The notes beneath the pieces were generated by a model. The model worked only from the letters and a program-made list of their open reading frames with translations. It had not been told where the DNA came from and searched no databases. Of a stretch of DNA of 64,000 nucleotides, positions 1-64,000 are shown piece after piece. Positions within the stretch are counted from its first letter, which is position 1. Every line of letters begins with the position of its first letter. Source of the stretch: Chamaelirium japonicum (taxonomy: Eukaryota; Streptophyta; Magnoliopsida; Liliales; Melanthiaceae); the NCBI GenBank assembly GCA_947650365.1, contig CANTAL010000026.1:434001-498000 (forward strand). The letters are read 5' to 3'. Position numbers and translations under genes: made by a program.

Positions 1-597
1 ATTCATTCGTACAATGCGTTCTAATCCATTCGTACGATCTATTCTAATTCATTCGTACGATCCATTCTAATTCATTTGTACGAATGGATCCATTCTAATT
101 CATTAGTACGATCCATTCTAATTCATTCTTACATTCCATTCTAATTCATTCGCACGAATGTATCCATTCTATTTTATTCGCACAATCCATTCTAATTCAT
201 TCGTACGATCCATTCTAATCCATTCGTACGATCCATTCTAATTCCTTCGCATGAATGTATCCTTTCTAATTCATTCGTACGATCCATTCTAAGTCATTCG
301 CACGATCCATTCTAATTCATTCGCACGAATGTATCCATTCTAATTCATTTGCACGATCCATTCTAATTCATTCCTATGATCCATTCTAATTCATTCGTAC
401 GATCCATTCTAATTCATTCGTCCGATCCATTCAAATTCATTCGTACGAATGTAACCATTCTAATTCATTCGTACGATCCATTCTAATTCATTCCTACGAT
501 CTATTCTAATTCATTCGCACGAATGTATCCATTCTAATTCATTTGCACGATCCATTCTAATTCATTCCTAAGATCCATTCTAATTCATTCGTACGAT
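1..597 (+). repeat. satellite block, + orientation, cut by window edge
   Basis: Mixed 23 and 28 bp units. It ends in TTCGTACGATCGAATTAG, where a + core runs straight into a - unit. Confidence 0.9.
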
Positions 598-2205
598 CGA
601 ATTAGAATGGATCGTGCGAATGAATTAGAATGGATCGTACGAATGAATTAGAATGGATCGTACAAATGAATTAGAAAGGTTACATTTGTGAGAATGAATT
701 AGAATGGATCGTACGAATGAATTAGAATGGATCATACGAATGTACTAGAATGGATCGTACGAATGGATTAGAATGGATCGTACGAATGGATTAGAATGGA
801 TCGTACGAATGGACTAGAATGGATCGTACGAATGGACTAGAATGGATCGTACGAATGGATTAGAATGGATCGTACGAATAAATTTGAATGGATACATTTG
901 TGCGAATGAATCTGAATGGATTATATGAATGAATTACAATGGATCGTACGAATGAATTAGAATGGATCGTACGAATGAATTAGAATAGCTCATACGAATG
1001 AATTAGAATGGATCATACGAATGAATTAGAATGGATCGTACGAATGAATTATAATGGATCGTACGAATGGATTAGAATGGATCGTGTGAATGAATTAGAA
1101 TGGATCGTATGAATGAATAAGAATGGATCGTACGAATGAATTAGAATAGATACATTCGAGCGAATGAATTAGAATGAATTAGAATGGATCGTACGAATGA
1201 ATTAGAATGGATCGTACAAATGAATTAGAATGGATCGTATGAATGAATATGAATGGATCGTACGAATGGATTAGAATGCATTGTACGAATGAATTAGACT
1301 GGATCGTACGAATGGATTAGAATGGATCGTACGAATGAATTAGAATGGATCGTACGAATGAATTAGAATGGATACATTCGAGCGAATGAATTAGAATGGA
1401 TCGTACGAATGAATTAGAATGGATCGTGCGAATAAATTAGAATGGATCGTACGAATGAATTAGAATGGATCGTACAATGGATTAGAATGGATCGTGCGAA
1501 TGGATTAGAATAGATCGTACGAATGAATTAGAATGGATCGTACGAATGGATTAGAATAGATCGTACGAATGAATTAGAATGGATCATACAAATGAATTAG
1601 AAAGGTTACATTCGTGAGAATGAATTAGAATGGATCGTACGAATGAATTAGAATGGATCCACCAAATGAATTAGAATGGTTACATTTGTGCCAATGAATT
1701 AAAATGTATCATGCGAATGAATTAGAATGGATCGTACGAATGAATTAAAATGGTTACATTCATGCGAATGAATTAGAATGGATCGTACGAATGAATTAGA
1801 ATGGATCGTGTGAATGAATTAGAATTGATCATACGAATGAATTAGAATGGATCGTATGAATGAATTAGAATGGTTACATTCGTGCGAATGAATTAGAATG
1901 GATCGTACGAATGGTTTAGAATGGATCGTACGAATGGATTAGAATGGATCGTACGAATGAATTAGAATCGATCGTGCGAATGAATTAGAATTGATCATAC
2001 GAATGAATTAGAATGGATCGTACGAATGAATAAGAATGGATCGCTCGAATGGATCCATTCTAATTAGAATGGATCGTACGAATGAATTAGAATGGATCAT
2101 AGGAATGAATTAGAATGGATCGTGCAAATGAATTAGAATGGATACATTCGTGCGAATGAATTAGAATGGATCATGTCAATGAATTTGAATGGATCGTACG
2201 AATGA
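598..2205 (-). repeat. satellite block, - orientation
   Basis: Reads GAATTAGAATGGATCG throughout. Units with GGATTAGAATGG (from TAATCC rather than TAATTC) cluster at 760-870. A patch of about 15 bp in + orientation sits at 2,050-2,064, between GGATCGCTCGAATGG and AGAATGG. Confidence 0.88.
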
Positions 2206-4008
2206 ATCCATTCTAATTCATTCGTACGATCCATTCTAATTAGAATGGATCCATTCTAATTCATTCGCACAATCCATTCTAATTCATTTGTACGATCCAT
2301 TATAATTCATTCGTATGATCCATTCTAATTAGAATGGATCCATTCGAGCGATCCAATCTAATTCATTCGTACAATCCATTCTAATTCATTCGTATGATCA
2401 ATTCTAATTCATTCGCTCGAATGTATTCATTCTAAATCATTTGTACGATCCATTCTAATTCATTTGTACGATCCATTCTAATTCATTCGTACGATCCATT
2501 CTAATTCATTCGCACGAATGTAACCATTCTAATTCATTCGTACGATCCATTCTAATTCATTCGCATGATACATTCTAATTCATTCGCACAAATATAACCA
2601 TTCTAATTCATTCGGAGGATCCATTCTAATTCATTCGTACGATCCATTCTAATTCATTCTCATGAATGTAACCTTTCTAATTCATTTGTATGATCCATTC
2701 TAATTTATTCGTACGATCCATTCTAATCCATTCCTACGATCCATTCTAATTCATTCGTACGATCCATTCTAATTCATTCGCACGATCCATTCTAATTCAT
2801 TCGCTCGATTGTATCCATTCTAATTCATTCGTATGATCCATTCTAATTCATTCGCATGATCCATTCTAATTGTGCAAATGAATTAGAATGGATACCTTTG
2901 TGCACATGAATGTATCCATTCTAATTCATTCGTACGATCCATTCTAATTCATTCGCTTGAATGTATCCATTCTAATTCATTCGTACGATCCATTCTAATT
3001 CATTCGTACGATCCATTCTAATTCATTCTCACGAATGTAACCTTTCTAATTCATTTGTATGATCCATTCTAATTCATTCGTACGATCCATTCTAATTCAT
3101 TCTCACGAATGTAACCTTTCTAATTCATTTGTCTAATCCATTCTAATTCATTCGTACGATCCATTCTAATTCATTCACACGATACATTCTAATTCGTTCG
3201 TATGATCCATTTTAATTCATTCGTACGATCCATTCTAATTCATTTGCATGAATGTATCCATTCTAATTCATTCGTACGATCCATTCCAATTCATTCGTAT
3301 GATCCATTCTAATTCATTCATGCAATCCATTCTAATTCATTCATACGATCCATTCTAACTCATTCTCACAAATGTAACCTTTCTAATTCATTTGTACGAT
3401 CCATTATAATTCATTCGTACGATCTATTCTAATTCATTCGCTCGAATGTATCCATTCTAATTCATTCGTACGATCCATTCTAATTCATTGTACGAATGTA
3501 ACCATTCTAATACATTCGTACGATCCATTCTAATTCATTCATACAATCCATTCTAATTCATTCGCACGAATCTATCCATTCTAATTCATTCGTATGATCC
3601 ATTCTAATCCATTCGTACGATCCATTCTAATTCATTCTCACAAATGTAACCTTTCTAATTCATTTGTACGATCTATTCTAATTCATTTGTACGATCCATT
3701 CAAATCCATTCGTACGATCCATTCTAATTCATTCCTACGATCCATTCTAATTCATTCGCACGAATGTATCCATTCTAATTCATTTGCACGATCCATTCTA
3801 ATTCATTCCTATGATACATTATTATTCATTCGTACGATCCATTCTAATTCATTCGCTCGAATATATCCATTCTAATTCATTCGTATGATCCATTCTAATT
3901 CGTTCATACGATCCATTCTAATTTGTTCGTATGATCCATTCTAATTCATTCGTATGTATCCATTGTAATTCATTCGCACGAATGTATCCATTCTAATTCA
4001 TTCCTACG
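2206..4008 (+). repeat. satellite block, + orientation, with three mini-inversions
   Basis: Three very short - patches interrupt it: about 2,240-2,250, about 2,330-2,340 and about 2,870-2,912. The last carries one full - unit (GTGCAAATGAATTAGAATGG). The open frame at 3,594-3,875 is satellite. Confidence 0.88.
2317..2340. repeat. 24 bp perfect palindrome
   Basis: Centre CTAATTAG: here two units meet at their TAATT side rather than at the core. A related 22 bp palindrome centred on GGATCC is at 2,239-2,260. Confidence 0.9.
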
Positions 4009-4685
4009 AATGAATTAGAATGGATCGTACGAATGGATTAGAATGGATCGTACGAATGAATTAGAATGGATCGTACAAATGAATTAGAAAGGTTACATTT
4101 GTGTGCGAATGAATTAGAATGGATCGTACGAATGAATTAGAATGGATCGTGTGAATGAATTAGAATGGATCGTATGAATAAATTAGAATGGATCGTACGA
4201 ATGAATTAAAATGGATACATTTGTGCGAATGAATTAGAATGGATCGTATGAATTAGAATGGATACAAATGAATTAGAATGGATCGTATGAATGAATAAGA
4301 ATGGATCGTACGAATGAATTAGAATGGATCGTGTGAATGAATTAGAATGAATCATACGAATGAATTAGAATGGAACGTATGAATGAATTAGAATGGTTAC
4401 ATTCGTGCGAATGAATTAGAATAGATCGTACGAATGAATTAGAATGGATCGTGCGAATGAATTAGAATGAATCGTACAAATGCATTAAAATGGATACATT
4501 CGTGCGAATGAATTAGAATGGATCGTATGAATGAATTAGAATGGATCGTGCGAATGAATTAGAATGGATCAGACGAATGAATTAGAATGGATCATGCGAA
4601 TGAATTACAATGGATCGTACGAATGAATTAGAATGGATCGTACGAATGAATTAGAATTAGATCATACGAATGAATTGGAATGCAT
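4009..4685 (-). repeat. satellite block, - orientation
   Basis: Opens at CCTACGAATGAATTAG and closes at GGAATGCATTTAAATTC, a junction that recurs at 12,894. Its right part belongs to the 8,208 bp spaced pair. Confidence 0.88.
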
Positions 4686-5660
4686 TTAAATTCATTCGTA
4701 CGATCCAATCTAATCCATTCGCACGAATGTATCCATTCTAATTCATTCGCACGATCCATTCTAATTCATTCGTACGATCCATTCTTATTCATTCATACGA
4801 TCCATTCTAATTCATTCGTACGATCCATTCTAATTAGATCGTGTGATCCATTCTAATTCATTCGCACAAATGTATCCATTTTAATTCATTCGTACGATCC
4901 ATTCTAATTTATTCATACGATCCATTCTAATTCATTTGCACGATCCATTCTAATCCATTCGTACGATCCATTCTAATTCATTCGTACGATCCATTCTAAT
5001 TCATTCCTACGTACGATCCATTCTAATTTATTTGCACGAATGTAACCATTCTAATTCATTCGTACGATCCATTCTAATTCTTTCCTACGATCCATTCTAA
5101 TTCATTCGCACGAATGTATCCATTCTTATTCATTCGTACTATCCATTCTAATTCATTCGTACGATCGATTCAAATTCATTCGCACGATCCATTCTAATTC
5201 ATTCGTACGATCCATTCTTATTCATTCATACGATCCATTCTAATTCATTCACACAATCCATTCTAATTCATTCGTACGATCCATTCTAATTCATTCGTAT
5301 GATCCATTCTAACTCATTTTAGAATGGATCGTACGAATGAATTAGAATGGATCGTACGAATGAATTAGAATAGATCGTACAAATTAATTAGAATGGATCG
5401 TGCGAATGAATTAGAATTGATCATACGAATAAATTAGAATGGATCATACGAATGAATTAGAATGGATCATGCGAATGAATTAGAATCGATCGTACGAATG
5501 AATTAGAATGGATATATTTGAACGAATAAATTAGAATGGATCATACGAATGAATTAGAATGGATCGTATGAATGAATTAAAATAGATCGTGCGAATGAAT
5601 TAAAGTATGAATGAATTAGAATGGATCGTACAAATGAATTAGAATAGATCGTGCGAATGA
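4441..5660. repeat. segment duplicated 8,208 bp downstream, left copy
   Basis: GCATTTAAATTC, CTCATTTTAGAATGG and GGATATATTTGAACG each recur exactly 8,208 bp on. Similarity continues further left (to about 4,273) after a 51 bp step. The LTR lies between the copies. Confidence 0.85.
4686..5318 (+). repeat. satellite block, + orientation
   Basis: Closes at CTAACTCATTTTAGAATGG, an unusual junction that recurs exactly 8,208 bp later. Confidence 0.88.
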
Positions 5661-5989
5661 ATTAGAAATGGATCGTGCAAATGAATTAGAATGGATACAT
5701 TCGTGCGAATGAATTTGAATGGATCGTAGGAATGAATTAGAATGGATCGTACGAATGAATTAGAATGGATACATTCGTGCGAATGGATTAGAATGGATCG
5801 TACGAATGGATTAGAATGGATCGTACGAATGGATTAGAATGGATCGTACAAATGGATTAGAATGGATCGTACAAATGAATTAGAAAGGTTACATTTGTGA
5901 GAATGAATTAGAATGGATCATACGAATGGATTAGAATGGATCGTACGAATGGATTAGAATGGATCGTACGAATGAATTAGAATGGATCA
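5319..5989 (-). repeat. satellite block, - orientation, left of the LTR
   Basis: Contains the variant GGATATATTTGAACG at 5,510, which is shared with 12,185, 13,718, 48,000 and 48,281. Interrupted by the LTR and resumed after it. Confidence 0.9.
5985..5989. repeat. target-site duplication, left copy (GATCA)
   Basis: The GATCA just before the TG end is part of a satellite unit in '-' orientation. It matches the copy after the element exactly. Confidence 0.9.
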
Positions 5990-6023
5990 TGTTGGGGGTA
6001 GCTGAAACTCGCCCAGGAGTTTG

Positions 6024-6047
6024 CCCCCCCCCCCCCCCCCCCCCCCC
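6024..6047 (+). repeat. poly-C tract of 24 within the LTR
   Basis: An unbroken run of 24 C lies near the 5' end of the LTR. The other strand is G24, which can form G-quadruplex structures. Its length is likely to vary between copies and is prone to sequencing error. Confidence 0.95.
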
Positions 6048-6112
6048 GTGCTCACCAAATCATCTTGACAGGGAGCGAGATCCACATTGAGCTGAAGGGG
6101 CCCTAGGCAAAG

Positions 6113-6199
6113 AGCTCGCTCAGGAGCTCACCCAAGCTCGCTCAGGAGCTCGCCCAAGCTCGCTCAGGAGCTTGCCCAAGCTCGCTCAAGAGCTCGCCA
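6113..6199 (+). repeat. 22 bp tandem repeat inside the LTR U3, about four copies
   Basis: Four near-identical units of the form AGCTCGCTCAGGAGCTCGCC plus CA follow one another; the last is 21 bp. A related single unit lies apart at 6,282-6,303 (AGCTCAGTCAGGAGCTCACC plus CA). Short repeats of this sort in U3 are common in LTR elements and often affect promoter strength; that role is inference here. Confidence 0.85.
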
Positions 6200-6724
6200 A
6201 GCTCGCACGAGAATTCGCTTGCAGTGGCAGCGGGAGTTAGACCGGCATGCGAACAAACACACCGGTACCGCAGACGTCCCAAGCTCAGTCAGGAGCTCAC
6301 CCAAGACCACCCCGGAGCTCGCCCCAGCTCGCCAAGACTGCCCCATTTATCGAAGAGGTTGCTCCTGCAAGGTCTGACTCTTGATAGATGAGGAAGTGAA
6401 GGCGGAGCAACGGAGGGCGAGCTTGCCCTGGCTTCCCACCTGAGGTTGCCCACAATAGGGCAGTATGAAGGGCTGCCAGGTATCGAAATCCCATAGAAGC
6501 TACGAGGACAAACATCCATTGAAGCCCGCCCTAGTCAGTTTGAGACCGCCCAGACTTGAACATTCCAGAATAACCACCTGGCAGCAACAAGAAAGATGCT
6601 CACCCCCACTCAAACTGCCTGGCAGGCTCGACGACAAAGAATGTCAGGGGCGCGAGTTTCAAGGACGGTCAGAGACCCACGCGGGCCAGAACGTGGAGCT
6701 CTAGAAGACTCTGGAAAGAATCTC

Positions 6725-6730
6725 CACGTG
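6725..6730 (+). promoter_or_regulatory. G-box-like CACGTG in the LTR
   Basis: CACGTG within CCACGTGTC lies 27 bp upstream of the TATA box. In plants this core is bound by bZIP and bHLH factors and the ACGTGTC form resembles an ABA-response element. The match is exact, but function is inferred only from position. Confidence 0.4.
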
Positions 6731-6756
6731 TCGAGCCGCGGTAGGTCGCCAATGTC

Positions 6757-6763
6757 TATAAAT
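6757..6763 (+). promoter_or_regulatory. TATA box of the LTR promoter
   Basis: TATAAAT in a GC-rich context, about 770 bp from the LTR start. Transcription would begin roughly 25-35 bp downstream, which sets the U3/R border near 6,785-6,800. No clear AATAAA signal was seen after it. Confidence 0.6.
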
Positions 6764-6959
6764 GCTCACCCCCAGGCTCCAGAGTATAGGTTCGAAACCC
6801 TTTTCCCTACCACTTTCGTCCACTATAGCTCGCGATTGTGCACCTAAGACTGACTTGAGCGTCAGAGGGTCTGCGCTCCTAAGGGAGCCAGCCGTTCTTA
6901 CGCTTTTTCTTTGTCTTGCAAGCAGCCCGCACGGACCAGCGAAAAATTCCACCCAAACA

Positions 6960-6964
6960 GATCA
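6960..6964. repeat. target-site duplication, right copy (GATCA)
   Basis: GATCA directly follows the terminal CA. With the element and one copy removed, the satellite reads on without a break as GGATCATACAAATGAATTAG, a variant seen elsewhere in the array (for example near 33,681), so the element landed in an existing array. Confidence 0.9.
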
Positions 6965-7700
6965 TACAAATGAATTAGAAAGGTTACAATCGTGAGAATG
7001 AATTTGAATGGATCGTACGAATGAATTAGAATGGATCATATAAATGAATTAGAATGGATCATGCAAATGAATTAGAATGGATCGTACGAATGAATTAGAA
7101 TGGATCGTGCGAATGAATTAGAATGGATCGTACGAATGGATTAGAATGGATCGTACGAATGGATTAGAATGGATCGTACGAATGGATTAGAATGGATCGT
7201 ACGAATGAATTAGAATGAATCATACAAATGAATTAGAATGGATCGTACGTTTGAATTAGAATTGATCGTACGAATGAATTAGAATGGATAGTGCGAATGA
7301 ATTAGAATGGATCGTACGAATGAATTAGAATGGATCGTACGAATGAATTAGAATGGATCGTACGAATGGATTAAAATAGATCGTACGAATGGATTAGAAT
7401 GGATCATACGAATGAATTAGAATGGATCGTGCGAATAAATTAGAATGGATCGTGCAAATGAATTAGAATGGATACATTCGTGCGAATAAATTAGAATGGA
7501 TCATACGAATGAATTTGAATGGATCGTACGAATGAATTAGAATGGATATATTTGTGCGAATAAATTAGAATGGATCGTACGAATGAATTAGAATGGATCA
7601 TAGGAATGAATTAGAATGGATCGTGCAAATGAATTAAAATGGATACCTTCGTGCGAATGAATTAGAATGGATCGTAGGAATGAATTAGAATGGATCGTAC
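6965..7700 (-). repeat. satellite block, - orientation, right of the LTR
   Basis: Same orientation and unit type as the left flank, so it is one block split by the insertion. Ends at GGATCGTACGTTCTAAC. Confidence 0.9.
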
Positions 7701-8280
7701 GTTCTAACTCCTTCGGTGGATCCATTCTAATTCATTCGCACGATCCATTCTAATTCATTCGTACAATCCATTCTAATTCATTCGCACGATCCATTCTAAT
7801 TCATTCGTACGATCCATTCTTATTCATTCATACGATCCATTATAATTCATTCGTACGATCCATTCTAATTAATTCGCACGATCCATTCTAATTCATTCGC
7901 ACAAATGTATCCATTTTAATTCATTCATACGATCCATTCTAATTCGTACGATCCATTCTAATCCATTCGTACGTTCCATTCTAATCCATTTGTACGATCC
8001 ATTCTAATTCATTCGTATGATCCATTCTAATTCATTCCTACGTACGATCCATTCTAATTCATTCGCACGAATGTAACCATTCTAATTCATTCGTACAATC
8101 CATTCTAATACATTCCTACGATCCATTCTAATTCATTCGCACGAATGTTTCCATTCTAATTCATTTGCACGATCCATTCTAATTCATTCCTATGATCCAT
8201 TCTAATTCATTCTTACAATCCATTCTAATTCATTCGCTCGAATATTTCCATTCTAATTCATTCGTACGATCCATTCTAAT
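7701..8280 (+). repeat. satellite block, + orientation
   Basis: Begins with the TTCGGTGGATCC variant, which creates a GGATCC site seen at several other places in the window. Confidence 0.88.
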
Positions 8281-8370
8281 GAATTAGAATGGATTGTGCG
8301 AATGAATTAGAATGGATCGTATGAATGAATAAGAATGGATCGTACGAATTGATTAGAATGGATCGTACGA
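8281..8370 (-). repeat. 90 bp satellite block, - orientation
   Basis: About four - units between two + blocks. It joins at CTAATGAATTAG on the left and GATCGTACGATGCAATC on the right. Confidence 0.85.
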
Positions 8371-9925
8371 TGCAATCTAATTCATTCTAATTCATTCGCA
8401 CGAATGTTTCTAATTCATTCGCACGATCCATTCTAATTCATTCGTACGATCCATTCTAATTCATTCGCACGATCCATTCTTATTCATTCATACGATCCAT
8501 TCTAATTCATTCGCACAATCCATTCTAATTCATTCGTACGATCCATTATAATTCATTCGTATGATCCATTCTAACTCATTCGGTGGATCCATTCTAATTC
8601 ATTCGTACGATCCATTCTAATTTATTTGCACGAATATACGATCCATTCTAATTCATTCGCACAAATGTATCCATTCTAATTCATTCGTACGATCCATTCT
8701 AATTCATTCTCATGAATGTAACCTTTCTAATTCATTTGTATGATCCATTCTAATTCATTCGTATGATCCATTCTAATCCATTCGTACGATCCATTCTAAT
8801 CCATTCGTACGATCCATTCTAATCCATTCATACGATCCATTCTAATTCATTCTCACAAATGTAACCATTCTAATTCATTTGTACGATCCATTCTAATTCA
8901 TTCGTACGATCCAACTAATCCATTCCTACGATCCACTATAATCCATTCGTACTATCCATTCTAATTCATTCGCACGAATGTAACCATTCTAATTCATTCG
9001 TACGATCCATTCTAATTCGTTCATACGATCCATTCTAATTCATTCGTACGATCGATTCTAATTCATTCATACGATCCATTATAATTCGTTCGTACGATCC
9101 ATTCTAATTCGTTCGTACGATCCATTCTAAATCAGTCCTACGATCCATTCTAATTCATTCGTACGATCCATTCTAATTCATTCCTACGATCTATTCTAAT
9201 TCATTCGTATGATCCATTCTAATTCATTCCTACGATCTATTCTAATTCATTCGCTCGAATGTATCCATTCTAATTCATTCGTAGGATCCATTCTAATTCA
9301 TTCCTACGATCCAATCTAATTCATTCGCACGAATGTATCCATTCTAATTCATTCATACGATCCATTCTAATTCATTCGCACAATCCATTCTAATTCATTC
9401 GCTTGATCCATTCTAATTCATTCGTATGATCCATTCTAACTCATTCGGTGGATCCATTCTAATTCATTCGTACGATCCATTCTAAGTCATTCGCTCGAAT
9501 GTATCCATTCTAATTCATTCGTACGATCCATTCTAATTCGTTCATATGATCCATTCTAATTCGTTCGTGCGATCCATTCTAATTCGTTCGTACGATCCAT
9601 TCCAATTCATTCGTATGATCCGTTCTAATTCAATTCTATAATCTATTCTAATTCATTCTCACAAATGTAACCTTTCTAATTCATTTGTACGATCCATTCT
9701 AATCCATTCGTACGATCCATTCTAATCCATTCGCACGATCCATTCTAATTCAATCGTATGATCCATCTAATTCATTCTTACGATCTATTCTAATTCATTC
9801 GCACAAATATATCCATTCTAATTCATTCGTATGATCCATTCTAATTCATTCGCACGATCCATTCTAATTCATTCGTACGATCCATTCTAATTCATTCATA
9901 CGAACCATTCTAATTCATTCGCACG
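8371..9925 (+). repeat. satellite block, + orientation
   Basis: Includes two GGTGGATCC variant units (8,571-8,590 and 9,436-9,455). Ends at TCGCACGAATGAATTAG. Confidence 0.88.
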
Positions 9926-10761
9926 AATGAATTAGAATGGATTGTACGAATGAATTAGAATAGATCGTGCGAATGAATTAGAATGGATCGTACGAAAGAA
10001 ATAGAATGGATTAGAATGGATCGTACGAATGAATTAGAATGAATTAGAATGGATCGTACGAATGAATTAGAATGGATCATACGAATGAATTAGAATCGAT
10101 CGTGCGAATGAATTAGATTGGATCATACGAATAAATTAGAATGGATAAATTTGTGCGATGAATAAGAATGGAGCGTACGAATGAATTAGAATGGAGCGTA
10201 CGAATGAAGTAGAATGGATACATTCGTGCGAATGAATTAGAATGGATCATATGAATGAATTAGAATGTATACAATTGTGCGAATGAATTAGAATAGATCG
10301 TAGGAATGAATTAGAATGGATCATACGAATGAATTAGAATGGATCGTACGAATGAATTAGAATGGATCGTATGAATGGATTAGAATGGATCGTACGAATG
10401 AATTAGAATGGATTGTACAAATGAATTAGAAAGGTTACATTTGTGAGAATGAATTAGAATAGATCGTAGGAATGAATTAGAATGGATCATACGAATGAAT
10501 TAGAATGGATCATACGAATGGATTAGAATGGATACATTCGTGTGAATGAATTAGAATGGATTATACGAATAAATTAGAAAGGATTGTACGAATGAATTAG
10601 AATGGATACATTCTTGCGAATAAATTAGAATGGATTGTATATTCGTGCAAATAAATTAGAATGGATCATACGAATAAATTAGAATGGATCATGCGAATGA
10701 ATTAGAATGAATCGTACGAATGCATCAGAATGGATCGTGCGAATGAATTAGAATGAATCTT
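9926..10761 (-). repeat. satellite block, - orientation
   Basis: Irregular unit spacing near 10,600-10,680, with two partial 28 bp units. Ends at GAATCTTACGATCC. Confidence 0.86.
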
Positions 10762-10883
10762 ACGATCCATTCTAATTCATTTGTACGATCCATTCTAATT
10801 CATTCGCACGATCCATTCTAATTCATTTGCATGATCCATTCTAATTCATTCGTACGATCCATTCTAATTCATTCATACGATCC
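10762..10883 (+). repeat. 120 bp satellite block, + orientation
   Basis: About five + units ending abruptly in ACGATCCCTACAAATG. Confidence 0.85.
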
Positions 10884-11033
10884 CTACAAATGAATTAGAA
10901 AGGTTACATTCGTGAGAATGAATTAGAATGGATCGTACGAATGAATTAGAATGGATCATGCGAATGAATTTGAATAGATCGTACGAATGAATAAGAACGG
11001 ATCATACGAATGAATTAGAATGGATCGTACGAA
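10884..11033 (-). repeat. 150 bp satellite block, - orientation
   Basis: About six - units, ending in GGATCGTACGAATGTATCC. This is a switch inside a 28 bp unit, whose CGTACGAATG reads on either strand. Confidence 0.85.
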
Positions 11034-11450
11034 TGTATCCATTCTAATTCATTCGTACAATCCATTCTAATTCATTCGTGCGATTCATTCTAATTCATTC
11101 GCACGATCCATTCTAATTCATTCATATGATCCATTCTAATTCATTCGTACGATCCATTCGCACGATCCATTCTAATTCATTCGTCCGATCCATTCTAATT
11201 CATTCATATGATCCATTCTAATTCATTCGTACGATCCATTCTAATTCATTCGTATGATCCATTCTAATTCATTCGTACGATCCATTCTAATTCATTTGCA
11301 TGAATGTATCCATTCTAATTTATTCGTACGATCCAGTCTAATTCATTCGTACGATCCATTCTAGTTCATTCGCACGAATGTATCCATTCTAATTCATTCG
11401 CATGATCCATTCTAATTCATTCGCATGATCCATTCTAATTCTTTCATACG
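11034..11450 (+). repeat. satellite block, + orientation
   Basis: Ends in CTTTCATACGACTGAATTAG, a junction found again 480 bp on, at 11,931. Confidence 0.86.
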
Positions 11451-11643
11451 ACTGAATTAGAATGGATCGTACGAATGAATTAGAATGGATTGTACGAATG
11501 AATTAGAATGGATACATTCGTGTGAATGAATTAGAATGGATCGAACGAATGAATTAGAATGGATCGGACGAATGAATTAGAATGGATACATTCGTGCGAA
11601 TGAATTAGAATGGATCGGACGAATGAATTTGAATGGATCGTAC
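11451..11643 (-). repeat. 190 bp satellite block, - orientation
   Basis: Contains GGATCGGACG and GGATCGAACG variants. Ends at GATCGTACGATTCATTC. Confidence 0.86.
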
Positions 11644-11930
11644 GATTCATTCTAATTCATTCGTACGATCCATTCAAATGCATTCGTACGATTCATTCTA
11701 ATTCATTCGCACGATCCATTCTAATTCATTCGTACGATCCATTCTTATTCATTCATACGATCCATTCTAATTCATTCGTACAATCCATTCTAATTCATTT
11801 GTATGAATGTATCCATTCTAATTTATTCGTACGATCCAGTCTAATTCATTCGTACGATCCATTCTAATTCATTTGCACAAATGTATCCATTCTAATTCAT
11901 TCGCACGATCCATTCTAATTCTTTCATACG
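11644..11930 (+). repeat. satellite block, + orientation
   Basis: Its last 35 bp are the same as 11,416-11,450, so the block junction was duplicated. Confidence 0.86.
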
Positions 11931-12893
11931 ACTGAATTAGAATGGATCATGTGAATTAATTAGAATGGATTGTGCGAATGAATTAGAATGGATACATTGG
12001 TGCGAATGAATTAGAATGGATCGGACGAATGGATTAGAATGGATCGTACGAATGAATTAGAATGGATCGGGCAAATGAATTAGACTGGATTGTATGAATG
12101 AATTAGAATGGATACATTCGATCGAATGAATTAGAATAGATCGTGCGAATGAATTAGAATAGATCGTACGAATGAATTAGAATGGATATATTTGAACGAA
12201 TAAATTTGAATGGATAGTGCGAATGAATTAGAATGGATCGTGCGAATGAATAAGAATGGATCATACGAACGAATTAGAATGGATCATACGAACGAATTAG
12301 AATGGATCGTACGAACGAATTAGAATGGATCGTACGAACGAATTAGAATGGATCGTATGAATTAATAAGAATGGATCGTACGAATGAATTAGAATGGATC
12401 GTGCGAATGAATTAGAATGAATCGTACGAATGCATTAGAATGGATACATTCGTGCGAATGAATTAGAATGGATCGTACGAATGAATTAGAATGGATCGTG
12501 CGAATGAATTAGAATGGATCGTACGAATGAATTAGAATGGATCGTATGAATGAATAAGAATGGATCGTACGAATGAATTAGGATGGATCGTGTGAATGAA
12601 TTAGAATCAATCATACGAATGAATTAGAATGGATCGTACGAATGAATTAGAATGGATCGTGCGAATGAATTAGAATGAATCGTACAAATGCATTAGAATG
12701 GATACATTCGTGCGAATGAATTAGAATGGATCATACGAATGAATTAGAATGGATCGTGCGAATGATTTAGAATGGATCGGACGAATGAATTAGAATGGAT
12801 CATACGAATGAATTAGAATGGATCGTACGAATGAATTAGAATGGATCTTCCGAATGAATTAGAATTAGATCATACGAATGAATTGGAATGCAT
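11931..12893 (-). repeat. satellite block, - orientation
   Basis: A run of GAACGAATTAG units (CG where GAATGAATTAG is usual) lies at 12,266-12,350. The right part matches 4,273-4,685. Confidence 0.88.
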
Positions 12894-13868
12894 TTAAATT
12901 CATTCGTACGATGCAATCTAATCCATTCGCACGAATGTATCCATTCTAATTCATTCGCAAGATCCATTCTAATTCATTCGTACGACCCATTCTTATTCAT
13001 TCATACGATCCATTCTAATTCATTCGTACGATCCATTCTAATTAGATCATATGATCCATTGTTATTCATTCGCACAAATGTATCCATTTTAATTCATTCG
13101 TACGATCCATTCTAATTTATTTTTACAATCCATTCTAATTCATTCGCACGATCCAATCTAATCCATTCGTACGATCCATTCTAATTCATTCGTACGATCC
13201 ATTCTAATTCATTCCTACGTACGATCCATTCTAATTCATTTGCACGAATGTAACCATTCTAATTCATTCGTAAGATCCATTCTAATTCTTTCCTACGATC
13301 CATTCTAATTCATTCGCACGAATGTATCCATTCTAATTCATTCGTACGATCCATTCTAATTCATTCATACGATCCATTCAAATTCATTCACACGATCCAT
13401 TCTAATTCATTCGTACAATCCATTCTTATTCATTCATACGATCCATTCTAATTCATTCGCACAATCCTTTCTAATTCATTCTTACGATCCATTCTAATTC
13501 ATTCGTATGATCCATTCTAACTCATTTTAGAATGGATCGTACGAATGAATTAGAATGGATCGTACGAATGAATTAGAATAGATCGTACAATTGAATTAGA
13601 ATGGATCGTGCGAAAAAATTAGAATTGATCATACGAATGAATTAGAATGGATCGTACGAATGAATTAGAATGGATCGTGCGAATGAATTAGAATCGATCG
13701 TACGAATGAATTAGAATGGATATATTTGAACGAATAAATTAGAATGGATCAGACGAATGAATTAGAATGGATCGTACGAATGAACTAGAATGGATCGTGC
13801 GAATGAATTAGAGTACGAATGAATTAGAATGGATCATACAAATGAATTAGAATAGATCGTGCGAATGA
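12649..13868. repeat. segment duplicated 8,208 bp upstream, right copy
   Basis: Partner of 4,441-5,660. It contains the same -/+/- junction pair, so the junctions were copied with the block. Confidence 0.85.
12894..13525 (+). repeat. satellite block, + orientation
   Basis: Copy of 4,686-5,318 at a fixed spacing of 8,208 bp. Confidence 0.88.
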
Positions 13869-14003
13869 ATTAGAATTGATCATACGAATGGATTAGAATG
13901 GATCGTACGAAGGGATTAGAATGGATCGTACAAATGGATTAGAATGGATCGTACGAATGGATTAGAATAGATCTTATGAATGAATTAGAATGGATCGTAC
14001 GAA
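13526..14003 (-). repeat. satellite block, - orientation
   Basis: Starts as a copy of 5,319-5,660, then departs from it near 13,880. Ends in GTACGAATGTATC. Confidence 0.88.
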
Positions 14004-15272
14004 TGTATCTATTCTAATTCATTCGTACGATCCATTCTAATTCGTTCATATGATCCATTCTAATTCGTTCGTACGATCCATTCTAATTCGTTCGTACGAT
14101 CCATTCTAATTCATTCGCACGATCCATTCTAATTCATTCGCACGATCCATTCTAATTCTTTCATATGATCCATTCTAATTCATTCTTACGATCCATTCTA
14201 ATCCATTCGTACGATCCATTCTAATTCATTCGTACGATCCATTCTAATTCATTCGTACGATCCATTCTAATTCATTAGTACGATCCATTCTAATCCATTA
14301 GTACGATCCATTCTAATTCATTCGCACGAATGTAACCATTCTAATTCATTCGAATGATCCATTTCTAATTCATTTGTACAATTCATTCTAATTCATTCGT
14401 ACGATCCATTCTAATGCAATCGTACGATCCATTCTAATTCATTCGTATGATCCATTCTAACTCATTCGGTGGAATGTAACCATTCTAATTCATTCGTACG
14501 ATCCATTCTAATTCGTACGATCCATTCTAATCCATTCGTATGATCCATTCTAATTCATTCGTACGAATCCATTCTAATTCATTCGTACGATCCATTCTAA
14601 TTCATTCGCACGATCCATTCTAATTCATTCGTATGATCCATTCTAATTCATTCGCATGATCCATTCTAATTCGTCCGATCCATTCTAATTCATTCGTACG
14701 ATCCATTCTAATCCATTCGCACGATCCATTCTAATTCTTTCATACGATCCATTCTAATTTATTCATATGATCCATTATAACTCATTCGTTGGATCCATTC
14801 TAATTCATTTGTACGATCCATTCTAATTCATTCGCACGATCCATTCTAATTTATTTGTACGATCCATTCTAATTCATTCGTACGATCTATTCTAATTCAT
14901 TCGCTCGAATGTAACCATTCTAATTCATTCGTACGATCCATTCTAATTCATTCCTACGATCCATTCTAATTCATTCTCACGAATGTAACCTTTCTAATTC
15001 ATTTGTATGTATCCATTCTAATTCATTTGTACAATCCATTCTAATTCATTCGCACGATCCATTCTAATTCATTCGTACGATCCATTCTAATTCATTCATA
15101 CGATCTATTCCTATGATCCATTCTAATTCATTCGTACAATCTATTCTAATTCATTCGTATGATCCATTCTAATTTATTTGCACGATTCATTCGTACGATC
15201 CATTCTAATCCATTCATACGATCCTTTCTAATTCATTCATACGATCCATGCTAATTTGTTCGTACGATCCAT
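14004..15272 (+). repeat. satellite block, + orientation
   Basis: Mostly 23 bp units with runs of TTCGTTCGTACGATCC. Unit lengths become irregular at 15,100-15,240. Confidence 0.88.
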
Positions 15273-15711
15273 TAGAATGGATCGTGCAAATGAATTAGAA
15301 TGGATACATTCATACAAATGAATTAGAATGGATCGTGCGAATGAATTAGAATGGATCATACGTAGGAATGAATAAGAATGGTTCGTATGAATGAATTAGA
15401 ATGGATCGTACGAATGAATTAGAATGGATCGTGCTAATGAATTAGAATGAATATATTTGTACGAATAAATTAGAATGGATTGTACGAATGAATTCTAATG
15501 GATACATTCTTGCGAATAAATTAGAATGGATCGTATATTCGTGCAAATAAATTAGAATGGATCGTACGTTTGAATTAGATTGGATTGTGCGAATGAATTA
15601 GAAAGGATACATTCGTGCGAATGAATTAGAATAGATCGTATGAATGAATTAGAATGGATCGTACGAATGAATTAGAATGGATCGTGCGAATGAATTAGAA
15701 TGGATCGTGCG
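15273..15711 (-). repeat. satellite block, - orientation
   Basis: Entered at ACGATCCATTAGAATGG, where ATCCATT abuts AGAATGG without the usual spacer. Ends at GCGTATGAATGTATCC. Confidence 0.86.
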
Positions 15712-17488
15712 TATGAATGTATCCATTATAATTCATTCGTACGATCCATTCTAATCCATTCGTACGATCCATTCTACTTCATTCACACGATCCATTCTAA
15801 TTCATTCCTATGATCCATTCTAATCCATTCGTATGATCCATTCTAATTCATTCGTACGATCCATTCTAATTCATTCCTATGATCCATTCTAATTCATTCG
15901 CACGAATGTATCCATTCTAATTCATTTGCATGATCCATTCTAATTCATTCCTATGATCCATTCTAATTCATTCGTACGATCCATTCTAATTCATTCCTAC
16001 GATCTATTCTAATTCATTCGCTCGAATCATTCGTACGATCCATTCTAATTAATTCCTATGTATCCATTCTAATTCATTCGTACGATCCATTCTAATTCTT
16101 TCATACAATCCATTCTAATTCATTCGCACGATCCATTCTAATTCATTCGTATGATACATTCTAATTCATTCCTACGATCTATTCTAATTCATTCGTTCGA
16201 ATGTTTCCATTCTAATTCATTCGTATGATCCATTCTAATCCATTCGTACGATCCATTCTAATTCATTTGCACGAATGTAACCATTCTAATTCATTCGTAC
16301 GATCCATTCTAATTCATTCCTACGATCCATTCTAATTCATTCGCACAAATGTGTCCATTCTAATCCATTCTAATTCATTCGCACAAATGTAACCTTTCTA
16401 ATTCATTTGTATGATCCATTCTAATTCATTCGTATGATCCATTCTAATCCATTCATACGATCCATTCTAATTCATTCGTACGATCCATTCTAATTCATTA
16501 TCACAAATGTAACCTTTCTAATTCATTTGTACGATCCATTCTAATTCATTCGCACGATCTATTCTAATTCATTCGTACAATCCATTCTAATTCATTCGTA
16601 CGATCCATTCTAATTCATTCGCACTATCCATTCTAATTCATTCTAATTCATTCGTATGAGCTATTCTAAATCTTTCGTTCGATCCATTCTAATTCATTCG
16701 TACGATCAATTGTAATTCATTCATACAATCCATTCAGATTCATTCGCACAAATGTATCCATTCAAATTCATTCGTACGATCCATTCTAATTAATTCGCAC
16801 GATCCATCTAATTCAGTCGTATGAATGTATCCATTCAAATTCATTCGTACGATCCATTCTAATTCATTCGTGATTCGTTCTACTTCATTCGCACAAATGT
16901 ATCCATTCAAATTCATTCGTACGATCCATTTTAATTAATTTGCACGATCCATTCTAATTCAGTCGTATGAATGTATCCATTCTAATTCATTCGTACGATC
17001 CATTCTAATTCATTCGCACGATCCATTCTAATTCATTCGCACGAATGTATCCATTCTTAATCATTCGCACGATCCATTTTAATTTGTACGATCCATTCTA
17101 ATTCATTCGTACGATCCATTCAAATTCATTCGTACGAATGTAACCATTCAAATTCATTCGTACGATCCATTCTAATTCATTCGCACGATCCATTCTAATT
17201 CATTCGTACGATCCATTCAAATTCATTCCTATGATCCATTCTAATGAGTTAGAATGGATCGTACGATGCGTACTAATCCATTCTAATTCAACGAATCGTA
17301 CGAATGGATTTATTCGCACGAATGTATCCATTCTAATTCATTCGTACGATCCATTCTAAAGCATTCGTACGATCCATTCTAATTCATTCGTATGATCCAT
17401 TCTAATTTATTCGCTCAAATATATCCATTCTAATTCATTCGTGTGATCCATTCTAATTCATTCGCACGTTCCATTCTAATTCATTCGT
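15712..17488 (+). repeat. satellite block, + orientation, with a short inversion
   Basis: Around 17,244-17,310 the pattern breaks into a scrambled patch (GAGTTAGAATGG, then GTACGATGCGTACTAATCC, then CAACGAATCGTACGAATGG), which looks like several small inversions. A 145 bp local duplication lies at 16,745-17,035. Confidence 0.86.
16745..17035 (+). repeat. 145 bp tandem duplication, two copies
   Basis: CACAAATGTATCCATTCAAA (16,747 and 16,892) and ATTCAGTCGTATGAATG (16,811 and 16,957) recur 145-146 bp apart. Confidence 0.75.
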
Positions 17489-17563
17489 AGATCGTGCGAA
17501 TGAATTAGAATGGATCGTACGAACGAATTAGAATGGATCGTGCGAATGAATTAGAATGGATTG
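17489..17563 (-). repeat. 75 bp satellite block, - orientation
   Basis: Three - units between CATTCGTAGATCGTGCG and GGATTGCACGATTC; the shortest full block in the window. Confidence 0.84.
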
Positions 17564-19353
17564 CACGATTCATTCTAATTCATTCGTACGATCCATTCTA
17601 ATTTATTCGTACGATCCATTCTAATTTATTCGCACGAATGTATCCATTCTAATTCATTTGCACGATCCATTCTAATTCATTCCTATGATCCATTCTAATT
17701 CATTCCTATGATCCATTCTAATTCATTCGTACGATCCATTCTAATTCATTCGTACGATCCATTCTAATTCATTTGTACGATCCATTCTAATTCATTCGCA
17801 CGAATGTATCCATTTTAATTCATTCGTACGATCCATTCTAATTAATTCGCACGATCAATTCTAATTCATTCGTACGATCCATTCTAATTCATTCCATTCG
17901 TACGATCCAATCTAATACATTCGTACGATCCATTCTTATCCATTCATACGATCCATTCTAATTCATTCGTATGATCAATTCTAATTCATTCGTACTATCC
18001 ATTCTAATCCATTCGTACGATCCATTCTAATTCATTGGTATGATCCGTTCTAATTCAGTCGTACAATCCATTCTAATTCAGTTGTATGAATGTATCCATT
18101 CTATCTCATTCGTACGATCCATTCTAATCCATTCGTACGATCCATTCTAATTCATTCGTTCGATCCATTCTAATTCATTCGTACGATCCATTCTAATTCA
18201 TTTGTACGATCCATTCTAATTCATTCGCACGAATGTATCCATTCTAATTCATTCGTACGATCCATTCTAATTCATTCGCACGATCAATTCTAATTCATTC
18301 GTACGATCCACTCTAATTCATTCCATTCGTACGATCCATTCTAATACATTCGTACGATCCATTCTTATCCATTCATACGATCCATTCTAATTCATTCGTA
18401 TGATCAATTCTAATACATTCGTACTATCCATTCTAATCCATTCGTACGATCCATTCTAATTCATTGGTACGATCCGTTCTAATTCAGTGGTACAATCCAT
18501 TCTAATTCAGTTGTATGAATGTATCCATTCTATCTTATTCGTACGATCCATTCTAATACATTCGTACGATCCATTCTAATTCATTCGTTCGATCTATTCT
18601 AATTCATTCGTATGATCCATTCTAATTTATTCGTACGATCCATTCTAATTCATTTGCATGAATGTATCCATTCTAATTTATTCGTACGATCCATTCTAAT
18701 TCATTCGTACGATCTATTCTAATTCATTCGCTCAAATGTATCCATTCTAATTCATTCGTTCAATCCATTCAAATTCATTCGTACGATCCATTCTAATTTA
18801 TTCGCACGAATATATCCATTCTAATTCATTCGTACAATCCATTCTAATTCATTCGTACGATCCATTCTAATTCATTTGTACGATCCATTCTAATTCATTC
18901 GCACGATCCATTCTAATTCGTTTGTACGATCCATTCTAATTCGTTCGTACGATCCATTCTAATTCATTCGTATGATCCATTCTAACTCATTCGGTGGATC
19001 CATTCTAATTCATTCGTACGATCCATTCTAATTCATTCGCACGATCCATTCTAATTTATTCGTACGATCCATTCTAATTCATTCGTACGATCCATTCTTA
19101 TACATTCGTACGATCCATTCTTATTCATTCGTACGCTCCATTCTTATTCATTCACACAATCCATTCGTACGATCCATTCTAATCCATTCGTACGATCCAT
19201 TCTAATTCATTCGTATGATGCATTCTAACTCATTCATTGGATCCATTTTAATTCATTCGTACGATCCATTCTAATTCATTCGCACGATCCATTCTAATTC
19301 ATTCGTACGATCCATTCTAATTACAATCCATTCTAATTCAGTCGTATGAATGT
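17564..19353 (+). repeat. satellite block, + orientation
   Basis: Contains the 429 bp tandem duplication and unusual 18 bp spacings with CATTCCATTCG. A GGTGGATCC unit is at 18,982-19,001. Confidence 0.88.
17735..18620 (+). repeat. 429 bp tandem duplication, about 2.1 copies
   Basis: Rare features keep a constant 429 bp spacing: ATTCATTCCATTCG at 17,887 and 18,316, CTATCTCATT/CTATCTTATT at 18,101 and 18,530. A partial third copy follows from about 18,593. Confidence 0.85.
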
Positions 19354-19597
19354 ATCATACGAATGAATTAGAATGGATCATGCAAATGAATTAGAATGGA
19401 TCGTACGAATGAATTAGAATGGATCGTACGAATGAATTAGAATGGATACATTTGAGTGAATGAATTAGAATGGATCGTACGAATGAATTAGAATGGATCA
19501 TATGAATGAATTAGAATGGATCGTGCAAATGAATTAGAATGGATACATTCGTGCGAATGAATTAGAATGGGTCGTACGAATGAATTAGAATGAATCG
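19354..19597 (-). repeat. 240 bp satellite block, - orientation
   Basis: Entered at GAATGTATCATACGAATG and left at GAATCGTACGATCC. Confidence 0.86.
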
Positions 19598-19943
19598 TAC
19601 GATCCATTCTAATTCATTCGCATGATCCATTCTAATTCGTTCGTACGATCCATTCTAATTCATTCGCACGATCTATTCTAATTCATTCGTACTATCCATT
19701 CTAATCCATTCGTATGATCAATTCTAATTCATTCGCACGATCCATTCTAATTCATTCTCACGAATGTAACCTTTCTAATTCATTTGTATGATCCATTCTA
19801 ATTCATTCGTACGATCCATTCTAATCCATTTGTACGATCCATTCTAATCCATTCGTACGATCCATTCTAATCCATTCGTACGATACATTCTAATTCATTC
19901 GCTCGAATGTATCCATTCTAATTCATTCGTGTGATCCATTCTA
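19598..19943 (+). repeat. satellite block, + orientation
   Basis: Its right end is the 18 bp perfect palindrome CCATTCTAATTAGAATGG. Confidence 0.86.
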
Positions 19944-19953
19944 ATTAGAATGG
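19936..19953. repeat. 18 bp perfect palindrome at a strand switch
   Basis: CCATTCTAATTAGAATGG joins the + block on the left to the - block on the right. The same 18 bp is at 2,231-2,248. Confidence 0.9.
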
Positions 19954-21334
19954 TTACATTCGTGCGAATGAATTAGAATGGATCGTACGAATGAATTAGA
20001 ATGGATCGTGCGAATGAATTAGAATTGATCATACGAATGAATTAGAATGGATCGGACGAATGGATTAGAACGCATTGTACGAATGAATTAGAATAAATAC
20101 ATTTGTGTGAATGAATTAGATTGCATCGTACGAATAAATTTGAGTGGATTGTACGAATGAATTAGAATGGATCGTATGAATGAATTAGAATGGATCATGC
20201 GAATGAATTAGAATAGATCGTATGAATGAATTAGAATGGATCGTACGAATAAATTAGAATGGATCGTGCGCATGAATTAGAATGGATCGTACGAATGAAT
20301 TAGAACTGATCCACTGAATGAGTTAGAATGGATCATGCGAATGAATTAGAATGGATCGTACGAATGAATTAGAATGGATAGGACGAATGAATTAGAATTG
20401 ATCGTGTGAATGAATTAGAATGGATCATACGATTGAATAGAATGGATCGTACGAATGAATTAGAATGGATCATACAAATGAATTAGAAAGGTTACATTCG
20501 TGAGAATGAATTAGAATGGATCGTACGAATGAATTAGAATGGATCGTACGAATGAATTAGAATGGATACATTCGAGCGAATGAATTAGAATAGATCTAGG
20601 AATGAATTAGAATGGATCATACGAATGAATTAGAATGGATCGTGCGAATGAATTAGAATGGATTGTACGAATGAATTAGAATGGATACATTCGTGCGAAT
20701 GAATTAGAATGGATCGAGGAATGGATATATTTTTGCGAATGAATTAGAATGGATCGAACAAATGAATTAGAATGGATACATTTGTTCGAATGAATTAGAA
20801 TGGATCATAGGAATGAATTAGAATGGATCGTGCAAATGAATAAGAATGGATCGTACGAATGAATTAGAATGGATCGAACGAATGAATTAGAATGGATACA
20901 TTCGAGCGAATAAATTAGACTAGATCGTAGGAATGAATTAGAATGGATCGTACGAATGAATTAGAATGGATCGAGCGAATGAATTAGAATGGTTACATTC
21001 ATGCGAATGAATTAGAATGGATCGTACGAATGGATTAGAATGGATCGTACGAATGGATTAGAACGCATTGTACGAATGAATTAGAATAGATACATTTGTG
21101 CAAATGAATTAGATTGAATCGTACGAATGAATTCGAATGGATTGTACGAATGAATTAGAAAGGATCGTACGAATGAATTAGAATAGATCATGCGAATGAA
21201 TTAGAATAGATCGTATGAATGAATTAGAATGGACCGTGCAAATGAATTAGAATGGATCGTATGAACGAATTAGAATGGATCGTATGAATGAATTAGAATG
21301 GATACATTCGAGCGAATGAATTAGAATGGATCGT
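19944..21334 (-). repeat. satellite block, - orientation
   Basis: Carries GGATTAGAACGCATTG variants near 20,065 and 21,055 that recur in HOR A and HOR B. Ends at GATCGTACGATGCAATC, a junction type also at 8,370. Confidence 0.87.
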
Positions 21335-22994
21335 ACGATGCAATCTAATTCATTCGCACGATCCATTCTAATTCATTCGTACGATCCATTCTAATTCATT
21401 CGTACGATCCATTCTAATTTATTCGTTCAAATATATCCACTCTAATTCATTCGTACGAACCATTCTAATTCATTCGAACGATCCATTCTAATTCATTCGC
21501 ACGAATGTATCCATTCTAATTCATTTGCACGATCCATTCAAATTCATTCCTATGATCCATTCTTATTCATTCGTACGATCTATTCTAATTCATTCGTCTG
21601 ATCTATTCAAATTTATTCGTACGATGCAATCTAATTCATTCGCACAAATGTATCTATTCTAATTTATTCGTACAATCCGTTCTAATCCATTCGTACGATC
21701 CACTCTAATCCATTCGTACGATCCATTCTAATTCATTCGTATGATCCATTCTAATTCATTCGTACGATCCATTCTAATTCATTTGCATGAATGTATCCAT
21801 TCTAATTCATTCATACAATACATTCTAATTCATTCGCACGATCCATTCTAATTCATTCGTATGATCCATTCTAATTCATTCCTACGATCTATTCTAATTC
21901 ATTCACTCGAATGTATCCATTCTAATTCATTCGTTCGATCCATTCTAATTCATTCGTACGATCCATTCCAATTCATTCGCATGATCCATTCTAATTCATT
22001 CGTACGATCCATTCTAATTCATTCTCACGAATGTAACCTTTCTAATTCATTTGTATGATCCATTCTAATCCATTCGTACAATCCATTCTAATCCATTCGT
22101 ATGATCCATTCTAATCCATTCGTACAATCCATTCTAATTCATTCGTACGATCCATTCTAATTCATTCTCACAAATGTAACCATTCTAATTCATTCGTACG
22201 ATCCATTCTAATTCATTCGTACGATCCATTCTAATTCATTCGCACAAATATATCCATTCTAATTCATTCGTACGATCCATTCTAATTCATTCGCACGATC
22301 AAATCTAATTCATTCGTACGATCCATTCTAATTTATTCACACGATCCATTCTAATTCATTCATACGATCCATTCAAATTCATTCGCACGAATGTATCCAT
22401 TCTAATGCATTCGTACGATCCATTCTAATTCATTCGTAATATCCATTCTAATCCATTCGTACGATCCATTCTAATTCATTCGTACGATCCATTCTAATTC
22501 ATTCTCACAAATGTAACCTTTCTAATTCATTTGTACGATCCATTCTAATTCATTCGTACGATCCATTCTAATCCATTCGCACGATCCATTCTAATCCATT
22601 CGTACGATCCATTCTAATTTATTCGCACGAATGTAACCATTCTAATTCATTCGTAATATCCATTCTAATTCATTCCTACGATCCATTCTAATTCATTCGC
22701 ACGAATGTATCCATTCTAATTCATTTGCACGATCCATTCTAATTCATTCCTATGATCCATTCTAATTCATTCGTACGATCCATTGTAATTCATTCGCTCG
22801 AATGTATCCATTCTAATTCATTCGTACGATCCATTCTAATTCGTTCATACGATCCATTCTAATTCGTTCGTACGATCCATTCTAATTCGTTCATACGATC
22901 CATTCTAATTCATTCGCACGATCCATTCTAATTCATTTGTATGATCCATTTTAATTCATTCGCATGATCCATTCTAATTCATTCGTATGATACA
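21335..22994 (+). repeat. satellite block, + orientation, resembles the + block before 47,404
   Basis: The part from about 21.8 kb carries the same ordered unit variants as 46.6-47.4 kb, including the ending GTATGATACATTCGTGCG, with several unit-sized gains and losses. Confidence 0.87.
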
Positions 22995-24874
22995 TTCGTG
23001 CGAATGAGTTAGAATGGATCATACGAATGAATTAGAATGGGTCGTACGAATGAATTAGAATGGATTGTGCGACTGAATTAGAATGGATACATTCGTGCGA
23101 ATGAATTAGAATGGAATGTAAGAATGAATTAGAATGGATCGTACTAATGAATTAGAATGGATCTATTCGTACAAATCAATTACTATGGATCGTACGAATG
23201 AATTAGAATGGATCGTACGAATGGATTAAAACGCATTGTATGAATCAATTAGAATGGATCGTACGAATGGATTAGAATGGATCGTACGAATGAATTAGAA
23301 TGGATCGTACGAATGAATTAGAATGGATACATTCGAGCGAATGAATTAGAATGGATCATAGGAATGAATTAGAATGGATCGTGCAAATGAATTTGAATGG
23401 ATACATTCGTGCGAATGAATTAGAATGGATCGTAGGAATGAATTAGAATGGATCGTACGAATGAATTAGAACGGTTACATTCGTGCGAATGAATTAGAAT
23501 GGATCGTACGAATGGATTAGAATGGATCGTACGAATGGATTAGAATGGATCGTACGAATGAATTAGAATGGATCGTACAAATGAATTAGAAAGGTTACAT
23601 TTGTGAGAATGAATTAGAATGGATCGTACGAATGAATTAGAATGGATCGTACGAATGGATTAGAATGGCTCGTACGAATGAATTAGAATAGATCGTTCGA
23701 ATGCATTAGAATGAAAACATTCGTGCGAATGAATTAGAATGGATCGTACGAATGAATTAGAATGGATCGTGCGAATGAATTAGAATGGATCGTACAAATG
23801 AATTAGAATGGATCATGTGAATGAATTAGAATGGATCGTACGAATGAATTAGAATGGATCGTACAAATGAATTAGAAAGGTTACATTTGTGAGAATGAAT
23901 TAGAATAGATCGTACGAATGAATTAGAATGGATCGTACGAATGGATTTGAATGGATCGTACGAATGAATTAGAATGGATACATTCGTGCGAATGAATTAG
24001 AATGGATTGTATGAATGAATTAGAATGGATCGTACGAATGAATTAGAATGGTTACATTCGTGCGAATGAATTAGAATGGATCGTACGAATGAATTAGAAT
24101 GGATACATTCGAGCGAATGAATTAGAATAGATCGTACGAATGAATTAGAATAGATTGTACAAATGAATTAGAAAGGTTACATTTGTGAGAATGAGTTAGA
24201 ATGGATCATATGAATGAATTAAAATGGATTGCATGAATGAATTAGAATGGATCATACGAATGAATTGGAATGGATCGTACGAATGAATTAGAATGGATAC
24301 ATTCATGCAAATGAGTTAGAATGGATCGTACGAATGAATTAGTATGGATCATACGAACGAATTAGAATGGATCATGCGAATGAATTAGAATGGATCGTAC
24401 GAATGAATTAGAATGGATCATACAAATGAATTAGAATGGATACATTCGTGCGAATGAATTAGAATGGATCGTATGAATGAATTAGAATGGTTACATTCGT
24501 GCGAATGAATTAGAATGGATCGTACGAATGGATTAGAATGGATCGTACGAATGGATTAGAATGGATCGTACGAATGAATTAGAATGGATACATTCGTGCG
24601 AATGAATTAGAATGGAATGTAAGAATGAATTAGAATGGATCGTACTAATGAATTAGAATGGATCCATTCATACAAATGAATTAGAATGGATCGTACGAAT
24701 GAATTAGAATGGATCGTACGAATGGATTAGAACGCATTGTACGAATGAATTAGAATGGATCGTACGAATGGATTAGAATGGATCGTACGAATGAATTAGA
24801 TTGGATTGTACGAATGAACTAGAATAGCTCATATGAATGAATGAATCGTACGAACGAATTAGAATGGATACATT
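22995..24874 (-). repeat. satellite block, - orientation
   Basis: Has the rare variant GGAATGTAAGAATG twice (about 23,113 and 24,613). The same marker, as GGAATGTAATAATG, sits near 49,088 and 57,753 in HOR B. Confidence 0.87.
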
Positions 24875-25526
24875 CAAATATATCCTTTCTAATTCATTCG
24901 TACAATCCATTCAAATTCATTCGTACGATGCAATCTAATTCAGTCGTTCGATCCATTCTAATTCATTCGTACGATCCATTAAAATTCATTCGCATGATCC
25001 ATTCTAATTCATTCGTACGCTCCATTCTAATTCATTCTCACGAATGTGACCTTTCTAATTCATTTGTATGATCCATTCTAATTCATTCGTACGATCCATT
25101 CTAATCCATTCGTACGATCCATTCTAATCCATTCGTACGATCCATTCTAAGTCATTCTCACAAATATAACCTTTCTAATTTATTTGTACGATCCATTCTA
25201 ATCCATTCGTACGATCCATTCTAATCCATTCGTACGATCCATTCTAATTCATTCGCACAAATGTAACCATTCTAATTAATTCATACGATCCATTCTAATT
25301 CATTCCTACGATCCATTCTAATTCATTCGCACGAATGTATCCATTCTAATTCATTTGCACGATCCATTCTAATTCATTCCTATGATCCATTCTAATTCAT
25401 TCGTACGATCCATTCTAATTCATTCGCTCGAATGTATCCATTCTAATGCATTCGTACGATCCATTCTAATTCGTTCATACGATCCATTCTAATTCGTTCG
25501 TACGATCCATTCTAATTCATTCGTAC
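24875..25526 (+). repeat. satellite block, + orientation
   Basis: The open frame at 24,841-25,071 crosses the left junction, which shows it is not a conserved gene. Confidence 0.87.
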
Positions 25527-26841
25527 AAATGAATTAGAATGGATCGTATGAATGAATTAGAATGGATTGTGCGAATGCATTAGAATGAATCGTACGAATG
25601 AATTAGAATGGATACATTTGAGCAAATGAATTAGAATGGATCATACGAATGAATTAGAATGGATCATAGGAATGAATTAGAATGGATCGTGCAAATGAAT
25701 TAGAATGGATACATTCGTGCGAATGAATTAGAATGGATCGTAGGAATGAATTAGAATGGATCGTACGAATGAATTAGAATGGTTACATTCGTGCGAATGA
25801 ATTAGAATGGATCGTGCGAATGAATTAGAATTGATCGTGCGAATGAATTAGAATTGATCGTACGAATGAATTAGAATGGATCTTACGAACGAATTAGAAT
25901 GGATCGTATGAACGAATTATAATGGATCGTACGAATGAATTAGAATGGATCGTACGAATGAATTAGAATGGATACATTCGAGCGAATGAATTAGAATGGA
26001 TCGTACGAATGAATTAGAATGGATCATAGGAATGAATCAGAATGGATCGTGTAAATGAATTAGAATGGATACATTCGTGCGAATGAATTAGAATGGATCG
26101 TAGGAATGAATTAGAATGGATCATACGAATGAATTAGAATGGTTACATTCGTGCGAATGAATTAGAATGGATCGTACGAATGGATTTGAATGGATCGTAG
26201 GAATGGATTAGAATGGATCGTACGAATTAGAATGGATCGTACGAATGAATTAAAATGGATACATTCATACGACTGAATTAGAATGGATCATGCAAATTAA
26301 TTAGAATAGATCGTACGAATGAATTTGAATGGATACATTTGTGCGAATGAATCTGAATGGATTGTATGAAAGAATTACAATGGATCGTACGAATGGATTA
26401 GAATGGATCGTACGAATGAATTAGAATGGATCATACAAATGAATTAGAAAGGTTACATTCGTGAGAATAAATAAGAATGGATCGTACGAATGAATTAGAA
26501 TGGATCAGGCGAATAAATTTGAATGGATCGTACGAATGAATTAGAATGGATCGAACGAACGAATTAGAATGGATACAATCGAGCGAATGAATTAGAATAG
26601 ATCATAGGAATGAATTAGAATGGATCATACGAATGAATTAGAATGGATCGTGCGAATGAATTAGAATGGATTGTACGAATGAATTAGAATGGATACAATC
26701 GTCCGAATGAATTAGAATGGATCGTACGAATGAATTAGAATGGATCGTACGAATGAATTAGAATGGATCGTACGAATGAATTAGAATGGATACATTTGTA
26801 CGAATAAATTAGAATGGATTGTACGAATGAATTAGAATGAA
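25527..26841 (-). repeat. satellite block, - orientation
   Basis: Contains two similar runs (about 25,590-25,800 and 25,950-26,160), suggesting a local duplication of about 360 bp. Ends where HOR A begins, at GAATGAATGTAACC. Confidence 0.86.
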
Positions 26842-27286
26842 TGTAACCATTCTAATTCATTCGTACGATCCATTCTAATCCATTCGTACGATCCATTCTA
26901 ATTCATTCGCACGAATGTATCCATTCTAATTCATTCGTACAATCCATTCTAATTCATTCGCACGATCCATTCTAATTCATTCGTTTGATCCATTCTAATT
27001 TATTCCTACGATCTATTCTAATTCATTCGCTCGAATGTATCCATTCTAATTCATTCGTTCGATCCATTCTAATTCATTCGTACGATCCATTCAAATTCAT
27101 TCGCATGATCCATTCTAATTCATTCGTACGATCCATTCTAATTCATTCGCACAAATGTATCCATTCTAATTCATTCGTACGATCCATTCTAATTTATTCG
27201 CTCGAATGTATCCATTCTAATTCATTCGTACGATCCATTCTAATTCATTCGTATGATCCATTCTAATCCATTCTAATTCATTCGTA
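26842..27286 (+). repeat. satellite block, + orientation, first block of HOR A copy 1
   Basis: Ends at CATTCGTACAAATGAATTAG, the switch that marks every HOR A copy. Confidence 0.88.
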
Positions 27287-29087
27287 CAAATGAATTAGAA
27301 TGTATCATACGAATGAATTAGAATGGATCGTACGAATGGATTAGAACGCATTGTACGAATGAATTAGAATGGATCGTACGAATGGATTAGAATGGATCGT
27401 ACTTCCAACGAATGAGTTAGAATGGATCATACGAATGAATTAGAATGGATCGTACAAATGAATTAGAATAGATCGAACGAATGAATTAGAATGGATACAT
27501 TCGAGCGAATGAATTAGAATAGATCGTATGAATGAATTAGACTGGATCATACGAATGAATTAGAATGGATCGTGCGAATGAATTAGAATGGATTGTACGA
27601 AAGAATTAGAATGGATACATTCGTGCGAATGAATTAGAATGGATCGGACGAATGAATTAGAATGGATCGTACGAATGAATTAGAATGGATCGTGCGAATG
27701 AATTAGAATGAATCGTACGAATGCATTAGAATGGATACATTCGTGCGAATGAATTAGAATGGATCGTATGAATGGATTAGAATGGATCGTACGAATGGAT
27801 TAGAATGGATCGTACAAATGAATTAGAAAGGATAAATTTGTGAGAATGAATTAGAATGGATCGTACGAATGAATTAGAATGGATCGTATGAATGAATTAG
27901 AATGGATCATACGAATGAATTAGAATGGATCATAGGAATGAATTAGAATGGATCGTACGAATGAATTAGAATAGATCGTACAAATGAATTAGAAAGGTTA
28001 CATTTGTGAGAATGAATTTGAATGGATCGTACGAATGAATTAGAATGGATCGTATGAATGAATTAGAATGGATCGTACGAATGAATTAGAATGGATCATA
28101 TGAATGAATTAGAATGGTTACATTCGTGCGAATGAATTAGAATGGATCGTACGAATAGATTAGAATGGATCGTATGAATGGATTAGAATGCATTGTACGA
28201 ATGAATTAGAATAGATACATTTGTACGAATGAATTAGATTGCATCGTACGAATGAATTTGAATTGATTGTACGAATGAATTAGAATGGATCATACGAATG
28301 AATTTGAATGGATCATATGAATGAATTAGAATAGATATATTCATGCGAACGAATTAGAATGGATCGTACGAACGAATTAGAATGGATCGTATGAACGAAT
28401 TAGAATGGATCGTACGAATGAATTAGAATGGATATATTCATGCGAATGAATTAGAATGGATCGATTGAATGAATTAGAATGGATCGTACGAATGAATTAG
28501 AATGGATCGTACAAATAAATTAGAAAGGTTACATTTGTGAGAATGAATTAGAATGGATCGTACGAATGAATTAGAATGGATCGTACGAATGGATTAGAAT
28601 GGATCATACGAATGAATTAGAATGGATCATACAAATGAATTAGAAAGGTTACATTCATGAGAATGAATTAGAATGGATCGTGCGAATGAATTAGAATTGA
28701 TCATACGAATGAATTAGAATGGATCGTACGAATGAATAAGAATGGATCGTACGAATGAATTAGAATGGATACATTCGAGCGAATGAATTAGAATAGATCG
28801 TAGGAATGAATTAGAATGGATCCTATGAATGAATTTGAATGGATCGTATGAATGAATTAGAATGGATCGTACGAATTAATTAGAATGGTCACATTCGTGC
28901 GAATGAATTAGAATGGATCGTACAAATGAATTAGAATGGATCGTACGAATGAATAAGAATGGATCGTTTGAATGAATAAGAATGGATTGTACGAATGAAT
29001 TAGAATGGATTGTACGAATGAATTAGATTGGATACATTCGTGCGAATGAATTAGAATGGATCGGACGAATGAATTAGAATGGATCAT
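27287..29087 (-). repeat. satellite block, - orientation (HOR A1)
   Basis: About 1.80 kb. Holds the single-copy-per-HOR mark GTACTTCCAACGAATGAG at 27,399-27,416. Ends at GATCATACGATTCATTC. Confidence 0.88.
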
Positions 29088-29962
29088 ACGATTCATTCTA
29101 ATTCATTCGTACGATCCATTCTAATGCATTCGTACGATTCTTTCTAATTCATTCGCATGATCCACTCTAATTCATTCGTATGATCCATTCTAATTTATTT
29201 GCACGAATATACGATCCATTCTAATTTAATCGCAAGAATGTATCCATTCTAATTCATTCGTACAACCCATTCTAATTCATTCGTACAAATGTATCCATTC
29301 TAATTCATTCGTACGATCCATTCTAATTCATTCGAACGATTCATTCTAATTCATTCATACGATCCATTCTAATTCATTCGTACGATCCATTCTAATTCAT
29401 TCGCACGAATGTATCCATTCTAATTAATTCATACGATCCATTCTAATTCATTCATACGATCCATTCTAATTCATTCGTATGATCCATTCTAATTCATTCC
29501 TACGATCTATTCTAATTCATTCGCTCGAATGTATCCATTCTACTTCATTCGTACGATCCATTCTTATTCATTCGTACGATCCATTCTAATTTATTCGTAT
29601 GATCAATTCTAATTTATTCGCATGATCCATTCTAATTCATTCTCACGAATGTAACCTTTCTAATTCATTTGTATGATCCATTCTAATTCATTCGTACGAT
29701 CCATTCTAATCCATTCGTACGATCCATTCAAATCCATTCGTACGATCCATTCTTATCCATTGTTACGATCCATTCTAATTCATTCTCATAAATGTAACCT
29801 TTCTAATTCATTTGTACGATCCATTCTAATTCATTCGTACGATCCATTCGAATCCATTCATACGATCTATTCTAATCCATTCGTATGATCCATTCTCATT
29901 CATTCGCACGAATGTAACCATTCTAATTCATTCGTTCGATCCATTCTAATTCATTCCTATGA
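29088..29962 (+). repeat. satellite block, + orientation (HOR A1)
   Basis: About 0.87 kb. Ends at CCTATGAATGAGTTAG. Confidence 0.88.
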
Positions 29963-31177
29963 ATGAGTTAGAATGGATCATATGAATGAATTAGAATGGA
30001 TCGTACAAATGAATTAGAATGGATCGAACGAATGAATTAGAATGGATACATTCGAGCGAATGAATTAGAATAGATCGTAGGAATGAATTAGAATGGATCA
30101 TACGAATGAATTAGAATGGATCGTGCGAATGAATTAGAATGGATTGTACGAATGAATTAGAATGGATACATTCATGCGAATGAATTAGAATGGATCGGAC
30201 GAATGAATTAGAATGTATCGTACGAATGAATTAGAATGGATCGTGCGAATGAATTAGAATGAATCGTACGAATGCATTAGAATGGATACATTCGTGCGAA
30301 TGAATTAGAATGGATCGTACGAATGAATTAGAATGGATCGTGCGAATGAATTAGAATAGATCGTACGAATGAATTAGAATGAATCGTGCGAATGACTTAG
30401 AATGGATCGTACGAATGAATTAGAATGGATAAATACAAATGAATTAGAAAGGTTACATTCGTGAGAATGAATTAGAATGGAACGTACGAATGAATTAGAA
30501 TGGATCGTACGAATGAATTAGAATGGATACATTCAAGCGAATGAATTAGAATGGATCGTACGAATGAATTAGAATGGATCATAGGAATGAATTAGAATGG
30601 ATCATGCAAATGAATTAGAATGGATCGTCCGAATGGATTAGAATGGATCGTACGAATGAATTAGAATGGATCATACAAATGAATTAGAAAGGTTACATTC
30701 GTGAGAATGAATTAGAATGAATCGTGCGAATGAATTAGAATGGATCGTGTGAATGAATTAGAATGGATCGTACGAACGAATTAGAATGGATCGTATGAAC
30801 GAATTAGAATGGATCGTACGAATGAATTAGAATGGATACATTCGAGCGAATGAATTAGAATGGATCGTACGAATGAATTAGAATGGATCATAGGTATGAA
30901 TTAGAATGGATCGTGCAAATGAATTAGAATGGATACATTCGTGCGAATGAATTAGAATGGATCGTAGGAATGAATTAGAATGGATCACACGAATGAATTA
31001 GAATGGTTACATTCGTGCGAATGAATTAGAATGGATCGTACGAATGAATTAGAATGTAACGTGCGAATGAATTAGAATGGATCGTACGAATGAATTAGAA
31101 TGGATCGTGAGAATGAATTAGAATGAATCGTACGAATGCATTAGAATGGATCGTACGAATGAATTAGAATGAATCGT
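29963..31177 (-). repeat. satellite block, - orientation (HOR A1)
   Basis: About 1.21 kb. Ends at GAATCGTACGATCC. Confidence 0.88.
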
Positions 31178-32462
31178 ACGATCCATTCTAATTCATTCGT
31201 CCGATCCATTCTAATTCATTCGCATGAATGTATCCATTCTAATTCATTCTTACAATCCATTCTAATTCATTCGCACGATCCATTCTAATTCATTCGTATG
31301 ATCTAATCTAATTCATTCCTACGATCTATTCTAATTCATTCGCTCGAATGTATCCATTCTAATTCATTCGTTCGATCCATTCTAATTCATTCATACGATC
31401 CATTCAAATTCATTCGCATGATCCATTCTAATTCATTCGTACGATCAATTCTAATTAATTCTCACGAATGTAACCTTTCTAATTCATTTGTATGATCCAT
31501 TCTAATTCATTCGTACGATCCATTCTAATCCATTCGTACCATCCATTCTAATCCATTCGTACGATCCATTCTAATCCATTCGTACGATCCATTCTAATTC
31601 ATTCGTACAATCTATTCTAATTCATTCTCACAAATGTAACCTTTCTAATTCATTTGTACGATCCATTCTAATTCATTCGTATGATCCATTCTAATCCATT
31701 CGTACAATCCATTCTAATCCATTCGTATGATACATTCTAATTCATTCGCACGAATGTAACCATTCTAATTCATTCGTACGATTCATTTTAATGCATTCCT
31801 ACGATCCATTCTAATTCATTCGCACGAATGTATCCATTCTAATTCATTTGCACGATCCATTCTAATTCATTCCTATGATCCATTCTAATTCATTCGTACG
31901 ATCCATTCTAATTCATTCGCTCGAATGTATCCATTCTAATTTATTAGTACGATCCATTCTAATTCGTTCGTACGATCCATTCTAATTCGTTCGTACGATC
32001 CATTCTAATCCATTCATACGATCCATTCTAATTCATTTGTACGATCCATTCTAATCCATTCGTACGATCCATTCTAATTCATTCGCACGAATGTATCCAT
32101 TCTAATTCATTCGTACAATCCATTCTAATTCATTCGCACGATCCATTCTAATTCATTCGTATGATCCATTCTAATTCATTCCTACGATCTATTCTAATTC
32201 ATTCGCTCGAATGTATCCATTCTAATTCATTCGTTCGATCCATTCTAATTCATTCGTACGATCCATTCAAATTCATTCGCATGATCCATTCTAATTCATT
32301 CGTACGATCCATTCTAATTCATTCGCACAAATGTATCCATTCTAATTCATTCGTACGATCCATTCTAATTTATTCGCTCGAATGTATCCATTCTAATTCA
32401 TTCGTACGATCCATTCTAATTCATTCGTACGATCCATTCTAATCCATTCTAATTCATTCGTA
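31178..32462 (+). repeat. satellite block, + orientation (HOR A1 into A2)
   Basis: About 1.29 kb. Spans the border between HOR A copies 1 and 2 near 32,036. The open frame at 32,161-32,442 matches the one at 26,985. Confidence 0.88.
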
Positions 32463-34264
32463 CAAATGAATTAGAATGTATCATACGAATGAATTAGAAT
32501 GGATCGTACGAATGGATTAGAACGCATTGTACGAATGAATTAGAATGGATCGTACGAATGGATTAGAATGGATCGTACTTCCAACGAATGAGTTAGAATG
32601 GATCATACGAATGAATTAGAATGGATCGTACAAATAAATTAGAATAGATCGAACGAATGAATTAGAATGGATACATTCGAGCGAATGAATTAGAATAGAT
32701 CGTAGGAATGAATTAGAATGGATCATACGAATGAATTAGAATGGATCGTGCGAATGAATTAGAATGGATTGTACGAATGAATTAGAATGGATACATTCGT
32801 GCGAATGAATTAGAATGGATCGGACGAATGAATTAGAATGGATCGTACGAATGAATTAGAATGGATCGTGCGAATGAATTAGAATGAATCGTACGAATGC
32901 ATTAGAATGGATACATTCGTGCGAATGAATTAGAATGGATCGTACGAATGGATTAGAATGGATCGTACGAATGGATTAGAATGGATCGTACAAATGAATT
33001 AGAAAGGATAAATTTGTGAGAATGAATTAGAATGGATCGTACGAATGAATTAGAATGGATCGTATGAATGAATTAGAATGGATCATACGAATGAATTAGA
33101 ATGGATCATAGGAATGAATTAGAATGGATCGTACGAATGAATTAGAATGGATCGTACAAATGAATTAGAAAGGTTACATTTGTGAGAATAAATTAGAATG
33201 GATCGTACGAATGAATTAGAATGGATCGTATGAATGAATTAGAATGGATCGTACGAATGAATTAGAATGGATCATATGAATGAATTAGAATGGTTACATT
33301 CGTGCGAATGAATTAGAATGGATCGTACGAATAGGTTAGAATGGATCGTATGAATGGATTAGAATGCATTGTACGAATGAATTAGAATAGATACATTTGT
33401 ACGAATGAATTAGATTGCATCGTACGAATGAATTTGAATTGATTGTACGAATGAATTAGAATGGATCATACGAATGAATTTGAATGGATCATACGAATGA
33501 ATTAGAATAGATATATTCATGCGAACGAATTAGAATGGATCGTACGAACGAATTAGAATGGATCGTATGAACGAATTAGAATGGATCGTACGAATGAATT
33601 AGAATGGATATATTCATGCGAATGAATTAGAATGGATCGATTGAATGAATTAGAATGGATCGTACGAATGAATTAGAATGGATCATACAAATGAATTAGA
33701 AAGGTTACATTTGTGAGAATGAATTAGAATGGATCGTACGAATGAATTAGAATGGATCGTACGAATGGATTAGAATGGATCGTACGAATGAATTAGAATG
33801 GATCATACAAATGAATTAGAAAGGTTACATTCATGAGAATGAATTAGAATGGATCGTGCGAATGAATTAGAATTGATCGTACGAATGAATTAGAATGGAT
33901 CGTACGAATGAATAAGAATGGATCGTACGAATGAATTAGAATGGATACATTCGAGCGAATGAATTAGAATAGATCGTAGGAATGAATTAGAATGGATCAT
34001 ATGAATGAATTTGAATGGATCGTATGAATGAATTAGAATGGATCGTACGAATTAATTAGAATGGTTACATTCGTGCGAATGAATTAGAATGGATCGTACG
34101 AATGAATTAGAATGGATCATACGAATGAATAAGAATGGATCGTTTGAATGAATAAGAATGGATCGTACGAATGAATTAGAATGGATTGTATGAATGAATT
34201 AGATTGGATACATTCGTGCGAATGAATTAGAATGGATCAGACGAATGAATTAGAATGGATCATA
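32463..34264 (-). repeat. satellite block, - orientation (HOR A2)
   Basis: About 1.80 kb, with the CTTCCAACG mark at 32,578. Confidence 0.88.
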
Positions 34265-35135
34265 CGATTCATTCTAATGCATTCGTACGATTCATTCTAA
34301 TTCATTCGCATGATCCATTCTAATTCATTCGTATGATCCATTCTAATTTATTTGCACGAATATACGATCCATTCTAATTTAATCGCAAGAATGTATCTAT
34401 TCTAATTCATTCGTACAATCCATTCTAATTCATTCGTACAAATGTATCCATTCTAATTCATTCGTACGATCCATTCTAATTCATTCGTACGATTCATTCT
34501 AATTCATTCATACGATCCATTCTAATTTATTCGTACGATCCATTCTAATTCATTCGCACGAATGTATCCATTCTAATTAATTCATACGATCCATTCTAAT
34601 TCATTCATACGATCCATTCTAATTCATTCATATGATCCATTCTAATTCATTCCTACGATCTATTCTAATTCATTCGCTCGAATGTATCCATTCTACTTCA
34701 TTCGTACGATCCATTCTTATTCATTCGTACAATCCATTCTAATTTATTCGTATGATCAATTCTAATTTATTCGCATGATCCATTCTAATTCATTCTCACG
34801 AATGTAACCTTTCTAATTCATTTGTATGATCCATTCTAATTCATTCGTACGATCCATTCTAATCCATCGTACGATCCATTCAAATCCATTCGTACGATCC
34901 ATTCTTATCCATTCTTACGATCCATTCTAATTCATTCGTACGATCCATTCTAATTCATTCTCATAAATGTAACCTTTCTAATTCATTTGTACGATCCATT
35001 CTAATTCATTCGTACGATCCATTCTAATCCATTCATACGATCTATTCTAATCCATTCGTATGATCCATTCTCATTCATTCGCACGAATGTAACCATTCTA
35101 ATTCATTCGTACAATCCATTCTAATTCATTCCTAT
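34265..35135 (+). repeat. satellite block, + orientation (HOR A2)
   Basis: Matches 29,088-29,962 apart from unit-sized changes: a 23 bp unit is missing at its left edge and another gained near 34,930. Confidence 0.88.
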
Positions 35136-36303
35136 GAATGAGTTAGAATGGATCATATGAATGAATTAGAATGGATCGTACAAATGAATTAGAATGGATC
35201 GAACGAATGAATTAGAATGGATACATTCGAGCGAATGAATTAGAATAGATCGTAGGAATGAATTAGAATGGATCATACGAATGAATTAGAATGGATCGTG
35301 CGAATGAATTAGAATGGATTGTACGAATGAATTAGAATGGATACATTCATGCGAATGAATTAGAATGGATCGGACGAATGAATTAGAATGTATCGTACGA
35401 ATGAATTAGAATGGATCGTGCGAATGAATTAGAATGAATCGTACGAATGCATTAGAATGGATACATTCGTGCGAATGAATTAGAATGGATCGTACGAATG
35501 AATTAGAATGGATCATGCGAATGAATTAGAATAGATCGTACAAATGAATTAGAATGAATCGTGCGAATGAATTAGAATGAATCGTACGAATGAATTAGAA
35601 TGGATACATACAAATGAATTAGAAAGGTTACATTCATGAGAATGAATTAGAATGGAACGTACGAATGAATTAGAATGGATCGTACGAATGAATTAGAATG
35701 GATACATTCGAGCGAATGAATTAGAATGGATCGTACGAATGAATTAGAATGGATCTTAGGAATGAATTAGAATGGATTGTGCAAATGAATTAGAATGGAT
35801 CGTCCAAATGGATTAGAATGGATCGTACGAGTGAATTAGAATGGATCATACAAATGAATTAGAAAGGTTACATTCGTGAGAATGAATTAGAATGAATCGT
35901 GCGAATGAATTAGAATGGATCGTGTGAATGAATTAGAATGGATCGTACGAACGAATTAGAATGGATCGTATGAACGAATTAGAATGGATCGTACGAATGA
36001 ATTAGAATGGATCATAGGAATGAATTAGAATGGATCGTGCAAATGAATTAGAATGGATACATTCGTGCGAATGAATTAGAATGGATCGTAGGAATGAATT
36101 AGAATGGATCGTACGAATGAATTAGAATGGTTACATTCGTGCGAATGAATTAGAATGGATCGTACGAATGAATTAGAATGTAACGTGCGAATGAATTAGA
36201 ATGGATCGTACGAATGAATTAGAATGGATCGTGAGAATGAATTAGAATGAATCGTACGAATGCATTAGAATGGATCGTACGAATGAATTAGAATGAATCG
36301 TAC
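35136..36303 (-). repeat. satellite block, - orientation (HOR A2)
   Basis: About 1.17 kb; shorter than in A1 because two units (51 bp) near 36,000 are absent. Confidence 0.87.
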
Positions 36304-37564
36304 GATCCATTCTAATTCATTCGTCCGATACATTCTAATTCATTCGCACGAATGTATCCATTCTAATTCATTCTTACAATCCATTCTAATTCATTCGCAC
36401 GATCCATTCTAATTCATTCGTATGATCTAATCTAATTCATTCCTACGATCTATTCTAATTCATTCGCTCGAATGTATCCATTCTAATTCATTCGTTCGAT
36501 CCATTCTAATTCATTCATACGATCCATTCAAATTCATTCGCATGATCCATTCTAATTCTTTCGTACGATCCATTCTAATTAATTCTTACGAATGTAACCC
36601 TTCTAATTCATTTGTATGATCCATTCTAATTCATTCGTACGATCCATTCTAATCCATTCGTACGATCCATTCTAATCCATTCGTAGGATCCATTCTAATT
36701 CATTCGTACGATCTATTCTAATTCATTCTCACAAATGTAACCTTTCTAATTCATTTGTACGATCCAATCTAATTCATTCGTATGATCCATTCTAATCCAT
36801 TCGTACAATCCATTCTAATCCATTCACATGATACATTCTAATTCATTCGCACGAATGTAACCATTCTAATTCATTCGTACGATTCATTCTAATGCATTCC
36901 TACGATCCATTCTAATTCATTCGCACGAATGTATCCATTCTAATTCATTTGCACGATCCATTCTAATTCATTCCTATGATCCATTCTAATTCATTCGTAC
37001 GATCCATTCTAATTCATTCGCTCGAATGTATCCATTCTAGTTTATTAGTACGATCCATTCTAATTCGTTCGTACGATCCATTCTAATTCGTTTGTACGAT
37101 CCATTCTAATCCATTCGTACGATCCATTCTAATTCATTCGTACGATCCATTCTAATCCATTCGTACGATCCATTCTAATTCATTCGCACGAATGTATCCA
37201 TTCTAATTCATTCGTACAATCCATTCTAATTCATTCGCACGATCCATTCTAATTCATTCGTATGATCCATTCTAATTCATTCCTATGATCTATTCTAATT
37301 CATTCGCTCGAATGTATCCATTCTAATTCATTCGTTCGATCCATTCTAATTCATTCGTACGATCCATTCAAATTCATTCGCATGATCCATTCTAATTCAT
37401 TCGTACGATCCATTCTAATTCATTCGCACAAATGTATCCATTCTAATTCATTCGTACGATCCATTCTAATTTATTCGCTCGAATGTATCCATTCTAATTC
37501 ATTCGTACGATCCATTCTAATTCATTCGTACGATCCATTCTAATCCATTCTAATTCATTCGTAC
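36304..37564 (+). repeat. satellite block, + orientation (HOR A2 into A3)
   Basis: About 1.26 kb, crossing the A2/A3 border near 37,137. Confidence 0.88.
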
Positions 37565-39321
37565 AAATGAATTAGAATGTATCATACGAATGAATTAGAA
37601 TGGATCGTACGAATGGATTAGAATGCATTGTACGAATGAATTAGAATGGATCGTACGAATGGATTAGAATGGATCGTACTTCCAACGAATGAGTTAAAAT
37701 GGATCATACGAATGAATTAGAATGGATCGTACAAATGAATTAGAATAGATCGAACGAATGAATTAGAATGGATACATTCGAGCGAATGAATTAGAATAGA
37801 TCGTAGGAATGAATTAGAATGGATCATACGAATGAATTAGAATGGATCGTGCGAATGAATTAGAATGGATTGTACGAATGAATTAGAATGGATACATTCG
37901 TGCGAATGAATTAGAATGGATCGGACGAATGAATTAGAATGGATCGTACGAATGAATTAGAATGGATCATGCGAATGAATTAGAATGAATCGTACGAATG
38001 CATTAGAATGGATACATTCGTGCGAATGAATTAGAAAGGATCGTACGAATGGATTAGAATGGATCGTACGAATGGATTAGAATGGATCGTACAAATGAAT
38101 TAGAAAGGTTAAATTTGTGAGAATGAATTAGAATGGATCGTACGAATGAATTAGAATGGATCGTACGAATGAATTAGAATGGATCATACGAATGAATTAG
38201 AATAGATCATAGGAATGAATTAGAATGGATCGTACGAATGAATTAGAATGGATCGAACAAATGAATTAGAAAGGTTACATTTGTGAGAATGAATTAGAAT
38301 GGATCGTACGAATGAATTAGAATGGATCGTATGAATGAATTAGAATGGATCGTACGAATGAATTAGAATGGATCATATGAATGAATTAGAATGGTTACAT
38401 TCGTGCGAATGAATTAGAATGGATCGTACGAATAGATGAGAATGGATCATATGAATGGATTAGAATGCATTGTACGAATGAATTAGAATAGATACATTTG
38501 TACGAATGATTTAGATTGCATCGTACGAATGAATTTGAATTGAATGTACGAATGAATTAGAATGGATCATACGAATGAATTTGAATAGATCATACGAATG
38601 AATTAGAATAGATATATTCATGCGAACGAATTAGAATGGATCGTACGAACGAATTAGAATGGATCGTATGAACGAATTAGAATGGATCGTACGAATGAAT
38701 TAGAATGGATATATTCATGCGAATGAATTAGAATGGATCGATGGAATGAATTAAAATGGATCGTACGAATGAATTAGAATGGATCGTACAAATGAATTAG
38801 AAAGGTTACATTTGTGAGAATAAATTAGAATGGATCGTACGAATGAATTAGAATGGATCGTACGAATGGATTAGAATGGATCGTACGAATGAATTAGAAT
38901 GGATCATACAAATGAATTAGAAAGGTTACATTCATGAGAATGAATTAGAATGGATCGTGCGAATGAATTAGAATTGATCATACGAATGAATTAGAATGGA
39001 TCGTACGAATGAATAAGAATGGATCGTACGAATGAATTAGAATGGATACATTCGAGTGAATGAATTAGAATAGATCGTAGGAATAAATTAGAATGGATCA
39101 TATGAATGAATTTGAATGGATCGTATGAATGAATTAGAATGGATCGTACGAATTAATTAGAATGGTTACATTCGTGCGAATGAATTAGAATGGATCGTAC
39201 GAATGAATTAGAATGGATCGTACGAATGAATTAGAATGGATTGTACGAATGAATTAGAATGGATACATTCGTGCGAATGAATTAGAATGGATCGGACGAA
39301 TAAATTAGAATGGATCATACG
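37565..39321 (-). repeat. satellite block, - orientation (HOR A3)
   Basis: About 1.76 kb, with the CTTCCAACG mark at 37,679. Two GAATAAGAATGG units near its right end, present in A1, A2 and A4, are missing. Confidence 0.87.
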
Positions 39322-40131
39322 ATTCATTCTAATTCATTCGTACGATCCATTCTAATGCATTCGTACGATTCATTCTAATTCATTCGCACGATCCATTCTA
39401 ATTCATTCGTATGATCCATTCTAATTTATTTGCACGAATATACGATCCATTCTAATTTAATCGCAAGAATGTATCCATTCTAATTTATTCGTATAATCCA
39501 TTCTAATTCATTCGTACAAATGTATCCATTCTAATTCATTCGTACGATCTATTCTAATTCATTCGTACGATTCATTATAATTCATTCATACGATCCATTC
39601 TAATTCATTCGTACGATCCATTCTAATTCATTCGCACGAATGTATCCATTCTAATTAATTCATACGATCCATTCTAATTCATTCATACGATCCATTCTAA
39701 TTCATTCGTATGATCCATTCTAATTCATTCCTACGATCTATTCTAATTCATTCGCTCGAATGTATCCATTGTACTTCATTCGTACGATCCATTCTAATTT
39801 ATTCGTATGATCAATTCTAATTCATTCGCATGATCCATTCTAATTCATTCTCACGAATGTAACCTTTCTAATTCATTTGTATGATCCATTCTAATTCATT
39901 CGTACGATCCATTCTAATCCATTCGTACGATCCATTCAAATCCATTCGTACGATCCATTCTTATCCATTCTTACGATCCATTCTAATTCATTCTCATAAA
40001 TGTAACCTTTCTAATTCATTTGTACGATCCATTCTAATTCATTCGTACGATCCATTCTAATCCATTCTCATTCATTCGCACGAATGTAACCATTCTAATT
40101 CATTCGTACGATCCATTCTAATTCATTCCTA
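39322..40131 (+). repeat. satellite block, + orientation (HOR A3)
   Basis: About 0.81 kb; lacks a few units present in the other copies. Confidence 0.88.
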
Positions 40132-41350
40132 TGAATGAGTTAGAATGGATCATATGAATGAATTAGAATGGATCATACAAATGAATTAGAATGGATCGAA
40201 CGAATGAATTAAAATGGATACATTCGAGCGAATGAATTAGAATTGATCGTAGGAATGAATTAGAATGGATCATACGAATGAATTAGAATGGATCGTGCGA
40301 ATGAATTAGAATGGATTGTACGAATGAATTAGAATGGATACATTCATGTGAATGAATTAGAATGGATCGGACGAATGAATTAGAATGTATCGTACGAATG
40401 AATTAGAATGGATCGTGCGAATGAATTAGAATGAATCGTACGAATACATTAGAATGGATACATTCGTGCGAATGAATTAGAATGGATCGTACGAATGAAT
40501 TAGAATGGATCATGCGAATGAATTAGAATAGATCGTACGAATGAATTAGAATGAATCGTGCGAATGAATTAGAATGGATCGTACGAATGAATTAGAATGG
40601 ATAGATACAAATGAATTAGAAAGGTTACATTCGTGAGAATGAATTAGAATGGAACGTACGAATGAATTAGAATGGATCGTACGAATGAATTAGAATGGAT
40701 ACATTCGAGCGAATGAATTAGAATGGATCCTACGAATGAATTAGAATGGATCATAGGAATGAATTAGAATGGATCGTGCAAATGAATTAGAATGGATCGT
40801 CCGAATGGATTAGAATGGATCGTACGAATGAATTAGAATGGATCATACAAATGAATTAGAAAGGTTACATTCGTGAGAATGAATTAGAATGGATCGTGCG
40901 AATGAATTAGAATGGATCGTGTGAATGAATTAGAATGGATCGTACGAACGATTTAGAATGGATCGTATGAACGAATTAGAATGGATCGTACGAATGAATT
41001 AGAATGGATACATTCGAGCGAATGAATTAGAATGGATCGTACGAATGAATTAGAATGGATCATAGGAATGAATTAGAATGGATCGTGCAAATAAATTAGA
41101 ATGGATACATTCGTGCGAATGAACTAGAATGGATCGTAGGAATGAATTAGAATGGATCGTACGAATGAATTAGAATGGTTACATTCGTGCGAATGAATTA
41201 GAATGGATCGTACGAATGAATTAGAATGTAACGTGCGAATGAATTAGAATGGATCGTACGAATGAATTAGAATGGATCGTGAGAATGAATTAGAATGAAT
41301 CGTACGAATGCATTAGAATGGATCGTACGAATGAATTAGAATGAATTGTA
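40132..41350 (-). repeat. satellite block, - orientation (HOR A3)
   Basis: About 1.22 kb, ending in GAATTGTACGATCC. Confidence 0.88.
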
Positions 41351-42639
41351 CGATCCATTCTAATTCATTCGTCCGATCCATTCTAATTCATTCGCACGAA
41401 TGTATCCATTCTAAATCATTCTTACAATCCATTCTAATTCATTCGCACGATCCATTCTAATTCATTCGTATGATCTATTCTAATTCATTCCTACGATCTA
41501 TTCTAATTCATTCGCTCGAATGTATCCATTCTAATTCATTCGTTCGATCCATTCTAATTCATTCATACGATCCATTCAAATTCATTCGCATGATCCATTC
41601 TAATTCATTCGTACGATCCATTCAAATTCATTCTCACGAATGTAACCTTTCTAATTCATTTGTATGATCCATTCTAATTCATTCGTACGATCCATTCTTA
41701 TCCATTCGTACGATCCATTCTAATTCATTCGTACGATCTATTCTAATTCATTCTCACAAATGTAACCTTTCTAATTCATTTGTACGATCCATTCTAATTC
41801 ATTCGTATGATCCATTCTAATCCATTCGTACAATCCATTCTAATCCATTCGTATGATCCATTCTAATTCATTCGCACGAATGTAACCATTCTAATTCATT
41901 CGTACGATTCATTCTAATGCATTCCTACGATCCATTCTAATTCATTCGCACGAAGGTATCCATTCTAATTCATTTGCACGATCCATTCTAATTCATTCCT
42001 ATGATCCATTCTAATTCATTCGTACGATCCATTCTAATTCATTCGCTCGAATGTATCCATTCTAATTTATTAGTACGATCCATTCTAATTCGTTCATACG
42101 ATCCATTCTAATTCGTTCGTACGATCCATTCTAATCCATTCGTACGATCCATTCTAATTCATTCGTACGATCCATTCTAATCCATTCGTACGATCCATTC
42201 TAATTCATTCGCACGAATGTATCCATTCTAATTCATTCGTACAATCCATTCTAATTCATTCGCACGATCCATTCTAATTCATTCGTATGATCCATTCTAA
42301 TTCATTCCTACGATCTATTCTAATTCATTCGCTCGAATGTATCCATTCTAATTCATTCGTTCGATCCATTCTAATTCATTCGTACGATCCATTCAAATTC
42401 ATTCGCATGATCCATTCTAATTCATTCGTACGATCCATTCTAATTCATTCGCACAAATGTATCCATTCTAATTCATTCGTACGATCCATTCTAATTTATT
42501 CGCTCGAATGTATCCATTCTAATTCATTCGTACGATCCATTCTAATTTATTCGCTCGAATGTATCCATTCTAATTCATTCGTACGATCCATTCTAATTCA
42601 TTCGTACGATCCATTCTAATCCATTCTAATTCATTCGTA
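41351..42639 (+). repeat. satellite block, + orientation (HOR A3 into A4)
   Basis: An extra 51 bp 23+28 pair near 42,540 lengthens the open frame here (42,287-42,619) by exactly 17 codons compared with the other copies. Confidence 0.88.
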
Positions 42640-44419
42640 CAAATGAATTAGAATGTATCATACGAATGAATTAGAATGGATCGTACGAATGGATTAGAAC
42701 GCATTGTACGAATGAATTAGAATGGACCGTACGAATGGATTAGAATGGATCGTACTTCCAACGAATGAGTTAGAATGGATCATACGAATGAATTAGAATG
42801 GATCGTACAAATGAATTAGAATAGATCGAACGAATGAATTAGAATGGATACATTCTAGCGAATGAATTAGAATAGATCGTAGGAATGAATTAGAATGGAT
42901 CATACGAATGAATTAGAATGGATCGTGCGAATGAATTAGAATGGATTGTACGAATGAATTAGAATGGATACATTCGTGCGAATGAATTAGAATGGATCGT
43001 ACGAATGAATTAGAATGGATCGTGCGAATGAATTAGAATGAATCGTACGAATGCATTAGAATGGATACATTCGTGCGAATGAATTAGAATGGATCGTACG
43101 AATGGATTAGAATGGATCGTACGAATGGATTAGAATGGATCGTACAAATGAATTAGAAAGGTTAAATTTGTGAGAATGAATTAGAATGGATCGTACGAAT
43201 GAATTAGAATGGATCGTACGAATGAATTAGAATGGATCATACGAATGAATTAGAATGGATCATAGGAATGAATTAGAATGAATCGTACGAATGAATTAGA
43301 ATGGATCGTACAAATGAATTAGAAAGGTTACATTTGTGAGAATGAATTAGAATGGATCGTACGAATGAATTAGAATGGATCGTATGAATGAATTAGAATG
43401 GATCGTACGAATGAATTAGAATTGATCATATGAATGAATTAGAATGGTTACATTCGTGCGAATGAATTAGAATGGATCGTACGAATAGATTAAAATGGAT
43501 CGTATAAATGGATTAGAATGCATTGTACGAATGAATTAGAATAGATACATTTGTACGAATGAATTAGATTGCATCGTACGAATGAATTTGAATTGATTGT
43601 ACGAATGAATTAGAATGGATCATACGAATGAATTTGAATGGATCATACGAATGAATTAGAATAGATATATTCATGTGAACGAATTAGAATGGATCGTACG
43701 AACGAATTAGAATGGATCGTATGAACGAATTAGAATGGATCGTACGAATGAATTAGAATGGATATATTCATGCGAATGAATTAGAATGGATCGAACGAAT
43801 GAATTAGAATGGATCGTACGAATGAATTAGAATGGATCGAACAAATGAATTAGAAAGGTTACATTTGTGAGAATGAATTAGAATGGATCGTATGAATGAA
43901 TTAGAATGGATCGTACGAATGGATTAGAATGGATCGTACGAATGAATTAGAATGGATCATACAAATGAATTAGAAAGGTTACATTCATGAGAATGAATTA
44001 GAATGGATCGAGCGAATGAATTAGAATTGATCATACGAATGAATTAGAATGGATTGTACGAATGAATAAGAATGGATCGTACGAATGAATTAGAATAGAT
44101 ACATTCGAGCGAATGAATTAGAATAGGTCGTAGGAATGAATTAGAATGGATCATATGAATGAATTTGAATGGATCGTATGAATGAATTAGAATGGATCGT
44201 ACGAATTAATTAGAATGGTTATATTCGTGCGAATGAATTAGAATGGATCGTACGAATGAATTAGAATGGATCGTACGAATGAATAAGAATGGATTGTTTG
44301 AATGAATAAGAATGGATCGTACGAATGAATTAGAATGGATTGTACGAATGAATTAGATTGGATACATTCGTGCGAATGAATTAGAATGGATCGGACGAAT
44401 GAATTAGAATGGATCATAC
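42640..44419 (-). repeat. satellite block, - orientation (HOR A4)
   Basis: About 1.78 kb, with the CTTCCAACG mark at 42,755; the last such mark in the window. Confidence 0.88.
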
Positions 44420-45290
44420 GATTCATTCTAATTCATTCGTACGATCCATTCTAATGCATTCGTACGATTCATTCTAATTCATTCGCACGATCCATTCTAA
44501 TTTATTCGTATGATCCATTCTAATTTATTTGCACGAATATACGATCCATTCTAATTTATTCGCAAGAATGTATCCATTCTAATTCATTCGTACAATCCAT
44601 TCTAATTCATTCGTACAAATGTATTCATTCTAATTCATTCGTACGATCCATTCTAATTCATTCGTACGATTCATTCTAATTCATTCATACGATCCATTCT
44701 AATTCATTCGTACGATCCATTCTAATTCATTCGCACGAATGTATCCATTCTAATTAATTCATACGATCCATTCTAATTCATTCGTATGATCCATTCTAAT
44801 TCATTCCTACGATCTATTCTAATTCATTCGCTCGAATGTATCCATTCTACTTCTTTCGTACGATCCATTCTTATTCATTCGTACGATCCATTCTAATTTA
44901 TTTGTATGATCAATTCTAATTCATTCGCACGATCCATTCTAATTCATTCTCACGAATGTAACCTTTCTAATTCATTTGTATGACCCATTCTAATTCATTC
45001 GTACGATCCATTCTAATCCATTCGTACGATCCATTCAAATCCATTCGTACGATCCAGTCTTATCCATTCGTACGATCCATTCTAATTCATTCGTACGATC
45101 CATTCTAATTCATTCTCATAAATGTAACCTTTATAATTCATTTGTACGATCCATTCTAATTCATTCGTACGATCCATTCTAATCCATTCATACGATCCAT
45201 TCTAATCCATTCGTATGATCCATTCTCATTCATTCGCACGAATGTAACCATTCTAATTCATTCGTACGATCCATTCTAATTCATTCCTAT
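44420..45290 (+). repeat. satellite block, + orientation (HOR A4, contains start of HOR B)
   Basis: From about 44,876 the sequence is repeated 8,665 bp later. Confidence 0.88.
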
Positions 45291-46509
45291 GAATGAGTTA
45301 GAATGGATCATATGAATGAATTAGAATGGATCGTACAAATGAATTAGAATGGATCGAATGAATGAATTAGAATGGATACATTGGAGCGAATGAATTAGAA
45401 TAGATCATAGGAATGAATTAGAAAGGATCATACGAATGAATTAGAATGGATTGTGCGAATGAATTAGAATGGATTGTACGAATGAATTAGAATGGATACA
45501 TTCATGCGAATGAATTAGAATAGATCGGACGAATGAATTAGAACGGATCGTACGAATGAATTAGAATGGATCGTGCGAATGAATTAGAATGAATCGTACG
45601 AATGCATTAGAATGGATCCATTCGTACGAATGAATTAGAATGGATCGTACGAATGAATTAGAATGGATCGTGCGAATGAATTAGAATAGATCGTACGAAT
45701 GAATTATAATGAATCGTGCGAATGAATTAGAATGGATCGTACGAATGAATTAGAATGGATACATACAAATGAATTAGAAAGGTTACTTTCGTGAGAATGA
45801 ATTAGAATGGATCGTACGAATGAATTAGAATGGATCGTACGAATGAATTAGAATGGATACATTCGAGCGAATGAATTAGAATGGATCGTACGAATGAATT
45901 AGAATGGATCATAGGAATGAATTAGAATGGATCGTGCAAATGAATTAGAATGGATCGTCTGAATGGATTAGAATAGATCGTACGAATGAATTAGAATGGA
46001 TCATACAAATGAATTAGAAAGGTTACATTCGTGAGAATGAATTAGAATGGATCGTGCGAATGAATTAGAATGGATCGTGTGAATGAATTAGAATGGATCG
46101 TACGAACTAATTAGAATGGATCGTATGAACGAATTAGAATAGATCGTACGAATGAATTAGAATGGATACATTCGAGCGAATGAATTAGAATGGATCGTAC
46201 AAATGAATTAGAATGGATCATAGGAATGAATTAGAATGGATCGTGCAAATGAATTAGAATGGATACATTCGTGCGAATGAATTAGAATGGATCGTAGGAA
46301 TGAATTAGAATGGATCGTACGAATGAATTAGAATGGTTACATTCGTGCGAATGAATTAGAATGGATCGTACGAATGAATTAGAATGTAACGTGCGAATAA
46401 ATTAGAATGGATCGTACGAATGAATTAGAATGGATCGTGAGAATGAATTAGAATGAATCGTACGAATGCATTAGAATGGATCGTACGAATGAATTAGAAT
46501 GAATCGTAC
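45291..46509 (-). repeat. satellite block, - orientation (HOR A4 / B1)
   Basis: Compared by eye over 400 bp with the copy at 53,956, it differs at about four sites. Confidence 0.88.
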
Positions 46510-47404
46510 GATCCATTCTAATTCATTCGTCCGATCCATTCTAATTCATTCGCACGAATGTATCCATTCTAATTCATTCTTACAATCCATTCTAATTCAT
46601 TCGCACGATCCATTCTAATTCATTCGTATGATCCATTCTAATTCATTCCTACGATCTATTCTAATTCATTCGCTCGAATGTATCCATTCTAATTCATTCG
46701 TTCGATCCATTCTAATTTATTCATACGATCCATTCAAATTCATTCGCATGATCCATTCTAATTCATTCGTACGATCCATTCTAATTCATTCTCACGAATG
46801 TAACCTTTCTAATTCATTTGTATGATCCATTCTAATTCATTCGTACGATCCATTCTAATCCATTCGTACGATCCATTCTAATCCATTCGTACGATCCATT
46901 CTAATTCATTCGTACGATCTATTCTAATTCATTCTCACAAATGTAACCTTTCTAATTCATTTGTACGATCCATTCTAATTCATTCGTATGATCCATTCTA
47001 ATCCATTCGTACGATCCATTCTAATCCATTCGTATGATCCATTCTAATTCATTCGCACGAATGTAACCATTCTAATTCATTCGTACGATTCATTCTAATG
47101 CATTCCTACGATCCATTCTAATTCATTCGCACGAATGTATCCATTCTAATTCATTTGCACGATCCATTCTAATTCATTCCTATGATCCATTCTAATTCAT
47201 TCGTACGATCCATTCTAATTCATTCGCTCGAATGTATCCATTCTAATTTTTTCGTACGATCCATTCTAATTCGATCGTACGATCCATTCTAATTCGTTCG
47301 TACGATCCATTCTAATTCATTCGCATGATCCATTCTAATTCATTTGTACGATCCATTTTAATTCATTCGCATGATCCATTCTAATTCATTCGTATGATAC
47401 ATTC
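46510..47404 (+). repeat. satellite block, + orientation (end of HOR A4 / B1)
   Basis: Follows HOR A up to about 47,315 and then leaves it, ending in GTATGATACATTCGTCCG. Confidence 0.88.
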
Positions 47405-50245
47405 GTCCGAATGAATTAGAATGGATCGTTCAAATGAATTAGAATAGATCGTGCGAATAAATTAGAATGGATCATACGAATGAATTAGAATAGATATATA
47501 CATGCGAATGAATTAGAATGGATCGTACGAATGAATTAAAATGGATCGTGCGAATGAATTAGAATGGATACATTAATGCGAATGAATTAAAATGGATACA
47601 TTTGTGCGAATGAATTAGAATGGATCATACGATTGAATTTGAATGGATCGTACGAATGAATTAGAATGGATACATTTGTGCGAATTAATTAGAATGGATC
47701 GTACGAATGAATTAGAATGGATCATACGAATGAATTAGAATGGATCGTACGAATGAATTAGAATGGATAGTGCGAATGAATTAGAATGGATCGTACGAAT
47801 GAATTAGAATGGATACATTCGTGCGAATGAATTAGAATGAATCGTACGAATGAATTAGAATAGATCGTACAAATGAATTAGAATGGATCGTGCGAATGAA
47901 TTAGAATTGATCATACGAATGAATTAGAATGGATCGTACGAATGAATTAGAATGGATCGTGCGAATGAATTAGAATGGATCGTACGAATGAATTAGAATG
48001 GATATATTTGAACGAATAAATTAGAATGGATCATACGAATGAATTAGAATGGATCGTGCGAATGAATTAGGATCGATCGTACGAATGAATTAGAATGGAT
48101 CGTACGAATGAATTAGATCGTACGAATGAATTAGAATGGATCGTACGAATGAATTAAAATGGATACATTCATACGACTGAATTAGAATGGATTGTATGAA
48201 TAAATTAGAATGGATCATACGAATGAATTAGGATGGATCGTGCGAATGAATTAGAATGGATCGTACGAATGAATTAGAATGGATATATTTGAACGAATAA
48301 ATTAGAATGGATCATACGAATAAATTAGAATGGATCGTACGAATGAATTAGAATGGATCATGCGAATGAATTAGAATCGATCGTATGAATGAATTAGAAT
48401 GGATCGTATGAATGAATTAGATCGTACGAATGAATTAGAATGGATTGTACGAATGAATTAAAATGGATACATTCATACGGCTGAATTAGAATGGATCGTG
48501 CGAATTAATTAGAATGGATCGTACGAATGAATTAGAATGGATCGTACGAATGAATTAGAAAGGATACATTCGTGCGAATAAATTAGAATGGATCGGACGA
48601 ATGAATTAGAATGGATCGTACAAATGAATTAGAATGGATCATATGAATGAATTAGAATGGTTACATTCGTGCGAATAAATTAGAATGGATCGTACGAATG
48701 GATTAGAATGGATCGTACGAATGGATTAGAATGCATTGTACGAATGAATTAGAATAGATACATTTGTGCGAATGAATTAGATTGCATCGTACGAATGAAT
48801 TTGAATGGATTGTACGAATGAATTAGAATAGATCGTATGAATGAATTAGAATGGATCATGCGAATGAATTAGAATAGATCGTACGAATGAATTAGAATGG
48901 ATCGTACAAATAAATTAGAATGGATCGTGCGAATGAATTAGAATGGATCGTACGAATGAATTAGAATGGATCCACCGAATGAGTTAGAATGGATCATACG
49001 AATGAATTAGAATGGATCGTACAAATGAATTGGAATAGATTGTGCGAATGAATTATAATGGATATATTCGTGCGAATGAATTAGAATGGAATGTAATAAT
49101 GAATTAGAATGGATCGTACTAATGAATTAGAATGGATCCATTCGTACAAATGAATTAGAATGGATCGTACGAATGGATTAGAATGGATCGTACGAATGGA
49201 TTAGAACGCATTATACAAATGAATTAGAATGGATCATACGAGTGGATTAGAATGGATCGTACGAATGAATTAGAATGGATCGTATGAATGAATTAGAATG
49301 GATACATTCGAGCGAATGAATTAGAATGGATCGTACGAATGAATTAGAATGGATCAGAGGAATGAATTAGAATGGATCGTGCAAATAAATTAGAATGGAT
49401 ACATTCGTGCGAATGAATTAGAATGGATCGTAGAAATGAATTAGAATGGATCGTATGAATGAATTAAAATGGTTACATTCGTGCGAATGAATTAGAATGG
49501 ATCGTACGAATGGATTAGAATGCATCATACGAATGGATTAGAATGGATCGTACGAATGAATTAGAATGGATCGTACAAATGAATTAGAAAGGTTACATTT
49601 GTGAGATATTTGAATGGATCGTACGAATGAATTAGAATGGATCGTACGAATGGATTAGAATGGATCGTACGAATGGATTAGAATGGATCGTACAAATGAA
49701 TTAGAATGGATCATACAAATGAATTAGAAAGGTTACATTCGTGAGAATGAATTAGAATGGATCGTACGAATGAATTAGAATGAATCATGCGAATGAATTT
49801 GAATGGATCGTACGAATGAATTAGAATGGATCGAATGAATGAATTAGAATGGATACATTCGAGCGAATGAATTAGAATAGATCGTAGGAATGAATTAGAA
49901 TGGATCATACGAATGAATTAGAATGGATCGTGCGAATGAATTAGAATGAATCGTACGAATGAATTAGAATGGATACATTCGAGCGAATGAATTAGAATAG
50001 ATCGTACGAATGAATTAGAATGGATCATAGGAATGAATTAGAATGGATCATGCAAATGAATTAGAATGGATACATTCGTGCGAATGAATTAGAATGGATC
50101 GTAGGAATGAATTAGAATAGATCGTACGAATGAATTAGAATGGTTACATTCATGCGTATGAATTAGAATGGATCGTACGAATGAATTAGAATGGATCGTT
50201 CGAATGAATTAGAATTGATCATACGAATGAATTAGAATGGATCGT
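47405..50245 (-). repeat. satellite block, - orientation (B1)
   Basis: About 2.84 kb. It holds the common 198 bp open-frame module in inverted orientation (49,711-49,908). Ends at the centre of a 44 bp perfect palindrome. Confidence 0.88.
47985..48500 (-). repeat. local tandem duplication of 281-304 bp
   Basis: GATATATTTGAACG occurs at 48,001 and 48,282; the ATACGACTGA/ATACGGCTGA mark at 48,171 and 48,475. The 23 bp change in spacing is one unit. The same structure sits in HOR B copy 2 at about 56,650-57,165. Confidence 0.78.
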
Positions 50246-50267
50246 ACGATCCATTCTAATTCATTCG
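50224..50267. repeat. 44 bp perfect palindrome at a strand switch
   Basis: The centre is GGATCGTACGATCC between 50,245 and 50,246. Both arms are perfect for 22 bp and then continue as imperfect satellite for kilobases with no spacer. Confidence 0.93.
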
Positions 50268-50309
50268 CACGATCCATTCTAATTCATTCGTACGATCCAT
50301 TCTAATTCA

Positions 50310-50690
50310 TTCGCACGAATATAACCTTTCTAATTCATTCGTACGATCCATTCTAATTCATTCCTACGATCCATTCTAATTCATTCGCACGAATGTATCC
50401 ATTCTAATTCATTTGCACGATCCATTCTAATTTATTCCTATGATCCATTCTAATTCATTCGTACGATCCATTCTAATTGGATCGCTCGAATGTATCCATT
50501 CTAATTCATTCGTACGATCCATTCTAATTCGTTCATATGATCCATTCTAATTCGTTCGTACGATCCATTCTAATTTGTTCGTACGATCCATTCTAATTCA
50601 TTCGCACCATCCATTCTAATTCATTCTCACTAATGGAACCTTTCTAATTCATTTGTATGATCCATTCTAATTCATTCGTGCGATCCATTC
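50310..50690 (+). repeat. run repeated 1,685 bp downstream, inside HOR B
   Basis: The rare CTAATTGGATCGCTCG and the units around it (50,310-50,690) return at about 51,995-52,350. So HOR B contains an older internal duplication. Confidence 0.75.
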
Positions 50691-51699
50691 TAATTCATTC
50701 GTATGATCCATTCTAATTTATTTGCACGATCAATTCTAATTCATTCCTATGATCCATTCTAATACATTCGTACGATCCATTCTAATTCATTCGATCGAAT
50801 ATATCCATTCTAATTCATTCATACGATCCATTCTAATTCATTCGTACGATCCATTCTAATTCATTCTCACGAATGTAACCTTTCTAATTCATTCGTACGA
50901 TCCATTCTAATGCATTCCAACGATCCATTCTAATTTATTCGCACGAATGTATCCATTCTAATTCATTTGCACAATCCATTCTAATTCATTCCTATGATCC
51001 ATTCTAATTCATTCGTACGATCCATTATAATTCATTCGCACGAATGTATCCATTCTAATTCATTCGTACAATCCATTCTAATTCATTCGCACGATCCATT
51101 CTAATTCATTCGTATGATCCATTCTAATTCATTCCTACGATCTATTCTAATTCATTCGCTCGAATGTATCCATTCTAATTCATTCGTTTGATCTATTCTA
51201 ATTCATTCGTACGATCCATTCAAATTCATTCGCATGATCCATTCTAATTCATTCGTACGATCCATTCTAATTCATTCTCACGAATGTAACCTTTTTAATT
51301 CATTTGTATGATCCATTCTAATTCATTCGTACGATCCATTCTAATCCATTCGTACGATCCATTCTAATCCAATCGTACGATCCATTCTAATCCATTCGTT
51401 CGATCCATTCTAATTCATTCTCACAAATGTAACCTTTCTAATTCATTTGTACGATCCATTCTAATTCATTCGTACGATCCATTCTAATCCTTTCGTACGA
51501 TCCATTCTAATCCATTCGTACGATGCGTTCTAATTCATTCGCACGAATGTAACCATTCTAATTCATTCGTACGATCCATTCTAATTCATTCCTACGATCC
51601 ATTCTAATTCATTCGCACGAATGTATCCATTCTAATTCATTTGCACGATCCATTCTAATTCATTCCTATGATCCATTCTAATTCATTCGTACGATACAT

Positions 51700-51950
51700 T
51701 CTAATTCATTCGCTTGAATATATCCATTCTAATTCATTCGTACGATCCATTCTAATTCGTTCATACGATCCATTCTAATTCGTTCGTACGATCCATTCTA
51801 ATTCATTCGTACGATCCATTCTAATCCATTCGTACGATCCATTCTAATTCATTCGTACGATCCATTCTAATTCATTCGCTTGAATATATCTATTCTAATT
51901 CATTCGTACGATCCATTCTAATTCGTTCATACGATCCATTCTAATTCATT
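51700..51950 (+). repeat. 166 bp local duplication
   Basis: CGCTTGAATATATC followed by the TTCGTTCATACG unit appears at 51,711 and 51,877, and again in HOR B copy 2 at 60,376 and 60,542. Confidence 0.75.
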
Positions 51951-53955
51951 CGCACGATCCATTCTAATTCATTTGTACGATCCATTCTAATTCATTCGCA
52001 CGAATGTAACCTTTCTAATTCATTCGTACGATCCATTCTAATTCATTCCTACGATCCATTCTAATTCATTCGCACGAATGTATCCATTCTAATTCATTTG
52101 CACGATCCATTCTAATTCATTCCTATGATCCATTCTAATTCAATCGTATGATCCATTCTAATTGGATCGCTCGAATGTATCCATTCTAATTCATTCGTAC
52201 GATCCATTCTAATTCGTTCATACGATGCATTCTAATTCGTTCGTACGATCCATTCTAATACGTTCGTACGATCCATTCTAATTCATTCGCACGATCCATT
52301 CTAATTCATTCTCACGAATGTAACCTTTCTAATACATTTGTATGTATGCATTCTAATTCATTCGTATGATCCATTCTAATTCTTTCGCACGATCCATTCT
52401 AATTCATTCGTACGATCCATTCTAATTCATTCGCTCGATCCAATCTAATTCATTCGTACGATCCATTCTAATTCATTCGCACGAATGTATCCATTCTAAT
52501 GCATTCGTACGATTCATTCTAATTCATTCGCACGAACCATTCTAATTCATTCGTACGATCCATTCGAATTCATTCGTCTGATCCATTCGAATTCATTCGC
52601 ACGAATGTATCCATTCTAATTCATTCGTATAATCCATTCTAATTCATTCGCACGATCCATTCTAATTCATTCGTATGATCCATTCTAATTCATTCCTACG
52701 ATCTATTCTAATTCATTCGCTCGAATGTATCCATTCTAATTCATTCGTTCGATCCATTCTAATTCATTCATACGATCCATTCAAATTCATTCGTACGATC
52801 CATTCTAATTCATTCGTACGATCTAATTCATTCGTACGATCCATTCTAATTCATTCGTACAATCGATTCTAATTCATTCGCACGATCCATTCTAATTCAT
52901 TCGTACGATCCATTCTAATTCATTTGTATGATCCATTCTAATTTATTCGTTCAAATATATCCATTCTAATTCATTCGTACGATCCATTCTAATTCATTCG
53001 CACGATCCATTCTAATTCATTCGCACGAATGTATCCATTCTAATTCATTTGCACGATCCATTCTAATTTATTCCTATGATCCATTCTAATTCATTTATAC
53101 GATCCATTCTAATTCATTCGCTGGAATGTATCCATTCTAATTCATTCGTACGATCCATTCTAATTCGTTCATACGATCCATTCTAATTCGTTCGTACGAT
53201 CCATTCTAATTCGTTCGTACGATCCATTCTAATTCATTCGTATGATCCATTCTAATTCATTCGCTCGAATGTATCCATTCTAATTCATTCGCTCGAATGT
53301 TTCCATTCTAATTCATTCGCTCGAATGTATCCATTCTAATTCATTCGTTCGATCCATTCTAATTCATTTGTACGATCCATTCAAAATCATTCGCATGATC
53401 CATTCTAATTCATTCGTACGATCCATTCTAATTCATTCTCACGAATGTAACCTTTCTAATTCATTTGTATGATCCATTCTAATTCATTCGTACGATCCAT
53501 TCTAATCCATTCTAATTCATTCGTACGATCCATTCTAATTCATTCGTACGATCCATTCTAATTTATTTGTATGATCAATTCTAATTCATTCGCACGATCC
53601 ATTCTAATTCATTCTCACGAATGTAACCTTTCTAATTCATTTGTATGACCCATTCTAATTCATTCGTACGATCCATTCTAATCCATTCGTACGATCCATT
53701 CAAATCCATTCGTACGATCCAGTCTTATCCATTCGTACGATCCATTCTAATTCATTCGTACGATCCATTCTAATTCATTCTCATAAATGTAACCTTTATA
53801 ATTCATTTGTACGATCCATTCTAATTCATTCGTACGATCCATTCTAATCCATTCATACGATCCATTCTAATCCATTCGTATGATCCATTCTCATTCATTC
53901 GCACGAATGTAACCATTCTAATTCATTCGTACGATCCATTCTAATTCATTCCTAT

Positions 53956-55174
53956 GAATGAGTTAGAATGGATCATATGAATGAATTAGAATGGATCGTA
54001 CAAATGAATTAGAATGGATCGAACGAATGAATTAGAATGGATACATTGGAGCGAATGAATTAGAATAGATCATAGGAATGAATTAGAATGGATCATACGA
54101 ATGAATTAGAATGGATTGTGCGAATGAATTAGAATGGATTGTACGAATGAATTAGAATGGATACATTCATGCGAATGAATTAGAATAGATCGGACGAATG
54201 AATTAGAACGGATCGTACGAATGAATTAGAATGGATCGTGCGAATGAATTAGAATGAATCGTACGAATGCATTAGAATGGATCCATTCGTGCGAATGAAT
54301 TAGAATGGATCGTACGAATGAATTAGAATGGATCGTGCGAATGAATTAGAATAGATCGTACGAATGAATTAGAATGAATCGTGCGAATGAATTAGAATGG
54401 ATCGTACGAATGAATTAGAATGGATACATACAAATGAATTAGCAAGGTTACATTCGTGAGAATGAATTAGAATGGATCGTACGAATGAATTAGAATGGAT
54501 CGTACGAATGAATTAGAATGGATACATTCGAGCGAATGAATTAGAATGGATCGTACGAATGAATTAGAATGGATCATAGGAATGAATTAGAATGGATCGT
54601 GCAAATGAATTAGAATGGATCGTCTGAATGGATTAGAATAGATCGTACGAATGAATTAGAATGGATCATACAAATGAATTAGAAAGGTTACATTCGTGAG
54701 AATGAATTAGAATGGATCGTGCGAATGAATTAGAATGGATCGTGTGAATGAATTAGAATGGATCGTACGAACGAATTAGAATGGATCGTATGAACGAATT
54801 AGAATAGATCGTACGAATGAATTAGAATGGATACATTCGAGCGAATGAATTAGAATGGATCGTACAAATGAATTAGAATGGATCATAGGAATGAATTAGA
54901 ATGGATCGTGCAAATGAATTAGAATGGATACATTCGTGCGAATGAATTAGAATGGATCGTAGGAATGAATTAGAATGGATCGTACGAATGAATTAGAATG
55001 GTTACATTCGTGCGAATGAATTAGAATGGATCGTACGAATGAATTAGAATGTAACGTGCGAATAAATTAGAATGGATCGTACGAATGAATTAGAATGGAT
55101 CGTGAGAATGAATTAGAATGAATCGTACGAATGCATTAGAATGGATCGTACGAATGAATTAGAATGAATCGTAC
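53956..55174 (-). repeat. satellite block, - orientation (B2)
   Basis: Counterpart of 45,291-46,509. Confidence 0.88.
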
Positions 55175-56069
55175 GATCCATTCTAATTCATTCGTCCGAT
55201 CCATTATAATTCATTCGCACGAATGTATCCATTCTAATTCATTCTTACAATCCATTCTAATTCATTCGCACGATCCATTCTAATTCATTCGTATGATCCA
55301 TTCTAATTCATTCCTACGATCTATTCTAATTCATTCGCTCGAATGTATCCATTCTAATTCATTCGTTCGATCCATTCTAATTTATTCATACGATCCATTC
55401 AAATTCATTCGCATGATCCATTCTAATTCATTCGTACGATCCATTCTAATTCATTCTCACGAATGTAACCTTTCTAATTCATTTGTATGATCCATTCTAA
55501 TTCATTCGTACGATCCATTCTAATCCATTCGTACGATCCATTCTAATCCATTCGTACGATCCATTCTAATTCATTCGTACGATCTATTCTAATTCATTCT
55601 CACAAATGTAACCTTTCTAATTCATTTGTACGATCCATTCTAATTCATTCGTATGATCCATTCTAATCCATTCGTACGATCCATTCTAATCCATTCGTAT
55701 GATCCATTCTAATTCATTCGCACGAATGTAACCATTCTAATTCATTCGTACGATTCATTCTAATGCATTCCTACGATCCATTCTAATTCATTCGCACGAA
55801 TGTATCCATTCTAATTCATTTGCACGATCCATTCTAATTCATTCCTATGATCCATTCTAATTCATTCGTACGATCCATTCTAATTCATTCGCTCGAATGT
55901 ATCCATTCTAATTTTTTCGTACGATCCATTCTAATTCGTTCGTACGATCCATTCTAATTCGTTCGTACGATCCATTCTAATTCATTCGCATGATCCATTC
56001 TAATTCATTTGTACGATCCATTTTAATTCATTCGCATGATCCATTCTAATTCATTCGTATGATACATTC
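55175..56069 (+). repeat. satellite block, + orientation (B2)
   Basis: Counterpart of 46,510-47,404; the open frame at 55,293 encodes the same peptide as that at 46,628. Confidence 0.88.
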
Positions 56070-58910
56070 GTCCGAATGAATTAGAATGGATCGTACAAAT
56101 GAATTAGAATAGATCGTGCGAATAAATTAGAATGGATCATACGAATGAATTAGAATAGATATATTCATGCGAATGAATTAGAATGGATCGTACGAATGAA
56201 TTAAAATGGATCGTGCGAATGAATTAGAATGGATACATTAATGCGAATGAATTAAAATGGATACATTTGTGCGAATGAATTAGAATGGATCATACGATTG
56301 AATTTGAATGGATCGTACGAATGAATTAGAATGGATACATTTGTGCGAATTACATAGAATGGATCGTACGAATGAATTAGAATGGATCATACGAATGAAT
56401 TAGAATGGATCGTACGAATGAATTAGAATGGATAGTGCGAATGAATTAGAATGGATCGTACGAATGAATTAGAATGGATACATTCGTGCGAATGAATTAG
56501 AATGAATCGTACGAATGAATTAGAATAGATCGTACAAATGAATTAGAATGGATCGTGCGAATGAATTAGAATTGATCATACGAATGAATTAGAATGGATC
56601 GTACGAATGAATTAGAATGGATCGTGCGAATGAATTAGAATGGATCGTACGAATGAATTAGAATGGATATATTTGAACGAATAAATTAGAATGGATCATA
56701 CGAATGAATTAGAATGGATCGTGCGAATGAATTAGGATCGATCGTACGAATGAATTAGAATGGATCGTACGAATGAATTAGATCGTACGAATGAATTAGA
56801 ATGGATCGTACGAATGAATTAAAATGGATACATTCATACGACTGAATTAGAATGGATTGTATGAATGAATTAGAATGGATCATACGAATGAATTAGAATG
56901 GATCGTGCGAATGAATTAGAATGGATCATACGAATGAATTAGAATGGATATATTTGAACGAATAAATTAGAATGGATCATACGAATAAATTAGAATGGAT
57001 CGTACGAATGAATTAGAATGGATCATGCGAATGAATTAGAATCGATCGTATGAATGAATTAGAATGGATCGTATGAATGAATTAGATCGTACGAATGAAT
57101 TAGAATGGATTGTACGAATGAATTAAAATGGATACATTCATACGACTGAATTAGAATGGATCGTGCGAATTAATTAGAATGGATCGTACGAATGAATTAG
57201 AATGGATCGTACGAATGAATTAGAAAGGATACATTCGTGCGAATAAATTAGAATGGATCGGACGAATGAATTAGAATGGATCGTACAAATGAATTAGAAT
57301 GGATCATATGAATGAATTAGAATGGTTACATTCGTGCGAATAAATTAGAATGGATCGTACGAATGGATTAGAATGGATCGTACGAATGGATTAGAATGCA
57401 TTGTACGAATGAATTAGAATAGATACATTTGTGCGAATGAATTAGATTGCATCGTACGAATGAATTTGAATGGATTGTACGAATGAATTAGAATAGATCG
57501 TATGAATGAATTAGAATGGATCATGCGAATGAATTAGAATAGATCGTACGAATAAATTAGAATGGATCGTACAAATAAATTAGAATGGATCGTGCGAATG
57601 AATTAGAATGGATCGTACGAATGAATTAGAATGGATCCACCGAATGAGTTAGAATGGATCATACGAATGAATTAGAATGGATCGTACAAATGAATTGGAA
57701 TAGATTGTGCGAATGAATTATAATGGATATATTCGTGCGAATGAATTAGAATGGAATGTAATAATGAATTAGAATGGATCGTACTAATGAATTAGAATGG
57801 ATCCATTCGTACAAATGAATTAGAATGGATCGTACGAATGGATTAGAATGGATCGTACGAATGGATTAGAACGCATTATACAAATGAATTAGAATGGATC
57901 ATACGAATGGATTAGAATGGATCGTACGAATGAATTAGAATGGATCGTATGAATGAATTAGAATGGATACATTCGAGCGAATGAATTAGAATGGATCGTA
58001 CGAATGAATTAGAATGGATCAGAGGAATGAATTAGAATGGATCGTGCAAATAAATTAGAATGGATACATTCGTGCGAATGAATTAGAATGGATCGTAGAA
58101 ATGAATTAGAATGGACCGTATGAATGAATTAAAATGGTCACATTCGTGCGAATGAATTAGAATGGATCGTACGAATGGATTAGAATGCATCATACGAATG
58201 GATTAGAATGGATCGTATGAATGAATTAGAATGGATCGTACAAATGAATTAGAAAGGTTACATTTGTGAGATATTTGAATGGATCGTACGAATGAATTAG
58301 AATGGATCGTACGAATGGATTAGAATGGATCGTACGAATGGATTAGAATGGATCGTACAAATGAATTAGAATGGATCATACAAATGAATTAGAAAGGTTA
58401 CATTCGTGAGAATGAATTAGAATGGATCGTACGAATGAATTAGAATGAATCATGCGAATGAATTTGAATGGATCGTACGAATGAATTAGAATGGATCGAA
58501 CGAATGAATTAGAATGGATACATTCGAGCGAATGAATTAGAATAGATCGTAGGAATGAATTAGAATGGATCATACAAATGAATTAGAATGGATCGTGCGA
58601 ATGAATTAGAATGAATCGTACGAATGAATTAGAATGGATACATTCGAGCGAATGAATTAGAATAGATCGTACGAATGAATTAGAATGGATCATAGGAATG
58701 AATTAGAATGGATCATGCAAATGAATTAGAATGGATACATTCGTGCGAATGAATTAGAATGGATCGTAGGAATGAATTAGAATAGATCGTACGAATGAAT
58801 TAGAATGGTTACATTCATGCGTATGAATTAGAATGGATCGTACGAATGAATTAGAATGGATCGTGCGAATGAATTAGAATTGATCATACGAATGAATTAG
58901 AATGGATCGT
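56070..58910 (-). repeat. satellite block, - orientation (B2)
   Basis: Counterpart of 47,405-50,245. Confidence 0.88.
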
Positions 58911-58932
58911 ACGATCCATTCTAATTCATTCG
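58889..58932. repeat. 44 bp perfect palindrome, HOR B copy 2
   Basis: Identical to the one at 50,224-50,267, exactly 8,665 bp away. Confidence 0.93.
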
Positions 58933-61900
58933 CACGATCCATTCTAATTCATTCGTACGATCCATTCTAATTCATTCGCACGAATGTAACCTTTCTAATT
59001 CATTCGTACGATCCATTCTAATTCATTCCTACGATCCATTCTAATTCATTCGCACGAATGTATCCATTCTAATTCATTTGCACGATCCATTCTAATTCAT
59101 TCCTATGATCCATTCTAATTCATTCGTACGATCCATTCTAATTGGATCGCTCGAATGTATCCATTCTAATTCATTCGTACGATCCATTCTAATTCGTTCA
59201 TATGATCCATTCTAATTCGTTCGTACGATCCATTCTAATTTGTTCGTACGATCCATTCTAATTCATTCGCACCATCCATTCTAATTCATTCTCACTAATG
59301 GAACCTTTCTAATTCATTTGTATGATCCATTCTAATTCATTCGTACGATCCATTCTAATTCATTCGTATGATCCATTCTAATTTATTTGCACGATCAATT
59401 CTAATTCATTCCTATGATCCATTCTAATTCATTCGTACGATCCATTCTAATTCATTCGATCGAATATATCCATTCTAATTCATTCATACGATCCATTCTA
59501 ATTCATTCGTACGATCCATTCTAATTCATTCTCACGAATGTAACCTTTCTAATTCATTCGTACGATCCATTCTAATGCATTCCAACGATCCATTCTAATT
59601 TATTCGCACGAATGTATCCATTCTAATTCATTTGCACAATCCATTCTAATTCATTCCTATGATCCATTCTAATTCATTCGTACGATCCATTATAATTCAT
59701 TCGCACGAATGTATCCATTCTAATTCATTCGTACAATCCATTCTAATTCATTCGCACGATCCATTCTAATTCATTCGTATGATCCATTTTAATTCATTCC
59801 TACGATCTATTCTAATTCATTCGCTCGAATGTATCCATTCTAATTCATTCGTTTGATCTATTCTAATTCATTCGTACGATCCATTCAAATTCATTCGCAT
59901 GATCCATTCTAATTCATTCGTACGATCCATTCTAATTCATTCTCACGAATGTAACCTTTTTAATTCATTTGTATGATCCATTCTAATTCATTCGTACGAT
60001 CCATTCTAATCCATTCGTACGATCCATTCTAATCCAATCGTACGATCCATTCTAATCCATTCGTACGATCCATTCTAATTCATTCTCACAAATGTAACCT
60101 TTCTAATTCATTTGTACGATCCATTCTAATTCATTCGTACGATCCATTCTAATCCTTTCGTACGATCCATTCTAATCCATTCGTACGATGCATTCTAATT
60201 CATTCGCACGAATGTAACCATTCTAATTCATTCGTACGATCCATTCTAATTCATTCCTACGATCCATTCTAATTCATTCGCACGAATGTATCCATTCTAA
60301 TTCATTTGCACGATCCATTCTAATTCATTCCTATGATCCATTCTAATTCATTCGTACGATCCATTCTAATTCATTCGCTTGAATATATCCATTCTAATTC
60401 ATTCGTACGATCCATTCTAATTCGTTCATACGATCCATTCTAATTCGTTCGTACGATCCATTCTAATTCATTCGTACGATCCATTCTAATCCATTCGTAC
60501 GATCCATTCTAATTCATTCGTACGATCCATTCTAATTCATTCGCTTGAATATATCCATTCTAATTCATTCGTACGATCCATTCTAATTCGTTCATACGAT
60601 CCATTCTAATTCATTCGCACGATCCATTCTAATTCATTTGTACGATCCATTCTAATTCATTCGCACGAATGTAACCTTTCTAATTCATTCGTACGATCCA
60701 TTCTAATTCATTCCTACGATCCATTCTAATTCATTCGCACGAATGTATCCATTCTAATTCATTTGCACGATCCATTCTAATTCATTCCTATGATCCATTC
60801 TAATTCAATCGTACGATCCATTCTAATTGGATCGCTCGAATGTATCCATTCTAATTCATTCATACGATCCATTCTAATTCGTTCATACGATGCATTCTAA
60901 TTCGTTCGTACGATCCATTCTAATACGTTCGTATGATCCATTCTAATTCATTCGCACGATCCATTCTAATTCATTCTCACGAATGTAACCTTTCTAATTC
61001 ATTTGTATGTATGCATTCTAATTCATTCGTACGATCCATTCTAATTCTTTCGCACGATCCATTCTAATTCATTCGTACGATCCATTCTAATTCATTCGCA
61101 CGATCCAATCTAATTCATTCGTACGATCCATTCTAATTCATTCGCACGAATGTATCCATTCTAATGCATTCGTACGATTCATTCTAATTCATTCGCACGA
61201 ACCATTCTAATTCATTCGTACGATCCATTCGAATTCATTCGTCTGATCCATTCGAATTCATTCGCACGAATGTATCCATTCTAATTCATTCGTATAATCC
61301 ATTCTAATTCATTCGCACGATCCATTCTAATTCATTCGTATGATCCATTCTAATTCATTCCTACGATATATTCTAATTCATTCGCTCGAATGTATCCATT
61401 CTAATTCATTCGTTCGATCCATTCTAATTCATTCATACGATCCATTCAAATTCATTCGTACGATCTATTCTAATTCATTCGTACGATCTAATTCATTCGT
61501 ACGATCCATTCTAATTCATTCGTACAATCGATTCTAATTCATTCGCACGATCCATTCTAATTCATTCGTACGATCCATTCTAATTCATTTGTATGATCCA
61601 TTCTAATTTATTCGTTCAAATATATCCATTCTAATTCATTCGTACGATCCATTCTAATTCATTCGCACGATCCATTCTAATTCATTCGCACGAATGTATC
61701 CATTCTAATTCATTTGCACGATCCATTCTAATTTATTCCTATGATCCATTCTAATTCATTTATACGATCCATTCTAATTCATTCGCTGGAATGTATCCAT
61801 TCTAATTCATTCGTACGATCCATTCTAATTCGTTCATACGATCCATTCTAATTCGTTCGTACGATCCATTCTAATTCGTTCGTACGATCCATTCTAATTC

Positions 61901-64000
61901 ATTCGTATGATCCATTCTAATTCATTCGCTCGAATGTATCCATTCTAATTCATTCGCTCGAATGTATCCATTCTAATTCATTCGCTCGAATGTATCCATT
62001 CTAATTCATTCGTTCGATCCATTCTAATTCATTTGTACGATCCATTCAAATTCATTCGCATGATCCATTCTAATTCATTCGTACGATCCATTCTAATTCA
62101 TTCTCACGAATGTAACCTTTCTAATTCATTTGTATGATCCATTCTAATTCATTCGTACGATCCATTCTAATCCATTCGTACGATCCATTCTAATCCATTC
62201 GTACGATCCATTCTAATCCATTCATACGATCCATTCTAATTCATTCGTACGATCCATTCTAATTCATTCTCACAAATGTAACCTTTCTAATTCATTTGTA
62301 CGATCCATTCTATTTCATTCGTACGATCCATTCTAATCCATTTGTATGATCCATTCTAATTCATTCGCACGAATGTAACCATTCTAATTCATTCGTACGA
62401 TCCATTTTAATTAATTCCTACGATCCATTCTAATTCATTCGCACGAATGTATCCATTCTAATTCATTTGCACGATCAATTCTAATTCATTCCTATGATCC
62501 ATTCTATTTCATTCGTACGATCCATTCTAATTAATTATCACGAATGTAACCTTTCTAATTCATTTGTATGATCCATTCTAATTCACTCGTAAGATCCATT
62601 CTAATCCATTCGTACGATCCATTCTAATCCATTCGTACGATCCATTCTAATTCATTCGTATGATCCATTCTAATTCATTCTCACAAATGTAACCTTTCTA
62701 ATTTATTTGTACGATCCATTCTAATTCATTCGCACAAATGTAACCATTCTAATTCATTCATACGATCCATTCTAATTCATTCCTACGATCCATTCTAATT
62801 CATTCGCACGAATGTATCCATTCTAATTCATTTGCACGATCCATTCTAATTCATTCCTATGATCCATTCTAATTTATTCGTACGATCCATTCAAATTCAT
62901 TCGTACGATCCATTCTAGTTCATTCGCATGATCCATTCGTACGAGCCATTCTAATCCATTCATACGATCCATTCTAATTCATTCGTACGATCCATTCTAA
63001 TTCGTTCGTACGATCCATTCTAATTCATTCGCACGATCCATTCTAATTCATTCGCACGATCCATTCTAATTCATTCGTACGATCCATTCTAATTAATTTG
63101 TATGATCCATTCTAACTCATTCACACAAATGTATCCATTCTAATTCATTCCCACGATCCATTCTAATTCATTCGTACGATCCATTCTAATTCATTCGTAC
63201 GATCCATTCTAATTCATTCGCACAAATGTATGCATTCTAATTTATTTGTATGATCCATTCTAATTTATTCGTACGATCCATTCTAATTCATTCGTACGAT
63301 CCATTCTAATCCATTCGTACGATCCATTCTAATTCATTCGTATAAATGTTTCCATTCTAATTTATTCGTACGATCCAGTTTAATTCATTCGTACGATCCA
63401 TTCTAATTCTTTCGCACGAATGTATCTATTCTAATTCATTCGTACGATCCATTCTATTTCATTCGTATGATCCATTCTAATTCATTCGCACGATCCATTT
63501 AAATTCATTCGTACGATCCATTCTAATTCATTCGTATGATCCATTCTAATTCATTTATACGATCTATTCTAATTCATTCGCACGAATGTATCCATTCTAA
63601 TTCATTCGTTCGATCCATTCTAATTCATTCGCATAAATATATCCATTCTAATTCATTCGTACGATCCATTCTAATTCATTCGCACGATCCATTATAATTC
63701 ATTCGCAAAAATGTATCCATTCTAATTCATTCGTACAATCCATTCTAATTCATTCGCATGATCCATTCTAATTCATTCGTACGATCCATTCTAATTCATT
63801 TGTACGATCCATTCTGATTCATTCGCACGAATGTATCCATTCTAATTTATTCGTACGATCCATTCTAATTCATTTGCACGAATGTAACCATTCTAATTCA
63901 TTCGTACGATCCATTCGTACGATCCGTTCAAATTCATTCGCAAGAATGTATCCATTCTAATTCATTCGCACGATCAATTCTAATTCATTCGTACGATCCA
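58911..64000 (+). repeat. satellite block, + orientation, runs off the window
   Basis: About 5.1 kb, the longest block without a strand switch. To about 62,180 it is the right part of B2; beyond that it is further satellite of the common type with no copy elsewhere that I could align by eye. Confidence 0.88.

Follow-up and report, generated by a model that had tools for sequence, protein, structure and literature searches.

A 23-bp satellite array of Chamaelirium japonicum with many strand switches, part of which look like copies of each other

The DNA analysed here, a window of 64,000 nucleotides from Chamaelirium japonicum (contig CANTAL010000026.1), is a satellite array whose alternation between the two strands was confirmed as real. 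That the array flips all the time is, however, too strong a description. As judged from positional homology, between roughly one third and one half of the reversals look like copies of each other. We consider it somewhat better than an even chance that the array is a mosaic built by three processes, namely strand joining, tandem amplification, and the copying or flipping of pieces. Together, these processes would produce many flips from fewer flip events.

The satellite unit is GATCCATTCTAATTCATTCGTAC, with a length of 23 bp, and a second form of 28 bp carries AATGT after CG. The window holds approximately 2635 monomers, about 509 of them of the 28-bp form, and the satellite bases are 93.1% identical to the model across 63,029 bases. 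The longest self-complementary stretch of the 23-bp unit is the 8-bp palindrome TCGTACGA, which lies in the same register as CGTACG. A single array of this satellite in its two forms fills positions 1–64000 in alternating orientation (32.5 kb in orientation F and 30.5 kb in orientation R) and continues past both window ends. Its sole interruption is a solo LTR of 970 bp at 5990–6959, TGTTGGGGGT...CACCCAAACA, which sits within an R block. The element has TG...CA ends, lacks an internal region, and is flanked by the short target-site duplication GATCA at 5985–5989 and 6960–6964; it may be of the plant Ty3 type. Searches with Rfam (gathering thresholds) and ARAGORN gave no match in the window. 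A 21-base stretch of the monomer had no exact counterpart in the viral and genome contig collections searched, and four shorter pieces of 13–17 bases did not occur in the papers searched. Neither the solo LTR nor the repetition of switches in the right-hand higher-order repeat had been reported in the first-pass annotation.

Strand orientation was called with a hidden Markov decoder aware of the 23- and 28-bp forms. The decoder returned 60 direct F/R switches (70 when it knew the 23-bp form only), and the count ranged from 52 to 60 as the switch prior was varied between 1e-3 and 1e-15. At a prior of 1e-9, 20 switches were printed on a path via the non-satellite state, and 52 were obtained when those stretches were ignored. 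No switch was called in any of five head-to-tail arrays simulated at the variant frequencies of the window, nor in the real array after its R blocks had been turned to F. The more than 50 strand flips claimed in the first-pass annotation are thus borne out. Its statement that the switches have little or no spacer also holds, since at the default prior the non-satellite state was used solely at the LTR; priors of 1e-9 and below assigned another ~80–110 bases to it. The 62 blocks measure 10–5094 bp, the longest being truncated by the window end. The block range of 75 bp to 5 kb given earlier fits 57 of them but not the five shorter ones (10, 14, 20, 27, and 71 bp). Likewise, flips do occur throughout the window, as had been noted, but at unequal density, with 38 switches up to position 26,839 and 22 beyond.

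These 22 switches right of 26.8 kb represent six junctions, seen 4, 4, 5, 5, 2, and 2 times. This part of the array is made of a ~5.1-kb unit in four copies, followed by an 8.665-kb unit in two. The four copies lie at 27289–32464 (5176 bp; R1795 F878 R1210 F1293), 32465–37565 (5101 bp; R1795 F877 R1159 F1270), 37566–42641 (5076 bp; R1749 F819 R1210 F1298), and 42642–47404 (4763 bp; R1772 F878 R1210 F903, with a shortened final block). The 8665-bp unit occupies 47405–56069 (R2837 F3715 R1210 F903), and its second copy, 56070–64000 (R2837 F5094+), is truncated by the window end. Over 9573 aligned columns (44414–53951 vs. 53072–62611), the 8665-bp direct repeat is 97.8% identical, and the 5.1-kb units reach ~92%–98% in their best alignments; both are more alike than the in-register background of the satellite, which is 87.6%. 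The unit copies carry their switches at the identical base. The sequence shows copying of the switches with their units. A smaller case is the direct repeat at 4439–5553 and 12647–13761, with an offset of 8208 and two switches in common (4682/12890 and 5318/13526); the alignment of this pair extends over 1802 columns at 92.0% (4007–5808 vs. 12243–14005).

The tandem copies also bear on whether the switches are artefacts of assembly or of chimeric reads. Repeats of this kind assemble poorly, but we regard such an origin as very improbable, given that the same-base switches recur in copies differing by ~2%–8% and that chimeric fold-back reads would leave near-identical arms, none of which was seen among the tested switches. 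Switches without a copy in the part left of 26.8 kb are covered by the arm-identity argument alone.

The earlier proposal of a repair or replication process that often changes template strand is partly supported by the junction signature described below. The "often" is unsupported because larger repeats account for 18 of the 60 switches as internal copies (16 within the 5.1/8.7-kb units and 2 within the 8.2-kb pair), and up to 11 further ones probably share an origin. Removal of the copies leaves at most 42 distinct junctions, and a strict merge ~31, the merging of junctions into common events being a matter of judgement. The strict merge keeps 2065 and 2330 separate despite their belonging to inverted copies; uniting them would leave 3 junctions in place of 4 in the AATT class given below, and 30 in place of 31 overall. 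Junctions were grouped by positional homology in preference to flank-identity clustering, whose outcome shifts with the cutoff (17 clusters at 0.86, 30 at 0.88, 39 at 0.90, 43 at 0.92, and 44 at 0.94).

The junction positions are non-random. With 2898 and 24874 left out as unclassifiable, the other 40 of the 42 junctions fell into 19 in the TCGTACGA register, 4 in AATT, 1 in GATC, and 16 others; the strict merge gave 10, 4, 1, and 14, respectively (n = 29). These excesses are measured on junctions that possibly share more ancestry than was detected. Junction 7701 is in the AATT register without an intact AATT. The classing windows were trimmed at short neighbouring blocks, and untrimmed windows placed 21 of 41 junctions in the palindrome register. 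By comparison, 300 joints constructed artificially from sequence of this array were spread across all 23 registers, with 18 in TCGTACGA classes. Because a third to half of the distinct junctions share one palindrome register, the signature supports a process that would join or copy opposite strands; such a share would be expected from template switching or end joining guided by microhomology. The 16 of 40 junctions without any palindrome register count against guidance by palindromes. The F-to-R joints of the micro-switch region at 2042–2350, which contains blocks of 14 and 10 bp, are at AATT, and 2051–2065 and 2330–2340 are inverted copies of each other.

The same registers speak to in-place inversion, in which a block is cut at both ends and rejoined reversed, or is flipped by recombination between inverted arrays. 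Eight neighbouring pairs belong to the TCGTACGA class on both sides and are compatible with inversion between two such sites. Matched registers were, however, found in only 1 of the 30 neighbouring pairs not both of this class, at the chance level of 1.3 expected, where later reshuffling could mask matches. The set tested comprised the switches up to 31171 and the pair 47404/50241, including the copied junctions 12890 and 13526. Recombination between inverted blocks would explain why the junction J1 (see below) occurs in both orientations, but it is incapable of creating new junctions, and we consider in-place inversion unlikely. A more specific version of palindrome guidance, which we put forward tentatively, is that the self-complementary core TCGTACGA of the unit serves as a built-in strand-switch site of one fixed register, where repair or replication would move to the other template strand, and that amplification then fixes switch-bearing units. 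If this is true, satellites with a palindromic core would gradually become mosaics with plus and minus strands in balance, whereas those lacking it would stay head to tail.

The first-pass annotation had described every switch as an inverted repeat. The same satellite does stand on both sides, but the arms are mostly as unlike as unrelated arms. Median arm identities were 89%–90% over the first 60–200 columns, about equal to those of mismatched arms. Arms of at least 97% identity starting at the switch were found in none of the 52, 48, and 43 (of 60) switches tested at 60, 100, and 200 columns, respectively; eight switches (eight of the 42 junction groups) with an arm shorter than 40 bp fell outside the arm test. 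These values argue against fold-back replication or repair, in which a strand under synthesis would fold onto its own palindrome and copy itself, each switch starting as a perfect inverted duplication. Palindrome-centred joints are, on the other hand, what snap-back priming would be expected to give, and a few junctions have better arms. The best centred inverted repeat found surrounds the R-to-F switch 50241 (50224–50267, with 22-bp perfect arms and a copy at 58906). Its arms are 95.0%–96.5% identical over the first 200 columns, compared with a 95% point of 92.5% and a maximum of 95.5% for 180 mismatched arm pairs. Centred arms at 25527 reach 94%. In another arm test, covering 52 of the 60 switches, 5 of 33 junctions exceeded the 95% null and one the 99% null.

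Off-centre inverted homology straddles three of the junctions and adds to the case for fold-back. At the F-to-R switch 22997 (22443–23668), the arms 22443–22773 and 23338–23668 are 98.2% identical over 331 columns; 29083/34259 show 96.8%–97.1% over 315–339 columns and 50241/58906 97% over 435. These homologies start 156–224 bp to the left and 270–696 bp to the right of the switch, which counts against fold-back. Among 34 testable junction groups, 4–5 exceeded the 95% null and 2–3 the 99% null, a rough yardstick built from mismatched arms of the same array. Similar scores are reached by mismatched arms: the null maxima of 42 and 58 are near the observed scores, and the null is not clean, in that one of its top pairs, 24874 left/21330 right, consists of the blocks flanking 22997 and ties with the observed score. 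For the inverted homologous arms at 50241/58906, and for the off-centre ones at 22997 and in the 29083 family, local fold-back is a better explanation than a template at a distance. As the general origin of the switches, it appears possible but doubtful.

Some earlier tests and readings were set aside. A first arm test, with 0 of 60 switches above the null quantile, was discarded as biased low because arms at different phases were penalised. The idea that the arms are unrelated at every junction was dropped in light of the centred arms of 95%–96.5% at 50241/58906 and the off-centre groups above the null. Finally, among 464 ends of direct alignments with a length of at least 400 bp and 90% identity, 187 lay within 15 bp of a switch present in one copy only, compared with 4.7% by chance; this result is uninformative because the background of ~87% lets same-strand alignments extend until one copy switches.

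A possible marker for shared ancestry is provided by junction J1, exemplified by the R-to-F switch at 31132–31223, which is in the TCGTACGA register and has the base change GAATGAATC adjoining it. The change stands next to six R-to-F loci: three of these (10755, 19592, and the 31171 family) have it in one orientation and three (11637, 17560, and the 29083 family) in the opposite one. The string GAATGAATCG occurs 58 times among the ~2635 monomers. Around J1, identity stands clearly above the background for no more than about three monomers from the switch, so that a shared origin of the six loci would rest mainly on one base. The segments of inverted homology scoring at least 22 number 373, with maxima of 24.9–26.8 in shuffled sequence. 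Of 97 inverted homologies in another comparison, 12 lay in adjacent blocks versus 7.6% of pairs, an excess that is not convincing. Together, the J1 marker and the inverted homologies suggest that pieces were copied or flipped.

J1 also enters the argument that selection may keep the alternation, dyad symmetry being potentially important for centromeric or heterochromatic structure, as the authors of the Tribolium macro-dyad work propose for their own arrays (PMC13081366). The near-equal amounts of F and R and the occurrence of one junction type at many loci would be in keeping with this. The block lengths are irregular, however, and form 62 blocks instead of two facing arms, the sequence around J1 drops to near-background identity a few monomers away, and the recurrence of junctions is explained by amplification copying. 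Selection is conceivable but has very little probability.

In the mosaic that we favour, a break or stalled fork would occasionally be carried on with a piece of the array that lies on the opposite strand. A few self-complementary bases, most often TCGTACGA and less often AATT, would guide the joint, as the junction registers suggest, and this guidance would account for switches that lack a spacer. A switch and its neighbourhood were then copied by tandem amplification, perhaps by unequal exchange or in a rolling-circle manner, yielding the 5.1- and 8.7-kb higher-order units with four switches each. In addition, switch-bearing pieces may have been copied or flipped between opposite-strand blocks, and the same junction would for this reason appear in both orientations. 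Since one-way arrays keep no record of orientation change, how it comes about in satellites is difficult to investigate. The present array retains dozens of junction registers at base level, and its higher-order part adds the history of their copying. Template switching in satellites would make a countable prediction, namely that junctions sit on the self-complementary cores of the unit, and flip counts overstate events where larger units amplify switches.

A human centromere satellite study has reportedly also described strand inversions. Our search of the literature for direct precedents found no 23-bp satellite with comparable switch density. Several known systems share features with the array. 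FabTR-10 of the pea chromosome 6 centromere likewise has tandem monomers, local homogenisation, and array duplication, but is mostly one-way, with uniform orientation per array except for one inversion-bearing array (PMC10027222). CUS-TR24 heterochromatin of Cuscuta europaea is likewise a plant satellite in both orientations with segmental duplications and inversions; there, an array of the same orientation lies within 1–10 kb in 40%–45% and one of opposite orientation in 10%–15% (PMC8091179). Those arrays are interrupted by simple repeats and LINEs, whereas the switches of the present array are direct and dense. As in higher-order repeats generally, tandem multi-monomer units exceed single monomers in identity. 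The units described here hold blocks of both orientations, whereas alpha-satellite units have few internal inversions, as stated in a review (PMC9859433).

A further likeness is to the macro-dyad arrays of Tribolium madens, T. freemani, and T. castaneum, with which the array shares orientation changes, kilobase subarrays, and perhaps recurrent sequences at inversion sites (PMC13081366). In the window, the one satellite forms kilobase-sized subarrays in both orientations, and the J1 change at six loci may reflect a conserved inversion-site sequence, with identity above background within about three monomers. The Tribolium units derive from a ~110-bp element, two satellites are intermingled in mostly two facing subarrays, and inversion-site units, visible in raw HiFi reads, are 98.2%–98.9% alike within two large groups (PMC13081366). 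The present array shows neither two facing subarrays tending to equal length, being one array of blocks of very unequal size, nor a minor satellite cassette within a major satellite. It has instead one satellite with a 23-bp unit in two forms and 62 blocks in 63 kb, its junctions are often in one palindrome register, and its switches lie within higher-order repeats.

The window holds a single satellite array, and we named the orientation of its 23-bp unit GATCCATTCTAATTCATTCGTAC F and the opposite one R. A second monomer form of 28 bp, in which AATGT is inserted after CG, makes up ~19% of the monomers. With a decoder for both forms and both strands, 63,029 of the 64,000 bases fit the satellite model at 93.1% identity, and the remainder consists of a 970-bp solo LTR and one base. 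The background identity between two monomers in register is 87.6%. Tandem Repeats Finder reported periods including 23, 46, 69, 74, 97, 120, and 143 bp, all of which result from adding 23s and 28s. The solo LTR (5990-6959) begins with TG, ends with CA, and is flanked by a target-site duplication, GATCA. Inside it lie 24 consecutive C (6024-6047) and a minisatellite of 22 bp, AGCTCGCTCAGGAGCTCGCCCA (6113-6206); the element presumably resembles plant Ty3-type LTRs. The unit is laid out as CATTC TAATT CATTC plus GTACGATC. We take this layout to recall the CATTC-type simple satellites of primates, a likeness that is probably convergence.

The decoder divided the satellite into 31 F and 31 R blocks with 60 direct switches between them (70 switches with a 23-only decoder), and the switch count stayed at 52-60 when the prior was varied over twelve orders of magnitude. 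No switch was called in five simulated head-to-tail arrays with the observed variant frequencies, nor in the real array after all blocks had been turned one way. The more than 50 strand flips claimed in the first-pass annotation were thus borne out. Its block range of 75 bp to 5 kb fits the longest block (5094 bp) and the 57 of 62 blocks that measure at least 75 bp, but the shortest has 10 bp (median 878). In total, F covers 32.5 kb and R 30.5 kb.

Many switches are copies. The commonest offset of exact repeated 40-mers was 8665, followed by 5101 and 5176, and direct homologies reached 367 monomers in a monomer-level likelihood comparison. From 27,289 onwards, four copies of a ~5.1-kb higher-order unit read R1795 F878 R1210 F1293, R1795 F877 R1159 F1270, R1749 F819 R1210 F1298, and R1772 F878 R1210 F903. 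They are followed by an 8665-bp unit, first as R2837 F3715 R1210 F903 (47405-56069) and then, up to the window end, as R2837 F5094. Between the 8665-bp copies, identity is 97.8% in an alignment of 9573 columns; the 5.1-kb copies reach ~92-98% in the best alignments and 86-89% in some longer alignments of other copies. This block order and identity indicate that the 22 switches beyond 26.8 kb are six junctions, each present 2, 4 or 5 times. That tandem copies several per cent apart have switches in common speaks against an assembly or chimeric-read error in the higher-order part. The left edge of the 5.1-kb array (26840) coincides with a switch at 26839-26844; over ~300 bp, the F arm of this switch agrees with the F arm of the 31171 family, while its R arm differs. 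Further left, switches 4682 and 5318 recur 8208 bp on, at 12,890 and 13,526 (92.0% over 1802 columns). Subtracting 18 copies from the 60 switches leaves 42 distinct junctions.

These 42 junctions do not all appear to be independent. The same rare base change GAATGAATC adjoins the R-to-F switches 10,755, 19,592, and 31,171 in one orientation and 11,637, 17,560, and 29,083 in the other (junction type J1). The string GAATGAATCG, which occurs 58 times in the window, is found at five of the six J1 loci, 10,755 deviating in the next base. Likewise, 11,450 and 11,930 have an unusual junction in common, and 2051-2065 and 2330-2340 are inverted copies of each other. When these cases and a few weaker ones are merged, 31 junctions remain. 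We regard the merge as plausible but not proven, because the identity of the J1 flanks clearly exceeds background for only about three monomers on either side, with scatter beyond.

A strand switch in a 23-bp repeat has 23 possible registers, and each was scored for every junction in windows cut back so as to stay within the adjoining blocks. No self-complementary stretch of the unit is longer than the 8-bp palindrome TCGTACGA; outside it, those of at least 4 bp are AATT and GATC. Two unclassifiable junctions were left out. The 40 others of the 42 comprised 19 in the palindrome, 4 in AATT, 1 in GATC, and 16 in other registers; after the strict merge (29 of 31), the numbers were 10, 4, 1, and 14. 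As a control, 300 artificial joints were made between randomly chosen pieces of this array; 18 of them belonged to the palindrome classes, and the others scattered over the remaining registers. At this control rate, the binomial tails are 2e-13 (n=40) and 4e-6 (n=29), with the caveat that junctions may share ancestry. Such a pattern would be expected if microhomology had guided joining or template switching. The palindrome that hosts many switches is also the most variable portion of the unit: phases 18-22 (CGTAC) vary at 8.5-31%, and the T pairs of the two CATTC motifs (phases 6-7 and 16-17) are nearly invariant (0.3-2% variants). In the palindrome-centred R-to-F junctions 8362, 10755, 11637, 17560, 19592, 21330, 29083, and 31171, mirror symmetry is broken at the sixth pair, by the J1 change in six and by another base at 8362 and 21330. 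One exception is 50241 with its copy 58906, which has 22 perfect pairs.

Registers also bear on an inversion of blocks in place, which, if lossless, demands matching registers at both block ends. Only one of 30 neighbouring pairs not both in TCGTACGA matches, with 1.3 expected; the eight pairs both in TCGTACGA are uninformative. Because later reshuffling could have erased matches, this weakens in-place inversion without killing it.

Local fold-back, the main rival, predicts, if recent, arms that are near-identical from the switch outwards. We aligned the arms outward with a free shift of up to about one monomer, for which 52, 48, and 43 of the 60 switches were testable at 60, 100, and 200 columns. 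Median identities were 90%, 90%, and 89%, compared with 92%, 90%, and 89% for mismatched arms, and no tested switch at any of the three lengths had arms at least 97% identical. The lack of near-identical arms also speaks against assembly or chimeric-read errors, in the higher-order part as well as for the unique left-hand switches, which have this argument only. Closest to the fold-back prediction come the arms of 50,241 and its copy 58,906, which are perfect for 22 bp and, at 200 columns, 95.0% and 96.5% identical (maximum of the null, 95.5%); those of 25,527 reach 94%. Fold-back also gains from a test with offsets of up to 300 or 800 bp, in which 4-5 of 34 junction groups exceeded the 95% level and 2-3 the 99% level (0.34 expected) of a rough null of 686 pairs of arms from different junctions. 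The outliers by score were 22,997 (98.2%, 331 columns), the 29,083 family, that is, this switch and its higher-order copies, and 50,241/58,906 (97%, 435 columns); in the named copies, local homology starts 156-224 bp to the left of the switch and 270-696 bp to its right. Given this excess over the 99% null, inverted relatedness across switches seems higher than expected, and an inverted duplication with a loop may have been the origin of some junctions.

Inverted homologies also link distant blocks, with 373 segments scoring at least 22 (shuffled maxima, 24.9-26.8) and the best one between ~3.1-3.6 kb and 23.9-24.4 kb. The surroundings of switch 50,241 look like an inverted copy of the R1210/F1293 neighbourhood with extra repeats inside. 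In view of the junction registers, the few related arms, and the real distant inverted homologies, we lean towards occasional strand switching: now and then, a strand would switch to a different part of the array, close by or distant, and copying in both orientations would follow. The arm tests partly contradict this reading, which we hold as somewhat more likely than not. They favour fold-back, which we still regard as rather unlikely; in-place inversion, selection for the alternation, and an artefact seem less likely again. The first-pass annotation had suggested a process that often changes template strand; the palindrome-register junctions agree with the process, but "often" is not supported, as 18 of the 60 switches are copies. 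The 28-bp form may be the fossil of a double strand switch inside one monomer, because AATG, four of its five extra bases, resembles the beginning of the opposite-strand unit. This form also contains a small hairpin sequence, CATTCGCACGAATG.

Strand-switching satellites are already known. Among the papers listed by our literature searches for direct precedents, none described a satellite with such a switch density, palindrome registers, and switches inside higher-order repeats. In plants, the centromere arrays of pea chromosome 6 run one way with one exception (PMC10027222), and opposite-orientation neighbours amount to 10-15% in Cuscuta CUS-TR24 (PMC8091179). The closest described case that we found is that of Tribolium: unrelated satellites there build arrays of macro-dyad symmetry whose inversion sites are conserved, and such symmetries were documented until then exclusively in that genus according to the authors (PMC13081366). 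The two-arm layout and two-satellite cassettes of Tribolium are absent from the present array, whereas the change of orientation is common to both (PMC13081366).
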